This document shows positions 1 to 64,000 of a stretch of DNA of 64,000 bases, piece by piece. The first letter of the stretch is position 1. Every line of letters begins with the position of its first letter. Below the pieces are notes generated by a model that was not told where the DNA came from, ran no database searches, and worked only from the letters and a program-made list of their open reading frames with translations. Origin of the DNA: Hoylesella shahii DSM 15611 = JCM 12083. Its GTDB lineage: Bacteria > Bacteroidota > Bacteroidia > Bacteroidales > Bacteroidaceae. The stretch lies in the NCBI RefSeq assembly GCF_000613445.1, contig NZ_BAIZ01000004.1, positions 53,080 through 117,079 of the forward strand, given 5' to 3'. The position numbers and the translations under genes are program-made.

Positions 1-523
1 AAGCTTCGTACTTACGCACCGAGCCATCGCCACCCAATGCCAAGATATACTCAGCGCAATTGTCGGTTTCGGGTTCGCAATAACCAAAGCCCACGTACAC
101 GGTTGTGGGCGTAATCTCGAAATATTCGGCCAAACTAAGACTAAAGCCATCCATGTATCCCGAGCCTGCAAGTGCCTTAGAGTCTACCTTATAGTTTTTA
201 AACACAGGCTTTCGGGCCTTGAAGATATTGAATTTAACGGCGTAATCCGCATAAACATCGTTACCAACAGTGAACTTCCTGCCATTGTAGAACTGGCGCG
301 CATGTATCTCCCAATCGCCAACAGTGGTGTCAACACGCACAGGTTTGTCAACAAACTTAGAATAATCTGTTTTGTCTTCTTCCTCCACATACAGCTGCAC
401 ACTGTCTTTTGCGGTCGCAAGCGAGTCGCCCCCAGCGCCATTGGCATCAGATTTTTTATTCCCAGAGCAAGCCATTATCAGCATCAAAGCCAGCAAAGCA
501 AACATAAAGTACTTAACGTTCAT
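1..523 (-). CDS. Partial lipoprotein of unknown function, C-terminus outside window
   Basis: The reading frame runs from an ATG at 521-523 to the window edge without a stop, so only the first 174 codons are visible. The product starts MNVKYFMFALLALMLIMACS, a short lipoprotein signal peptide with a lipobox ending in Cys19, followed by a Gly/Asn/Asp-rich linker. The rest has mixed beta-type composition with aromatic residues and shows no catalytic motif. It resembles the short DUF4738-type lipoproteins of Prevotella, but that is a weak recollection. A TAnnTTTG box on the minus strand at 551-558 could be its promoter. It is probably anchored in the outer or inner membrane facing the periplasm. 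Confidence 0.8.
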   Translation of the reverse strand, partial: MNVKYFMFALLALMLIMACSGNKKSDANGAGGDSLATAKDSVQLYVEEEDKTDYSKFVDKPVRVDTTVGDWEIHARQFYNGRKFTVGNDVYADYAVKFNIFKARKPVFKNYKVDSKALAGSGYMDGFSLSLAEYFEITPTTVYVGFGYCEPETDNCAEYILALGGDGSVRKYEA

Positions 524-670
524 AAGCTAATCATTATTTAGGTGAATGCGCAAATGTAATAAAAATAACGCTATCGCCATACATTCATGCCACATTATTT
601 TACATAGTACCTAAAAACAAGGCGATAAAATCACAAAAATGCGGGTAGAAAATATTTTTTTCGCAATTTG

Positions 671-702
671 TTTGGAGATATGACGAAATCTCCTTACCTT
701 TG
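671..702 (+). promoter_or_regulatory. Bacteroidetes-type promoter of tRNA-Val
   Basis: TTTG at 671-674 is followed after 20 bases by TACCTTTG at 695-702, matching the -33/-7 promoter consensus of this phylum. The tRNA starts 28 bases further on. Confidence 0.75.
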
Positions 703-729
703 CATCGCTTTTAAAAAATAAAGGCATTG

Positions 730-804
730 GGGCGCTTAGCTCAGCTGGTTTAGAGCATCTGCCTTACAAGCAGAGGGTCGGCGGTTCGAATCCGTCAGCG
801 CCCA
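730..804 (+). tRNA. tRNA-Val (anticodon TAC)
   Basis: The 75-base cloverleaf is complete: acceptor arms GGGCGCT (730-736) and AGCGCCC (797-803) pair fully, the D arm is GCTC/GAGC, the anticodon stem is TCTGC/GCAGA around loop CTTACAA, and the T arm holds TTCGAAT. The anticodon TAC reads valine codon GTA. The discriminator base is A804, and CCA is not encoded. A promoter lies just upstream and a terminator just downstream, so it is a single-gene unit. Confidence 0.97.
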
Positions 805-816
805 CTCAAAGATAAG

Positions 817-848
817 TCTCGTTTTCAACATGAAAACGAGATTTTTTG
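817..848 (+). terminator. Terminator of tRNA-Val
   Basis: TCTCGTTTTC (817-826) pairs with GAAAACGAGA (832-841) across a 5-base loop and is followed by a T run. Confidence 0.85.
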
Positions 849-867
849 CATTTTAGAGGGATAAAAG

Positions 868-915
868 AAAGCCATGTTGCGATATCAAAAAGTCGACATT
901 GCAACATGGCTTTTA
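868..915 (-). terminator. Terminator of the yicC-gmk-nadD unit
   Basis: AAAGCCATGTTGC (868-880) pairs perfectly with GCAACATGGCTTT (901-913). It sits 20 bases past the nadD stop. T-rich sequence on both sides suggests it may work in both directions. Confidence 0.7.
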
Positions 916-934
916 TTATTTTTGTTGTTTTCCA

Positions 935-1533
935 CTAACCGTTAGCGGGCTCTCTCCTATCGTTTCCATATTTTTCCATCACCATTTGTTCCACCGTAGC
1001 AGGCACAAGTGCTCCAATAGGCAGTCCTTGCGCGATGCGTTGTCTGATGTCGGTGCTGGAGATGTCGTAAAAAGGTGTATTTAGAAGCGTCACATTGGGA
1101 GGTAAGGTGCTCGCATCTATATCATATCCACGACGCGGAAAAATCGCAATATCATAGTTGGCTAAGATGTCGGCGTGATGATCCCACTTGGAAAATGCCA
1201 CCCAATTATCAGCCCGATAAGGAGAACGAACGAGCGTTGCGGTTCGTCTACTGCTAAAGATTGCAGCGTGCGCCAGGTGTAAGAAGGCGTTGGCAGATGC
1301 AATTCGTAGTCGGTGGCATAGAAACGAGGTTCGTAGGCAATTGCGGCTCGCACTATTTCGAGCCGTTCTTTGTCGGCCATCAGGTCGTTGGCGTTGCGTT
1401 TAAAGGGATTTTGTGGCGACACCACAAACCACACTTCGTCAAGGTTCATATCGTCTAAGAATTGTTGCGCCAAAGCGATATGCCCGTTGTGAATGGGGTT
1501 AAACGAACCGCCATAGAAGCCTGTGCGTATCAT
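935..1533 (-). CDS. nadD: Nicotinate-nucleotide adenylyltransferase (frame break)
   Basis: NadD joins nicotinate mononucleotide and ATP to give deamido-NAD in cytoplasmic NAD synthesis. The N-terminus shows GGSFNPIHNGH, the nucleotidyltransferase signature that binds ATP, and the C-terminus has the SSTDIRQRI segment with the family's ISST(x)IR motif. The frame is broken at 1213-1215: the upstream frame ends in a spurious tail, and the downstream frame continues with VAFSKWDHHADIL. Adding one G to the GGG run restores IGADNWVAFSKW, exactly as expected for the family, and gives 199 residues, a normal length. The start codon overlaps the gmk stop as ATGA, indicating translational coupling. A single lost base in the sequence is much more likely than a real mutation, since this gene is essential in most bacteria. 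Confidence 0.93.
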
Positions 1534-2159
1534 GAGCGCGAAAGAAAAGCGGTGATTGCCTCAAGTGTTTCGCTCTTAGCCGTCTCCAAGTCGTCGTTTA
1601 CGATTACTCGGTCGAACTGCGAAGCAAACGACAACTCGTATTCAGCACGCGCAATACGGTCGTTTATCACTTCGGGAGCATCCGTCGCCCTACCCTCAAG
1701 ACGTTTACGAAGCGCCTCAACAGAAGGCGGTTGAATGAAGATACTCAAGGCTTTATCGCCATAAAAGCGTTTGATATTACAGCCACCTTTAACGTCTACA
1801 TCGAAAACAACGTTCTGCCCAGCCTCTAATTGTCGCTGAACCTGGTCTTTAAGTGTGCCATAAAAGCGGTCGCTATACACCTCTTCGTACTCCAGAAATT
1901 CGTCGTTGGCAATGCGCTGCCTAAACTCTTCAGACGAAAGAAAGAAGTATTCCACGCCATGCTGCTCAGTTCCACGGGGTGATCTGCTGGTACACGATAT
2001 GGAAAAAGCCAATCGCAATTCAGGATGCGACTGCATCAGCCAGTTGATGATGGTGCTTTTACCCGAACCCGAAGGGGCTGAGAATATCACCAAAGCACCT
2101 TTGTGCTGCGCCGAAGACTGCCCGTTAGGGTTGTTATGCTGGTTATTATCCATAGTCAT
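1530..2159 (-). CDS. gmk: Guanylate kinase
   Basis: Gmk phosphorylates GMP to GDP in the cytoplasm. The P-loop SAPSGSGKST is near residue 27, followed by the GMP-binding segment SRSPRGTEQHGVEYFF and the lid region. The frame stays open upstream to 2270, but that part runs through low-complexity repeats, so the start is placed at the ATG at 2157-2159 (a second ATG follows at 2151-2153). This gives 209 residues, typical of the family. The stop overlaps the nadD start by ATGA. It lies between yicC and nadD, an arrangement common in Bacteroidetes. Confidence 0.95.
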   Translation of the reverse strand: MTMDNNQHNNPNGQSSAQHKGALVIFSAPSGSGKSTIINWLMQSHPELRLAFSISCTSRSPRGTEQHGVEYFFLSSEEFRQRIANDEFLEYEEVYSDRFYGTLKDQVQRQLEAGQNVVFDVDVKGGCNIKRFYGDKALSIFIQPPSVEALRKRLEGRATDAPEVINDRIARAEYELSFASQFDRVIVNDDLETAKSETLEAITAFLSRS

Positions 2160-2373
2160 TGAGTTGATTTGAGTTGATTTGAGTTGGTGAATTGATGAAC
2201 AGATGTGTTGGCGAGTTGATGCGTTCGGTCTTATTTTGTTGTTCAGTTTATCGTTCGTAAATCTTAGCACTCAAATACTTAGAGAATAAAAAATCACGAA
2301 CTAAAATACTCACAACCTAAGAAACAGAAAACATCACAAGCTCACAAGCTCGCGAACTCACGAGCTTACGAAC
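2160..2373. repeat. Low-complexity intergenic tract between yicC and gmk
   Basis: Positions 2161-2190 carry GAGTTGATTT-type units with a 10-base period, decaying through about 2240. Positions 2335-2375 carry a second tract with an 8-base rhythm (ACAAGCTC, GCGAACTC, ACGAGCTT). No promoter or gene was recognised. The decamer-type tract resembles those at 11.1-11.3 kb and 63.8-64 kb in style. Confidence 0.6.
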
Positions 2374-3249
2374 TTACAAAACGTTTAACACTTGCTCTTT
2401 AATCTGTTCCAGCTCGTCTTTCATCATCACCACGATGTTTTGCATCTCGGCTTGATTACTTTTAGAGCCAGTAGTATTAATCTCACGACCCATCTCTTGA
2501 GCGATAAATCCCAGTTTTTTACCCTGTTCGCTCTCGTCCACCATCGTCTTAGCGAAATACTTCAAGTGGTTGACCAATCGCTGTTTTTCCTCGCTTATAT
2601 CCAGTTTCTCAATATAATAAATCAGCTCTTGTTCCAGTCGATTCTTGTCATAGTCCACCTCGGGAATATCTTTGAGAGCATCAACGATGCGACTTTTAAT
2701 TTTCTCCACCCTTGCTTTCTCGTACGGTTCGATGTCGGTCATCAGTTTACCAATGTTCTGCAGTTTCTCTTCAAACTTCTTTTGCAGAGCCAATCCCTCC
2801 TGTTTACGAAAGTCAACGATGTGTTTCAAAGCCAGTTCGATGGCGCTAAGTGCCGCCTTCCACTCCGCTTCGTCGAGAGTTTCCACCTCGGTTCGCGTAG
2901 TAACATCGGGCATTTTGAGCAAAGTGGCATACCAATCTTGAGGTTCGGGTATGCCCGTTTTAGCCGAAATGTCTTTAATTTGGCGGTAATAGTTTTCTAC
3001 TAGAGCTGCATTGATGGGCGCAGCGTCGGTCACCGCATCTTTTTCCACCCAGATAGAGAAATCAACCTTACCTCTAATGAGTGCTTTTGCCACCATTTGT
3101 CGCATCTCTATTTCCTTCTCTCTATACAAAGGTGCAATGCGTGTAGAAAGGTCTAGCGTCTTACTATTGAGCGACCTCACCTCCACGTTTATTTTTTTGT
3201 CGTTAAAGGTCACAACAGCCTTGCCGTAACCTGTCATAGATTGTATCAT
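2374..3249 (-). CDS. yicC: YicC/YloC-family endoribonuclease
   Basis: The product (291 residues) starts MIQSMTGYG, the nearly invariant N-terminus of the YicC/YloC family, and ends in the conserved GREINTTGSKSN...ELEQIKEQVLNV region. Family members are stress-associated endoribonucleases in E. coli and B. subtilis; the role in Bacteroidetes has not been shown. The open frame extends 11 codons further upstream, but the ATG at 3247-3249 fits the family start. A TAnnTTTG box on the minus strand at 3272-3279 is a likely promoter, back to back with tsaB. It heads the yicC-gmk-nadD unit. Confidence 0.93.
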   Translation of the reverse strand: MIQSMTGYGKAVVTFNDKKINVEVRSLNSKTLDLSTRIAPLYREKEIEMRQMVAKALIRGKVDFSIWVEKDAVTDAAPINAALVENYYRQIKDISAKTGIPEPQDWYATLLKMPDVTTRTEVETLDEAEWKAALSAIELALKHIVDFRKQEGLALQKKFEEKLQNIGKLMTDIEPYEKARVEKIKSRIVDALKDIPEVDYDKNRLEQELIYYIEKLDISEEKQRLVNHLKYFAKTMVDESEQGKKLGFIAQEMGREINTTGSKSNQAEMQNIVVMMKDELEQIKEQVLNVL

Positions 3250-3339
3250 ACCATGCGTGTTAATTTCTGTGCAAATGTACACATTTTAAACGGAAAAAGC
3301 GTAATTTTGCAGTTTAATATATGAATACTGAATAGGATT

Positions 3340-4032
3340 ATGTCGTGCATATTAAATATAGAAACAAGCACTGAGGTATGCTCGGTGGCTTTAAGTAACG
3401 ACGGTGAGTGTATCTTTAACGTTGAAGATCACGAAGGACCGAACCACGCGGTGAAGCTTGGAACATTTGTAGACGAGGCTCTTTCGTTTGCCGATAGCCA
3501 TGCTCTGCCATTAGATGCCGTAGCAGTGAGCTGCGGTCCGGGTTCTTATACGGGCTTGCGCATAGGTGTTTCGATGGCCAAAGGCGTGTGTTATGCCCGC
3601 AATACTAAACTCTTGGCGGTGCCAACGCTGCAATTGCTTTGCGTGCCTCTGCTGCTTGGCGAGAAAATTACAACCGACGATGCTCTACTATGCCCCATGC
3701 TCGACGCCCGACGCATGGAAGTGTATGCTGCGCTCTACAACAGAGCGTTGAAAGAGGCTCGACCTGTGGAGGCCGACATCGTGGAAGCCGACACCTACAA
3801 AGCTTTTCTCGACCAGCATCCAGTATATTTCTTTGGCAATGGAGCCAACAAATGCAAAGCCGAAATCGTACACCCCAACGCTCATTTCATTGACAATGTT
3901 GAGCCTTTAGCCAAAAATATGACACCATTGGCAGAAAAAGCCATGGCCGAACAACGTTTTGAAGATGTGGCATACTTTGTGCCGTTCTATCTGAAAGACT
4001 TCGTAGCTAAGGCTGCTAAGCCTCTGCTCTAA
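3340..4032 (+). CDS. tsaB: tRNA threonylcarbamoyladenosine biosynthesis protein TsaB
   Basis: TsaB is the non-catalytic partner of TsaD in making t6A at position 37 of ANN-decoding tRNAs. The product (230 residues) starts with the ASKHA-type ILNIETSTEVCSVAL segment and has the typical SCGPGSYTGLRIG motif near residue 66. The length is normal. TAATTTTG at 3302-3309 matches the -7 promoter box. It is divergent from yicC and is followed after 68 bases by the DUF4290 gene, so it may head the long plus-strand run to rseP. Confidence 0.93.
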   Translation: MSCILNIETSTEVCSVALSNDGECIFNVEDHEGPNHAVKLGTFVDEALSFADSHALPLDAVAVSCGPGSYTGLRIGVSMAKGVCYARNTKLLAVPTLQLLCVPLLLGEKITTDDALLCPMLDARRMEVYAALYNRALKEARPVEADIVEADTYKAFLDQHPVYFFGNGANKCKAEIVHPNAHFIDNVEPLAKNMTPLAEKAMAEQRFEDVAYFVPFYLKDFVAKAAKPLL

Positions 4033-4100
4033 ACCCTCGCGCCCACAAATGGTCGAATAAATAAAGATAATGAACAACCGAATATCCACCACTTAAGATA

Positions 4101-4694
4101 ATGAACATAGAAGGATTGGACTATAACACACAACGCGAACAACTGGTTTTACCCGAATATGGACGCGAAATACAGAAGATGGTAGACCACGCCTTGACGC
4201 TGCCTACTAAAGAAGAAAGGCAGGCTTGCGCCGAATCTATCATCGCCACAATGAGCATTCTCTTCCCACAGGGCTATGATGCCATTGACTTGGAACATAA
4301 GTTGTGGGACCATTTGGCCATCATGAGCAACTTTCAGCTAGACATCGATTATCCTTTCGATGTGTCGGAGGCCATCAAAGCTGCAACCAAACCCCAACGC
4401 GTGGGCTACACTTCGTCGCACATCCCCGTGAGACACTACGGCAAACTGCTCTTCGAGACCTTCGAAAGACTGAAAAATATGCCCGAAGGGGAAGAACGCG
4501 ATGCTCTGGTTAGACTCACGGCCAACCAAATGAAACGCGCGTTAGTTGAATGGGGACACGGCGCTGCTGATAACGAACGCGTGGCATCAGACCTCGCTGC
4601 GTTCACCAATGGCAAAATACAACTAGACTTAGACACATTTAAGTTTGAGAAATTGCCTGCTAGAGAACCCGAGAAAAAACGCAAGAAGAAGTAG
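4101..4694 (+). CDS. DUF4290 family protein
   Basis: This is a 197-residue soluble, mostly helical protein starting MNIEGLDYNTQREQLVLPEY, a conserved N-terminus of the Bacteroidetes DUF4290 family. It ends in a highly basic tail (EPEKKRKKK), which could touch nucleic acid or ribosome. The family function is unknown. murA starts 2 bases after its stop, so the two are tightly coupled, and the same neighbours recur in many Bacteroidetes. No signal peptide or membrane segment is visible. Confidence 0.9.
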   Translation: MNIEGLDYNTQREQLVLPEYGREIQKMVDHALTLPTKEERQACAESIIATMSILFPQGYDAIDLEHKLWDHLAIMSNFQLDIDYPFDVSEAIKAATKPQRVGYTSSHIPVRHYGKLLFETFERLKNMPEGEERDALVRLTANQMKRALVEWGHGAADNERVASDLAAFTNGKIQLDLDTFKFEKLPAREPEKKRKKK

Positions 4695-4696
4695 CC

Positions 4697-6001
4697 ATGC
4701 AGTCGTTTCTCATTGAGGGGGGGCGCCCTCTGCAAGGCACTATCACACCACAAGGGGCTAAAAACGAGGCTCTGGAGGTGATTTGCGCAGCCATTCTCAC
4801 CACCGAAGAGGTACGCATCAGCAATGTTCCCGACATCTTAGACGTGAACAATCTTATCTTGCTGCTGGAAGATATCGGCGTGAAAGTGACGCGTCATGCA
4901 CGCAACGACTACTCGTTTAAAGCCGATGAACTGAACCTCGACTTCCTCTCAAGCGACGAGTTTGTGCACAAATGTGCTACCCTGCGTGGCAGCGTGTTGC
5001 TCATCGGACCGCTTTTGGGACGCTTTGGCAAAGCGATGGTGGCGCAACCGGGTGGCGATAAGATTGGTCGAAGACGACTAGACACCCACTTCTTGGGCTT
5101 TAAAATGCTGGGCGCTAGCTTTAATAAAGTGCCCAACCGCAATGTCTACGAGCTGCAGGCCAAGCAATTGCAAGGCAGATACATGCTGCTAGACGAGGCT
5201 TCGATTACCGGAACAGCCAACATTATCATGGCGGCCGTGCTGGCTAAAGGCCAAACCACCATCTATAACGCGGCTTGCGAACCTTATATTCAACAGCTTT
5301 GCCGACTGCTTAACGCCATGGGCGCACGCATCAATGGCATTGGTAGCAACCTGCTTACCATCGAAGGGGTTGAAACATTGCACGGTGCCACACATCGTGT
5401 GTTGCCCGACATGATTGAAGTTGGCTCGTTTATCGGTATGGCTGCCATGGTTGGCAAGGGCATTCGTATTAAAGACGTATCGGTTGAAAACCTAGGACTC
5501 ATTCCCGAAGCTTTTAAACGCCTGGGAATTAACATCATTATCGAGGGTGATGACCTCATTGTGCCACACCACGAACACTATCAAGTTGACGAGTTTATCG
5601 ATGGTTCGATTATGACTTTGGCCGATGCGCCATGGCCAGGACTCACTCCCGACCTCCTTTCGGTGCTCATTGTGGTGGCCACTCAAGCGCGGGGCAGTGT
5701 GCTTTTTCATCAAAAAATGTTCGAAAGCCGATTGTTCTTCGTGGATAAGGTTATCGACATGGGCGCGCAAATCATCTTATGCGACCCGCATAGAGCGGTG
5801 GTTATCGGTCACGACCATAAGTTGCAGCTGCGCGCTGGGCGCATGACTAGCCCCGACATCCGTGCTGGTATCGCCCTGCTCATTGCGGCGTTAAGTGCCA
5901 ATGGCACTAGTCAGATAGACAATATCGCACAGATAGACCGCGGATACGAGGACATTGAAGCACGTCTGAATGCCTTGGGCGCAAACATCAAGCGCGTTTA
6001 G
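4697..6001 (+). CDS. murA: UDP-N-acetylglucosamine 1-carboxyvinyltransferase, Asp at the fosfomycin site
   Basis: MurA transfers enolpyruvate from PEP to UDP-GlcNAc, the first committed step of peptidoglycan synthesis. The protein (434 residues) is full length, with GAKNEALEV near residue 20 holding the UDP-GlcNAc-binding Lys-Asn. The active-site loop reads QPGGDKIGRR, so the residue equivalent to E. coli Cys115, the fosfomycin target, is Asp121. MurA enzymes with Asp here are active and intrinsically insensitive to fosfomycin (known from Mycobacterium and Chlamydia). The gene follows DUF4290 by 2 bases, with rimM, dxr and rseP downstream on the same strand. Confidence 0.96.
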   Translation: MQSFLIEGGRPLQGTITPQGAKNEALEVICAAILTTEEVRISNVPDILDVNNLILLLEDIGVKVTRHARNDYSFKADELNLDFLSSDEFVHKCATLRGSVLLIGPLLGRFGKAMVAQPGGDKIGRRRLDTHFLGFKMLGASFNKVPNRNVYELQAKQLQGRYMLLDEASITGTANIIMAAVLAKGQTTIYNAACEPYIQQLCRLLNAMGARINGIGSNLLTIEGVETLHGATHRVLPDMIEVGSFIGMAAMVGKGIRIKDVSVENLGLIPEAFKRLGINIIIEGDDLIVPHHEHYQVDEFIDGSIMTLADAPWPGLTPDLLSVLIVVATQARGSVLFHQKMFESRLFFVDKVIDMGAQIILCDPHRAVVIGHDHKLQLRAGRMTSPDIRAGIALLIAALSANGTSQIDNIAQIDRGYEDIEARLNALGANIKRV

Positions 6002-6078
6002 CCACTCGCAACCCTAGAAAAAGCCACATACTACACAATATATACAAACTTTAAAAACCACATTCAACCCCTCAACAC

Positions 6079-6630
6079 ATGTGCCAACAACCATCCACAC
6101 GCCCACAATGGCAAGCCGAAAACTTCTATAAAATAGGCAAGTTGGGTAAACCTCACGGGGTGAAAGGCGAAATATCCTTTCTCTTCGATGACGACATCTT
6201 CGACCGAACTGACGCTGATTTCTTGGCGCTTGAGGTGGATGGATTGCTCGTTCCCTTCTTCTTTGAAGAATATCGATTTAAAGGTAGCGAAACGGCACTC
6301 GTGAAATTTGTGAACATCGACACGCAAGAAAGGGCGAAAGAACTAACAGGATGTAATGTGTTTTTCCCCCGACAGGCAGCCGACAACGCTGAAGGCGAAC
6401 TTTCGTGGGCTGCTATCGTGGGCTTCACCGTTAAAGATGTGGCCACCAAAAAAACACTGGGCACCATTCTTGGTGTAGACGACACCACCGTGAACACCCT
6501 GTTCGAAGTAGACACCAACGCCGCCCAACCACTACTCTTGCCTGCATCTTACGACCTCATTGCCGGCGTCGACGCACAGAAACGCGAAATAACGATGCAC
6601 ATACCAGATGGAATTTTAGAGCTAGACTGA
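6079..6630 (+). CDS. rimM: Ribosome maturation factor RimM
   Basis: RimM binds S19 and helps assemble the 30S head. The product (183 residues) shows the N-terminal IGKLGKPHGVKGEI motif near residue 20 and a C-terminal PRC-barrel region ending IPDGILELD. The length is normal. An alternative start is possible a few codons in, as the first 12 residues are not conserved in type. dxr begins 4 bases after the stop. Confidence 0.94.
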   Translation: MCQQPSTRPQWQAENFYKIGKLGKPHGVKGEISFLFDDDIFDRTDADFLALEVDGLLVPFFFEEYRFKGSETALVKFVNIDTQERAKELTGCNVFFPRQAADNAEGELSWAAIVGFTVKDVATKKTLGTILGVDDTTVNTLFEVDTNAAQPLLLPASYDLIAGVDAQKREITMHIPDGILELD

Positions 6631-6634
6631 ACAA

Positions 6635-7795
6635 ATGAAGAAACAAATATGTATCCTTGGCAGCACGGGTTCGATTGGAACGCAAGCCCTCGACGTGATT
6701 GCACAGCATGCCGATAAGTACGAAGTGTATTGCTTAACAGCCAACACACGCGTGGAAATGCTGGCCCGACAGGCCCGACAATTCAATCCCGCGGCCGTGG
6801 TTGTGGCCGACGAAAGTCGCTACCAACAACTCAAAGCCTTGCTAGCCGACTGTCCCGACATTAAGGTTTACGCTGGTAAGCAGGCGCTTTGCGACATCGT
6901 AGAGGCCGAACCCATCGACATGGTGCTCACGGCAATGGTTGGTTTCTCTGGTCTTGAGCCAACTATCCACGCTATTAAGGCGCATAAAAAAATATGCTTG
7001 GCCAATAAAGAAACCCTCGTTGTGGCTGGTGAGCTGATTAATCAATTGGCAATGGCTCATCGCGCACCCATTCTTCCTGTTGACAGTGAACACTCGGCCA
7101 TCTTCCAAAGCATTGTGGGCGAGGGCGACAATGCCATTGAAAAGATTTTGCTTACTGCTAGCGGCGGACCCTTCAGACTGCTTCCCGAAGAGCAATTGGC
7201 TAAAGTTACAAAGGCCGATGCACTGCGACATCCCACCTGGGACATGGGTGCAAAAATCACAATAGACTCTGCCACCATGATGAACAAGGGCTTCGAAGTG
7301 ATTGAAGCTAAATGGTTGTTCGGCGTTGAAGCAGATAAAATACAGGTGCTTGTGCATCCGCAAAGCATCGTGCATAGCGCGGTGCAGTTTGAAGATGGCT
7401 CGGTAAAGGCGCAATTGGGCATACCCGACATGCGTTTGCCTATACAATACGCCTTCTCTTACCCCGACCGCCTGCCTCTTAATGGCCAAAGGCTCGACCT
7501 TTTTGCACAACCGCTGGAGTTTTTCGAACCCAACCTGCGTAAGTTCCGTTGCTTGCAACTGGCTTTCGATGCTATTAACCGTGGCGGAAACATGCCTTGC
7601 ATTCTCAATGCAGCCAACGAAGTGGTGAACGAAGCATTCAGAGCCGACCGCATTGGCTTCTTAGACATGCCCCGCATTATCGAAGAAACCATGCAATGCG
7701 TGCCCTTTGATGCCGCACCTTCGCTCGACACTTATCTGCAAACCGATGCCGAAGCACGCATAAAAGCAGCCCAATTGGTGGCCAACACAAAATAA
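6635..7795 (+). CDS. dxr: 1-deoxy-D-xylulose 5-phosphate reductoisomerase
   Basis: Dxr converts DXP to MEP, the committed step of the MEP isoprenoid pathway. The protein (386 residues) has the NADPH-binding GSTGSIGTQALDVI at residues 8-21, LANKETLV in the middle, and the metal/substrate-binding region PVDSEHSAIFQ and GGPFR. Its products feed the undecaprenyl lipids used by the envelope cluster further along. It is 4 bases from rimM and 117 bases from rseP; the gap contains a strong hairpin (GTGGCGCA 7843-7850 with TGCGCCAC 7872-7879) that has no T run and may be a processing or attenuation site. Confidence 0.97.
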   Translation: MKKQICILGSTGSIGTQALDVIAQHADKYEVYCLTANTRVEMLARQARQFNPAAVVVADESRYQQLKALLADCPDIKVYAGKQALCDIVEAEPIDMVLTAMVGFSGLEPTIHAIKAHKKICLANKETLVVAGELINQLAMAHRAPILPVDSEHSAIFQSIVGEGDNAIEKILLTASGGPFRLLPEEQLAKVTKADALRHPTWDMGAKITIDSATMMNKGFEVIEAKWLFGVEADKIQVLVHPQSIVHSAVQFEDGSVKAQLGIPDMRLPIQYAFSYPDRLPLNGQRLDLFAQPLEFFEPNLRKFRCLQLAFDAINRGGNMPCILNAANEVVNEAFRADRIGFLDMPRIIEETMQCVPFDAAPSLDTYLQTDAEARIKAAQLVANTK

Positions 7796-7912
7796 CACAC
7801 AACGCAAATGGCATGAGCCACTTTGCTTAACATATAAAAGCTGTGGCGCAAGAGCCTTAACAAAAGACTCGTGCGCCACCATTAATAAAACACAGAAAAC
7901 AATAAAACAAAC

Positions 7913-9289
7913 ATGGAAATATTTCTTATCAAGCTGTTGCAGTTCATGCTGGCCATATCTATTTTGGTTCTTTTGCACGAAGGTGGACACTTCTTCTTCG
8001 CACGACTTTTTGGCGTAAGGGTTGAAAAGTTTTATCTTTTCTTCGACCCTTGGTTCCATCTCTTCGAATTTAAGTCTAAGAAAAGTGGCACTGCCTATGG
8101 CATGGGATGGCTTCCTTTTGGCGGATATTGCAAAATTTCGGGCATGATTGACGAGTCGTTCGATACCGAACAGATGGCACAACCTGTGCAGCCATGGGAG
8201 TTTAGAGCCAAACCGGCCTGGCAAAGACTGCTCATCATGCTGGGCGGTGTGCTTGTTAACTTCTTCCTGGCCTTGTTTATCTATTCGATGGTGCTTTTCC
8301 ATTGGGGAGACACTTACGTGAAAGTGAAAGACATGACGGGCGGAATGAAGTTTAACACCGAGGCTAAAGCGCTGGGCTTTGAAGATGGCGACATACTATT
8401 GGGTACCGAAAAAGGCGAATTTAAAACCTTTGATGCCGACATGTTCCGCGACCTTGCCACGGCTCAACGTGTTGACTTGATGCGCCAAGGCAAAAAAATG
8501 AGTCTAGCATTGCCTGGAAATCTCGACCTCTTGAGCATGTTTAAGTCGTCGCCTCCCTTTGCTATGATATTGATTCCCAATGTTATCGACAGTGTTATGC
8601 CCAACACTCCTGCGGCTAAAGCGGGTCTGCAAGCTGGCGATAAGATTGTGGCCTTTGCAGGAAAACCCATCGCTTCGCAAAACGATTTCAACTACGAGAA
8701 GGCTAGAATGGGCGACATCCTCGCTGCTGCTACCACTAAGGCCGACAGCGCTAAGGTGCTTAACACCTCAATTAGCTTTGTTCATCAAGGCGACTCTGTA
8801 GTCAACACTGCGCAAGTGCAGCTAGCTGCCGACCTTACTATGGGCATGGCTTTCAACAATCCTCTGCCTAACTATAAGCAAACGCATGTGGAATATGGTT
8901 TCTTCGAAAGCTTCCCCGCTGGCGCTGCCTATGGCATGAAGGTGCTCAAGGGCTATGTTGGTGATATGAAATACTTGTTCTCGGCCGATGGCGCTAAGTC
9001 GTTAGGAGGCTTTGGTGCTATTGGTAGCCTCTTCCCCGCCACATGGGATTGGCATATGTTCTGGCTAATGACGGCTTTCCTAAGCATCGTGCTCGCCTTT
9101 ATGAACATCCTCCCCATCCCTGTTCTCGATGGTGGACATGTGCTTTTCTTGCTCTACGAGATGATTACAAGGCGCACACCCAGCGAAAAGTTCATGGTAC
9201 GTGCCGAATATATCGGTCTTGCCTTGCTCATTGGTCTGATGGTTTTGGCCAACCTTAACGACGTGTTAAGGGCCATTGGCTACCTATAA
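7913..9289 (+). CDS. rseP: RseP-type site-2 intramembrane zinc metalloprotease
   Basis: RseP cuts membrane-embedded anti-sigma factors and signal peptide remnants. The zinc motif HEGGH is at residues 22-26 inside the first membrane segment, and the second catalytic motif PVLDGGH lies in the C-terminal membrane region. Between them is at least one PDZ domain (SVMPNTPAAKAGLQAGDKI). The protein (458 residues) has a normal length, with four predicted membrane segments. It ends the DUF4290-murA-rimM-dxr-rseP run. No anti-sigma substrate is visible nearby. Confidence 0.95.
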   Translation: MEIFLIKLLQFMLAISILVLLHEGGHFFFARLFGVRVEKFYLFFDPWFHLFEFKSKKSGTAYGMGWLPFGGYCKISGMIDESFDTEQMAQPVQPWEFRAKPAWQRLLIMLGGVLVNFFLALFIYSMVLFHWGDTYVKVKDMTGGMKFNTEAKALGFEDGDILLGTEKGEFKTFDADMFRDLATAQRVDLMRQGKKMSLALPGNLDLLSMFKSSPPFAMILIPNVIDSVMPNTPAAKAGLQAGDKIVAFAGKPIASQNDFNYEKARMGDILAAATTKADSAKVLNTSISFVHQGDSVVNTAQVQLAADLTMGMAFNNPLPNYKQTHVEYGFFESFPAGAAYGMKVLKGYVGDMKYLFSADGAKSLGGFGAIGSLFPATWDWHMFWLMTAFLSIVLAFMNILPIPVLDGGHVLFLLYEMITRRTPSEKFMVRAEYIGLALLIGLMVLANLNDVLRAIGYL

Positions 9290-9362
9290 GGCTCTTTAAT
9301 GGCAGACTGGTTTTGAGTCCTCTTGCGCAAAACCTTCTCTGCTTTTCCCTAGTTATACAATC

Positions 9363-9432
9363 AACTAAGGCGCTTCGCTTAGTCAACTAGCCCTTGCGGC
9401 TCTTTTGTTGACTAATCGTTGCGCTTTTTTTT
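9363..9432 (+). terminator. Possible terminator after rseP
   Basis: TTAGTCAAC (9379-9387) pairs with GTTGACTAA (9407-9415), and a T9 run begins at 9424. A competing hairpin ACTAAGG/CTTAGT overlaps the left arm. The distance between stem and T run is larger than ideal. Confidence 0.5.
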
Positions 9433-9571
9433 GTTCCCCTACATCAACGTTCCGCTATGTTTTATTTTGCAATTAGCCCAATGCCTCAGAGCTAGATTTT
9501 GCTTGGCGGTATGCCATCTCGTGGTACTCATGTGGTTGTAAATTAGGTGTTACATCTCCTAGTGATAGAAA

Positions 9572-10208
9572 ATGTAAAGTTTTATGCTCGAAATTTAACA
9601 CAAAAAGAGCCTTCGAAATTCACCAACTGCCCATGCTGTTCCAAATTTTCAATTCTTGGGAGGGTTTGTTTGGCTGCATAAGGGGGTTGGCTTGTGAACG
9701 CTGCAAAATGAATTTTTATTTCAAAAAACCGTCATTTGCACTATTTTAGAGGCGTTTTGTTATAAAATAGCGTGCGTTTAGCACCAAAACGCGTGCCATT
9801 TTGGTGCTAAACGCAAGGTAAAGTGGTGCTAAACGCAAGGTAAAATGGTGCTAAACGCTGTGCGAAAGGCTGCTAAATGCATGGCGAAAGGCATAAACAT
9901 CCACAGCAATTGTATAAACAAAACCTTTTAGAACCATGAGACACAGTACTAGAAGGGGCAAAAATAGCTTTAAAAAGTAGGTTTTTGACTAGAAAAAGCA
10001 GATAATGAGGGGATGAGAAACTGCAGGTGGTGCACTAAATAGAAAGGCTAAATGGTGCAAAATGCAGATATGGGCCTCAAAAAGCGTGTAAGAACTAAAG
10101 CCGATAACCCTAAAATAGTGGCTAAAAACATGTTTATAGGCCTTAGTTTTTTCTAGAAAGAGCGAAAAACAAAACGTCTTTTGTAAAATTTTCGAACCGC
10201 ATTTAACA
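9572..10208 (-). repeat. Intergenic 0.63-kb element, copy A
   Basis: This non-coding element is bounded by degenerate direct repeats of the form TGTTAA-N13/16-TTTTACA, read on the minus strand: one at 10182-10208 and one at 9572-9600. A TTCTAGAAA box lies about 45 bases inside the first repeat. The 20-mer GGCTAAATGGTGCAAAATGC at 10046-10065 is the exact reverse complement of a block in copy C, and both start 143 bases from the first repeat. A 22-base-period array sits at 9803-9890. No believable open reading frame is present. With the flanks 9433-9571 and 10209-10320 it fills the gap between rseP and lolD. Confidence 0.75.
9771..9890 (+). repeat. 22-base-period array in element A
   Basis: Four units begin at 9803, 9825, 9847 and 9869, exactly 22 bases apart. 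The core is GGTGCTAAACGCAAGG, which contains the short dyad TGC-N5-GCA. An inverted copy of the core lies just before them at 9771-9785. Confidence 0.85.
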
Positions 10209-10320
10209 AAAAAGTGAGGCAAGACACATCACGTCTTTGCCCCACTCTATTTTAGGATGTTATAAAACAATGGCCATCTAGACGCTTATACAAAGCCCCA
10301 GCTCTAGCACGGCCCCACAT

Positions 10321-11031
10321 TTATTCGGCCACATCTTGGCTAGGTAGTACGGTTTGCGTTAGATTATCGGCAGCCGAATCGTGTTCCACCAAACCATCGC
10401 GCAGGTGAATGGTGCGATCGGTGAGCTTAGCCAGTTCCTCATCGTGGGTAACAATCACAAAAGTTTGTCCAAACTTATCGCGCAGATCGAAGAACAACTG
10501 GTGAAGTTCGGCTTTGTTTTTAGAGTCAAGACTGCCCGAAGGTTCGTCGGCCAGCACCACAGCCGGCTCGTTCATCAAAGCACGAGCCACGGCCACTCGT
10601 TGTTTTTCGCCCCCCGAAAGTTCAGCAGGCTTATGGTTAGCGCGATCGGCTAAGCCCAGAAAATCGAGCAATTCGTTAGCTCTTTGCATGGCTTCGCTTT
10701 TCTTTTTGCCAGCGATGTAGGCTGGTATCATTACATTTTCGAGAGCAGTAAACTCAGGCAGCAGCTGGTGAAACTGGAAGATAAAGCCCAAGTGTTGGTT
10801 ACGAAAATCGCTCAATTTCTTGCTAGAGAGCGAGCCAACCTCAATGCCATCCACCACCACTTCGCCGCCGTCGGGACGGTCTAGCGTACCAATAATTTGC
10901 AGCAACGTGGTTTTTCCGGCGCCACTTGGGCCAACAATGCTCACCACTTCGCCTTTGTTGATTTGCAAGTCGATGCCTTTAAGCACCTGCAACGAGCCGA
11001 AGCTCTTGGTTATAGATTTTATTGTTATCAT
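10321..11031 (-). CDS. lolD: LolD-like ABC transporter ATP-binding protein
   Basis: The protein (236 residues) is a complete ABC ATPase: Walker [10 protein letters not shown] near residue 34, Q-loop [10 protein letters not shown], signature [14 protein letters not shown], Walker [13 protein letters not shown] and switch His in VTHDEE. The sequence class is MacB/LolD, which drives LolCE-type permeases that release lipoproteins to the outer membrane or FtsX/MacB-type mechanotransmission. No matching permease is next to it, so it is an orphan subunit here and the substrate is inferred only from the family. Some residues after the core ([12 protein letters not shown]) are an unconserved tail. Confidence 0.85.
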
Positions 11032-11039
11032 AATGAATT

Positions 11040-11342
11040 ATATTTTTTAGTCGTGAAGTCGTAAGGTAGTAAAGTAGTAAGTGCAAATGCTTATGAGGCA
11101 GAGTGGCAAATACTCTTGTTAATTCGTTAACTTGTAACCGCGCCAACTAATCCCATAAAGATATTGGCTAAATTCCTCAAATAACTCCATATTGCTTTAC
11201 CACTTCCTCCTCATTGCTTAGTACTTACTTCTTTCTCCTCCTCACTTACTTCTTACTCCTTGTTCCCTTACTACTTACTCCTTTCTCCTCCTCACTTACT
11301 ACTTACTCCTTTCTCCTTACTACTTCTACTTTACAACTCAGA
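11040..11342. repeat. Low-complexity TTACTACTTACTCC tract
   Basis: The gap between the antiporter and lolD starts with GTAAGGTAGTAAAGTAGTAAG (11060-11080) and holds from about 11190 to 11330 a pyrimidine-rich tract of TTACTACTTACTCCTTTCTC-like units. The motif GTAAGGTAGTAA is the reverse complement of the decamer repeat at the right end of the window. No gene or clear terminator was seen. Confidence 0.6.
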
Positions 11343-13457
11343 CTACTTCTTCAACTTCTTCATCCACTTACCAACATCCTCGTAAGCACTCGTTCCTTCG
11401 GTATGTTGCGGTTCGGCAAAAGTAAGTTCTTCGCTACCATCGCCATATTGGTCGGGGAACACAATCATCAGATTGGTTCCAGAGAAGAATTTAGTAATCT
11501 CGTCAGGCAGTTGGTCGAGCGCAGTTTTATAGCTCACCGTACCCTTACGGGCAGTAATCACCACAAAAAGATGGTCGGGGGCGATGGTAGAAGCCAGCGA
11601 TGGCAATTCGTTCCAGTGTCCCATCAGCGCATATTCGGCCCTCATGCCCGCGTGTCGGTTACGCACAAACTCATTAACGAGTGCCAAGGTGTCTTGTCTG
11701 CCATGGAACACGATGCGACATTCCAAGTTAAGCGCCACGCGAGCCAAACGTTCTAGCCAGCGATAGAAACCCGGTTCGTATTGCGCTCTCGAGGGTATAG
11801 CCACTTGAATGCGGCGAATGGTGTTGAGCGGTTGATTTAATCGGGCCATGATAATCTGCCTATTCAATCCGTTGAACAAGCTTTGGTGAAACTGTCCCCA
11901 AAACTTCGGCGACACATCTTTATGCGTATGCAATCCGATAAGAATTTCCGAAGCATGAAATTCGTTAAAGGCGTGCTTAATGCCATTAGCGATATTGGCT
12001 GCAATTCGCACCTGCGTTTGCGTAAGCACATCGGTAGCAGCCGCATATTTAGACACCTGGTCGAGCAGTCGTTGTCCCTTTTCTTGGTTTGCGCGCATGT
12101 TTTCGTCGTCGTACACCAAGTTAAGCGCAATGATACCGCGGTTAAGTTTTGGGTTACGCATCATGATAGCCAGTGCCACGAGGCTATTGGCATACTCGGG
12201 ATATTTCACAGGCACCAGGATACTTTCATCGTCTTTATCCAACATTTCGCTCCCAGGGATATTCTTTTCGCTAAGAATAAAGGTTTTAGCAGCCCCTTCT
12301 GTAATCACCGACGAGATGATACAAGTTATCAAAATCATGATAACCACAGCATTAAGAATATCGTCGGTGATGAGATATCGCCCTGGCGCCACCTGCAACT
12401 GCATACCAACCATCACGATAGCGATGGCCCCGGCAGCGTGAGCAGAGGTAAGCCCAAACATCATTTGCCCTGATGGGGTGGGCATTTTAAAGCGCCAGCT
12501 TGCCAGATAGGCCGCAATGGCCTTACCCAAAGTGCCCACAAGCGTTATGCCCAGCACCACCCAAACAATACCTTTCCCTTGAAACAGTAAACGAAGATTG
12601 ATGAGCATGCCCACACCAATCAGGAAATAAGGGATGAAGATGGCGTTGCCGATAAACTCGATGCGATTCATCAGGGGCGAGAGACGGGGCACATAGCGGT
12701 TGAGAATAAGACCAGCAAGGAAGGCGCCAAAGATGCCTTCGAGTCCGATGCTTGACGAAACCGACGCGCTAAGAAACAATATCGCCATCACAAAGATGAA
12801 CTGCATCACGGCATCGCTATATCGGCGTAAGAACCAGCGTGTGAGTCGTGGCACAAAAAAAGCCATCCCCCCGCAAAAACCAACCACCTTAAGCACAAAC
12901 CAAAGCCAGAACAACGAGCCTCCGTCTTCGTTATGAGCAGCCACAATCATGGCCAACACCACCAAAGAGAGAAACAAGGCAATCATTGTAGACCCCACGC
13001 TGAGCGACACAGCGGGGTTGCGTTGCAAGCCGTAGCGACCAACAATGGGGTAAGCGATGAGCGTGTTAGAGGCCATGAGCGTGGCTAAGAGAAGCGAAGC
13101 GGCCGTGGTATAGTTGAGAAACGTTGTACCCAGCAGATAAATCAGCACAAAAGGCACGGCAAAGGTGGTGAGACCAAATATCATAAAACGATATTTGTTG
13201 CGTTTAAGAGCACCGCTGTCCATCTCTAGAGCAGCGAGGAACATGATGTAATAAAGTCCAACACGCCCGAAGAGTTCGAACGAGTCGTCGCGTTTGAGGA
13301 TGTTAAAACCGTATTCGCCCACGGCCACGCCCGCCAACACCATACCAATGATGTGGGGGATACGCAGTTTGCCCATCACAATAGGGGCAAAGAGGATGAT
13401 GAGCATCACGATGAAGAAAATCAACGTGGGGTCGGTAATGGGGAATGCAGAGAACAT
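11343..13457 (-). CDS. CPA2-family cation/proton antiporter with a cytoplasmic C-terminal domain
   Basis: The protein has 704 residues. The first 400 form about 12 membrane segments of the Na+/H+ exchanger (KefB/CPA2) fold, starting LIFFIVMLIILFAPIVMGKLRIPHIIG, with conserved acidic and Gly-rich transport segments (GLEGIFGAFLAGLIL). The last 300 residues are soluble and look like two tandem USP-like domains (ILVPVKYPEYANSLVALA) rather than a TrkA-N domain. It probably exchanges Na+ or K+ for protons at the inner membrane; the ion cannot be told from sequence. It is divergent from asd. Confidence 0.88.
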   Translation of the reverse strand: MFSAFPITDPTLIFFIVMLIILFAPIVMGKLRIPHIIGMVLAGVAVGEYGFNILKRDDSFELFGRVGLYYIMFLAALEMDSGALKRNKYRFMIFGLTTFAVPFVLIYLLGTTFLNYTTAASLLLATLMASNTLIAYPIVGRYGLQRNPAVSLSVGSTMIALFLSLVVLAMIVAAHNEDGGSLFWLWFVLKVVGFCGGMAFFVPRLTRWFLRRYSDAVMQFIFVMAILFLSASVSSSIGLEGIFGAFLAGLILNRYVPRLSPLMNRIEFIGNAIFIPYFLIGVGMLINLRLLFQGKGIVWVVLGITLVGTLGKAIAAYLASWRFKMPTPSGQMMFGLTSAHAAGAIAIVMVGMQLQVAPGRYLITDDILNAVVIMILITCIISSVITEGAAKTFILSEKNIPGSEMLDKDDESILVPVKYPEYANSLVALAIMMRNPKLNRGIIALNLVYDDENMRANQEKGQRLLDQVSKYAAATDVLTQTQVRIAANIANGIKHAFNEFHASEILIGLHTHKDVSPKFWGQFHQSLFNGLNRQIIMARLNQPLNTIRRIQVAIPSRAQYEPGFYRWLERLARVALNLECRIVFHGRQDTLALVNEFVRNRHAGMRAEYALMGHWNELPSLASTIAPDHLFVVITARKGTVSYKTALDQLPDEITKFFSGTNLMIVFPDQYGDGSEELTFAEPQHTEGTSAYEDVGKWMKKLKK

Positions 13458-13645
13458 TGTTGGTTTGCTTATGACGGTTTAGAGGTGATTAATTGGCATT
13501 TTTAGTTCGAAATACTAGTTTTAGCATATCATCTAGGCCGATTTTAGACAGCCTGCGCAATGCGTTGGCAGAGGCATTAATTGTCTTTATCACTGCAAAG
13601 TTGCAAAAAATATATCAAAAAGACGTGTATAAACGTGGAAAGTTG

Positions 13646-13653
13646 TACATTTG
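13646..13653 (+). promoter_or_regulatory. -7 box upstream of asd
   Basis: TACATTTG matches the TAnnTTTG -7 consensus and lies 37 bases before the asd start. No clear TTTG -33 element is visible. Confidence 0.5.
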
Positions 13654-13689
13654 CAATGCAATATATCATTATTATTAAAGAAGAAGTAA

Positions 13690-14709
13690 ATGAAAGTAGC
13701 AATTGTAGGCGTTAGTGGCGCGGTGGGCCAAGAGTTCTTACGCATCTTATCGGAGCGTGCATTTCCCATTGATGAACTAGTGCTTTTTGGGTCGGAACGT
13801 AGTGCTGGCCAAACCTACATGTTTAATGGAAAGGAACATGTTGTGAAGCTTTTGCAGCATAACGACGACTTCCAGGATGTGGATATCGCCTTCGTTTCGG
13901 CCGGTGGAGGTACATCGAAGGAGTTTGCAGATACCATAACCAAGCATGGCGCGGTGATGATTGACAATTCAAGTGCATTCCGTATGGATGCCGAAGTGCC
14001 ATTGGTGGTACCCGAATGCAATGCAGCCGATGCGCTTAATCGCCCTCGTGGTATCGTGGCTAACCCCAACTGCACCACGATTATGATGGTGGTGGTGTTG
14101 CAACCACTAGAACAGCTGTCGCACATAAAGCGCATTCGCGTGTCGAGTTATCAAAGCGCAAGTGGCGCCGGAGCGGCTGCCATGGCCGAACTGCAAACAC
14201 AATACGGCCAATTGCTCAACGGCGAAGAACCCACGGTGAGCAGATTCCCGCACCAATTGGCGTATAACGTTATTCCTCAAGTGGATGTTTTCACCGATAA
14301 CGGCTACACTAAGGAAGAGATGAAGATGTTTCATGAGACGCAGAAGATTATGCACACCGATGCCAAATGCTCGGCCACATGCGTGCGAGTTAGCTCACTA
14401 AGGTCGCACTCGGAAAGTGTTTGGATTGAAACAGAACACCCAATAACGGTGGAAGAGGCTAGAAAGGCCATTGCTGCTGCCCCTGGCTGCACATTGAAAG
14501 ACGACCCCTCGCAGTGCATTTACCCCATGCCGCTAGATACTGGTGGTAAAGACGACATTTTTGTTGGCCGTATTAGAAAAGATTTGGCCGATGAAAACGG
14601 ACTGACCTTGTGGCTTAGTGGCGACCAAATTCGCAAGGGTGCTGCACTCAATGCGGTGCAAATTGCCGAATATCTGCTGAAACACGACGAACGTCTGAGT
14701 AAAAAATAA
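13690..14709 (+). CDS. asd: Aspartate-semialdehyde dehydrogenase
   Basis: Asd reduces aspartyl phosphate to the semialdehyde that feeds lysine/diaminopimelate, threonine and methionine synthesis. The protein (339 residues) has the NADP-binding [14 protein letters not shown] at 7-20, the catalytic Cys128 in NPNCTT, the [13 protein letters not shown] loop, and the substrate-binding region near the C-terminus. It stands alone, with its own -7 box and a strong terminator at 14768-14816. Confidence 0.97.
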
Positions 14710-14767
14710 ACGCCCTTACAGCCGCCCTCTGGGCTTTGCTGAAGTGAAAAAGCATACAAAGAAAAAC

Positions 14768-14816
14768 AAACCGCTTGGCCATTTCCCATTATGGGGTGTG
14801 TGGCCAAGCGGTTTTT
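14768..14816 (+). terminator. Terminator of asd
   Basis: AACCGCTTGGCCA (14769-14781) pairs with TGGCCAAGCGGTT (14801-14813), followed by a T run. Confidence 0.9.
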
Positions 14817-14980
14817 AATTGGCTTATGCAATAATTGTTTGAGGGATTTCCCACCCACATCAATCACCACTATATATAATAAGGAGTGGATCAAAGTGTG
14901 TAAGAACTCCCTCAAAATGATGTTAGGCCGAAGCCTTCTAGTGTTGATGCCTAGCTTTGCGTTGCTAGGTTGATGGCGTT

Positions 14981-15943
14981 TTATTCGTTAGCGCTAGCAT
15001 TTTGAGCGTTGGCGTTGGCAGCACTAACAGCCTTTGCCAGTTCTTCGGCACGTTTTTTATTACGTTTCACCTTGAACTTGTCAAATCCGTTGCCATAAAC
15101 ACCACTCACAGCCGTTTGTGTTACAAAGGCGTTGGGGTCTATTTCGTCAATTAAGCTGTACACTTGCGAAGCCTCACGTTGTTTGGCTACCAATATCACC
15201 AACTTGAGATTGTTACCCGAATAATAGCCTTTAGCGTCTATCATTGTGCATCCGCGGAAGGGTGGCGTACTGGTGATGCGTTGACAAATCTCGTCGTAAT
15301 GTTCGGAAATGATGAGGAACTGCACCGAGCGTTTGCCCATATTAACCACCTGGTCGAGCACAAACGACACCACGATGAGTCCAACATAGCCATAGATAAC
15401 CTGCTCCCAACTCTTCAAAACCAAGTAGCTAAGGCTTACGATAATCATGTCTACCAACAAGATAACGCGGCCTAGAGAGATGTCACGATACTTATTGATG
15501 ATGGCAGCCACGATATCAGAGCCTCCCGAACTACCATGATAAGAGAGTCCAAAGCCCAAACCAATTCCACAGAAGCACGAACCAATGATGCAAGCCATAA
15601 AAGGTTCGTCTCTTAAGATGGTGGGATTGGGGAACAATTGTCGGAACAACGAGACGCACATGGTCATCATCAGCACGCCATAGATGGTTTTCAAGCAGAA
15701 CTTGAAGCCCAAGACCTTCAGCGCAATAGCAAGAAGTATCAGGTTGAGGCTGAAGTAAGTAATTTGTACGGGCGTGTGTGTTCCCCAGAAAATAATGGAT
15801 GACAAACCTGCTACACCACCAGTGGTGATGTGGTTGGGCAAATAAAAGGCCACCCAACCCAAGCTATAGAAAGCCATTCCGATACCAATCATTACATAAT
15901 CGGTGAGTTCCCGATACAGGGCTTTTTTGTTTACAGCTATCAT
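14981..15943 (-). CDS. YitT family membrane protein (DUF161 plus DUF2179)
   Basis: The protein has 320 residues from the ATG at 15941-15943; the longer frame to 16012 would run into ridA. Five to six membrane segments occupy residues 15-190 with the family's repeated YLPNHITTGGVAGLS and HGSSGGSDIVA motifs. A soluble DUF2179 domain follows (VQFLIISEHYDEICQRI). The tail is rich in Lys, Ala and Asn. The family is widespread and its function is uncertain; transport has been suggested. It sits 50 bases downstream of ridA, on the same strand. Confidence 0.9.
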   Translation of the reverse strand: MIAVNKKALYRELTDYVMIGIGMAFYSLGWVAFYLPNHITTGGVAGLSSIIFWGTHTPVQITYFSLNLILLAIALKVLGFKFCLKTIYGVLMMTMCVSLFRQLFPNPTILRDEPFMACIIGSCFCGIGLGFGLSYHGSSGGSDIVAAIINKYRDISLGRVILLVDMIIVSLSYLVLKSWEQVIYGYVGLIVVSFVLDQVVNMGKRSVQFLIISEHYDEICQRITSTPPFRGCTMIDAKGYYSGNNLKLVILVAKQREASQVYSLIDEIDPNAFVTQTAVSGVYGNGFDKFKVKRNKKRAEELAKAVSAANANAQNASANE

Positions 15944-15993
15944 TTTGCGGTAAATTGTGAAAGATTTAGTTTGCGTGCTTACACCACATGCCT

Positions 15994-16368
15994 TTATTTG
16001 GCAGCGATGCACTCCACTTCTACCAGCGCTCCTTTAGGCAAAGCCTTCACGGCAACAGCCGAACGTGCGGGGAACGGCTGCGAGAAAAACTCGGCATACA
16101 CTTCGTTCATCTCTGCGAAGTTGGCCATATCCGAAAGGAAAACAGTGGTTTTAACCACATTACTCAGGTCTGCACCGGCCGCTTGCAGCACGTTACGCGC
16201 ATTGGTGAGCGATTGACGTGTTTGCTCTTTCACGCCTCCCGGAACAAATTCGCCCGTCGTTACGTCTACTGGAAGTTGTCCCGAGGCGAATACAAAACCG
16301 TTTGCCTCAATGGCTTGACTGTAAGGACCGATGGCTTTCGGTGCTTTTTCTGTGTTAATTGCTTTCAT
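15994..16368 (-). CDS. ridA: RidA family enamine/imine deaminase
   Basis: RidA hydrolyses reactive enamines and imines such as 2-aminoacrylate made by PLP enzymes. The product (124 residues from the second ATG) has the family motifs IGPYSQAI near residue 14, FASGQLPVD, the Arg in FPARSAVAV that binds the substrate carboxylate, and the C-terminal VEVECIA. The first ATG at 16386 adds only six residues. A TATATTTG box on the minus strand at 16398-16405 fits a promoter. Confidence 0.95.
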   Translation of the reverse strand: MKAINTEKAPKAIGPYSQAIEANGFVFASGQLPVDVTTGEFVPGGVKEQTRQSLTNARNVLQAAGADLSNVVKTTVFLSDMANFAEMNEVYAEFFSQPFPARSAVAVKALPKGALVEVECIAAK

Positions 16369-16405
16369 TTGTATTGGTTGTTTCATTTATTTGCTTGCAA
16401 ATATA

Positions 16406-16793
16406 ATAATAAAACTTGACGTGCGCAAGTTTGAATTACTTTGTATTTTTTTATTCTTAATTCCCTTGTTTTAATGCTGTTTTTTCACTCATTTCGCACG
16501 AAGTACATACGATTGTTATTGGGTGGGAGAAGCAACTGTTGAATATCGGCAAAGAAACACCGCAAAGACACAAGGTTAGCTTATACAAGGGCTTCGAATT
16601 CTACACTACCTGGCACGATAAAACACTGCATATACAACGGGCTTTGCCATTTGCAAACCGTCTATTCACCGTAGAAACACACTTTGGCACGGTGTTTGCA
16701 AATCTCTATTTACATACTCCCCAAAAGGGGAAAGCATACGCCATCATGGCGAAAGACAAGAATTTAACGAAAAATACAGGAGGAATATTATAT
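16406..16793 (+). promoter_or_regulatory. Upstream region of clpC
   Basis: This 388-base gap between divergent ridA and clpC holds no recognisable gene. The clpC frame is open back to 16539, but the extra 85 codons look unlike the family. The real start is marked by AGGAGG at 16778-16783, ten bases before the ATG, an unusually strong Shine-Dalgarno for this phylum. No exact TAnnTTTG box was found. Confidence 0.5.
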
Positions 16794-19334
16794 ATGACAA
16801 GCCAATTTTCACCTAGGGTTTTTGAGGTTCTGGAGCTTAGCCGACAAGAGGCTTTGAGACTGGAGAGCAACATTGTGGGGCCCGAACATCTGCTGCTAGG
16901 CATCCTAAGAGGGAGCGGCGGACCTGTAAACGACGTATTTGCGCGTTATGAAACCAACATAGACGAGCTGCGTAACCAACTGGAGGAAGTGGCTAAGGCT
17001 CATCCTATGCACGCAATGCCAAATGGTGAAGAGATAGAACTCAACGAAATGGCCAGTAACATCATGAGACTGGCTGTGCTAGAGGCACGCATACAAAACA
17101 CACAAACTGTGGATGTGCAACATCTTTTGTTGGCTATGCTGCACGACCGCGTGGACAATGCGGCAAAAAAAGTACTCGAAAATAACAACATCAATTACGA
17201 AGATACTTTGGCTTTCTTTCAAAAAAGAGCCATGCCAACGCAAGATAGTCTCGGCCTCTCGGAAGACGAGGACGAAGAAACTTTGCACGCTAACAACGCA
17301 CAACAAAGAAACGAACGCGCTCAAGCCACCCAAACGGCTAAAGGAAACGGCAAAACACCCATCCTCGATAGCTTTTCAACCGACCTTACACTGGCGGCCA
17401 TGGAGGACAGACTCGACCCCGTGGTGGGTAGAGAACGGGAGATTTTGCGCGTAACAGAAATTCTTAGTCGAAGAAAAAAGAACAATCCCATCATCATTGG
17501 CGAACCTGGCGTGGGCAAAAGTGCTATCGTTGAAGGACTGGCTCAACTCATTGCCAAACGCAAAACCTCGCCCGTGCTCTTCAATAAACGCATTGTTAGT
17601 TTGGATATGACGGGCATGGTGGCTGGCACTAAATACCGTGGACAGTTTGAAGAACGTATTCGCGGACTGCTTAAAGAGATTGAAAACAATCCCGACATCA
17701 TCGTCTTTATCGACGAGATACACACCATCATTGGCGCTGGTAGCACACCGGGTAGCATGGATGCGGCCAATATTATGAAGCCTGCATTGGCTAGGGGCAC
17801 GATACAATGCGTTGGTGCCACCACGCTCGACGAATATCGCAACAGCATTGAGAAAGATGGCGCACTGGAAAGACGATTCCAAAAGGTGATACTTGAGCCT
17901 ACAACGCCCGACGAGACGCTGCAAATTCTGGAGAATATCAAAGACCGATACGAACGACATCACCATGTTTCTTACTCTGAAGATGCCTTGCGGGCTTGTG
18001 TCAGACTGACAGAACGCTATGTCACCGATAGGGCTTTCCCTGATAAAGCAATTGATGCACTCGACGAAGTGGGCGCAAAAGTACACCTACAACATGTGGA
18101 AGTGCCTCCAGCCATCATCGAAAAAGAGAAAGAACTGGATGAGGCAAAACGCAAAAAGCAAAACGCCGTGGTGAACCAAAACTATGAATTGGCCGCCAAC
18201 TACCGTGACATGCAAGTGCGATTGGAACAAGAATTGGAAACGCTAAACCATAATTGGGCCTATGGCGACAACGACAACAGACAGCCTGTTACTGAAAAAG
18301 AGGTGGCCGAAGTGGTGTCTATCATGACTGGTGTGCCGGTGCAACGCATGGCCGAGACCGAAGGTGTAAGACTTAAAGGAATGGCCAACGAGCTGAAACA
18401 GGCCGTTGTGGCGCAAGATACAGCAATCGAAAAGATGACGAAAGCTATTCTGCGCAACCGCGTTGGACTGAAAGAGCCTAACCACCCTATCGGGGTTTTC
18501 ATGTTCCTTGGTCCAACTGGCGTGGGTAAAACCTATCTGGCTAAGAAGCTAGCACAATTTATGTTTGGTAGCGATGACGCCCTAATCCGTGTAGACATGA
18601 GCGAATACACCGAGAGCTTTAATGTTTCGCGACTCGTGGGAGCGCCTCCAGGATACGTGGGTTACGAAGAGGGCGGACAGCTAACAGAACGAGTTAGGCG
18701 CAAACCTTACTCCATCGTGCTGCTCGACGAAATAGAGAAAGCACATGGCAACGTGTTTAACTTACTGCTGCAAGTGCTCGATGAGGGTAGACTTACCGAT
18801 GGCAATGGCCGACTGGTTGACTTCCGTAACACGGTTATCATCATGACTTCGAACGCTGGAACGCGACAACTAAAAGAGTTCGGACGTGGCGTGGGCTTTA
18901 ACACAGGTGGCGCTTTGGGGGCTAACATGAACGAGAAGGATAAGGAATATGCACGCAGCATCATCCAAAAGAGTCTCAGCAAACAGTTCGCACCCGAGTT
19001 TTTGAACCGTCTCGACGAGATTATCACCTTCGACCAACTAGATCTTGAGGCCATCAACCGCATTATCGACATCGAATTGCGTGGCCTTTTCAAGCGTGTT
19101 GACGACCTGGGTTATCACCTCGAAATAACACCTGAGGCCAAAAACTTTGTAGCTTCCAAGGGCTACGACGTACAGTTTGGCGCACGCCCATTAAAGCGAG
19201 CCATCCAAACATACATCGAAGACTTGATTGCCGAGCGCATTCTGTCTGACGAATTGTCGCTGGGCGACACCATCGTTATAGACAAGTGCCCCGATAAAGA
19301 GGAACTTTGTGTAAAAGATGTTGCTGTATCTTAA
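16794..19334 (+). CDS. clpC: ClpC-type AAA+ unfoldase of the ClpP protease
   Basis: The protein has 846 residues from the ATG at 16794. Order of domains: two N-terminal Clp repeats ([18 protein letters not shown] and a second at about 80-150), a linker, AAA+ module 1 with Walker A GEPGVGKS and Walker [10 protein letters not shown], a UVR-like coiled middle segment (about residues 420-465), and AAA+ module 2 with Walker A GPTGVGKT and Walker [11 protein letters not shown]. It feeds substrates to ClpP in the cytoplasm. A second Clp ATPase of ClpA type lies at 43.7 kb, so the genome has at least two. A clear terminator follows. Confidence 0.94.
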
Positions 19335-19395
19335 TACTCCAAATGCAGGTGTTGCCCCTCTATAGCGGCATTTGCAGCCCTTACTTTAAATACTA

Positions 19396-19433
19396 ACGGG
19401 GACATCATGCTTTGCGCGTGATGTCTCCGTTTT
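19396..19433 (+). terminator. Terminator of clpC
   Basis: ACGGGGACATCA (19396-19407) pairs, with one G-T pair, with TGATGTCTCCGT (19419-19430), followed by TTTTG. Confidence 0.8.
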
Positions 19434-19509
19434 GCATTTTAGGGGCGATGGTGTGGCACATTATTTCGCGTAGGTTATTCTTATCGTAACCAAATGTGCA
19501 TCGGCAAAT

Positions 19510-20132
19510 TGTTAATTCGGTAAATAGATTTTACATATAACGCTTTTTAGCCGAGCCATTCTAGAAAAAATCACCCCCTAAAAACGCAATAAAAAGCACT
19601 AAAACGATGAAAATACGGCAAAGGTTGAGTGCTTTTTTTACTCCTCTTTCGGCTTTTTACTATGGTTTTGCATTTCTATTTGAAGAAGAATTTTCAAAAA
19701 TCTACTTCCAAAACCCATAAAGATCTAACCCGACGCTTCGTTATCCAATCTCATTTTGCTGCAAAACACTTTGCTTTTTGCTGCAAAACGCACTGCGATC
19801 TGCTGCAAAACGCAACGCTAACTGCTGCAAAACGCAAGGTTAAGTGGTGCAAAACGCATGCAAACCCCATAAAAACGGAGTTTTTGACCCTATTTATAGG
19901 TATTTTCCACCATTTTAAAGTAAACTCAGCTTGATGGTTTCTGGTGGTGGTTTTTTGGTATTTTACGCCCTAAAACATGCTAAAAAGCATATATTTTCAA
20001 TCAGAACCTCATAACTAACAATCAATCAGATAGTTAGAAACTATTAAAATACTCCAGAAAATCAAGCCAATGCTTCATTTTTTTGCAGCGATGGCACTCA
20101 CAATGTTAAAAAACGGTACAAATATTTTACAT
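19510..20132 (+). repeat. Intergenic 0.63-kb element, copy B
   Basis: This non-coding element is bounded by direct repeats TGTTAA-N13-TTTTACA (19510-19535) and TGTTAA-N15-TTTTACA (20104-20131). TTCTAGAAAAAA lies at about 19559. A 22-base-period array is at 19757-19866. The 20-mer ATGGCACTCACAATGTTAAA at 20091-20110, running into the right-hand repeat, recurs exactly in copy C at 42073-42092. One open frame of 101 codons crosses the array but codes low-complexity residues and is not conserved in the other copies. It fills most of the gap between clpC and the DUF5723 gene. Confidence 0.75.
19757..19866 (+). repeat. 22-base-period array in element B
   Basis: Five units begin at 19757, 19779, 19801, 19823 and 19845, exactly 22 bases apart, with core TGCTGCAAAACGCA (last unit TGGTGCAAAACGCA). 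Each unit contains the dyad TGC-N5-GCA. Confidence 0.88.
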
Positions 20133-20333
20133 CACCACAATTATTATTCGGCGTAATAGCTTATAACAAATGTTTAAGCCCAAACGAGAATCTGAGTTTG
20201 TGCAGTGTGGATTTGAGTATTGAGCTTATTGCCTCACTGATTTTTGAAGGCGTAGCGAGCTGCATCAAAATCATAAGACAGGCAAACCAACTAGAAGTAA
20301 ACAAAAGCCATACTAAACGAGATACCTCCAGGG

Positions 20334-20385
20334 GTTAAAAAACACATCACCCCCTGTCTACATCTACATGCAAACAGGGGGTGAC
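20334..20385 (-). terminator. Terminator of the DUF5723 gene
   Basis: TCACCCCCTGT (20347-20357) pairs with ACAGGGGGTGA (20373-20383). On the minus strand the hairpin is followed by a T6 run. Confidence 0.85.
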
Positions 20386-20403
20386 GTTATTTTTTATGTT
20401 CGC

Positions 20404-21843
20404 TTAGAACATGTCGCGGTGGCGACGTCCCAACGGAATGGTGATGCCAAGAAGAGCACTAGCCGTGCGCGTATCTTTGCCAAAGTACATATAATCGGTG
20501 GCAACAGTGAGCGGGCCAAGCTTCAAACCAAGTCCTAAACCCTTACCTTGACTTTGTATTACCGAATAGCTAACAGCCAAAGCCACTTGCTTAGTAAAGC
20601 TAAAGCTACCAGCAAAGGTAAGTTCCTGCTGAGTGTTTATCTCGCCCAAGCGTGTGGTTGAAAGTGCTCCAACCGTAAGTTTATCGTTCAGCAACTTATA
20701 TTGTGCTCCCAACACCAGTGTAGAACGAAGCTTAGTGGTGCGCGATTTACTTTCTTCTTCTTTCATATTCCACAAGTCTTGATTAAGAATCGAACCGCTT
20801 TCAATGGTTTTCTTAAACTCATCTCGATGCTCTCCTGCATGCACTCCGTCGAAATCGTACTCACGTTGGAACTCTGACACGCCCTTAATAGAGTTGTCTT
20901 TTCCCCATTTAATGAAGCCCAAATCTAGCACAGCAGCCGACAACGTAAAGTCGCGACCTAGCTTATAGGCCGCTCCGAGGTCAACAGCAGCACCATAACC
21001 TGCAAAGGAGGTGGAGCCATATTGCTGCCAGTCTTTAATATATTGCTTATCGTCTTTAATAAAGGTCAAGCCTGTGAGCGAACCATCTACCTCTGCGTGG
21101 GCCTTAATCAAGGCTTTACCTCTAACCTTTTGCAATTCTTCTTCGGTAATAGTCGACCAGTCTTGATGCGGATTTATGTTTTGCAAGTTGGTTTTCACCG
21201 CCACATCTTGCACCTTAGCAGTAAGATCGGCAATACCCCAAAGCATCTTCACCTTAACACCCAGCACCAAACGTTCGGTCACGGGGCGCGCATAACCCAG
21301 TCCTGTTTCCAAATACATATTGGCTTTAGCTTTACCGCCGTGAGTAAAGAGGTTGGCATTGGCCCACGATTGAGTGCTCATTCCACGACCAGCGCGCAAA
21401 AATTCGAACGCATCACGATTCATGTTGGCATCAATATCAGCCCTAATAGTAAGGTTAACGTTCCAAAAACCCTTTCCGCTATACCATCCAGCCGAAGCCA
21501 AATCGTTAGAGAGGGCAATGCTAAAGCGGTTGTTTTCTTTAAGCTGACTAACAAATTTATCAGTGGTAAAGTAATCTGCGCTGTTAGCATTTGAAAGAAG
21601 GTTGTCAAAATAGTCAGCCGAAATGGAGTTAGAACTAACGCTAGCATTAAATGCTCCCACAAACGGAAGGTTAATAAATCCGCGTTGAGGCGCCATGGCT
21701 GGATTAAGACGTTGTTTGAAATTAACGTCATCCATAAAGTAGGTTGTGCGATTAAACTGCGCAAAGGCACAGTTTGGCGCAATTGCCATCATCATTGCGG
21801 CCACAAGTTTTACACTTTTCTTAAGAGTTGTTTTCGCTTTCAT
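20404..21843 (-). CDS. DUF5723-type outer-membrane beta-barrel protein
   Basis: The protein has 479 residues from the ATG at 21841-21843. It starts with a Sec signal peptide ending near CAFA|QFNRT, followed by alternating hydrophobic/polar strands with many Gly and aromatic residues, and ends in ITIPLGRRHRDMF with a terminal Phe, typical of outer-membrane barrels. The pattern LNPAMAPQRGFINLP near the N-terminus is the hallmark of the Bacteroidetes DUF5723 family, of unknown function and related in form to FadL/PorP-like proteins. It has its own promoter and terminator and no operon partners. Confidence 0.82.
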   Translation of the reverse strand: MKAKTTLKKSVKLVAAMMMAIAPNCAFAQFNRTTYFMDDVNFKQRLNPAMAPQRGFINLPFVGAFNASVSSNSISADYFDNLLSNANSADYFTTDKFVSQLKENNRFSIALSNDLASAGWYSGKGFWNVNLTIRADIDANMNRDAFEFLRAGRGMSTQSWANANLFTHGGKAKANMYLETGLGYARPVTERLVLGVKVKMLWGIADLTAKVQDVAVKTNLQNINPHQDWSTITEEELQKVRGKALIKAHAEVDGSLTGLTFIKDDKQYIKDWQQYGSTSFAGYGAAVDLGAAYKLGRDFTLSAAVLDLGFIKWGKDNSIKGVSEFQREYDFDGVHAGEHRDEFKKTIESGSILNQDLWNMKEEESKSRTTKLRSTLVLGAQYKLLNDKLTVGALSTTRLGEINTQQELTFAGSFSFTKQVALAVSYSVIQSQGKGLGLGLKLGPLTVATDYMYFGKDTRTASALLGITIPLGRRHRDMF

Positions 21844-22076
21844 TTGTATCAAAATTTAAAGTATGTTCCATCTTTTACGCGTTTATGCACAATTACTTTA
21901 TCTATTGCTCTGCACTATCTTGCTTTCGTTTCAGGCTAAGGGGCGGTATTAAATAGGTGATGCAACACATTACTTATTGAATTCCTTACCAAAAACTATT
22001 GCATACTCAACACGAAAAACCATTGAAGGTAATGCATGGAACACTCCTTGGGTACATATTATCTACTATCTTGGTG

Positions 22077-22107
22077 CAAAGATACGATAATATTTACATT
22101 GCGCAAA
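22077..22107 (-). promoter_or_regulatory. Promoter of the DUF5723 gene
   Basis: On the minus strand TTTG (22104-22107) is followed after 19 bases by TATCTTTG (22077-22084), a full match to the phylum consensus. It implies a 5' leader of about 230 bases, which shows no obvious structure. Confidence 0.7.
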
Positions 22108-22296
22108 CATTTTTAACCATTAATTAACTAGCATTGTACAAATTAACCTCCCCTCATTGTAAGTATACTGGCGAGTCTCTACCCTTCCCTCCGTCTAGTT
22201 CATAACTTCAACGCTCCCAAAACCCATGCCAACCCGCCAAACGCCACGTTGCCTACACCCTTTGTGCACCAATCCGTACACAAATTATATCCTCAC

Positions 22297-22331
22297 ATTG
22301 ATGGTTATCCATGATAAAAAGTGTAAATTTG
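22297..22331 (+). promoter_or_regulatory. Possible promoter of the envelope cluster
   Basis: TAAATTTG at 22324-22331 fits the -7 box, with ATTG at 22297-22300 as a weak, widely spaced -33 element. It would drive the gene run that starts at 22470. Confidence 0.45.
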
Positions 22332-22469
22332 CAAAACATTGCCCAGCACATTGCACACATTAAGCTATGCACTAAACAATGATAAGCACGTTTGCAACAA
22401 GCACTTATGCACAGCAATGGGCATCTCGAGGGCAACAAACACCAATAAAAAAAGAAGTAATAGAAAGAA

Positions 22470-24329
22470 ATGACCTTGACTGTACTGATAAAAAAACTCT
22501 TTGGCTATGTGGTTAAGCCTCTAAAAATCAATGCACCGTTCTTTGTATCGATGTATATTTTGGGCGTGGTTTGTGCGTGGCTATGCCTCCCCCACAGCTC
22601 AAGCGAAAAGATTTACAGGCATCTTTACACCGAATTACTTGTAGATCTTTACGCCCTTTGCCTACTTTTAAGTGTACTACCACAACGCATTCGCTCTTGG
22701 GTTCGCGGTGCACTCTACCTTATTTTATACCTCACCACGGCCATCGACGTGTTTTGTAGGGTACAGTTAGACTCTATTGTCACCCCCACCATGATGCTCT
22801 TGTTGGGCGAGACCAATGGCCGCGAGGCTTCTGAGTTTGTTTCTAGCTACCTTTCCTTCAACGTATTGTTTACCAAATTTGGGTGGATTGTGCTTATTGC
22901 CCTTCTACATTTAGCTTATACACTACGCCGATTTGCACCCAAGAAGTTGAAAGAGACCTACCAAAAGCTTTTAGGTAAGTTTCCCAAAATCAACATTCCC
23001 TATAGTGGCAAGCTTAAAACCTATGCCCCTTTTGGTTTTACTGTCATACTTATTTGGAGCATTGGCGTCACTGCCAGCAACAAAGTGGCCCTCTGGAAAC
23101 TGATGCATGGCAAGAGCGTTGGCGAAGTGGAACACATGCTTACCGAGCCAATCCATGGTGAATGTTACCATCCCGTGCACCATTTTATGTTCTCGCTATA
23201 TGCCAACTCGCTAGCTTCGCAACAGCTAGACAAACTCATTGCGGCTTCCAAGAGGGCAAAAGTAGACAGCTGCGCGTACACCAGTCCGCACATTGTGCTC
23301 ATAATTGGCGAGAGTTATGGCAAACATCATTCGCAACAATACGGCTATGTGCAACCCACAACGCCACGACAGATACAACGCGAACGAAGCGGACAATTGG
23401 TGAAATTCAGCAATGTGGTGTCGCCTTGGAACCTCACCAGCTATGTATTTAAGCATGTATTCTCGCTCTACAACGTGGGAGACCCTGGCGAATGGTGCGA
23501 CTATCCACTATTTCCCGAAATGTTTCGAAAGGCGGGCTACCACGTTACGTTCATCACCAACCAGTTCTTGTCGCAAGCAAATGAAAACGTTTACGACTTT
23601 AGTGGGGGCTTTTTCCTCAACAACCCCACCCTGAACAAGGCCATGTTCGACACGCGAAACGATAGTTTGTACACCTTCGACGAACACCTCGTGGCCGAAT
23701 ACTCGCACCTTAAAGCGCAAGAGGGAAAATACAACCTTACCATTTTCCACCTCATTGGGCAGCATGTAGGCTACAAATATCGCACGCCCAACAACCGACG
23801 ACGTTGGAAGGGCGACGACTATAAAACACTTCGACCCGACTTGTCGCCTGCTCAGCGCAGCGTCTTGGCCCATTACGACAACGCTGTGCTTTACAACGAC
23901 TCGGTGGTAGACCTCATTGTGAAGCAGTTTGAGCAAAAAGATGCCATCGTTATCTACATGCCCGACCACGGCGAAGAATGTTATGAGGAGAACAGAGGTA
24001 TTGTTTGCCGCAACCATTCGGCAGCCATCGACTACCCTTTGGCTAAATACGAATTTGAAATTCCGTTCTGGATATGGTGCTCGCGAAGCTATATAGCCCA
24101 ACATCCCGACATCTATCGCCAAATATTAGACGCTCGAAACCGTCGTTTTATGACCGATGCCCTGCCACAATTGCTGCTCTATCTGGCTGGAATAAAGACC
24201 CAAGACTATCGAGAAGAAAACAACTTAATTAGTCCGAAGTACAACGAAAGCCGTCCGCGAATACTAAAAGGTACCACCGACTACGACAAACTGCCTCGCC
24301 CCACGCCCCAAAACGCACTGCCCAACTAA
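22470..24329 (+). CDS. Phosphoethanolamine-transferase-like sulfatase-fold enzyme (EptA/CptA type)
   Basis: The protein has 619 residues. Five membrane segments fill the first 205 residues, then comes a large periplasmic alkaline-phosphatase-superfamily domain. The nucleophile motif is IGESYGKHHSQQYGY, with Ser282 where many family members have Thr. Metal ligands are visible in MPDHGEE (Asp499, His500). Family enzymes move phosphoethanolamine from phosphatidylethanolamine to lipid A, core sugars or glycans at the outer face of the inner membrane, which lowers negative charge. The acceptor here is unknown. It heads an envelope cluster of acyltransferases and lipid-linked sugar genes. LTA-synthase-like use of another phospholipid head group is the main alternative. 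Confidence 0.85.
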   Translation: MTLTVLIKKLFGYVVKPLKINAPFFVSMYILGVVCAWLCLPHSSSEKIYRHLYTELLVDLYALCLLLSVLPQRIRSWVRGALYLILYLTTAIDVFCRVQLDSIVTPTMMLLLGETNGREASEFVSSYLSFNVLFTKFGWIVLIALLHLAYTLRRFAPKKLKETYQKLLGKFPKINIPYSGKLKTYAPFGFTVILIWSIGVTASNKVALWKLMHGKSVGEVEHMLTEPIHGECYHPVHHFMFSLYANSLASQQLDKLIAASKRAKVDSCAYTSPHIVLIIGESYGKHHSQQYGYVQPTTPRQIQRERSGQLVKFSNVVSPWNLTSYVFKHVFSLYNVGDPGEWCDYPLFPEMFRKAGYHVTFITNQFLSQANENVYDFSGGFFLNNPTLNKAMFDTRNDSLYTFDEHLVAEYSHLKAQEGKYNLTIFHLIGQHVGYKYRTPNNRRRWKGDDYKTLRPDLSPAQRSVLAHYDNAVLYNDSVVDLIVKQFEQKDAIVIYMPDHGEECYEENRGIVCRNHSAAIDYPLAKYEFEIPFWIWCSRSYIAQHPDIYRQILDARNRRFMTDALPQLLLYLAGIKTQDYREENNLISPKYNESRPRILKGTTDYDKLPRPTPQNALPN

Positions 24330-24367
24330 GGCTAAGGCTTGGCACACTTTAATCCGCACACCACATT

Positions 24368-25525
24368 ATGCCACAAAACGAGCAACATCAAACCAATAAA
24401 AGCATTGTAACAGCCTCAACACAAGCGGCAACAATAGCTGCTAACAACCAAGCCAACAAAGCCAATGCCAAGCAAAAAGGCACTGGCATGGGGGCCTGCA
24501 TGCGCGGTTTGGCCATCATTGGCATATTTTTGCACAACTATTGCCATTGGCTTGGTCCGATGGTTAAAGAGAACGAATACACCTTTAACCAGGAAAACGT
24601 GGCCAGCATGAACCGCGCTTTGCTGCATGCCGACGTCCATTTACCACTACATCTGCTGTCGTTTTTCGGGCATTATGGCGTACCCGTGTTCCTCTTTCTA
24701 AGCGGATTCGGCTTGTTTAAGAAGTATAACGAGGCCTATGCACCAGCAGGAAAATTCCTTTTTGGTCATTATCTTAAGTTGTTTCGAATGATGGTGGTGG
24801 GCTTTGCGCTCTTTATTTTCATCGATGCACAAACACCACCTAGCTGGCGTTACGACAGTTTGAAGATTATCGCTCAACTATTGATGTTCAACAACCTGCT
24901 GCCCCGACCCGATAAGATGATTTGGCCCGGTCCGTTTTGGTTCTTTGGCCTGATGATGCAGTTTTATTTGCTCTATCGCTTAATGCTTCATCGTCGGCAT
25001 TGGGGTGTTACGATGCTAGTAATGGCGCTGTGCGTGCTGGTTCAACTGCAACTAAGCCCCATGGGCGAAACCATGAATCGCTATCGCTACAACTTCATGG
25101 GAGGCATGCTTCCCTTTGGTTTAGGACTGCTCTATGCTCGCTTTCAAAACAAGTTTACGCTCTGGGGTGACGATCACGTCAAGCAGTTGGGCGCCCTTTT
25201 GATATGTATGCCTTTGGGTTATTACCTCAGTCAGAGTTTCGTGGGGTGGACCTTTATGCCCCTAGTTGTATGCCTTTCGGTGCTCTTAACAGCCCAATTA
25301 CTGGCTCGCGCCACGTTTTTGGCTTGGCTCTATCGCGCCCTTTGCTGGATGGGTAGCATCTCGGCAGCCCTCTTCGTTACCCACCCCATCACGCGAAAAC
25401 TCATCATCCCCATATCGCGCCATGGCCAAATTTATCAAGGTTTGCTGCTCTACATCGTGGCATCCATTGCCTTAGCGTGGGTTATAGATAAGCTTATTAA
25501 GCGCATTCCCTTACCCAAATGTTAA
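24368..25525 (+). CDS. Acyltransferase 3 family membrane protein
   Basis: The protein has 385 residues. After an unusual Ala/Asn/Gln-rich, probably disordered N-terminus (residues 1-40), it shows the acyltransferase-3 start RGLAIIGIFLHNYCHW, with the catalytic-type His near residue 56, then the GVPVFLFLSGFGLFKKY motif and about nine membrane segments. Such enzymes O-acetylate or acylate sugars of surface polysaccharides or lipids. It starts 38 bases after the phosphoethanolamine transferase gene and is followed by a second member of the same family. Confidence 0.87.
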   Translation: MPQNEQHQTNKSIVTASTQAATIAANNQANKANAKQKGTGMGACMRGLAIIGIFLHNYCHWLGPMVKENEYTFNQENVASMNRALLHADVHLPLHLLSFFGHYGVPVFLFLSGFGLFKKYNEAYAPAGKFLFGHYLKLFRMMVVGFALFIFIDAQTPPSWRYDSLKIIAQLLMFNNLLPRPDKMIWPGPFWFFGLMMQFYLLYRLMLHRRHWGVTMLVMALCVLVQLQLSPMGETMNRYRYNFMGGMLPFGLGLLYARFQNKFTLWGDDHVKQLGALLICMPLGYYLSQSFVGWTFMPLVVCLSVLLTAQLLARATFLAWLYRALCWMGSISAALFVTHPITRKLIIPISRHGQIYQGLLLYIVASIALAWVIDKLIKRIPLPKC

Positions 25526-25538
25526 CAATCTCAACGCA

Positions 25539-26545
25539 ATGACCCCAACAACCAACGGCATAAGCTTTGCAACATCAGCTATCACCGCAGCGAACTAATG
25601 GGCTTGGCCATGATAGCCATCGTGCTTTTTCATGTAAACGTGCCCCGTTTGTCGCCCTTTTACGGACTCTGGCGCATGGGAAACATGGGTGTAGACGTGT
25701 TTCTTTTCCTTAGTGGCGTGGGGCTTTGGTATGCTCTCACAGGCAACACCTCGCTTAAACGTTTCTTCACTCGCCGTTACTTGCGCATCTATCCCACATG
25801 GTTGTTGGTGGCCAGTTTGTATTATGTGCCCCGCTTTTTGCAAGGAGCTAAAGGGACAAAAGAGATGATTGACCTTGCTGGCGACGTGTTAGTGAATTGG
25901 GATTTCTGGCTACACGATGAGCTAACGTTTTGGTATATACCTGCAACAATGATGCTTTACCTCTTCGCTCCAGCCTATGTAAAACTGGTATCTCGCCATC
26001 CCGTCTACCGTTGGTTGCCCGTTTTGATGATTGTTTGGTGCGTGGCCGTGCAATGGGTAGTTCCTCTTCACAATGCCGTTGGCCACATCGAGATATTCTG
26101 GAGTCGTGTGCCCATCTTCTTTATCGGCATTAATTGCGGTGCGATGGTAAAACAAGGGCAAAGCCTAAGTGCCCAAAGTGTTTGGCTTTTGGTGGCTGCC
26201 GCGGTGCTTTCGCTTGGCGTAGACATCTATTTAGAGCAAACAAGGCACGGACTGTTCCCCCTTTTCATTGGGCGAATGCTCTACATCCCCGCCACGTTCA
26301 GCCTGGTTCTGCTCTTATCTAACTGGCTAACTGCCGTGCCTCAAGTCATTAAACGCGCACTTCGACTGGTGGGCATGGTGAGTCTGGAGATGTATTTGCT
26401 GCACGTTCACTTTGTGTTGGTGCGCGTTCAAAATATGCAATGGGGTTATTGGGGTACGTTTTTGGCCTGCTTCGCCATCACCTTGCCCCTAGCATGGCTG
26501 TTAAACAAGGGGATGGAAAAATTAACAAAGCGATTTGAAAGATGA
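25539..26545 (+). CDS. Second acyltransferase 3 family membrane protein (frame break near start)
   Basis: The core reads SYHRSELMGLAMIAIVLFH, the classical acyltransferase-3 opening, followed by GVDVFLFLSGVGLWYAL and about nine membrane segments. The frame of this core has no start upstream of 25598, which would cut off the conserved SYHRSE segment. An ATG at 25539 lies in the adjacent frame, and one lost T in the TTT run at about 25566-25568 would join them, giving 335 residues. It is 13 bases after the first acyltransferase, and its stop overlaps the UbiA-type start as ATGA. It probably acts on the same glycan or lipid as its neighbour but at another position. Confidence 0.85.
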
Positions 26546-27414
26546 AAAAAACGCTCTCACTAATTCGTCCGCACCAATGGATTAAGAATGGGTTTGTGCT
26601 CATTCCCATGTTCTTTGCAGGACGATTGCTGAACGCCGATGATGCCATAGCAAGCGTCGTTACCTTCTTTGCATTCAGTTTTGCGGCCTCGGCCATCTAT
26701 TGTTTCAACGACATTGTTGACGTTGAGGCCGACCGTCGTCACCCCGTTAAGTGCCGTCGTCCCATTGCTTCGGGTGCGGTGAGCATCGCAACGGGCTATG
26801 CACTGATGGCAATTTTGGTGCTTCTATCGGCCTTGCTACTGTTTTTCCTACCCCAACGAGCAGGCGAAACGGCTGGTATCGTGCTGTTTTACCTCTTACT
26901 TAATGTGGGTTATTGCATTTGGTTGAAGCGCCATGCCATCATAGACGTGTGCACGGTGGCCTTTGGTTTTGTGCTTCGCATATTGGCTGGTGGCATGGCT
27001 TGCGATGTAGCGGTGAGCAATTGGCTGGTGTTGATGACCTTCCTCCTTGCGCTTTTCCTTTCGTTTGCCAAGCGACGCGACGACGTGCTGCGCATGAACG
27101 AGACGGGCGAAGCACCTCGTCGCAACACCATTCGCTATAATCTCACCTTCGTAAACCAAGCCATCACCATCACTGGAACGGTTACGTTGGTGTGCTACAT
27201 CATGTACACGGTGTCGCCCGAGGTGGTTAGTAGGTTCAATGCACCCTATCTTTACCTCACCAGTATCTTTGTTTTGGTGGGTTTGCTGCGCTACATGCAA
27301 CTCACGGTGGTAGACGAAGTGAGTGGCGACCCAACAAAAATTCTGCTGCGCGACCGTTTTACACAAGCCATTGTGGTGGCATGGATAATGGTGTTTCTGT
27401 TGATCATATATTGA
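26542..27414 (+). CDS. UbiA-type prenyltransferase, resembles decaprenyl-phosphate phosphoribosyltransferase
   Basis: The protein has 290 residues and about eight membrane segments. It starts LIRPHQWIKNGFVLIP and has the metal/diphosphate motif NDIVDVEAD at residues 56-64 and a second Asp-rich site LRDRFTQ region late. This N-terminus and motif pattern fit the branch that includes mycobacterial Rv3806c, which joins phosphoribosyl pyrophosphate to polyprenyl phosphate. The usual next step is dephosphorylation, and the next gene is indeed a HAD phosphatase. The substrate assignment is inference. Quinone or heme prenyltransferase is less likely, given the neighbours. Confidence 0.82.
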   Translation: MKKTLSLIRPHQWIKNGFVLIPMFFAGRLLNADDAIASVVTFFAFSFAASAIYCFNDIVDVEADRRHPVKCRRPIASGAVSIATGYALMAILVLLSALLLFFLPQRAGETAGIVLFYLLLNVGYCIWLKRHAIIDVCTVAFGFVLRILAGGMACDVAVSNWLVLMTFLLALFLSFAKRRDDVLRMNETGEAPRRNTIRYNLTFVNQAITITGTVTLVCYIMYTVSPEVVSRFNAPYLYLTSIFVLVGLLRYMQLTVVDEVSGDPTKILLRDRFTQAIVVAWIMVFLLIIY

Positions 27415-27594
27415 ATTTGTAAGTTTATAAGTTGATGAGTTAATACGTTTTGGAGCTTTAAACAACAGGATGTCGCCTACAAATTCGCCCGCTGAGGTTG
27501 AAAAGTTAATGAGTTCTGAAGCTCTAAACGACAAAATTATAAAGCTTTTAGACAATAAAGACCCAACAGTTTGGGTTTAAATGGTTTATATTTT

Positions 27595-28193
27595 ATGAAT
27601 TATCGCGTTTCTCTTTTCGACTTCGATGGCACGCTAACCACGCTCGACACCCTGCCAGCCTTCATCGTTCACGCCGTGGGAAGATGGCGAATGCTCGTGG
27701 GTTTTGGGCTTTTTCTGCCCCTAATTGTACTGATGAAGTTGCACCTATATGCTAATGGCCGAACCAAAGAGCGGCTATTCGCCCACTTTTTCAAAGGGAT
27801 GACACTCGAAACATTCGATGCTCACTGCCAATCGTTTGCAAAAAACAACGCACACATCTTGCGACCGCTAGGCTTAAAAGCCATTGAAACGAGCCTCCAA
27901 CGGGGCGAAAACGTTCTGATTGTTAGTGCCAGCATCACCAATTGGGTGCTGCCGTTCTTCTCTAAACTGCCACAAGTGCAAGTTATCGGCACGCAAATAG
28001 CCGTAAAAGAGGGTAAACTTACAGGGCGTTTTGCTTCGCCCAACTGCCACGGAGCAGAGAAAGTGCGGCGCGTGGAACACCTTTTCACACCCCGAGAACT
28101 ATACTATATCACGGCCTACGGCGACAGCAAGGCGATAAAGAAATGCTAGCTTATGCGGATGAACAACATTATAAACCCTTCAGAACTAAGTAA
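27595..28193 (+). CDS. HAD-IB family phosphatase (frame break near C-terminus)
   Basis: The protein starts MNYRVSLFDFDGTLT with the catalytic DxD motif at residues 9-11, has the SAS motif II segment LIVSASITNW, a Lys, and the acidic motif III in YGDSKGDKEML. The raw frame stops at 28149 after YGDSK; restoring one G in the GG pair at 28131-28132 yields GDKEMLAYADEQHYKPFRTK and a stop at 28191-28193, 199 residues in all. SerB-like fold; the likely substrate is polyprenyl-phosphoryl-ribose 5-phosphate from the UbiA-type enzyme just upstream, by analogy with fused UbiA-HAD proteins elsewhere. The start was chosen because the upstream extension (from 27571) is not conserved in type. Confidence 0.87.
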
Positions 28194-30011
28194 GCACCAA
28201 GGCATGGGCGAGCTATTGCGCTTCGGCATCGTGGGTTTCACGGCCACCGCCATACAATATGCCACGTATTGGGTGGGGTTGCAGTTTACCAACCACAACC
28301 TAGCCATGACCGTGGCCTATCTTCTTAGCTTCGCTTTTAACCTCTGGGCCAGTCTGCGCTACACCTTTAAAGTGGGCGGCACCACTGGGAGAGGCGTGGG
28401 ATTTGCCATGGCTCATGTGGTGAACTATCTCATGCAGATGGCCACACTCAACCTCTTTGTCGACCTAGGTGTTAGTAAAACACTTGCTCCGCTACCCATG
28501 TTCGCCGTTTGTGTGCCTATCAATTTCCTGCTGGTGCGCTTCTTTCTTAAGCGCGATGGCATTCGTTTGTTTGCTATTTTCAAGGTTCGGTGCGAAGAAT
28601 GGGCCGTTGGTGCGCCTCTGCTAGCCATCTTTGTGGCACTGCATGCATTGCTAATAGCTCGCTACTATCATCTTTTTACACCCCTGCAAACTCACTATTG
28701 GAATCATATTATACGCCATTTCCACCTCTCGGGCTTCGACCCCCTCACCTATGTCGTGGTTAGTGATTGGCAAGCTGGCTATAATGTGTATCGCCATCCC
28801 TTATTGGCCTTCTTTATGTATGTGCCATACATGCTTAACCAAGGCCTGATGTGGCTCACAGGCATCAACTGCGCCATCTTCGTTGTGGCAGTTATGCAAA
28901 TCTTCGCGGCCTTTTATTCGGTGGTGTTTCTTCACCGACTGTTGCGCCACGCCATGGGGATAAGTCTCTTCGACACACGACTGCTCTGTGCGTTTTTCTT
29001 CTCCTTGGCCTACATTATGCTGTCGGCCATTGCCCCCGACCATTTCATACTCTCGCTTTTTGCGTTGCTTCTCACCCTCTTAGTGGCAGCCAATCAGCAG
29101 CAACAGCACACTCCCATGCCTGTGTGGAAAACCATTTGTCTCTTCGTTCTCACGGCTGGCATATCGCTCAACAATGGTTTAAAGGTGTTCATGGCAGCCC
29201 TATTCACCAACGGTCGCCACTTTTTCCGCCCCCGTTTCCTCTTCTTTGCCGTGCTACTTCCTTCGGCTTTGATATGGGCTTTCGCTCGATTTGAGTACAA
29301 AAAGTTTGTTTGGCCAGACGAGGTTAAGCGACACGAAGCTAGGGCTAAGCGCAAAGCTGAAGACAAGAAAAAGGCCGAAGAGGAGGCACGAAAACGCCAA
29401 CTGGCATGGGAAGAGGCCCAAAAAGCACAACCAAAACAAGGTCTAACTCCACAAATTCTACCCCCACACCGCCCAAAACGCCCACTAAGCATAACCCCGA
29501 TAATAATGTATCGGCCAAAATGGGTACACCCATGATGCAAGGAGAGTTTATGCGATGGACCGATATCAGCACTTCACGACTGCAATCCATCACAGAAAAT
29601 CTCTTTGGCGAGAGCATTCAGCTGCATCGCGACCATCTTTTGGAAGACATTTTCGGTCGACGTCCAGTCATCGTTCATTATCGTTGGGCCATCAACTACG
29701 TGGCCGAAGCACTCTTATTGTTGCTCTTTGTGGCTGGCCTTTGGGTGGGACGGCGCAACAAACTGTTGCTCATGGCCCTGGCCTTTGCCGCAATGGACTG
29801 GGCCTTGCACGTGGGATTGGGTTTCGGGCTTAACGAGGTGTACATCATGACAGCCCATTGGGCCTACGTGTTGCCTTTGAGTTTGGCCGCCCTGCTCTTA
29901 ACGGCCACAGGCCGAAAGCGTACCTTGCTGCGCATCGCCATTGGCTCGCTCACCCTTTGGCTATACGCGTGGAACTTGTTTTCAATGGTAGATTATCTGC
30001 TCAACAGCTAG
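28153..30011 (+). CDS. GtrA domain joined to a DUF6080-like polytopic membrane protein (frame break)
   Basis: Residues 17-140 are a GtrA/DPMS domain (GELLRFGIVGFTATAIQY, four membrane segments), a family thought to flip or hold polyprenyl-linked sugars. From about residue 143 the chain matches the separate protein at 36509-37854: HLSGFDPLTY, YRHPLL, IAPDHFILSL, ISLNNGLK, LFGESIQLHRDHLLED. About ten further membrane segments and a GT-C-like layout suggest a glycosyltransferase using a lipid-linked sugar. A Lys/Glu/Ala-rich charged segment (about residues 390-430) interrupts the second half. The frame breaks at 29439-29441; one G added restores 619 residues. The first ATG overlaps the HAD gene; ATG at 28204 is an alternative start. 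Whether the join of the two domains is natural or hides another lost base is open. Confidence 0.78.
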
Positions 30012-30131
30012 AAACCGATGGTGCGAAAACGACGCCAAAGCCTCAACGCACATATATAGTTGAATGCAAACGCAACCCTCATTGCATCCATTCAATAAGC
30101 CTTTAAGATAAAGAAACTAACATATCGGTTT

Positions 30132-30241
30132 GTTCCATGTTAGTTGGAATAGGATTCCAGTTCAATTGGAACTGGGTTCCAGATCAATTGGAACAACATT
30201 CCAACTTATCTGGAACATTGTTCCAACTGATCCAGAACAAA
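30132..30241. repeat. 22-base-period dyad array D
   Basis: Five units begin at 30132, 30154, 30176, 30198 and 30220, exactly 22 bases apart. Each holds TTCCA-N7-TGGAA (last unit degenerate), for example TTCCAGTTCAATTGGAA. The array lies 120 bases after the GtrA/DUF6080-like gene at the left edge of the AT-rich cassette. The rest of 30012-30725 holds only the promoter at 30462-30493 and no convincing gene. Confidence 0.9.
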
Positions 30242-30461
30242 CCATATTACGAAAAACGGCACAACGAAAGCTAAAAAGGGGCGAGGCGAAAGATAAAGAA
30301 CGGTGAGGCGGAAGGATAATAAGACACCTACTGCTATTAAATATTTAAGCGCTTCTCTATCTACTGACATTGTGGTTATACTAAAAACAATACCTGTAGT
30401 AAACAACAACAATTTGTCAATAAGAGAAGATTTCCATGCTATTCATTTTTTCTAGCATTAA

Positions 30462-30493
30462 GTTGTTCTCTTTATAGAAAAATGCTACCTTTG
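30462..30493 (+). promoter_or_regulatory. Promoter of the exporter operon
   Basis: GTTG at 30462-30465 is followed after 20 bases by TACCTTTG at 30486-30493. It would give a leader of about 225 bases before the HlyD gene. Confidence 0.65.
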
Positions 30494-30725
30494 CAAATAT
30501 AAACCCTTTAAATAATGATATAGCCACAAATTTTATATGCACACAAGAAACAATATTAAAAAATGTTGCTACACCACAAATGCGCTAAAGGCATAAAAGA
30601 TCAAATCACACTTTGTACAACTCCTCTTGTGTATTGGAATTTAAAATATATCAGATTTAATTATAAGGTGGAGTCAAATTTTTGTCCAACATAGAAGGTC
30701 TCATATCATTCTTAGAGCAGCAAAC

Positions 30726-31937
30726 ATGAAACAAGAATCTAAACTATTACCCACTGACTGGATTGTTGATAGCATTGAAACCTATATCTATCAACAACGT
30801 CCTAGAAAACGCATTATTTACATGATAGTGCTAGTTGCAATTATGTCTACCATCATTTCATTACCTTTTATTTATGTAGACATCACCGTCCAAAGCCGCG
30901 GTATAATAAGGCCAAGTGGAGAAGTAAGTCGCATCACAGCTCCTATGACGGAGATTGTTGAAACAATCCATGCCAAAGAGGGCGATGTATTGAGGCAAGG
31001 AGATGAGATTCTTAGATTCAGGACTGGGACTTCTGACGGGAAAATATCCTACCAGCGAAATCGCTTGGAAGATTTACGGGCACAAATTACCGATTTAACA
31101 CATTTGGTTAAGGGCGTCCCACCCACCATGTTTTCCTCAACAGTCCGCCAACAAGAATACTCCAAGTATCAACAAGAAATTCACCGATTGCAAACAGAAT
31201 TATGCCAATATGAAGAAGAATGGAAACGAAACAATGTCCTCTTCGACAAGAAACTTATAAGCGAGAATGAGTACAATCTGTATTATTACAAGTTTTTGGA
31301 TAAACAAAATGAACTTAATTCACTGAAAGCTAGCCAGCTTAGTATATGGCAAACTGAGTTGACTCGTTTGCGAACACAACAGGATGAAATAGTATCTAAT
31401 CTCACTGAGATAAACAATACAAAAACACTACATATAGTGAAGAGCCCCATCAATGGCACATTGGAACAATTTACAGGTATCTACCCAGGTAGCAATGTAC
31501 AAGCAGGTACAACCGTTGCTGTGGTAAGTCCCAATACGGCATTATACATTGAAGCATACGTTGCACCACGCGACATCGCTTTCATCACGGAAGGAATGCC
31601 TATTAAAGTACAGATCGAGTCATTCAACTACAATGAATGGGGTACATTAGACGGCACAGTGAAAAGTATATCCTCCGATTGCATTAACGACAATAATGGT
31701 CGTATATATTATAAGGTGAAATGTACGCTGAATAGGAATTATTTTGAACTGGGCAAGAACAATCGCAGGGGAATTATCAAAAAGGGCATGACAGGGATTG
31801 TACATTTTGTAGTTACCCGACAATCTTTATTTGCATTACTCTATAAAAGCATAGATGACTGGATGAACCCAACGCAACACCAATCACCAAATATCGTTTC
31901 ATATCATTTATCCCAACACATTAATGGCAATGTTTAA
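30726..31937 (+). CDS. HlyD-family periplasmic adaptor of a peptide exporter
   Basis: The protein has 403 residues: a short cytoplasmic part, one membrane segment (about residues 28-52), a lipoyl-like half (ITAPMTEIVETIHAKEGDVLRQGDEIL), a long coiled-coil hairpin (about 105-225), the second lipoyl half (IVKSPINGTL) and a beta-barrel domain. It links an inner-membrane ABC exporter to a TolC-like channel; no TolC gene is in the window. It overlaps the C39 exporter gene by 14 bases. Its codons are clearly AT-richer than those of the genes left of 30 kb. Confidence 0.93.
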   Translation: MKQESKLLPTDWIVDSIETYIYQQRPRKRIIYMIVLVAIMSTIISLPFIYVDITVQSRGIIRPSGEVSRITAPMTEIVETIHAKEGDVLRQGDEILRFRTGTSDGKISYQRNRLEDLRAQITDLTHLVKGVPPTMFSSTVRQQEYSKYQQEIHRLQTELCQYEEEWKRNNVLFDKKLISENEYNLYYYKFLDKQNELNSLKASQLSIWQTELTRLRTQQDEIVSNLTEINNTKTLHIVKSPINGTLEQFTGIYPGSNVQAGTTVAVVSPNTALYIEAYVAPRDIAFITEGMPIKVQIESFNYNEWGTLDGTVKSISSDCINDNNGRIYYKVKCTLNRNYFELGKNNRRGIIKKGMTGIVHFVVTRQSLFALLYKSIDDWMNPTQHQSPNIVSYHLSQHINGNV

Positions 31938-34083
31938 AAAAAGTATCAAAATCAAGCAACAGGATAATGCAGATTGTGGAGCAGCCGCATTAGCTTCTGC
32001 ATGTGCCTACCATGGTTTGAAGATCCCCATTGCTCGCATACGCCAATATGCTTTTACCGATAAAAAAGGCACCAACGTTCTAGGTCTAGTAGAAGCAGCA
32101 GAAAATCTGGCTTAAGTGCTAAGGGTGTACGTGCACTTCCTGAGGCCTTAAAGATGATTCCGTTACCAGCCATCGCACATGTTACTGTAAAAGAGATTCT
32201 CCACCATTTTGTAGTAATATACAAGGTTACCAACAAAAGTATTGAATATATGGATCCTGCCGATGGAAACATGCATCATACTTCGCATGAAGATTTTCAG
32301 CGTATATGGACAGGCGTATTGATTTTATTGGAACCCAAAGAAAATTTTATACGAGGAGACATGAAAAGCAACACAATACTTCGTTTCCTCCAACTATTAT
32401 ACCCACATAAAGCCTTAATGCTAGAGGTCTTGTTTGGAGCTATCATCTGTAGCATACTGGGCTTGAGCACCTCAGTATATGTAGGCAAAATTGTCGATTA
32501 TGTGCTAGTTGATGAAAATATTAATTTGCTCAATCTAATGGGGGTAATTATGATATCAATAACCCTTATTCGCATTTTTATATCGACAATAAAAAGCGTC
32601 TTAGCATTGAAAACCAGTCAAACAATTGATGCGACACTCATTCTCGGTTACTATAAGCACATTTTACACCTACCTCAACAGTTCTTCGACACTATGAGAG
32701 TAGGTGAGATTATCTCACGTGTTAATGACGCTGTGAAAATTCGCACATTTATTAACAATGTTTCAATCGAACTTGTAGTAAACATGCTAATTTTACTATT
32801 CTCAGTAGGTGTGATGTTCGTATACTCTTGGAAGTTAGCTTTGATAACCCTCATTTCAGCCCCTTTGTTTGTAGTAATATTTTTATTTTTCAATCACTTA
32901 AACAAAAGATATCAACGTAAAATAATGGAAACTACGGCAGACTTGGAGTCACAGCTTGTAGAGTCACTTAATGCTATTACTACAATCAAACGTTTTGGGA
33001 TTGAAGATCATGCCAATCTCAAAACAGAATCACGATTTGTACGTCTAATCCGCAATACATATATCAGTGCACGGGGTGGTATTCTGGCGAGCAATAGCAT
33101 TGATCTTGTCTCTTCCTCAGTTACAATAGCAATTCTATGGATTGGAAGTAATCTTGTAATCGACAAAACACTAACACCTGGAAGCTTAATGATATTCTAT
33201 TCCCTAATTGGTTATGTACTTTCACCTATAGGATCATTAATTACATCAAACCAAACTATACAAGATGCCCTAATTGCTGCGGATCGCTTGTTTCAGATTT
33301 TGGAGTTGGAAACTGAGGATCTCGATAATACTTCAAAAGCAAATTTAGAAGCAGGAGTAATTGGCGATATCACTTTCGAGAACGTTTCTTTTCGATATGG
33401 CTCACGGAAACAAGTTTTCACTTCACTTAATCTTACCATACCAAAAGGCCGTACAACTGCAATTGTTGGTGGAAGTGGATCAGGAAAGACAACACTCATC
33501 TCGTTGCTCCAAAACATTTATCCTATACAATCAGGACATATATATATAGGAAAATTTGACATCGGGATGGTGACAAATGAAAGTCTACGCCGTATTGTCG
33601 GGACTGTTCCTCAGAAAATAGAAATGTTTGCGGGCACACTTCTTTCCAACATCTGCCTTGGCGACCTACAGCCCGATATGCATAGTACTTAACATCATAG
33701 ACCAGCTGGGATTAAAAGATTTTATCAACGGATTACCCCATGGATTAAATACCTTCATCAGTGAGCAAGGCACAACACTTTCAGGTGGAGAATGTCAACG
33801 GATTTCTATTGCTAGAGCTCTGTACAAAGAACCTGAGATATTGATTTTTGATGAGGCTACATCCTCACTAGATTCCATCTCAGAACAGTTTGTAAAACAA
33901 ACGCTTAAAGATTTGGCTGATGCAGGAAAAACCATTATAGTGATCGCCCACCGACTAAGTACTATCAAGGATGCAGACATGATAGTCGTTATTGATAATG
34001 GCACAGTCGCAGAATGTGGAACTCATCGTGAGTTAATTTCTAAAAACGGAGTGTTCGCCCACTTATGGCATGAACAAGTCTAA
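31924..34083 (+). CDS. Bacteriocin-type ABC exporter with C39 peptidase domain (two frame breaks)
   Basis: The repaired protein has about 720 residues. Residues 1-130 are a C39 peptidase: catalytic Cys18 in QQDNADCGAAALAS, His in HHFVVIY, Asp in YMDPADG. It cuts double-glycine leaders. A six-segment membrane domain follows, then an ABC ATPase with Walker A GGSGSGKTT, signature LSGGECQRISIARALY, Walker B ILIFDEATSSLD and HRLSTI. Break 1 at 32108-32111 is a missing G (CTGGCTTAA should be CTGGGCTTA). Break 2 at 33681-33687 is best explained by two lost bases in an AGAG repeat, restoring PDMHRVLNIIDQLG. All catalytic elements are present, so the gene is probably intact in the cell. The likely cargo is encoded at 34473. 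Confidence 0.92.
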
Positions 34084-34385
34084 GCATAGGTAAAAATAGA
34101 AAATTATTGAGGATGATTTATAAACTAGATATATTGTAAACGCAATAAACACTCAAACTTTCAAATAGCGGAGACAACTGTTCATCAGTCCGTTATTCTT
34201 GACTAAAAGACATAGATAGCTACGATTTATATTTCTGTAAAATGTTGTTGGCTATCTGATCAGTAGCAATGTTAAATCATACAAAATCCTTCGATTTCAG
34301 CAATACTCCCAACACTTACACGCATCGATTATATAAAAAAAGTTATTTTTATCCTGGAAAAACAATAAAACCAAATTAAAAACAT

Positions 34386-34393
34386 TATATTTG
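34386..34393 (+). promoter_or_regulatory. -7 box of the prepeptide gene
   Basis: TATATTTG matches TAnnTTTG and lies 80 bases before the prepeptide start. No clear -33 element. The region 34084-34385 shows no gene. Confidence 0.5.
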
Positions 34394-34429
34394 CACAATA
34401 GAATGATATGGATCTTTTGTAAGATATCA

Positions 34430-34454
34430 CTGCAGGAAACTCCTGCAGATTTTT
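34430..34454 (+). promoter_or_regulatory. Hairpin with T run in the prepeptide leader
   Basis: CTGCAGGA (34430-34437) pairs perfectly with TCCTGCAG (34441-34448) across a 3-base loop and is followed by ATTTTT. It lies between the -7 box and the start codon, so it could be an attenuator, or a 5' stabilising structure. Confidence 0.55.
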
Positions 34455-34472
34455 AACTAAAAACCAATAACA

Positions 34473-34604
34473 ATGAAGAATTTAGAAAATGCTTATGTAA
34501 GCGAATTATCAAAGGAAGAAATGCAGAGTATTAACGGAGGATTTCCTTGGTTGGTTGCAGGATTAATATTAGCTGGACTTTTATACAGCCAAAAAGCTTA
34601 TTAA
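34473..34604 (+). CDS. Double-glycine prepeptide, candidate bacteriocin or signal peptide
   Basis: This 43-codon gene encodes a leader MKNLENAYVSELSKEEMQSI then NGG, and a 20-residue core FPWLVAGLILAGLLYSQKAY. The leader fits the class II double-glycine pattern (L-S-x-E-E-M-x-x-I-x-G-G), the substrate type of C39 peptidases such as the exporter just upstream. The core is very hydrophobic with a Gly-rich middle and an aromatic, basic end, like a short pore-forming or membrane-active peptide. It lacks Cys, so it has no disulfide or lanthionine bridges. It has its own -7 box and leader hairpin and is followed by a strong terminator. A pheromone role is possible. I do not recognise it as a described peptide. 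Confidence 0.88.
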   Translation: MKNLENAYVSELSKEEMQSINGGFPWLVAGLILAGLLYSQKAY

Positions 34605-34668
34605 GGTTATCCTACAAAAGGGAACTGTCGGTTGTAATTATGGTTAACATATGTTACGACCCAAAATT

Positions 34669-34702
34669 TGTCAAAGAGAGCCCTCTCTCTTTGACATTTT
34701 TT
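34669..34702 (+). terminator. Terminator of the prepeptide gene
   Basis: TGTCAAAGAGAG (34669-34680) pairs perfectly with CTCTCTTTGACA (34685-34696) across a CCCT loop, followed by a T6 run. Confidence 0.93.
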
Positions 34703-34839
34703 ACAAGAAAATCCTTTGGTGGCTTATAGAATTTAGACTGTTTAGAATAGCTAAATAACCTAAACATCAACTACATAATAAAACAATTAACGACGGGTGA
34801 TGATTTTTAGTTGACGTCTTTTCTATCCAAGATAGAATC

Positions 34840-35772
34840 ATGATCAAATTATATCTTCAATTTAGGTTAAAATCTTTGCTTCGTCTTTGCAAAGAAGTAG
34901 GGATATTTGCATGTACAATATTACTTTTCATTATTTTCATACTTATAGGTATAACAACAAATGCCCCGAGATATTATACAGTTCTTCTATTTGGCGCGAT
35001 GGTCTTGTCGTGGCATTTCTCACGGTCTGATACTATTTTCCTAAATACACTTTTCGGTAAAAAGTACATCTACATCTATCATGTAGAATATTTTATCCTT
35101 TCTGTCCCCTTCATTTTCATTCTGCTAAGTAAAAGTTCTTGGATTGGAATTATAGCTGTTTTATTGCTAAGCACTATTGTTCCATTTCTTGTTAGGAAAA
35201 CTTTCTCATTTCCTTTGCCTACTTTTCCATTCTTAATAGAAGGAAGTTATAAATATCAACGTTTAGGACGTATGCTTCTGCCATTCTATATTATAATACT
35301 TGTAATTTCTAGCATTGCAGTCTATGTCCATAATATTAACCTCGTGTTCATTACAACCCTAATAACAACGGCAACAATTGGCATGTCCTTATGTATTCAA
35401 GTTAATCCACAATACATTTTCAATTATAAGAGTTCCATCTTCTTCCTGAAGTTAAAATGCAAACATGCTTTTGTCAATGCAGGGGTAATGCTTGCTCCAA
35501 TGATCTTGTATCTTTGGCTTGTAAACGTATCATGGGGACAATTATACCTATGTATTTTATCTTACATCGTTATTTCCTTGTTCTTTATCCAACTGGAGTT
35601 TCTTCGGTTTATCTTTGGCAATAACGACCTAACCATATTTATTGCATTCTCCATACTGCTTTGTTTATTGACTGTTTCAATCATGCTCCCCATATTCTCA
35701 CTGCTCTCATTATTACTCACCATATTGTTTTCCTATAAAGTATTATTGTTTCTCAAAAAATATATTTCATGA
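34840..35772 (+). CDS. ABC-2 type permease, probable peptide immunity
   Basis: The protein has 310 residues and about eight strongly hydrophobic segments, with little extramembrane sequence. No family motif is recognisable beyond an ABC permease layout. Its stop overlaps the next gene's start by 4 bases (ATGA), and that gene is an ABC ATPase, so the two form one transporter. Such pairs beside bacteriocin genes usually protect the producer by removing peptide from the membrane. AT-rich codons match those of the exporter genes. Confidence 0.75.
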   Translation: MIKLYLQFRLKSLLRLCKEVGIFACTILLFIIFILIGITTNAPRYYTVLLFGAMVLSWHFSRSDTIFLNTLFGKKYIYIYHVEYFILSVPFIFILLSKSSWIGIIAVLLLSTIVPFLVRKTFSFPLPTFPFLIEGSYKYQRLGRMLLPFYIIILVISSIAVYVHNINLVFITTLITTATIGMSLCIQVNPQYIFNYKSSIFFLKLKCKHAFVNAGVMLAPMILYLWLVNVSWGQLYLCILSYIVISLFFIQLEFLRFIFGNNDLTIFIAFSILLCLLTVSIMLPIFSLLSLLLTILFSYKVLLFLKKYIS

Positions 35773-36446
35773 TACTGGTACGCAATCTTTCAAAGTCTTT
35801 TTGGAGAAACTCCGTTTTAGAAGACATCAATTACACCTTCAGTGCAGGCAAGATATATGGAATTATGGGTGAGAATGGTGCAGGGAAAAGTACATTGTTT
35901 AAGTGTATTATGGGGCAGGAAAGCTATAACGGCGAAGTAATTAAGCCAAAGCCATTAAGGGTTGGTTATCTAAACGACACACCTTTCTTCTACTCTTTTG
36001 TCACAGGAATGGAATATATTACGTTCTGCTTGAAGGCTCGGAATTTACAAATTAACAAACAAGAGATCAATAAACTGAATGAAAAATTCGCTTTACCGCT
36101 AGAGAAATACGCAACAAGCTACTCCCTAGGCATGAAGAAAAGACTGATGATTTTAGGCTTAATGCTTCAGAATAACGACCTCGTTATTATGGACGAGCCA
36201 TTCAATGGCCTTGACCTCACTGGCTCAATTATATTAAAGCAATGGATTAATAGAATGAAAAAAGAAGGGAAATGTGTGATTCTATCTTCTCATATTATCT
36301 CTGTACTAACTGAAATTTGTGACGACATCTCATATATTCATAATGGCAAAGTCGTCGCCAACTACTCAGGGAAATCTGCAGGAGAGATAGAACAAAGCAT
36401 CTCTAAGTTATATTTCAATATAGAAAAAGACATGGATTTACCATGA
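35769..36446 (+). CDS. ABC transporter ATPase, probable peptide immunity
   Basis: The protein has 225 residues with Walker A GENGAGKST near residue 35, Walker B LVIMDEPFNGLD, and SSHIIS as the switch-His region. The signature is YSLGMKKRL rather than LSGGQ, a variant typical of BcrA/McbF-like self-protection ATPases. It pairs with the permease just upstream. It is the last gene of the AT-rich cassette; 62 bases later the base composition returns to that of the envelope cluster. Confidence 0.85.
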   Translation: MILVRNLSKSFWRNSVLEDINYTFSAGKIYGIMGENGAGKSTLFKCIMGQESYNGEVIKPKPLRVGYLNDTPFFYSFVTGMEYITFCLKARNLQINKQEINKLNEKFALPLEKYATSYSLGMKKRLMILGLMLQNNDLVIMDEPFNGLDLTGSIILKQWINRMKKEGKCVILSSHIISVLTEICDDISYIHNGKVVANYSGKSAGEIEQSISKLYFNIEKDMDLP

Positions 36447-36508
36447 GGTTTATCTCTTTCAGATCATAACCGAAACCGCAAGACATATATAACATATAGT
36501 TAGAACAC

Positions 36509-37854
36509 ATGTTCAAACTAAGAAAAGAAGAAAAACCGCTGGCCTTAGTGGCCTTCTTGGTATTTGCATTGCAAAATGCACTCACCGTATATAAGTACCA
36601 CGACCTTTTTACTCGCGTGGGCTTTAGGGGTTATTGGGTGTTGTTTCACGAGATTTTTCACGTCTCGGGGTTTGATGCCTACTCGTGTATCTACCTCTCT
36701 AACGGCAAGATATACTACGAACTCTCACGCCATCCGCTATTCGGTCCGTTGCTTGCACCCTTCTATTGGCTCAATGATGCCATCATCAAGCAATTCGATT
36801 TCAACGCCGCCATCTACATCATGGCCTTGTTGCTAACACTCAGTGCCACCCTCAGTGCAGTGCTTTTGTTTCGCATCTTGCGTTCGCACATTGGCTTAAA
36901 GCTGATAGATGCCCTCGCGCTCACTGCGCTATTGTTCTCGTTTGCATCGATAATGTTGGCCGTCATGCTACCCGACCACTTTTGTTGTTCGCTGCTGTTA
37001 CTCGTTCTAACACTCTATATCGCCAACGACCATCACCTCAAAGGCGAGGCCTTGGCTTGGTGGCAATCGGCCTTACTACTGCTCTTTACGGCTGGAATAA
37101 CAATAAGCAACGGTGCTAAAACCATGCTAGCCGACCTCTTTTGCACTGGTAAAGCCTTCTTTAAACCACGCCGCTTGCTACTGGCTTGCGTGCTTCCGCT
37201 GGGAATTTTGGGAGCAGCTTTATATGCACAATACACACTTCAACTGCTGCCACGCGAACAAGAGTCGGCACGAATAGAGGCACAAGTGCAAAAAATGAAC
37301 CCCAATGCCATCAAAAAGAGCACGGCTCACGAAGCCAGAAAGGAACGTATTATTGGAAAACCCATGGGCAACGACCCCGTACTTAAATGGACCGACAAAG
37401 ACACACCGCGACTTTCGTGCGTGGTGGAGAATGTGTTTGGCGAGAGCATTATGCTGCATCGCGAACATCTTTTAGAAGATTTATTTATCTCGCGCCCTGT
37501 TGTTGTGCACTACGAACATTGGCTGTTCTATGCCGTGGAAGCTTTCTTAGTGCTGCTTTTCGTGGTGGGTTTGGTGTTCGGCCTTCGCCAAAAACTATTG
37601 CAAATATGTTTGGCGTGGCTGGGCGTTGACTTTGTTTTGCATATTATCATGGGCTTCGGACTGAACGAGGCTTACATCATGGGCACGCATTGGCTCTTTA
37701 TTATCCCTCTTGCCATGGCCTTTTTATTTAAAAAAATGCCTGCAAAACCAGCCCTCGTACTGCGATTTAGCATCGTGCTCTTGCCCTTTTGCTCTACATT
37801 TACAATCTCTGCTTGGTGTTCCAATTCATGTCTCACCCCCTAACCGTTGGCTAA
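36509..37854 (+). CDS. DUF6080-like polytopic membrane protein, candidate GT-C glycosyltransferase (frame break)
   Basis: The protein has about ten membrane segments and is the free-standing homologue of the second part of the gene at 28153: HVSGFDAYSC, SRHPLFGPLL, LPDHFCCSL, ISNGAKT, VFGESIMLHREHLLEDL are shared. The raw frame ends at 37843 with an unrelated tail; one C restored in the CCC run near 37784-37786 gives LLLYIYNLCLVFQFMSHPLTVG, which matches the homologue's C-terminus, and a stop at 37852-37854. The next gene then starts at the very next base. The conserved His/Asp-bearing loops at the outer face suggest sugar transfer from a lipid carrier, but no activity is known. Confidence 0.78.
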
Positions 37855-40800
37855 ATGCCACCCCCAGCCATGCCCAACCCACGCACCTACATCACTGCCA
37901 ACGAACTATTTAGGCGTATTGCCCACGTGCTTTCCACTGCTAACGAAATGCCCGAAGGGGTGAACAAACAACTACACGACACCCTTTCGCTGGCCTGCGA
38001 TGGGGCTTTGCAAGATAGTTTGCAGGCCTTCGGCAACCTTTTCTCTAAGGTTGATTTCCTTTGTAAACAACATAAAATAGCCCTTCGCGATGTTATAGCC
38101 ATACAACAAATGCGACGCGAAACCAACAGGGCCATGCCTATTGCCACACAAGATGTGCCTTATCATTGCAGGGCACTTAGCATTTTCGTGTCGGCCGTAT
38201 ATGGCGAACACATCCCCAGCTCGCTCGTTGGCCGCATTGCCCCCATAAACAAGCCGCCAAAAGAGTATCTACACGTTGACTTTCGCTACCTGCGCTGCAT
38301 CGTAGACCAATGCGACGACAACTGCATTATGGTGAAAATAGACCACGAAAGCTATGAAGAGTCTATGACGCTAGACTTAAAATCAGACGAGTTGGCCTAT
38401 CTTAAACCACTACTCCACGTGGGAATGCAACTCAACTTGCTCGACTGCACCAAGCAAGGTAATGCCCTCCTGCCACGATTGGTGGTAATAGAACCCGACT
38501 TTCTGCTCGACATCAGTGCCATTGCACGCTGTTTTACCGATTACGGACACCATCCCTTGGCCTACACCGTTAACAGAATGGGGGCCAATGCCAATTCGCA
38601 AGCCATACTGGTGGGTAGCTTTGCGGGCGCTGCTCTCGACGACATTATCAACAACGACACTGATTACGACTGGCGACAAACCTTTACCAACACCTTTAAA
38701 GAGCGCACAATGGAGTTTTGCACCTGTCCCGACCTCAACGTGCACGAACCTTTTCGCGAGGTGGCTGTTAACCAAGCTAAGAACATTGAAGAAATTGTTG
38801 CCCGCCTTTTTGATGTCAACCAAGAGGGGTTCGACCGCTCGAAGGCTTTGCTCGAGCCCTCATTCGTATGCGAAGAACTGGGTTTGCAGGGCCGCGTTGA
38901 CCTCATGACGAGCGATTTCCGGCTGCTGGTGGAACAGAAATCAGGTGCCAACTACAACATCCAACGCAACCAACCCAACGAGTATGGCAGCTTTCAAAAA
39001 GAAGAACATTACGTGCAATTGCTGCTCTACTACGGTGTTTTGCGCCACAACTTCCGCCTGTCTAACCATCAAGTAGACATCCGTTTGCTCTATTCCAAAT
39101 ACCCCTTACCTAGCGGTTTGGTGGTGGTGGCTTATCTGCAACGCCTTTTTCACGAGGCCATACGCCTGCGCAACGAAATTGTGGCACAAGAGTTCGGTAT
39201 CGCACAAAGGGGATTTGAAAGTGTTATCGACAAGCTTTCGCCCGACACGCTAAACCAAAACCAACTCAATTCCACCTTCTTTCTTCGATATCTTGAACCG
39301 CAAATAGAGGCCGTTACCTTGCCCCTGCAAATGCTAGACCCTTTGCAACGGGCTTATGTTTGCCGTATGCTTACCTTTACTTATAACGAACAACTGCTGG
39401 CCAAGGTGGGCGCACAGCAAACACAAGGACGCAGTGGCGCCGATCTTTGGAACATGCCACTGGCCGAAAAACGAGAAACAGGGAACATCTTTACCGCTCT
39501 AGAGCTGAAAGATGCCCAGAAAAGTAATGACTATAACGGCGTGGACACGCTAACCTTCATCGTTCCCGAACAGGCCGACGACTTCCTACCTAACTTCCGT
39601 CGAGGCGATATGGTATATCTATATGCCTACGAACCCCAGACCGAACCCGATGTTAGACACAACATCTTGTTTAAAGGCGTACTCGTAGACCTCGCCGTTA
39701 ACCAATTGGTGGTACACCTCAACGATGGCTTACAAAACGATAACTTCTTGAAAGAGGCTAAACATTTCGCCATCGAGCATGCCTCGAGCGATGTGGGTAA
39801 CGCTTCGGCCGTTAAGGCAATGCACGCCTTTGCCACGGCCAACCCTCAACGCAAAGACTTGCTTCTGGGGCAAAGAGCACCACTATATAACGACCAACTC
39901 ACACTCACGCGTAGCTATCACCACAGTTACGACGAGGTGTTGCTACGCATAAAACAAGCGCGCGACTACTACTTGCTCGTTGGACCGCCGGGAACGGGCA
40001 AAACTTCGATGGCTCTACGCTTCATTGTTGAAGAGCAAGAGGGCAACATCTTGCTGATGTCGTACACCAACAGAGCCGTAGACGAGATATGCGACATGCT
40101 ACTATCGGCCAACATTCCCTTCCTGCGTGTTGGCAACGAATACAGCTGCGACGAACGTTTTCGCCCCTATTTGCTCGACCGACTGGTGGAGAGCGACCCC
40201 AAACTAAACCTCATCAAACAACGCATCGAGCTTGCCGCGTGTTTGTGGGTACTACCTCTACCATGCAATCGCGCTCCAATATCTTTGCTCTAAAACACTT
40301 CAACCTCGCCGTTATCGACGAGGCATCGCAGATATTAGAACCCAACATCGTGGGCTTGCTCTCGGCCAACACACCCCAGCCACTGGCTCTATGCCTGGGA
40401 TTGAACGCCGCTAACGACAATATGCCAGCCATAGACAAGTTTGTACTTATTGGCGACCATAAGCAATTGCCGGCCGTGGTTCAGCAAAACGCCACTCAAG
40501 CCGCTGTAAACCATCCCCTGCTAAATGCCATCGGCATAACCGACTGTCGCCAATCGCTCTTCGAACGACTGATACACTGGGAACGAAGCCAAGGGCGCAC
40601 ACGCTTCATCGGAACACTTAACCGCCAAGGGCGCATGCATCCACACATCGCACGCTTTCCCAACGATATGTTTTATACCCACGAACAGATTGATGTGGTG
40701 CCCTGTGCTCACCAAAAAGAACAACAATTGCACTACAACTTGCCTGCACAAGACGAGCTAGACAACCAGCTAAAGGCTCACCGACTGCTGTTTTTTGCCG

Positions 40801-41291
40801 CAGAAAACAACGAGAACGAAGGTGCATCCGACAAGGCCAACCCTGCCGAAGCACGCATCGTGGCCCGTATTTTGGGGCGTATACACCGCTTTTACGCACA
40901 AGATTTCGATGCCAACCGCACCGTTGGCGTTATTGTTCCCTACCGCAATCAAATTGCAATGATACGGCGCGAACTAGCCAAACTGGGTATTGCCGAGCTA
41001 GACAACATCACTATCGACACCGTTGAACGCTATCAGGGCTCGCAAAGAGATGTAATTATCTACTCGTTCACCATCGTCCACCGTTATCAACTCGACTTTC
41101 TAACGGCTAATTGCTTTGAAGAAAATGGGAAAATTATCGACCGCAAGCTGAACGTGGCTCTAACAAGAGCACGAAAACAAATGATTATAACGGGACACAT
41201 GCCCACGCTTTGCTTCAACCGAACGTTCAAAGCACTTATAGACCACGTAAGAGAAAATGGATTGGTGGTGGAAGAGCAGGGGGCGATATAG
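37855..41291 (+). CDS. Dna2-like nuclease-helicase (frame break)
   Basis: The repaired protein has about 1145 residues. An N-terminal region of about 300 residues is unassigned. Near residues 335-365 is a RecB/Cas4-type PD-(D/E)xK nuclease core: LGLQGRVDLM followed by LVEQKSG. The C-terminal half is an SF1B helicase of Upf1/Dna2 type: VGPPGTGKTS, SYTNRAVDEI, VIDEASQ, IGDHKQLPAV, TLNRQGRMHP, VERYQGSQRDVII, LNVALTRARKQ. The frame breaks at 40234-40237; one C restored in GCCGCG joins ELARVFVGTTSTMQSRSN. It starts directly after the repaired DUF6080-like stop. Likely roles are DNA end resection or replication-fork repair; a defence role is possible. Confidence 0.87.
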
Positions 41292-41358
41292 CCGTGTTAT
41301 GAATAATCAAGGATGGACATTTTTCCTTCCACTCCTCTTTTATACACACACAAACGAT

Positions 41359-41395
41359 AAAGGCGTACTGTTTTTGTTAAACTGTACGCCTTTTA
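41359..41395 (+). terminator. Terminator after the nuclease-helicase gene
   Basis: AAAGGCGTAC (41359-41368) pairs with GTACGCCTTT (41384-41393), followed by T and A. Confidence 0.75.
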
Positions 41396-41478
41396 AGGTA
41401 TAGGTCATAACTGGACCAACTGTTTGTTGTATCTCCCACATTGGGTAAACTTTAGTACCCAAATACGTTTAACAAGTT

Positions 41479-42114
41479 TGTTAAATCGGGTAATTATATT
41501 TTACAAAACATCCCTTCCAAAACAAACCCTTCTAGAGAAAACAGATGCTCAAAAGCAGGATTTTTCCCTATTTTTTGGAGGTTCTGCATTTATTTTTACA
41601 CCATTTTTGCGCACCATATCGGCATTTTGCACCATTTAGCCCTTCTAGAAGGAGTCTGGAACGGAAAATTTCACCGCCCAGAAAACCGCTTTTAGTCGTC
41701 AAAAAGCACCATTTTTGGCCACTTTTCACTCAAAATCCCCACAGTTTTTCGTCATTCAGTCTACCATAAATTCCTCAAAAAGGTGCAAAATGCATCATCT
41801 TATGCTGTGTTTTGCTGCATTTAGCACTGCGTTTTGTAGGAGATGGCACTGCGTTTTGCACGAGATAGCACTGCGTTTTGCACGAGATAGCACTGCATTT
41901 TGTAGGAGATAGCACTGCATTTTGCTGCATTTAGCCACTTTTTTAGCAAAAATCACGGATTATCTCAACGAAAATTCGGTTTATCGCCATTCACAAACCT
42001 TGTTCATTTTCACCCAAACAAACCTTCGCGAGAATCGATTATTTGCGAACGAATGGCAGTTGGTGAGCAAAAATGGCACTCACAATGTTAAATTTCATGC
42101 CGTTAATTTTACAT
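41479..42114 (+). repeat. Intergenic 0.63-kb element, copy C
   Basis: This element is bounded by direct repeats TGTTAA-N14-TTTTACA (41479-41505) and TGTTAA-N15-TTTTACA (42086-42113). TTCTAGA lies at about 41530 and again near 41644. GCATTTTGCACCATTTAGCC at 41622-41641 is identical (inverted) to copy A at the same offset of 143 bases. ATGGCACTCACAATGTTAAA at 42073-42092 is identical to copy B. A 22-base-period array is at 41802-41938. Short open frames across it do not match between copies. The remaining gap to 42383 shows only a possible hairpin and no gene. Confidence 0.78.
41802..41938 (-). repeat. 22-base-period array in element C
   Basis: Units begin at 41802 (degenerate), 41824, 41846, 41868, 41890 and 41912, with a partial one at 41934, exactly 22 bases apart. 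The plus-strand core is GCACTGCGTTTTGCACGAGA; on the minus strand it contains TGCAAAACGCA, the same dyad TGC-N5-GCA as in element B. Confidence 0.9.
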
Positions 42115-42383
42115 TCTCTAAAACATAAAGTAAACGGATATAGAAAAAAATAATAAAAGAAGATGGCGCAACAAGCCTCTTTAAATGCAATTTAACCCAA
42201 AAGAGGGATGAGAATCGCTTGGATTTTTAGTTTTGTAGTGCATATTGCTTGTGTTAGGCTTGAAGTCGATATGCACTACGCCAAAAGGATAACACAAGCA
42301 AAATGCCAATCAGTCACGACTTTGGGAGGTGCTTAAAGCCACAAGTGGCTCGGCATCCTTCCCCCGCATACACCGCCACCGCC

Positions 42384-42851
42384 TTAATACTCGGTTTTCT
42401 CCACCTTCTCTTCCCACATTTTAAAAGCATTAATGGCCTCCTCGGGCAACAACAGCTCCATATTTTTGCTGCGTTCGCTAGGTTTAAGTGCTATTTCATG
42501 GTAGATGAAATCATCGTCGAAACCGATGTTGGCGGCATCTTCACGGTTATTGGCATAGTAAATGTTATCCAGTCGCGCCCAATAAATAGCACCAAGACAC
42601 ATGGGGCAAGGTTCGCACGAAGTGTAAATGTCGCACCCAGCGAGGTTAAACGTACCCAATTTACGGCTAGCCAATCGTATAGCACTCACTTCGGCATGTG
42701 CCGTTGGGTCGTTATCGAGCGTAACGCGGTTAGCCGCTTCGGCCACAATCTCGCCATTTCGGGCAATCACAGCGCCAAAAGGGCCACCACCATTATTCAC
42801 ACTTTCTTCGCTCAAGGCAATGGCCCTGCGCATCAGTTCGTTGTTGTTCAT
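42384..42851 (-). CDS. guaD: Guanine deaminase-like nucleoside/nucleobase deaminase
   Basis: The protein has 155 residues with the zinc-binding, catalytic motif HAEVSAI (His and the proton-shuttling Glu) and PCPMCLGAIYWAR, plus the tail FDDDFIYHEI typical of the small bacterial guanine deaminases (B. subtilis GuaD type), which turn guanine into xanthine. TadA would instead carry an adenosine-34 recognition tail, which is missing. It lies 2 bases after aat and is probably co-transcribed with it. Confidence 0.87.
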   Translation of the reverse strand: MNNNELMRRAIALSEESVNNGGGPFGAVIARNGEIVAEAANRVTLDNDPTAHAEVSAIRLASRKLGTFNLAGCDIYTSCEPCPMCLGAIYWARLDNIYYANNREDAANIGFDDDFIYHEIALKPSERSKNMELLLPEEAINAFKMWEEKVEKTEY

Positions 42852-42853
42852 TT

Positions 42854-43498
42854 CTATTCTTGCTGTATAATCTTAAGGTAATCGTCGTAATGAATGAAGC
42901 GTCCACCCATCGAGCGCAGGTGAGCCGTTTCGAATTGGCAGTCGATGAGCAAGCCTTCATGTTCGTGCATGTAATGCGCTAAGAAGATAAGCGCAAGCTT
43001 ACTGGCACTAGGAACAAGCGAAAACATACTCTCGCCAAAGAAGCATCGGCCGATGGTAACGCCATAAAGACCACCCACAAGGCGGTCGCTCTGCCACACT
43101 TCAACGCTGGCTGCAAAACCCTGTTCGTGCATTTTGCGGTAGGCTTTCATCATATCAACGCCCAGCCAAGCACCCTCTTCTTTGATACGCAGACGGCTAC
43201 AATGTTTCAGCACATCGTCGAACTGCTGGTTAAACGTAACATTGTACGTGCCCTTATTAATTAAGGAGCGCATAGAGTGCGACACATGCACCTCTTCGGG
43301 GAAGATAACAAAGCGCTCCATGGGGCAATACCAAAGTATTTTTCGGTTATAACGGAAAGAGTACCAAGGAAAAATGCCATAGCTGTAGGCCAGCAACATG
43401 CGGTCTACAGAAAGGTCTCCGCCAACGGCTAGCAAGCCATCGGGTTCTCCCAAGTGTGGGTCGGGAAACCAAAGTGTTGAATCAAGCGCGAACACCAT
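42854..43498 (-). CDS. aat: Leucyl/phenylalanyl-tRNA-protein transferase
   Basis: Aat adds Leu or Phe from aminoacyl-tRNA to N-terminal Lys or Arg of proteins, creating a primary N-degron for ClpS/ClpAP. The product (214 residues) has FPDPHLGEPDGLLAVGGDLS at the N-terminus, YSYGIFPWYS, the GAWLGVDMMKAY segment and GGLYGVTIGRCFFGESMFS, all classic for the family. It lies downstream of clpS and clpA on the same strand, so writer, adaptor and unfoldase of one pathway are together. Confidence 0.96.
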   Translation of the reverse strand: MVFALDSTLWFPDPHLGEPDGLLAVGGDLSVDRMLLAYSYGIFPWYSFRYNRKILWYCPMERFVIFPEEVHVSHSMRSLINKGTYNVTFNQQFDDVLKHCSRLRIKEEGAWLGVDMMKAYRKMHEQGFAASVEVWQSDRLVGGLYGVTIGRCFFGESMFSLVPSASKLALIFLAHYMHEHEGLLIDCQFETAHLRSMGGRFIHYDDYLKIIQQE

Positions 43499-43709
43499 AG
43501 TATAATAGGAATTTGGTTAACACCATCCGCGCGCTGCCCCAGTACATAAGCAGGTGTGTGGCCTGTGGAGACAAGCTCCAGCATAGCGCGCAGTATTCCC
43601 CCCTCAACGACCTTTTCAGCCCATTGTACGCGTAAAGAATGCTATATGTAGAAACAAACTTGGGCATTGCGAGAGAGATATTTTAAAACGATGTTAGCGA
43701 TAGTGCAGC

Positions 43710-45992
43710 TCATTTTGGCACGTCGAGCACCAGCTGCATATTGGTGTCGTCGGGTGTTGGCGGTTCATTGGTCAGTGTTTTCACGATGGCCTTTCCGCCT
43801 TTTTTCAGCTTTCCGAAGAGAATTTCTCGGGTAAGCAGAGGTTTAAGCTTTGCAGCGATAACGCGATCCATCTCGCGAGCGCCGTACAAAGGTGTGAATC
43901 CCACCTTCAACAAATAGTTTTCGGCCTTCTCGTCGAGCGTTAGTTCCACGTTTCGGGCAAGCAATTGTTGCTTTAGGGCATTGATTTTTTTCTTTAATAT
44001 CAGTCGAGCCATTGGTTCATCCATATCGTGGAACACCACGGTAGACGACAGTCGGTTGATGAATTCGGGTTTAAAAGTTTTCTTCACCTGTGCCATCATG
44101 GCTTCTCCGCGCGATATTTTGCTAGCAAATCCCACGTTGGCTTGCGATGCAAATTGTGCACCAGCATTGCTCGTCATGATGAGAACCACGTTGCGGAAGT
44201 CGGCTTTCTGCCCCTTATTATCCGTCAAACGCGCATAATCCATCACTTGCAAAAGGATGTTATAGATATCAGCATGCGCCTTTTCTATTTCGTCGAGCAG
44301 CAGTACACAGTTGGGCGACTTACGTATAGCATCGGTAAGTAGTCCACCATCTTCATAGCCCACATATCCAGCTGGCGAGCCAATGAGCTTAGCAACGGCA
44401 TGTTTTTCGGTGTATTCGCTCATATCGAAGCGCACCAGTTCGATGCCAAGTTCGGCAGCTAGCACGCGAGCCACCTCGGTTTTTCCCACGCCTGTGGGTC
44501 CCACGAAGAGCATTGCGGCCAGTGGTTTTCCCTCTTCGGTGAGTCCAGCCTTAGCCGTTTGTATGGCTTGAGTTACCAGTTCTATGGCCTTATCCTGCCC
44601 ATAGATTTGCTGTTTCATACGTTTTTCTAGGGTGAGCAGAGCCTCGTTGCCCTCGTCTTTGAGAGCCACGGCCTGCACTTTGCACACCTTTGTAAGCACA
44701 TCGGCCACGAGTTCCTTGTCTACCTTTTGTCGTTTGGTGGGCAGTGGGTGCATTTGTCGGTAGGCACCAGCCTCATCTATGAGGTCGATAGCTTTGTCGG
44801 GCAAAAACCTATCGTTGATATATTTAGCGCTAGCTTTCACGGCAAACTCAATCACCTCTGGCGCATAGGTCACGTTATGAAACTTTTCGTATTGTCGTTT
44901 CAGTCCGCTAAGGATTTTCACAGCCTCTTCGGGCGAAGGTTCGGGTACGTCAATTTGTTGAAAGCGACGCACAATACCCGCGCTTTTTGCAAAATAACGA
45001 TTATATTCGGCATAGGTGGTGCTTCCGATAAAGCGCACATCTCCACTTTCGAGATAAGGTTTGAGCATGTTCGAGGCATCCATTGAGCCTTCGCTTGCAC
45101 GCCCTGCGCCCACAAGGTTGTGTATCTCATCGATGTAAAGGATGGTATTTCCCTCATCCAGCAGCCCGTCCATCACCTGCTTAATGCGTTTTTCGAGGTC
45201 GCCGCGGTATTGTGTTCCTGCGAGCATTGTGCCCATATCCATCTGATAGATGCGGCAGCCTTTGAGTCGTTCAGGCACATCTCCGTTTTCAATCATTGCA
45301 GCAAGTCCGTAAACCAGCGAAGTTTTGCCCACTCCAGGCTCGCCCACGTGCAGCGGATTATTCTTTTCTTTTCGGCAAAGCACTTGAATGGTGCGTTGCA
45401 ATTCGTTTTCTCTACCGATGAGCGGGTTATGTTTTTTATAGGTTTCGTTTACGCAAGTAACCAGCGAGCGCCATAGTTCTTCGCGTTCTTCATCCATATC
45501 GAAATCGTCGTTAAAGGCGTCTGTATCGCCATAACCCGACACGCCGTCGTCGCTATCATAGAGACTAACCAGTTCGGCGACAAAGCTTGAAGTATTTTCT
45601 CCTAGCTGTTTGCCCAGTAAATAGGCAGCATTCGAATCTTGCAAACCCAGCAAAGCCATCACTAGATGGGGCACTTGCACCACCTGAACCTCGGCCAACA
45701 TAGCCAGTTTATGCGCATTATCGAGCAACAGTTCCATCTGCATGGAGTGGTTAGGCAACTGATTCCAATCAACAGGCACAGTCTCCATCTTTGTCACCAC
45801 ATCCACTAGTTCGGCATTTAGTCTTGCTACGTTACCTCCCGACGTTTGCAACGAGAGCGCAAAGTTTTCTAAGCCCGTTAACGCCAGAAGCAAATGTTCG
45901 GGTGTAACGAACTCATTCCTATAGAGTACGGAATAATTTCGTGCCCCATTGAGAACCAAGTCGGTATCGTAAGAATTGATATATGCTGGCAT
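43710..45992 (-). CDS. clpA: ClpA-type AAA+ unfoldase
   Basis: The protein has 760 residues: an N-terminal Clp repeat region (YRNEFVTPEHLLLAL, about 1-145), an acidic linker, AAA+ module 1 with GEPGVGKTS and ILYIDEIHN, and AAA+ module 2 with GPTGVGKTE and [10 protein letters not shown]. There is no UVR-type middle domain, unlike ClpC at 16.8 kb. ClpA unfolds ClpS-delivered substrates into ClpP. It starts 5 bases after clpS. The 211-base gap before aat holds no convincing gene. Confidence 0.95.
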   Translation of the reverse strand: MPAYINSYDTDLVLNGARNYSVLYRNEFVTPEHLLLALTGLENFALSLQTSGGNVARLNAELVDVVTKMETVPVDWNQLPNHSMQMELLLDNAHKLAMLAEVQVVQVPHLVMALLGLQDSNAAYLLGKQLGENTSSFVAELVSLYDSDDGVSGYGDTDAFNDDFDMDEEREELWRSLVTCVNETYKKHNPLIGRENELQRTIQVLCRKEKNNPLHVGEPGVGKTSLVYGLAAMIENGDVPERLKGCRIYQMDMGTMLAGTQYRGDLEKRIKQVMDGLLDEGNTILYIDEIHNLVGAGRASEGSMDASNMLKPYLESGDVRFIGSTTYAEYNRYFAKSAGIVRRFQQIDVPEPSPEEAVKILSGLKRQYEKFHNVTYAPEVIEFAVKASAKYINDRFLPDKAIDLIDEAGAYRQMHPLPTKRQKVDKELVADVLTKVCKVQAVALKDEGNEALLTLEKRMKQQIYGQDKAIELVTQAIQTAKAGLTEEGKPLAAMLFVGPTGVGKTEVARVLAAELGIELVRFDMSEYTEKHAVAKLIGSPAGYVGYEDGGLLTDAIRKSPNCVLLLDEIEKAHADIYNILLQVMDYARLTDNKGQKADFRNVVLIMTSNAGAQFASQANVGFASKISRGEAMMAQVKKTFKPEFINRLSSTVVFHDMDEPMARLILKKKINALKQQLLARNVELTLDEKAENYLLKVGFTPLYGAREMDRVIAAKLKPLLTREILFGKLKKGGKAIVKTLTNEPPTPDDTNMQLVLDVPK

Positions 45993-45997
45993 AATGA

Positions 45998-46300
45998 TTA
46001 CCCAGGTTGACAGGTTAAACGTAAAGGGTAGCCTGCTTGGCGTGCCATAACAGTGGCTTTTCCCACTTTAGACATAGCCACATCGTAGCTATAAACGCCC
46101 ACAACGGCTTTATCACTTCGGTGTACGGCGAGCATGAGCGATTCGGCTTCTGCATCTGACTTAAAGAACACAACCTTTAATATCATCACGACGAAATCCA
46201 TTGTGGTGAAATCATCGTTATGAATTAACACCTTATACTTGCGCGGCTCGTGCAGGTTGGTACGCACACGCTCTCTAATTGCTTCTTGTTGCTTTGCCAT
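45998..46300 (-). CDS. clpS: ClpS adaptor of the N-degron pathway
   Basis: The protein has 100 residues with the ClpS hallmark LIHNDDFTTMDFVV, where Asn-Asp and following residues hold the substrate's N-terminal amine, then VHRSDKAVVGVY and the C-terminal core. The unstructured N-terminal arm that binds ClpA is present (residues 1-22). It heads the clpS-clpA-aat-deaminase run. Confidence 0.96.
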   Translation of the reverse strand: MAKQQEAIRERVRTNLHEPRKYKVLIHNDDFTTMDFVVMILKVVFFKSDAEAESLMLAVHRSDKAVVGVYSYDVAMSKVGKATVMARQAGYPLRLTCQPG

Positions 46301-47002
46301 ACTGCTGCAAATATAGCGCGAAAGCTTGAAAGATCAAAACTTTTTAGCGTAAATCATTATGTATAACTGCAGTTTTTCGGATTGTGATACAACCTAACAG
46401 CCATCGGGAACAACATTCGCTCGATCGACACCCATAACAGTAGGTGTTTGCTTCTCTAATCCCTATCGCACAAGGATATGTTTCTTAGGTATTTTCATCG
46501 GTTAATTTCGTTGCTTTTTTAGTTATACAACAACACGAAAACAGACCAATTCTATGCCAAAGATTATGAACAGCATCCTTATTTATTGCTCCCCTCTTCT
46601 TAGTATACACGAAAGAAAGGTGTGTAAACATTTACCTAAATTTCGGTATTGCACAACTTGTAAATTATTAAGACCTTTGCAGCAATTTCTAAACGTTATA
46701 TTATCTAACAGCTGCAAATGTAAATAACAATGCCTGCAACACCTGTTGGCAACAAGAAAGCGTCTGATTAAGACACCACTCACCAACGTTTACAAGTAAA
46801 TACTACGTTTATCTACAAACGTTACATACCTGCAACGCTTATATATAATAAGGTATAGGCATGTTTGGCGAAATTCTTAAACAGGCAAACTGCAACTACT
46901 ACACACCGACCCGCAGATAACGAGCCGGCCAAAACGGCCCCTTTCGAGAGGCCATTACTAATTAATAGGGAAACAATAACTCTACGTTATCTAGAAACCA
47001 AT
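46301..47002 (+). promoter_or_regulatory. Upstream region of the TonB-receptor locus
   Basis: No gene was recognised. The receptor frame is open back to 46865, but that part does not look like a signal peptide. A near-match to the -7 box, GACCTTTG, is at 46672-46679 with CTTG about 20 bases upstream. The stretch 46780-46860 contains several ACGTTTA/AAACGTT words, possible sites for an iron or other regulator; this is weak. Confidence 0.35.
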
Positions 47003-49433
47003 ATGAAATTAAATGAAACAAACAAAAGGTGCACTGCCCCTTGGGCTTGTTATGCTCGGCATGTGGCACTGTTCTTCACCCTTGCCTTGTGCTTAACGGG
47101 CATGCCATTGTGGGCCTATGCCACAGAAAACGTGTGCCTGCAATCCCCCACCAGCGATGATGCCACCATTCAAAACGTGGTAGTAGTGAGCGAAAGTTCT
47201 GGCGAACCCATTGCTGGTGCTGTGGTTAGATGCAACGCGGCCTTTGCTCCTGTAGTAACAGATGTTAATGGCCACTGCCAACTTAAACTAAAAGCCAATA
47301 CCGAAAAGGCTAGAATTGAGGTATCCTCAGTGGGTTTTAAACGGCTTGTGCGCTCGTTTGCGCCCTCCCTTTCGCAAACACTTACGCTAAAAATGGCCGA
47401 CGATGCCAAGATGATTGGCAACGTTGAGGTGACGGCAATGAAACGCCATACCAACCAAATGCAACAAACGGCGACTATAGGAAGCGATGCGCTGGAGAAA
47501 GGTGGAGCTACTTCGCTGGCCAAACTGCTTGAAGCGGTGCCGGGTGTAAGTTCTATCAGTACTGGCAACACCATCGCCAAACCTGTTATTCAGGCATGCA
47601 CAGCAGCCGAATTTTGCTTATGAACAACGGTGTTAGACTGGAAAGCCAAAGCTGGGGGGCCGACCATGCGCCCGAACTAGACTATACGGGGTCGAGTATG
47701 GTTGAAGTGGTGAAGGGTGCCGAATGCATTCGCTATGGCTTTGGCGCCATGGGTGGCGTGGTATTGCTTAACGATGCACCACTGCCTTGGGGCAATAAGC
47801 GCCTTACCACTAAGGGAAACGTAAACTTGGGCTACGACACCAACGCACGAGGCGCTAGCGGTAGCGCCACTGTTGAGGCAGGTTATGGTCGCTGGGGGGC
47901 ACGAGTTCACGGCATGTACACCAAAGGTGGCGATTACAGCACGGCAGATTATCGCCTTAACAATACGGGATATAACACCATTAGCCTATCGGGGATGCTG
48001 GGCTACGAAGGCAAACACATCACGGCCACAATCTTCTCTAGCATTTATTATCAACGAAGCGGCATCTATTACGCCAGTAAGGTGAGCGACTTAGACCAAC
48101 TTGTGAAACGCTTTGAGTACGGACGACCCGACCCTCAAACCATTCAACCCTTTTCTTACGAGATTAAACCACCTTTCCAACAGTCGCAACACGTCACGCT
48201 AAAGGGCGAACTGAAATGGCGACTCAACGCCAATCATCAGGTGGATTTCACACTGTCGTTTCAAGAAAATCTGCGTCAAGAGTTCGAAAATCGTAAGAAA
48301 GCGCAATGGAGTTGGATACCCATGCAAGACCTCATTCTTAAAACATACAAGGGAGATGTGTTGTGGCACGCCAAATGGAAACTGTGGAAAATGACCACCG
48401 ACGCAGGACTTTCTAACACTTATCAAACCAACTATAACTACCCTGCACCAAACAGCCTGCCTTTGTGCCCAACTTTGCAGCCCTCTCCATGGGTGGATAC
48501 TTCTTACACAAGGCAGAATGGGGCAAGCTGCAGATGGCTTTGGGTATGCGATACGACTTCCGCGTGATGTCGGTTAACGGCTATACCAGTTTGAGTAACT
48601 ATACTTATTACGACGATTTTAAACTTTATAGCAACTTCACCGCTAGCCTGGCAGGCCATTATCAGCTTAACGATAACTGGGATATGAGGGCGAATATCGG
48701 TTGGTCGTGGCGTCCACCAGACATCAATGAACTGTATGCCATCGGCCTTCAAGAAGGCTCTTACTGGGTGATTGGCAACAGACACCTGGCCAGCGAACGA
48801 GGATATAAATCGGTGGTGGGCGTGAGATATCGCAACACGTGGTTCAATATCGAACCCAGTTTCTTCTACCAACGCATCAATAGTTATATATACGACCACA
48901 TCGGAACGGGCAAAGACCGATTTCATAACCACCCTAGCGGCAAGTATCCCAAGTTTATTTACGACCAAGATGATGTGCAACTAACGGGTGGCGACATCGA
49001 AGCTACTGCCAAACCTTTTGAAGGACTCACCCTCGTGGCTAAAGGAGAATGGATGTTTGCACGCAACATCACCCGCAACGACTGGCTGCCCTTTATGCCA
49101 TCCGACCGCTATGGACTATCGGCCACCTACACCCGACTGCTCAATAAAAGCGGTAAATGGCGCGCAACGCTGTCGCTATCGGGAATATATGTAACGAAAC
49201 AAACGCGATTCGACCCCGATAAAGACCTGGTTAGCGACTCGCCCGACCCCTATTTCTTGCTCAACGGCACCGCCGAAGTGGCTTGGCGAATGCCCCAACA
49301 CCGCGAACTAAAACTGATGCTCGTGGGCGATAATGTGCTGAACAACCTTTATAAGGAGTACACCGACCGCTTTAGGTACTACGCACACGAACGTGGAGCC
49401 AACTTCTCTCTGCGAACGCTCTTTAAATTCTAA
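47003..49433 (+). CDS. TonB-dependent outer-membrane receptor (two frame breaks)
   Basis: The repaired protein has about 810 residues. Order: signal peptide (cleavage near LWAYA), a carboxypeptidase-regulatory-like domain (VVSESSGEPIAGAVVRC), plug domain (LLEAVPGVSSI, GADHAPELD, VVKGAECIRYGFGAMGGVV) and a 22-strand barrel ending FSLRTLFKF. Break 1 at about 47593 and break 2 at about 48463 are each repaired by one base (GG to GGG, TTT to TTTT). The ATG at 47003 starts a proper signal peptide and is preferred over 46865. It lacks the SusC N-terminal signature and has no SusD partner, so it probably imports a metal chelate or cofactor. Three lipoprotein genes follow on the same strand. Confidence 0.9.
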
Positions 49434-49472
49434 AGACGTCGCTACTTCAACTATCACATAACAAGAAACGCT

Positions 49473-50924
49473 ATGCTACACATATCATTTAAAAATGCTG
49501 CTGCAACGCTAGGCTTTATGATTCTTGCCTCTGCCTGCAGCAACGAACAGGTGGACGATTTCTTTAAAAAAATTATCCAAGCTCCTCCTTCGTCTATCGA
49601 AAGAGACGTGAAAGGACACGACCAGATATACAGCGTGCACGCCATTTTAAGAATGGGATATAAAGGCGGACTTATCGGTGTTGGACCGAATGGCGACGAC
49701 TCCGTAACCGTTTACAACACATATCACGTGGCTACAGATAGCACCGTGGTGCCCATCACGCAAGAAATAGACATCGTAAAAGACGATAACGGAGAGATGA
49801 CCGTCACAACGAGCCGACAACAATTTGATGTTGTGGCTGCACCCAACATCTATTATGGACTGGAATTGAGGTATTACGACCAAAACGGAATGCTCATCAA
49901 TCACCAATTCTCGGCCTATCCCTTCATCAAAGATAAAGATGGGGTGAGTGTTCCTGACGAAAACACCTCTACACTGATGATGCACCAACACTTTTTTGGC
50001 ATTGGCAACACCACGCTTGCTGCCGACGACTCGCTGAAACTTAACTCCAGCGCTGCGCAACAAGGCTTGCAACTGGCCTACCCACGCACACTTACACAGC
50101 CCGCCACCTACATCGACCGATACACTTTTAGGGAAGATGGCGGACAGGCTGTTGCTGCCACCAAGTTCTCGGCCACAAATATCTTTGCGCCCAGCAACTT
50201 TGGCTATGGCCAAAACAATGTGGTGTACAACCCCGAACTTGCTTGGAAGGCCATAGAACGCTCTGGAAAGCCCGAAGCTACACAGCCTTACACCGCTGAC
50301 GATGGCAAAACATACAACCTTTTTAGGGTGATTGACATGATGGAACTAAATAAACTAACACCAGAAGTGTTTACCTACGAGTATAGAGACACCGACCCCG
50401 TGGAGGAAGAATTGGGAAAACTCTTCGTTGACTCGTACAACGACGACTTTACCGACCCCGACACTGATGCACCAAGGCAACGCTACGGAGAAACAGTGGG
50501 ACTGCTAAGGCAAGCACGAAGCTTAGATGCCGGAGCACCATTAGACAGACTGGGCTTTAAAGGCGTGCTGCAATTTAAGCTGGCCCACATCTGTTTTTCG
50601 CTACAAGTAAAGATTTGTAACATCCTTAATAAAGGTCAACAGCACGTGGGCGAACCCGAAAAGCCAGCCAAATACGTGAATGCTGCCAATAGCGAAAATG
50701 GTTATCTATGGGACTTTAACCAAATTCAGTCGGGATGGGACAGCTTCGACATCGACTATCCCCTACCCGTTAGAGTGATTGCCGATGTGAAAGACGGACA
50801 AGAGAAATGCGTTGCCGATGCCAAACGCTTCTATCCCAGCATCGACGCTGCACAACTTTGGATGCTGCTTACACAGCCTTCTTCCTTCTTTTACAAACAT
50901 CGCAGAAGTGTGGTGGCCATGTAA
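49473..50924 (+). CDS. Lipoprotein of unknown function in the TonB-receptor locus
   Basis: The protein has 483 residues with a lipoprotein signal peptide ending ILASACSN (Cys22). It has beta-rich composition and no enzyme motif. The segment TYEYRDTDPVEEELGKLFVD is similar to YTYRDTWIHDAMGDGARELF in the next gene's product, so the two are probably distant paralogues. It starts 39 bases after the receptor gene. A surface-exposed ligand-binding partner of the receptor is the most likely role. Confidence 0.82.
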   Translation: MLHISFKNAAATLGFMILASACSNEQVDDFFKKIIQAPPSSIERDVKGHDQIYSVHAILRMGYKGGLIGVGPNGDDSVTVYNTYHVATDSTVVPITQEIDIVKDDNGEMTVTTSRQQFDVVAAPNIYYGLELRYYDQNGMLINHQFSAYPFIKDKDGVSVPDENTSTLMMHQHFFGIGNTTLAADDSLKLNSSAAQQGLQLAYPRTLTQPATYIDRYTFREDGGQAVAATKFSATNIFAPSNFGYGQNNVVYNPELAWKAIERSGKPEATQPYTADDGKTYNLFRVIDMMELNKLTPEVFTYEYRDTDPVEEELGKLFVDSYNDDFTDPDTDAPRQRYGETVGLLRQARSLDAGAPLDRLGFKGVLQFKLAHICFSLQVKICNILNKGQQHVGEPEKPAKYVNAANSENGYLWDFNQIQSGWDSFDIDYPLPVRVIADVKDGQEKCVADAKRFYPSIDAAQLWMLLTQPSSFFYKHRRSVVAM

Positions 50925-50988
50925 TTAGCCACAAAAGGCCTAGCCCAAGAGGTGAAGGCCATAACATTCAACTACAATAAACAGACTC

Positions 50989-52456
50989 ATGCACTATATA
51001 AACCTATCCGACAGCGCACATAAGGCGCAACAACAGCCTGCCAAACGCTGCCTTCGCACGCAAATAATGGCTGTTTTGGTGGCCATAACTGCCTTAACCA
51101 CTCTTGTGGCTTGCGACGATTTCGTGTTCGGAAACGTGAACATCAACTACAACGACAACCCTCTTGAGGCCAAACCCATACCTCATAGCGGAGCCGACAA
51201 GTACGTTGATAGCTTAAAAAAAATACACATCGCCGAACCTCTTACTAATAACGACCCCAACGGCGCCTTCGCTAATTGGGCTACTTGCTTGGCAATGTTC
51301 AAAGAAGGTCACTCGCATGGCGATGGATGATGCACGGAAACTTTGTGTATCACAATGCTCCCTGGCGACAAGAACAGTTCGCTATTATCCACAACAACAA
51401 CGCTACATGGCCCGATGTGCAGGTGCAAAAACAAAGCACTGTTACCTATCTAGAACAGTATGCTGGCAAAGAGGGACCTAACTACATTCGCATCATTGGC
51501 GGACGACTGAAGCGATGGGGATTGTGTCTCTATTTCTTCGACAAAGATGGTAAGCTAATGAACGACGATATTCTAAACCACTCCGACGAATATCAAATAT
51601 TCTTCACCGTTAGCGATGTAGACGATAAAGGAAACCCTTACGAAATAACCGACTGCCGTGGCACTTGGCACCCCAAACGCAATAGGTTTGGCGAATGGAA
51701 AAAAGGCGGAACGATTGACAATACGCCCGTTGCTTCGCCTTTCTTTGCCGACAAAACCACCTGGAAACAACGAGCCGACGCCACACCAAAGATTTTTGAA
51801 TACACCTATCGAGATACTTGGATTCACGATGCTATGGGCGATGGCGCTCGCGAATTGTTTAATCAAAGGTTGCTCGCTCCCTTAACACGAAAGGATGCCG
51901 ACTGGGCTGTGGCTCCCTACGACCAAGACCGCGTGGACTTAAAGGACACTTTAACTTCGACCTCGATGCCGATGAGAACGACGACTTGCATAGCGAGTGG
52001 CCACTGGAAATTACAAAACGCACCGACCCCGCCACTGGCGAGGCTGGAAAATACACACGCCCTTCATACCTGCTGCCACAATTCTACCTCTCGGTGAGGG
52101 TGATGAAGTGTCCTAAAGGCAAAAAAGCACTCATACCACGCAACGAATATCTGCGCCGACACTCAACCTACGAGTTTATTAGTGAACTTATCTGCGCCGA
52201 CTGGTACAACCCCGACGAGCCAAAAGACTATGGTGCCGACTCGCAATGGCAAGAGGTGATACGCTTTAACATTCCCATAAAGGTGTATTGCAGCAGCTTC
52301 GACACCGACCCAACGGCCATCGACCCCAACGACCCGTTCTATTATTACCTGGGACTTGAAATTGGATTAACACCCGCCGAAGCACTCGAAGCCTCGCAAA
52401 ACCTGCAAACCCACGGCGTGGGCGGTGGCTCGGGATTTGGAAACTGGTTTCTATAA
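50989..52456 (+). CDS. Second lipoprotein of the TonB-receptor locus (two frame breaks)
   Basis: The repaired protein has about 489 residues. A signal peptide ends TTLVACDD (lipobox Cys43 when counted from 50989; the ATG at 51067 gives a shorter signal peptide). It contains a His/Gly-rich stretch GHSHGDG then MMHG exactly at the first break. Break 1 at 51324-51326 is a missing G; break 2 at 51939-51944 is a missing T or A, restoring DFKGHFNFDLDADEN. The His-rich stretch would suit metal or heme binding. It shares the YxYRDT motif with the lipoprotein upstream. Function unknown. Confidence 0.78.
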
Positions 52457-52511
52457 CCTGCTCATAAACGCTTGACACAACGCTTCAGATAACAATTAAC
52501 AACAAAACAAC

Positions 52512-53573
52512 ATGAAACAGCTTGCAACGCTCATGCTCCTTGCCTTGCTTACAGGATGCGTGCGCAACGAATTGCCCGTTAAACAGTCGAACGCTAAAAC
52601 CAAGGTCGACCACCTTATTATTAAAGAGGTGTTCTACATTGGCCACTATTGGGTGCGCGATGTGAGGCAATGGGGCTTTAAAAACAATAACAATAACTAC
52701 AACGACGACCAATATATCGAGATTTATAATCCCACCGATGAGGTGCAATATCTCGACAATTTGGCCCTCTGCGCACACGCCATCGACCCCACAAAGGTTA
52801 TCACCTTCGCCCCGAAAGACGATTTTGTAAATCGCTATTACGGCATTAATGCACTTGCTTATTTCCCTGGAAAAGGTAAAGATATGCCCATACAACCCAA
52901 ACATTCTATCATCGTTGCAAAATATGCCGTAGACCATAAGGCTGCTTTCGAAAAAGAATTGGAAGGCGAAGACTTGTCGATGTACAAGGGCTTGGAGGCT
53001 TTTCTCGACCTGCGCAAGGCCGACTTTGAATGGACTAATGCCGACTACGACCACTCGGGTAAAAACAATCCGAACGTGCCAGACCTGCAAGCAATCATGA
53101 CCAGAAAAGACCAACGCGGGAATATCTTACCCTCGTTCGACCTGCAAGAGGTGTCGGAACATGGCGGTATTGCACTCATTAAGTTGCCGTGGACTCCCGA
53201 AGACTTTGCACAAAACTATAAAGAAACAAAAGACAAACCGGGCTATCTGCACTATATCACTATCACGAGCAGTGCCTTTGCCGACTTTGAGGCAATCGAA
53301 ATTCCGTTTGCCGATGTGATAGATTGTATCACCATTTGCCCCAAAAGCCAATTTCAAATGCGACCGTGCAAACTGGATAAGGGCTATAACGCCGTTACCG
53401 ACGTGCCGTTTGTCAGCATAAAAAATATTGATTACCCCACTTATTCGGGATTGGCGCTTACTAGACGCTGGGACGGTAGAAAGTTTGTTGACGACGATAA
53501 CACCAAAACCGACTTCAAAGTGCAAGTGGCTTCGCTCTCAAGGAAAGACGATAAGGGCAACCCCATTAAATAA
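52512..53573 (+). CDS. DUF4876-type lipoprotein
   Basis: The protein has 353 residues with a lipoprotein signal peptide (LALLTGCVRN, Cys17). The N-terminal half shows LIIKEVFYIGHYW and DQYIEIYNPTDEVQYLDNLALC, the lamin-tail-like beta fold of Bacteroidetes DUF4876 proteins, which are usually found next to TonB-dependent receptors. It contains a run of nine Asn/Tyr-rich residues (NNNNNYNDD). It is the last gene of the locus, followed by a strong terminator. Confidence 0.85.
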   Translation: MKQLATLMLLALLTGCVRNELPVKQSNAKTKVDHLIIKEVFYIGHYWVRDVRQWGFKNNNNNYNDDQYIEIYNPTDEVQYLDNLALCAHAIDPTKVITFAPKDDFVNRYYGINALAYFPGKGKDMPIQPKHSIIVAKYAVDHKAAFEKELEGEDLSMYKGLEAFLDLRKADFEWTNADYDHSGKNNPNVPDLQAIMTRKDQRGNILPSFDLQEVSEHGGIALIKLPWTPEDFAQNYKETKDKPGYLHYITITSSAFADFEAIEIPFADVIDCITICPKSQFQMRPCKLDKGYNAVTDVPFVSIKNIDYPTYSGLALTRRWDGRKFVDDDNTKTDFKVQVASLSRKDDKGNPIK

Positions 53574-53681
53574 TTGCACGTCGATAATTTGATGTTCCCG
53601 TCTACATTCCTTATCTTCTGCACACTGTTGATAAAAGTTTGTTGCTTCAGGGTAAAAACTTTTTTATAAGCTAGTAACAAC

Positions 53682-53718
53682 AAGGGCTGACACTTCGCAC
53701 GAGGTGTCAGCCCTTTTG
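53682..53718 (+). terminator. Terminator of the TonB-receptor locus
   Basis: AGGGCTGACAC (53683-53693) pairs perfectly with GTGTCAGCCCT (53704-53714), followed by a T run. Confidence 0.93.
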
Positions 53719-53809
53719 TTTAGCTTTAACCCAAATGGTTATTAGAGCATAAACAGATTATGTTTTAATGTCGAGCAGATTGCCTGTCGTTATAATGTGG
53801 TTCTACAGG

Positions 53810-53985
53810 CAACTAATCTCCTTATACAACACAACTAATCTCGTTATACAACAGATAATGCACAGTACAGGCTATCTTGTACTGCTACTACAAGTCACTT
53901 GTACTGCTACTACAAACGGCTTGTAGTGCCAGTACAAGGTGCTTGTAGCAATGCTACAATCAACTTGTACCACACTCTATAGCCC
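53810..53985. repeat. 22-base-period dyad array E
   Basis: Eight units lie in one unbroken 22-base register: 53810, 53832, 53854, 53876, 53898, 53920, 53942 and 53964. The first two share CAACTAATCTC and TTATACAACA; the third is degenerate; the last five start CTTGTA, and the clearest hold TTGTA-N7-TACAA (for example TTGTACTGCTACTACAA). It lies between two converging terminators, in a region with no gene. Confidence 0.9.
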
Positions 53986-54018
53986 AAAAAGCTAACGCGA
54001 AAAGACGAAAAGGGTAAA

Positions 54019-54059
54019 CAAAAAATGCGCAGGGAGACGCCTCACGCGTGCCCTGCGCC
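54019..54059 (-). terminator. Terminator of the SusC/SusD locus
   Basis: GCGCAGGG (54027-54034) pairs with CCCTGCGC (54051-54058). On the minus strand the hairpin is followed by ATTTTTTG. It lies 140 bases after the GHL10 gene. Confidence 0.8.
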
Positions 54060-54195
54060 ACCATTAAAATTGAAACATTAAATTTAACCCTTAAAATATA
54101 AACTCTGAAAAAGATTGAACTAAAGGGAAGGTTGCCAGCTATGCGCCAACAAGGCGCAACACTGTGTGCAACAATGAGGCAGAGCGAGCACCCTA

Positions 54196-55647
54196 CTAGC
54201 GCACCTCTACCATTGCCGAAGGTTTGCTCTCGGCATTATCTTTCTTGCTAACAGCCGTAACAAAGTAGGTTCCAGCATCAGCCAAAGCCACTTCTTGCTG
54301 GCGTGTTACGGCCACCGTTACGGCCTCTTTTCCGACTCCATTGCTACGATAAACGGCATAATAAGCGCCTTCTGCGCCATTCCATTGCAGGGTTTTGCCG
54401 TTAGCCCTCACGTTTGTGGGTGTGGCAGGCAGCGTAGCAGTGTACTTACCGAGGTAAGGCAGCACAGCAGGAAGTTTGTAAGCCTCTTTAATAGCCGCGA
54501 GAATGTTAACAGGATTTTCGGTTAAGTCTTTGGCACTATAAAGCACACTACCCATAACCTTCTTGTATCTCTTGGCAAAAGCAAACTGGTTGCTCAACTC
54601 TGCGGCACTTTGATAGGCTGGCGTTTGAACTGAACCAAACTTATAGGTGCCATAACCCACTAAGAGCGCATTGTTAAAGGTGAACTGCGACCACCAATGC
54701 AGACGATGATTGAAGTTGGTTTGTGCACTTCCCATAGGGAAATACAACTGCGGGATGATGGCTTCGGTCCAGCCCTCGCGCGACCATTTCAGCACATCGG
54801 CATACATACGGTCGTAGTTATAAGCAGGGTCGGCAGCAGGGCTCACGGTGAAAGCCACCTCGGGACGAGTGGCTTGTATCACATCATGAATGCCCTTCAC
54901 CGTGAGGTCTACATTGTTTCGGCGGAAATCTTCTACCGTGATAGAAGGTTTGCCCTCGGCATCCTTCGGTGCAAAACGCATAAAATCGTTGGCATCCTTG
55001 ATGCTTTCGCCAGCAGTGAGCGCAGGATAGAAATAATCATCAATGTGCACACCATCAACATTATACTTGGTGATGAGGTCTTTCACGATGTCGAAGATGC
55101 GTTGGCGCACCTCGGGCAATGCAGGATTGTACACCCTAATGGTTTTATAATCCACCGTCATTGTCTGCGGAATGCGGCTATCCAGTTCGGGGAAGTTGGC
55201 ATCGGTGGCTTTTTTAGTAGACACGCGATAAGGATTGAGCCAAGCATGAAAGGCAATACCGCGCTTATGTGCCTCGTCTATCATAAACCGAAGCACATCG
55301 TATCCAGGGTCTTTATCAGCTTCGCCCGTGATGTATTTGCTCCATGGTTCGTAGTCCGACTTATAAAATGCGTCGGCCATGCCTCTTACTTGCACGAACA
55401 CGGCGTTGATATTGTTTTGTTCGAAGAGGTCCATATAGGCCACATAACTGGCTTTTTGAGCATCGGCGTCGTAGTTACCGCGAGGCCAATCCAGTCCCCA
55501 CACGGTAGCCATCCATACGCCACGCAATTCTTTTTGGGGCAAAAGGGGTTGGGTAGCGGTTTCGGTTTGGCTGTTGTTGTCGTCGTGATGACAAGCCACA
55601 ACCAAGACGGTGCTCAGTGCCAGAGCTATTTTTTTCCAGGTTTTCAT
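54196..55647 (-). CDS. GHL10/DUF187 family glycoside hydrolase lipoprotein
   Basis: The protein has 483 residues from the ATG at 55645-55647. A lipoprotein signal peptide ends LVVACHHDD (Cys19). The TIM-barrel GHL10 domain follows: ELRGVWMATVWGLDWP, FVQVRGMADAFY, FHAWLNPYRV, DGVHIDDYFYP (catalytic acidic pair), FTVSPAAD and IIPQLYFPM. The C-terminal 85 residues are a fibronectin-III-like domain. E. coli YddW/DigH of this family cuts peptidoglycan glycan strands stripped of peptides. Here it is the last gene of a SusC-SusD locus and probably cuts the imported glycan at the cell surface. Confidence 0.88.
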   Translation of the reverse strand: MKTWKKIALALSTVLVVACHHDDNNSQTETATQPLLPQKELRGVWMATVWGLDWPRGNYDADAQKASYVAYMDLFEQNNINAVFVQVRGMADAFYKSDYEPWSKYITGEADKDPGYDVLRFMIDEAHKRGIAFHAWLNPYRVSTKKATDANFPELDSRIPQTMTVDYKTIRVYNPALPEVRQRIFDIVKDLITKYNVDGVHIDDYFYPALTAGESIKDANDFMRFAPKDAEGKPSITVEDFRRNNVDLTVKGIHDVIQATRPEVAFTVSPAADPAYNYDRMYADVLKWSREGWTEAIIPQLYFPMGSAQTNFNHRLHWWSQFTFNNALLVGYGTYKFGSVQTPAYQSAAELSNQFAFAKRYKKVMGSVLYSAKDLTENPVNILAAIKEAYKLPAVLPYLGKYTATLPATPTNVRANGKTLQWNGAEGAYYAVYRSNGVGKEAVTVAVTRQQEVALADAGTYFVTAVSKKDNAESKPSAMVEVR

Positions 55648-55804
55648 ATTCCGAATGTTTAAAATTGTGATGGTTCGAGCTAGAAGAGCGAAGCAATAAG
55701 GCGGTTGCACATGCTTCGCCTTCGAAGCTTATAAGCCATTTGCATTTAACTTTGAATTTTAAAGTGAGGCGACAGACGCCTTTAAAGCGCCAGGCCTGCA
55801 GTTA

Positions 55805-57220
55805 TTAATCATCCTTATCCTGCGCCAGTGGCGCCTCAACGATAACGAAGCCCGACTCAGCTCTCGATGCAAAGAGATATAGTTTGGCGTCTTTGCCGTT
55901 GGCATCTTGCTCAATATAGAAGTTGGTGGTGGGCGATGGAGCTGCATTTCCTGCACCACCCAGGATAAACGAGTAAACAGGTGTGTGCTCGCTTGCCGCC
56001 TCAAAGCGTTCTAAAGCTTCGGCTAGGTTGTTGCCTTTGCTAATGTCGTAGACGTAAAGCGTGGGCGTAGCCTTGCTGGCACTACCAAAACCAGCTGCAC
56101 AGGTGATGAGATAGCGTTTTTTATTAAACATAAATGCACGTGCAGCCACGGCCTCAGCGGGTTGGTTCTCAGCGCTTAGACTAAACTTTTTCTCAGCAGC
56201 GTTACCCGTAAGTGTGATGGGCATGGCCAGTCCGCTATATAGATAATCTCCCGTATTGGCATAACGGTAGATGTTCATGGCCACCTTCATCTTAGCGTCG
56301 GCAGGTAAAATAGTGGGGTCGCCCACTGTTTTATGATCAGACACAGTGAGTCTTAGGATGTTTTGTGCCGTGTTTTCGCCAAAGAAGATATAGCCATCGC
56401 CATTCTTATCAATGTTCAACGACATGTTATCGCCATAGCGTTTACCCGATTCGGGGATGTCTTGCACTACAGAACTGAATATCAGTTGGGGTACAGATGT
56501 GGGTGTTTCCCAGTAATAAATCTTCAAAGGCGAAGGCTTACCGCCTGCCAGCGAGGCCATATATACATGTCCATTGGCCAGCGCACCCATGTTATAGGGG
56601 AATGTACCACCGCCAACATCGGTGAGATCGAGTGGCAGACGGTTAATAACACCCGCCTTCAAATCGTCTACTTTCAACAAGTGCGGTTTGTTAGCCGAAC
56701 GAGTTACCACCAGAACATGTTGCCCATCAAAGTCGGCACAACGTGTGCTGAGCGTGTTAAAGTCTTCGTAACGATTGTCTCCCGTAAAGCTATAAACCTT
56801 AGCTTCGTTAAATTCGGCTCCTGTAGGCGGTATGCGTTTGCGCACCGTCATAAAGTAATCCTTATAGCGATTGTGGTTAAGCACGCGAATGGTGAGTTTC
56901 TTTTGTTCGTCGTCGCGAGCCATTTTGGAGTCGATAACCGAATTTTCGAGTTTCGCTCCATCAGAGAGCGTAGCCTCAAGTTTCAGTGCAGCGAAGTTGG
57001 TTAGGGTGTCAAGCTTAGGGAACGACACCTCTTTTTTCTCTTCATCAATCTTTCCTTCTACTGTTTTATCGCCATTGGCGCCCACGTTCACTATCTTAAT
57101 CGACAGCAAGTCGGTGTCGTATGGTGCATCCATACTGTTTGGATAGTTGTCGCCACACGATGCGAGAGCAGCCATCATCATCACAGCTGCCGCCAATCCT
57201 ATGTTCTTAAGCTTATACAT
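55805..57220 (-). CDS. DUF4623-type surface lipoprotein
   Basis: The protein has 471 residues with a lipoprotein signal peptide (MMAALASCGDN, Cys22). Residues 35-130 look like an Ig-like DUF5018-type domain (LLSIKIVNVG...TIRVLNHNRYKDYFMTV), and the rest is a repeated beta-strand domain, propeller-like, of the DUF4623 family. It is likely a surface glycan-binding protein of the SusCD system. It lies between SusD and the GHL10 hydrolase on the same strand. The 245-base gap to SusD shows no gene. Confidence 0.83.
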   Translation of the reverse strand: MYKLKNIGLAAAVMMMAALASCGDNYPNSMDAPYDTDLLSIKIVNVGANGDKTVEGKIDEEKKEVSFPKLDTLTNFAALKLEATLSDGAKLENSVIDSKMARDDEQKKLTIRVLNHNRYKDYFMTVRKRIPPTGAEFNEAKVYSFTGDNRYEDFNTLSTRCADFDGQHVLVVTRSANKPHLLKVDDLKAGVINRLPLDLTDVGGGTFPYNMGALANGHVYMASLAGGKPSPLKIYYWETPTSVPQLIFSSVVQDIPESGKRYGDNMSLNIDKNGDGYIFFGENTAQNILRLTVSDHKTVGDPTILPADAKMKVAMNIYRYANTGDYLYSGLAMPITLTGNAAEKKFSLSAENQPAEAVAARAFMFNKKRYLITCAAGFGSASKATPTLYVYDISKGNNLAEALERFEAASEHTPVYSFILGGAGNAAPSPTTNFYIEQDANGKDAKLYLFASRAESGFVIVEAPLAQDKDD

Positions 57221-57465
57221 GCTTTTTTTTGAGTTTAAAGTTTGTGTATGCTGAGGGAAGGGGGAGTTTGGATTTGGGGTGTGTTGCTTGAGGCGTGAGT
57301 AGGTTAAAGCCTAAGGAGCGATTACCAATGCCCGTTGACATGGTGAGCAGTAGCCTAGTTTTATGCTGCTACATGCTCCTTTTAGCTTGTCAAACAAGTA
57401 AACTTCTTATCACATTTTCCTCATTTCACCCTTTCATCTTTCCCCTTTCGCACTCATACTTTATA

Positions 57466-59331
57466 TCAATATCCCTCGGGCCATCCCTTTGTTTGACTTA
57501 GATGGTACCCCTCTTTGGCGTAATTCTTAATATCGTTATAGCCGATGGGCGAGAGATAGGGGTTCACATTAGGCAGGTTAAGGAAAGGCAATCGGCCAAT
57601 CGTTTCCTTTGGATAAAAGAAACCCTTCATCAGATTGGCATTTTTACCATTATAGGTAACCAGTTTTCCTGCTGCATTCATCACGCGATAAGCTCCCACA
57701 GTTTTATCGTTAAGCACCTTAGGTAGTTCGGTTGGGAAGTTCACCCACGTGCCCATCAGTAGGTCGGGGTTAGCATCGGTGTCCATATAGTTAAGCTTCT
57801 TCCATCTACGCAGGTCGATAATGCGCGAGAATTCGAAAGCAAACTCCATGCGTCGTTCGCGTCTTATTTCCCATAGAAGTGGCGAAACATCGGCGTCGCG
57901 CTTTGGGTCGTTGTTCAAATCATCTAGTTTCATGGGAGCAGTTTGCTTCACGTGGCGTTCTATTGCTTCGGCATCGAGTGGGCGTTTACGGATGGCGTTG
58001 ATAGAACGGTCGATGTCTGCCTGCGTAACAGCTGCTTCGCCCAAGGTTGCTAGTTCTGCTTTAGCCTCAATCCAGTTGAGCAACACCTCTGCATAGCGCA
58101 TCACGGGATAGCCCGTTACGTTTTTATCGCCCTGAAATTCGGGTGCTGGTGAGCCACCGGTTAGGTTGAGATACGCGAGTGCCGAGCGTGGAATAAACTT
58201 GGTAACATATAGTCCACAGCTCTTTGCATTCTCTGTTGGTTTGTGATAGAACGATGCTTCGAAACGTGGGTCGCGCGTTGCTATCAAGCTATCGAGCGTG
58301 AAATCTTTGGCGGCAGTCATTGTTGTTGAGTTCCAATCTTTGCCATCGTTGCAGATGAATGCCTTGATAAGGTCGAGGTTTGGCCCCATATCTGTGGGCG
58401 AATTAAGGTTGCAATACGATGCCACACAATGTGTTACGCCCTGTTCTGCATCATATTTACGATAGAGGATGCAATCCTTAGCCTTGGTTAAATCTGTAGA
58501 ACCGAAGAGCGAACGGAAGTCGGTTGCGATGGCATACCTATCACTATTGATAACCACCTGCGCGGCTTCTACAGCCAGATTGAAGCAAAGTTTGGCGCGT
58601 TCGTTGTTTTGATAGTGGTATTTTTGCCAGCTACCTTCAAACAAGGCCCATCTTGAAACAAAGGCAGCCACCACATATCGGTTTACATATTGTGCGCCAT
58701 CGTCTTGTTTTACGTTTTGTAGGGCATAGCGGAAATCGGCAAAAACCGAGTCCATCACTTCGTTTCGCGGACTGCGATCTTTGTAAATCTCGCTCAGTTG
58801 GTCGCGATGTACCTCGTGACTATAATAAGGAACATCTCCAAACACGTTTACCAATCGGGCATATTCCAGGGCATGAAAGAAGCGTGCGATGCCCAACCAA
58901 TGGCGGAATTGCTCGCCCGTGAGCTTGTCGCCCATTAGTTGTTGGATTCGGTCTTTCATCACACAGGCTTTTCTAACCCATGCAAAGTTCCACGACGGAC
59001 CGGTAAACTGGCTTTCCCAATCGAGTGTAAGCTCTATGCTTCCTTTCGAACTAGGCACCGACCTACTAAATTGCGGTTGCGAACCTTTAACCACAACATC
59101 GTCGTTAAAGTTGTATTGACCATTAGGAGTGTATGCCGTTTGGCCATATCCCACGCCATATCCAGGGAAGAAGTTGGGATAAAAGGCGTTGGCATAAAGG
59201 CGAACATTGGTTTCGTTCACCCAATATTCGGGGTCTTCAGCAGTGGTTTGCGAGGGCCTTTCCAGCACATCATTGCAGCTAGCGCAAGCAAAGGCACAGG
59301 TGGCGATGAATGAAAATATCTTTAGTTTCAT
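57466..59331 (-). CDS. susD: SusD-like glycan-binding lipoprotein
   Basis: The protein has 621 residues with a lipoprotein signal peptide (CAFACASCNDV, Cys19). It has the SusD helical TPR-like scaffold: HWLGIARFFHALEYARLVNVFGDVPYY and the C-terminal region VMRYAEVLLNWIEAKAEL ... LLWEIRRERRMEFAFEFSRIIDLRRW typical of RagB/SusD domains. It caps the SusC transporter and binds glycan. It starts 11 bases after the SusC stop. Confidence 0.95.
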   Translation of the reverse strand: MKLKIFSFIATCAFACASCNDVLERPSQTTAEDPEYWVNETNVRLYANAFYPNFFPGYGVGYGQTAYTPNGQYNFNDDVVVKGSQPQFSRSVPSSKGSIELTLDWESQFTGPSWNFAWVRKACVMKDRIQQLMGDKLTGEQFRHWLGIARFFHALEYARLVNVFGDVPYYSHEVHRDQLSEIYKDRSPRNEVMDSVFADFRYALQNVKQDDGAQYVNRYVVAAFVSRWALFEGSWQKYHYQNNERAKLCFNLAVEAAQVVINSDRYAIATDFRSLFGSTDLTKAKDCILYRKYDAEQGVTHCVASYCNLNSPTDMGPNLDLIKAFICNDGKDWNSTTMTAAKDFTLDSLIATRDPRFEASFYHKPTENAKSCGLYVTKFIPRSALAYLNLTGGSPAPEFQGDKNVTGYPVMRYAEVLLNWIEAKAELATLGEAAVTQADIDRSINAIRKRPLDAEAIERHVKQTAPMKLDDLNNDPKRDADVSPLLWEIRRERRMEFAFEFSRIIDLRRWKKLNYMDTDANPDLLMGTWVNFPTELPKVLNDKTVGAYRVMNAAGKLVTYNGKNANLMKGFFYPKETIGRLPFLNLPNVNPYLSPIGYNDIKNYAKEGYHLSQTKGWPEGY

Positions 59332-59342
59332 AAGAATGTCAT

Positions 59343-62300
59343 TTAGAAGGTGAGCTGCGCGCCAAACGATAGCGACTTAAACACGGGTGTTCCTGTACCT
59401 GTTCGGCCTAGGTTGTAGGTGTGTCCCGAGGTAAACATCGAGTAACCCGAGATTGCTTCTGGGTCTACAGGCAGTCCGCGCAGGTTATCAAAAGTAATAA
59501 AGTTCTCTAGCGAGAGATAAAGTCTTGCCTTTGTGAGTCCCACTTTGTTAATCAAGTTCTGTTGGAACGAATATCCAAGGTTGATATTCTTAACACGCAG
59601 GTAGGCCATGTTCAGCAGATACTTGCTTTGGCGTTGCATGCTAAAGCCCGTATTATTGTTACCCAAGTCCCATGCACGTGGGTAAAAAGCATCTGTTCTG
59701 TCTTCTCTCCAGTAGTCGGTTGCAAAAGCTTTGGGTATTGCTCCTTCCTTAGCGTTAAATCCGGGGATAGCCAATTGGCCCGAACCCCATATCTTGCGTT
59801 TGCCAATACCTTGGCAGAAGATAGAGATATCAAAACCTTTATAGTCGGCTCCGATGCGGAAACTATACTCGTAACGTGGCGTAGAGTTGCCAATAACAGC
59901 CAAGTCGCCGTGGTCGCCATTGGTTGCCGAGCCAGCATTGATATATCCATCGCCGTCCAAATCTTTAAATTTCACGTCACCAGGTGCAAACACCAGTTTG
60001 TCGCCATCTTCGTATTGCACTTGATAAACGGGGTAACGAGCCGTTTGTTTGTTGGTAGAACGGAGCGTACCTTTATAAATAACGTTGGTGCGAACAATGT
60101 TTTTGCCTGTGGCATCGTATTCAAAATCTTCCTTTTGGAACAGTCTATCGGTAACAAGTCCATAGATATCGCCGTATCTACGACCCGTTGAAAACTCGTC
60201 GTAAACACTTCTCACTTCCCATGGCTTGTGATAATCGGCGCCTTGAATGACGGTTGTGATAGCATCCGAGAGCGAGAAAGTGGCGTTAACGCCCACTCCA
60301 TTGGCAAAGCGATGGTTGAAATCGAGCGACACTTCCCATCCCTTGGTTTGCAGATGTCCGAAGTTACCTTTGGGCGAAGATGTTCCTAGTGTCACTGGTA
60401 GTTCGTTTCCTGGCACAATCATGTCTTTCGTATCGCGCTTAAACCAGTCGAATGTCACACCCAGTTTATTGTCTAAGAAACGCAAGTCAACACCCAGGTC
60501 AAGTGTTTCGATGCGTTGCCAAGTGATATTTCTATCAATCAACGCTGGTGTTCCAAACAAAGGCATGCGTTTGTTGCTACCATCAAGCCATGTGCTTGTG
60601 GCATTGGCCATTACGGCACGATACAAAGTGTTGGGCACAGATTGGTCTCCAATGCTTCCCCACGATGCTCTGAACTTACCAAAACTCACCACTTTGGTGA
60701 TGCTTTGCGCAAGAGGCTCGTTGGTAAACACCCATCCTGCAGAGAAAGAAGGGAATGTGCGCCAGCGCAAATGCTTAGGAAACTTCGACGAGCCGTCGCG
60801 TCTTACGTTGGCTTCGAGCAAATAACGGTCGGCATAAGCATAGTTCACACGTCCAAAGAAGCCCAATTGTCCTTCCCAGTTGCGGTTGCCATCGCCGTTA
60901 TATACACCTCCAGCCAAATGGAATTGCGGGTTTGTTTGGTCGATTAGTCCGCTACGTTCGGTTTGATGTGAGCTCCATTTGCTGGTTACTTGGTTCATAC
61001 CAGCCATAAATTTAAAGGCATGTTCCTTCTCTACCCCCAGTCGTAGGTTGTAAGTGGTATAGGCATTAATGGTGTTATTGTCGGCAGCACGTGTGTCTTG
61101 TCGTACATAATTGGCACTAATATTCGAGTAATAGTCTTCCACGGGGAAGCGATAAGCGGGTATTCCGCCCGTATCGGTTCGGTTTCCATTCTCGTCTACG
61201 TACACGGTATAGCCGTTATCTAGCCACTCAATGGGGTTATACCACACTTGTGCGGCACGATATTGCACTGTCGACTCGTTTGTTTCTAATGCGCTATGGT
61301 CGTAGGTATAATCCACTTTGAAGTCCCAATTCTTCGTAATGTTAACCGTTAAGCCAAGGTTAATATTAAAATATTTGTCTTGACGGTTATTGGTATTGGC
61401 TGCTCCCAGTTCGTAAGAAGCTCACGAATGGCGTTGCCATCACTAGTTACACCAATGGGGAACTGTGGGCTCCAGCGGTAAAGATAGAGCCAAGGGTCGG
61501 AAGCTGTGGTTCCAACGCCTGGATAACGCTTGTTACGGTCTGAGTATATAGAGTTCATTCTCACCGTAACCCACTTGTTAAGTTCTGATTGCAACGACAG
61601 CGAAGCGTTGTAACGGCGAAAGTCGTCGTGCTTAGCAGTGCGCGACATTCCATCTTGTGAGAAATATCCCAGACCTATATTATAAGAGGTATTGCCCGAC
61701 TTACCATTAACCGAGAGGTTGTGTGTCATTGAAGGAGCCCAGCTTCTCACCATGGCTTTCACGCCATCGTAGATGCGATAGCCAAATTTTTGTCCTCCTA
61801 TAACCTCCCAGTCGCGACCGTATTTCACAGGGTCGTCCCAGCTAACGCTACCGCCATACTTCTCTTGCCACTCGCGCATGCGTTGCAAACTCTCTGCACT
61901 GATGCGCCAAAATCCACCAGCGGGCAGGGGGGCACCGCGGTTTATCTGCGCATCTAGGGTGTATTGCAAAGCGTCGATGCCACCCATCTCCAGTTTTCGG
62001 GCTGGGTCTTGAAACGAGAAGTTATTAGAATAGTTCACCTCCAAGCGGTTGCTCTTTGCTCCATTCTTTGTGGTTATGAGCACAACACCAAAGGCAGCCT
62101 TAGCACCATAGATAGAAGCCGAGGCCGCATCTTTAAGTACAGATATGCTTTCCACATCATTGGGGTTCACCACTTGAATGCTAGGTATTTCCACATTATC
62201 AAGCAAAATGAGTGGGGCATTGTTTCCTTCGATAGACCCAATCTGTCCGCGAATCTTGATAAGTGGGTCTGAACCCACCTCACCTGTGGGAACGCGCACG

Positions 62301-62878
62301 TTCATACCGGGCACAACGCCCTGCAGTCCACGACCAATATCGGCGATAGGCCTACTCGTGAGACTCTTATTTACATCTACACTGGTAACAGCTCCTGTAA
62401 GATTGGCTTTCTTTTGTGCGCCATATCCCACCACCACAACTTCGCCCAAGGCCTTGCTATCTTCTTTTAGCACGATGCGCATATTGGTTGTAGCCTTCAG
62501 GGTTTGTGGCAAGAAGCCCACATACGACACCACTATTTGGGCGTTAGCCGACGACAGTCGCAGTTCAAATTCGCCGTTCACATTGGTTACATAGGCGTTG
62601 TTTGTGCCCTTTTCGGTTACGCTGACACCAATTAATGGTTCACCATGGCTGTCGGTCACAACACCTTTGGCCACTTTGCTTTGCTGTTGCAGGGTGGCGT
62701 TGCCCGAAAACTGGTGCGCGGCAGCCACGTTTTCGGCGTGAGCCTTTGGCAAAACAGCCCCAAACCCAAGTGCAAGGCACAGCATGAGCGAAGCTTGCCG
62801 AGGCATAAAGCTTTGCCCAAGTCTTTTTCTTTGGAATCCTTTGAAGAGGTTGTCCGTTCGGTTAGAATACTCGTTCAT
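59343..62878 (-). CDS. susC: SusC-like TonB-dependent glycan transporter (frame break)
   Basis: The repaired protein has about 1178 residues. It has a signal peptide (LALGFGAVLPKAHA), a carboxypeptidase-like domain (GVVTDSHGEPLIGVSV), a TonB-box-like segment (GEVVVVGYGAQKKANLTGAV), the plug (VDVNKSLTSRPIADIGRGLQG, DPLIKIRGQ, LKDAASASIYGAKAAFGVV) and a barrel. The frame breaks at about 61418-61424; one base restores SYELGAANTNNRQDKYFNINL, the usual SusC sequence. The start at 62878 follows the longest frame; an ATG at 62806 just before the signal peptide is an alternative. It heads the SusC-SusD-DUF4623-GHL10 unit. Confidence 0.95.
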
Positions 62879-63816
62879 GTTGTTTACATATATTAAGATT
62901 TGCAGCGCGCACCATAATTAGCCCGCTTGGGCGACCTTGTTTGTTGCCTGGGGTTTGTTCCATGCCGTTGTTTGCACTGTGTGGGCAACGTTTTAAGCTG
63001 CCATTGTGCATGCTTTGCATGATGGTTGTTATAGATACGTGCTTACGTTTTTAGTTCTTTTGCTATTGCTCGCTTGGTTTTTCGAGCGCTTTTGGGCGGA
63101 TAGTTGTTCGCTAAATGGTTTTGGTTAGCAGTTTTTGTGCGTGTCGTCGTCTCCTTATGCTGCATGTTCTTACACTTACTGCCGAGACCTGGCACTGCTC
63201 CTACCCATTGGCGAGGGGCGAATTGTTGAGTCTTCGTCTATAAAGGTTGTTTTTTAGACACTCAATTTGTTCGTATTCCTTAATAAAGGTTTTACAAATA
63301 TAGGTCAAATATCTGTAGGTTGTTAGGTTTTATGCAATAATTAATGTTTCTTTTCGTATTGTTAATACATTTTAAGGTTTAAATTAGGCCACATTTTTTG
63401 CCTTTTCTTGTGTCTGTTTACTATTTTACACCTTGCATTTTGTGTTTACTCGGGGGCTGTGCGCAACAAATGCACGTAGATAAACATACCTTATCGACTG
63501 CCTTTTGCAGGGCATAACCTACGAAACAATGTGTGAAACGAAAATCTCACCACTCTTGATATGGCCTACATAACACGTGCGAGATGGCTAATACACGCAC
63601 CTCACAATTAATACACTCACACCAAGCGGCTAATAAACACGCATTCGCAGTAAAAAAGCAAACTTAACGATGCCGTTTTACCGCGAACGGGTGTATAATT
63701 AAAGATGTATGGCAAGGTGTTGCGACTATCGTGAGTAGCGTTTTTGCTGCATGCTTCTTACTAATATGCCACCATGACTACTTACATCAGAAGCAAATCC
63801 ACTTTCTTACTCATCC
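62879..63816 (-). promoter_or_regulatory. Upstream region of the SusC locus
   Basis: No gene was recognised. A TATATTTG box on the minus strand at 63295-63302 is the best -7 candidate and would give a leader of about 410 bases. At 63570-63650 there are loosely repeated TAATACAC words about 20-22 bases apart, weaker than the true 22-base arrays. No SusR-like or sigma/anti-sigma regulator gene is inside the window. Confidence 0.45.
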
Positions 63817-64000
63817 ACTTACGACCTTACCACCTTACCACCTTACTACCTTACAACCTTACTACCTTACCACCTAACCACCTAACCACCTTACTACCTT
63901 ACTACCTTACTACCTTACCACCTTACCACCTTACCACCTTACTACCTTACTACCTTACTACCTTACCACCTTACTACCTTACTACCTTAACACCTTACCA
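63817..64000. repeat. Decamer tandem repeat CCTTACYACC
   Basis: About 18 units of CCTTACCACC or CCTTACTACC run to the window edge with an almost perfect 10-base period. The tract continues beyond the window. It matches in reverse the short GTAAGGTAGTAA tract at 11060-11080. Confidence 0.9.

Follow-up and report, generated by a model that had tools for sequence, protein, structure and literature searches.

Plasmid iterons are direct repeats of about 22 bp that are cooperatively bound by a replication protein. The nearest known system to the repeats described here is BrickBuilt, a MITE of Porphyromonas gingivalis, for which the available sections of PMC4596501 give a 23-nt unit, a single sequence family and 19 copies in strain ATCC 33277. 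In cyanobacterial transposons, A-tracts phased at about 11 bp have been proposed to aid transpososome formation (available part of PMC4132750), and REPs associated with RAYT are described in the accessible text of PMC3733652 as 20-40 bp long with tagged ends, their dimers having spacers of mostly 20-100 bp.

In the window, a stretch of 64,000 nucleotides from Hoylesella shahii DSM 15611, local autocorrelation (periods 5-60) detected period 22 at five loci only, and TRF was concordant. The genome is close to that of Hoylesella loescheii. A sequence-only reading had claimed an exact 22-base period at five intergenic loci, which both methods bear out, and the short dyad in each unit (TGC-N5-GCA, TTCCA-N7-TGGAA or TTGTA-N7-TACAA) is as it described. 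Its four to eight units per array do repeat, but splitting into 22-mers gives four to six; likewise, its start of the TTGTA array at 53810 has the right period, but 53810-53853 holds two units of another 22-base sequence. Apart from the multiple 44, the other periods picked up by autocorrelation trace to simple 8-mer repeats and to a CTTACT tract at about 11.2-11.3 kb. Rfam matched only a tRNA at 730-804 in the window and none of the arrays. Arrays 1, 2 and 4 each form the middle of a member of one non-coding family of dispersed elements, some 620-635 bp long (class I), and arrays 3 and 5 stand free as strings of palindromes, their arms 7 and 5 bases apart (class II):

9573-10208, plus strand: class I element copy 1, 636 bp, ends at 9573-9600 and 10182-10208
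9803-9892, plus strand: array 1, four 22-bp units of TGC-N5-GCA type, 9803-9890 being clean units (autocorrelation, TRF, 22-mer split)
19510-20131, minus strand: class I element of a second subfamily, 622 bp, around array 2
19757-19866, no strand: array 2, five 22-bp units of TGC-N5-GCA type (autocorrelation, TRF, 22-mer split)
30132-30241, no strand: array 3, class II, five units of TTCCA-N7-TGGAA-N5 (autocorrelation, 22-mer split)
30265-30319, no strand: weak second 22-bp array beside array 3, 2.5 units of other sequence (TRF, 22-mer split)
41479-42113, minus strand: class I element with array 4, 635 bp, left end at 42086-42113 and right end at 41479-41505
41802-41933, minus strand: array 4, six 22-bp units of TGC-N5-GCA type (autocorrelation, TRF, 22-mer split)
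53810-53853, no strand: two 22-bp units of different sequence preceding array 5 (TRF, 22-mer split)
53874-53983, no strand: array 5, class II, five units (the last partial) of TTGTA-N7-TACAA-N5 (autocorrelation, 22-mer split)

The scan of intergenic periods that had been put forward as a possible refutation was carried out over 864 kb (25% of the genome) and found 22 to be far commoner than other periods. Thirty-eight arrays had period 22, and any other period from 10 to 60 was seen at most twice, harmonic 44 excepted; with one best period per array, 22 was best in 38 of 48 intergenic tandem arrays. It was also best in 37 of the 82 intergenic arrays of 80 named Prevotellaceae loci, where other best periods included 44 (five arrays), 66 (four), 88 (two), 21 (one) and 23 (one). 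Periods 21 and 23 account for 0-2 arrays each in the intergenic tallies of the genome and its relatives. When coding and intergenic DNA are taken together, TRF gives period 22 in 39 of 93 arrays of the genome (21 in eight, 23 in two) and 59 of 190 in the relatives (21 in 21). No period-22 array was found in 752 kb from elsewhere in the phylum (352 kb belonging to the same order but other families, and 400 kb to different orders and classes), nor did TRF report one among 34 arrays from these groups. Block-shuffled sequence of the genome and named relatives yielded no array at any period from 15 to 45, and the excess was robust to three other window sizes. The pattern TGC-N5-GCA-N11-TGC-N5-GCA alone has 157 matches in the genome, compared with one for the reversed pattern. 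Both in this genome and across the Prevotellaceae sampled, the period is conserved and the unit sequence is not, which bears out that part of the sequence-only reading. In a search of 2.9 million viral contigs, three family patterns matched 12, 1 and 35 stretches, and autocorrelation called a period-22 array in 25 of 48 viral loci, as expected for loci chosen by array patterns. Among openly accessible papers, a literature search turned up none whose title concerned Prevotella arrays of 22 bp.

We favour, at a probability of about 0.5, an explanation in which two kinds of intergenic DNA element share a 22-bp, two-turn module, class I being a likely mobile, phased element and class II a chain of palindromes predicted to dock a protein. 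All five arrays would likely serve as DNA scaffolds along which proteins are aligned at intervals of two helical turns, and a common factor may lie behind both kinds. In the genome, arrays are in excess between convergent genes: 15 of 41 convergent gaps contain one, as do 21 of 210 other gaps (P = 7e-5, with home-made gene calls).

The class I arrays probably belong to a phased, non-autonomous mobile element. Their flanks are homologous with sharp limits, and the pattern at the ends, TGTAAA-N14/15-TTTAACA, occurs at 138 sites (none for the reversed pattern). The outermost TGTAAA and TTTAACA form imperfect inverted repeats, MITE-like in a family with dispersed copies. These ends are found in 12 copies selected for having both and, in partly degenerate form, in most of 22 aligned copies. 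The 12 two-ended copies are 613, 634-637 or 655-658 bp long, differing in steps of about 22, and no frame in the flanks is open across all of them. Mobility is probable rather than established, since exact direct repeats beside these 12 copies are absent or only 2-4 bp long and unsystematic searching found no transposase matched to the ends. Copy 1 sits between convergent genes for a peptidase M50 (RseP-like) and an ABC transporter ATPase. The second-subfamily element has one exact end (20104-20131) and one degenerate end (19510-19535, 26 bp, read by eye); array 2 has ends common to class I and flanks common to at most four other arrays of the genome. The five arrays were rightly read as different in sequence, but they cannot count as five independent cases, because arrays 1, 2 and 4 belong to one element family. 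BLAST of 22 copies against 140 other loci gave no match, even to the included stretches of another genome, G016, that carries the same ends. In G016 a 22-bp array was called in one of three paired elements, and A-runs peaked at 11.0 bp in two (power 11.4 and 12.0, just below 12.2, the 99th percentile for random windows of that genome) and at 8.2 bp in the third; its likeness to class I is one of architecture only.

Phasing of A-runs is pronounced in the class I right flank (power 21.7 at 10.8 bp, compared with 2.1 after shuffling and 2.9 for intergenic DNA elsewhere) and is not clear in the left flank (peak 10.1, power 5.5); the second-subfamily element has a phase of 10.9 bp. With array and flanks taken together, power was 15.5-41.7 in 32 of the genome's 38 arrays and 5.0-14.9 in six, among them L134, a class II array that at 14.9 approaches class I. 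Array 3 has no strong A-run phasing, and its flanks are common to no other array of the genome. The predicted bend of class I copies, calculated from wedge values, is high, averaging 0.39 against a genome background median of 0.18, but shuffles that preserve A-runs give a median of 0.28 and a 90th percentile of 0.39. The phased DNA of the class I element may bring its two ends together. Such phasing was considered as a general cause of the arrays and rejected, the flanks of relatives' arrays having an 11-bp power of 2.0, below the 2.6 of other intergenic DNA; it seems to be confined to class I. Reading 22 bases as two helical turns is apt, given the 10.8-bp phase in the class I right flank, but helical phasing alone is insufficient, because the best periods of intergenic Prevotellaceae arrays include 22, 44, 66 and 88 but hardly any odd multiple of 11 (33 occurs twice).

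Arrays 3 and 5 are likely docking sites for a predicted dimeric, cooperatively binding protein. The spacing of half-sites is fixed irrespective of the other bases, as for a cooperative protein-binding array, although the genome of the window also has some steps of 23 bp. Among parsed matches there, TTGTA arms have gaps of (7,5) in 47 of 66, (7,6) in 16, (6,5) in two and (9,7) in one, so that about a quarter of steps (16/66) are of 23 bp. In genome G028 the TTGTA gaps are (7,5) in 17/17, and in G035 the TTCCA gaps are (5,7) in 22/22. In G026 and G003 together, period 22 is kept in 15 of 18 cases though the gaps vary ((7,5) in ten, (10,2) in three, (9,3) and (8,4) in one each). In eight genomes of other families, steps between TTGTA arms are scattered from 16 to 26, with 22 in 5/37. 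Further units in the flanks are in phase in 95 of 153 matches in the window's genome and in 52 of 115 in relatives; offsets of ±1 and ±2 are about as rare as other offsets, consistent with the claim that the arrays show little drift of phase. A pair of orthologous arrays (L061 and L076) differ in length by exactly 22. One dimer would span two turns, its half-sites lying at intervals of about 10 and 12 bp, and neighbouring dimers would touch along the array; touching dimers would allow units to be gained or lost only in whole 22-bp steps, so that spacing would be policed while the recognised bases drift. HU-HIG was rejected as the binder: with four matches in the window's genome, 2-30 in genomes of the same genus and mostly 1-6 in other families (12 and 17 in two), no link to the arrays was apparent.

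The arrays could instead be neutral minisatellites, copied by slippage at a length of 22 set by Prevotellaceae replication or repair, with neither selection on spacing nor a bound protein; this is unlikely, if the most serious of the alternatives. Consistent with it, arrays and elements change length by about 22, relatives' arrays have no clear gene-orientation bias, and most arrays vary about evenly from column to column (variability concentrated at P ≤ 0.05 in 3/28 of relatives' and 6/36 of the genome's own). Slippage, however, has no known reason to yield 22 in different sequences, with intergenic 21 and 23 so rare, and the other groups sampled have no such arrays. Dyads, moreover, are in excess over column shuffles (P ≤ 0.01) in 31 of 48 relatives' arrays and, more weakly, in 12 of 38 of the genome's own, and in relatives the paired columns are better conserved in 22 of 28 arrays (P = 0.0018), which is not clearly so in the genome itself (24/36, P = 0.08). 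In array L124 a 12-bp palindrome recurs every 22 bases, although the approximately 10 bases between its copies largely differ.

Less likely again is the view that every array is a minisatellite inside a BrickBuilt-like MITE, with the period a by-product of how the element is built and free-standing arrays decayed elements. Arrays 1, 2 and 4 do lie in such an element, and P. gingivalis, as described in the available text of PMC4596501, has MITEs with 23-nt and 41-nt repeats, and it also has 22-nt direct repeats. Against this, arrays 3, 5, L035, L134 and L144 share flanks with no or hardly any other arrays of the genome (array 5 has short flank matches to at most four), and many arrays in relatives have a gene no more than 200 bp away, leaving little room for an element.

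Chains of small RNA hairpins had also been suggested by the sequence-only reading; that transcribed arrays act as terminators, stabilisers or protein-binding RNA is improbable. Palindromic units do lie near gene 3' ends, and 15 of the genome's 36 placed arrays are between convergent genes, as is array 5. Relatives, in contrast, show no clear bias (7 convergent, 29 co-directional and 4 divergent), RNA gives no reason for a 22-base spacing and, as noted, Rfam does not match the window's arrays. In 37 arrays between co-directional genes, G-U (53) and A-C (60) mismatches on the gene strand are about equally common in the arms, which disfavours pairing as RNA. Arrays of differing sequence also lie downstream of rseP in several species, though no conservation of position is claimed.

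The many intergenic palindromes, the GTAG within the TTGTA family and the alternation in L124 speak for REP palindromes mobilised by tyrosine transposases of the RAYT type, or for an array akin to CRISPR. Both are very improbable and largely refuted for this genome, which has no Y1_Tnp match (at 92% completeness). Copy 1 has no match in plasmid and phage collections. The units follow one another directly every 22 bp, and their spacers are conserved in part, none being unique and of CRISPR size (the sequence-only reading was right to exclude CRISPR). A Pfam scan of ten ORFs that flank the arrays or nearly do so gave no cas family (ORF 42384-42851, beside array 4, lay outside the scan).

Returning to the favoured explanation of two element kinds with one module, a wider and tentative proposal, which we consider possible but well short of even odds, is a Prevotellaceae DNA-architecture system coded by distance, in which putative fast-evolving dimers with a fixed 22-bp pitch would coat intergenic palindromic arrays and phased mobile elements would have adopted the same pitch. 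A spacing rule across many sequences and species is unusual, and suggests that bacteria of a major human-associated group have a protein lattice, or else a ruler for duplication, of a kind not yet described.

Compared with known systems, the arrays differ from plasmid iterons in being many, chromosomal and of different sequence. Like REPs they include many intergenic palindromes; unlike REPs as described in the accessible text of PMC3733652, they have a 22-bp pitch, and the genome yields no Y1_Tnp match. The cyanobacterial transposons of PMC4132750, in the part available, share phasing at about 11 bp within a mobile element, but there the phasing is inside transposase genes, whereas class I is non-coding and carries a 22-bp array; it would clearly exemplify A-run phasing in an element that is non-coding and resembles a mobile one. 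Like BrickBuilt as presented in the available sections of PMC4596501, the arrays are dispersed, intergenic and non-coding, with imperfect tandem units between a leader and a tail, although such flanks belong to class I and not to arrays 3 and 5. BrickBuilt has a 23-nt unit and IS5-like terminal repeats (GAGACC...), whereas all five window arrays have period 22 and class I ends in TGTAAA/TTTAACA; those sections mention neither phased A-runs nor unrelated arrays with one period. The same sections report MITE464/PgRS, with 41-nt repeats, and 22-nt direct repeats in strain W83 of P. gingivalis; unit lengths of 22 and 41 occur also here and in G016, and the spacing rule could connect the repeats of Prevotella with those of 22, 23 and 41 nt in Porphyromonas.

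The five arrays that the sequence-only reading had placed at 9803, 19757, 30132, 41802 and 53810 (arrays 1 to 5) were recovered, each with a period of 22, when the window was scanned for periods and with TRF; the remaining periods in the window are simple repeats, or 44 as a multiple of 22. The observation was borne out and widened across 864 kb of G000, the genome of the window (a 3.49-Mb draft in 142 contigs, sampled as the window and 40 stretches), and in 80 loci (1.43 Mb) of named Prevotellaceae. The 864 kb hold 38 period-22 arrays and at most two at each other period from 10 to 60, the harmonic 44 excepted, and 22 was the best period in 38/48 intergenic arrays. Among the named relatives it was best in 37 of 82 intergenic arrays, with five more at 44, four at 66 and two at 88. 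Periods 21 and 23 were best only once each and 33 twice; 11 and 55 did not occur. Period-22 arrays were also present in 200 kb each of genomes G016 (three) and G024 (two); none was found in 20 stretches (352 kb) from other families of the same order or in 20 (400 kb) from different orders and classes within the phylum. The excess was robust to three further window sizes, and block-shuffled DNA, the control for the period scan, gave no arrays. TRF, applied to coding and intergenic DNA without distinction, gave period 22 in 39/93 cases in G000, 59/190 in named relatives and 0/34 in other groups, and period 21 in 8 arrays of G000 and 21 of named relatives.

Arrays 1, 2 and 4 are not separate cases and belong to one class of dispersed non-coding element (class I) with the array in its centre. 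Phasing of A-runs over array and flanks marks 32 of the 38 G000 arrays as class I (power 15.5 to 41.7; 5.0 to 14.9 in the remaining six), and comparison with the arrays masked showed homologous flanks with sharp limits. Array 2 represents a second subfamily, having the ends in common and little of the flank. Twenty-two copies were aligned. In 12 copies both ends are present, neither with more than one mismatch: TGTAAA-N15-TTTAACA (28 bp) on the left and TGTAAA-N14-TTTAACA (27 bp) on the right. The lengths of these 12 fall in steps of about 22: 613 (one copy), 634 to 637 (eight) and 655 to 658 (three). Flanks, by contrast, share only 59% pairwise identity; under a strict gap penalty they show a single run of gaps for every 48 substitutions. 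No reading frame in the flanks is open across all copies. Exact end sites number 138 in G000 (reversed pattern, 0); extrapolated from the 32 in 864 kb, the whole genome would have about 130 arrays of class I. G000 arrays, mostly class I, occupy 15 of 41 convergent gaps versus 21 of 210 others (P = 7e-5; gaps ≥ 200 bp, genes called with a purpose-written script).

With the array excluded, the right flank has A-runs every 10.8 bp (power 21.7, as against 2.1 after shuffling and 2.9 for intergenic DNA elsewhere), while phasing in the left flank is not clear (peak 10.1, power 5.5). Predicted bending exceeds that of the genome but not that of shuffles preserving A-runs. Phased A-runs may ease folding so that both ends meet in helical phase, which would explain why length changes in steps of two turns; phased A-tracts of cyanobacterial transposons have been proposed to act in a similar way (PMC4132750). 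Among 60 relatives, class I ends stood well above the reversed control in G016 (66 sites) and G012 (13). Three end pairs read in G016, 356, 356 and 379 bases apart, included a called 22-bp array in one and an 11.0-bp peak in two (power just below the 99th percentile of random windows; absent in the third), and BLAST found no similarity between G016 and class I copies. G000 is taken to be a member of the Prevotellaceae close to H. loescheii, whose RseP is 86% identical to its own. In this sister species the gap after rseP (L049, 11378-12740), in the window the home of class I copy 1, contains a 22-bp array of TTCCA type as well as a longer tandem repeat whose unit includes CCAACTACCGCGTAGCGGTTGG; BLAST gave no trace of class I there.

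Arrays 3 and 5, which are free-standing palindrome chains, form class II together with those at loci L035, L134 and L144; all of these lack class I flanks and have weaker A-run phasing, L134 being borderline by that measure. They represent a type spread across the family Prevotellaceae. The relatives' period-22 set, which includes two arrays overlapping called genes and a few of low complexity, is not clearly biased in orientation: 29 arrays lie between co-directional genes, 7 between convergent and 4 between divergent ones, with 2 inside genes and 1 at an edge. Both class II arrays of the window have a neighbour:

30265-30319, second short 22-bp array of different sequence, beside array 3
53810-53853, second short 22-bp array of different sequence, beside array 5

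Two or three unlike 22-bp arrays also follow one another within one intergenic gap in L118 (17488-17839) and L119 (18108-18321), and viral-classed contigs L227 (2869-2974) and L211 (6692-6798) have intergenic period-22 palindromic arrays. In the window, a DUF6080 protein is split between ORF 28153-29535 and ORF 29406-30011, which overlap as though a frameshift had occurred.

The interpretation given in the sequence-only reading was partly supported; the idea that 22 is kept while sequence varies largely held. Relatives' units have many unlike sequences, with some shared families: TTGTA and TTCCA (dyad arms of arrays 5 and 3), L061/L076 and L102/L105/L110. The sum of 22 is what the TTGTA and TTCCA families mostly preserve, as the gap splits show. 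With both gaps unconstrained, 47 of 66 parsed TTGTA matches in G000 had 7+5 bases between arms (22), two had 6+5 (21) and one 9+7; the 16 with 7+6 (23), about a quarter, by eye often lie at array ends, 23 being also the period of BrickBuilt, a MITE of Porphyromonas gingivalis. Gaps were 7+5 in 17/17 matches in G028; in G026 and G003 the sum was 22 in 15/18 with a variable split (7+5 ten times, 10+2 three times, 9+3 and 8+4 once each). In eight genomes of other families 37 matches scattered over 16 to 26, five at 22. TTCCA gaps in G035 were 5+7 in 22/22. Units outside the three-unit core were in phase in 95/153 matches in G000 and 52/115 in relatives, offsets of ±1 or ±2 bases being about as rare as others. 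Between the orthologous arrays L061 and L076 the difference is exactly one step of 22 bases, and L124 has a palindrome every 22 bases with largely unlike intervening bases.

The dyads also stood: whole-unit symmetry exceeded column shuffles (P ≤ 0.01) in 31/48 relatives' arrays and 12/38 in G000. Pairing columns were more conserved than non-pairing ones in 22/28 relatives' arrays (P = 0.0018) and 24/36 in G000 (P = 0.08); column variability overall was not uneven in most arrays, which counts against paired-column conservation. In class II, a dimeric protein may span two turns, contacting two half-sites at spacings of about 10 and 12 bp, and adjacent dimers would touch, so that spacing would be policed and bases free to drift. 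Helical phasing alone suits the periods less well than the dimer, since even multiples of 11 predominate among them. The suggestion of RNA hairpins was not supported, as these would favour G-U: arm mismatches on the gene strand, in 37 arrays between co-directional genes, were G-U 53, A-C 60 and other 141, which points to DNA. A REP system with its RAYT transposase is unlikely in G000 (no Y1_Tnp matches).

Other repeats were seen. Simple 7- to 8-bp CTTACT/CTTACCAC tandem repeats lie at window 11203-11369 and 63818-64000, with similar tracts in G000 stretch L030 (17584) and H. loescheii L049 (13653). In G016, four intergenic arrays have a period of exactly 41 bp; their four sequences are unlike, and most contain a long palindrome:

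L193 15063-15263, 41-bp array
L194 24-122, 41-bp array
L194 168-353, 41-bp array
L194 498-628, 41-bp array

Arrays of 41 bp also occur in three named-relative loci (L050, L058, L085). PMC4596501 mentions 41-nt and 22-nt tandem repeats in P. gingivalis, the former reported for MITE464. The literature search found no title on 22-bp arrays in Prevotella. The nearest known system, described in PMC4596501, is BrickBuilt, a MITE lying between genes whose core is a tandem repeat of 23 nt, accompanied by a leader and a tail. Class I appears to resemble BrickBuilt in its working; it is not a member, because its ends and its unit length (22 versus 23) differ.
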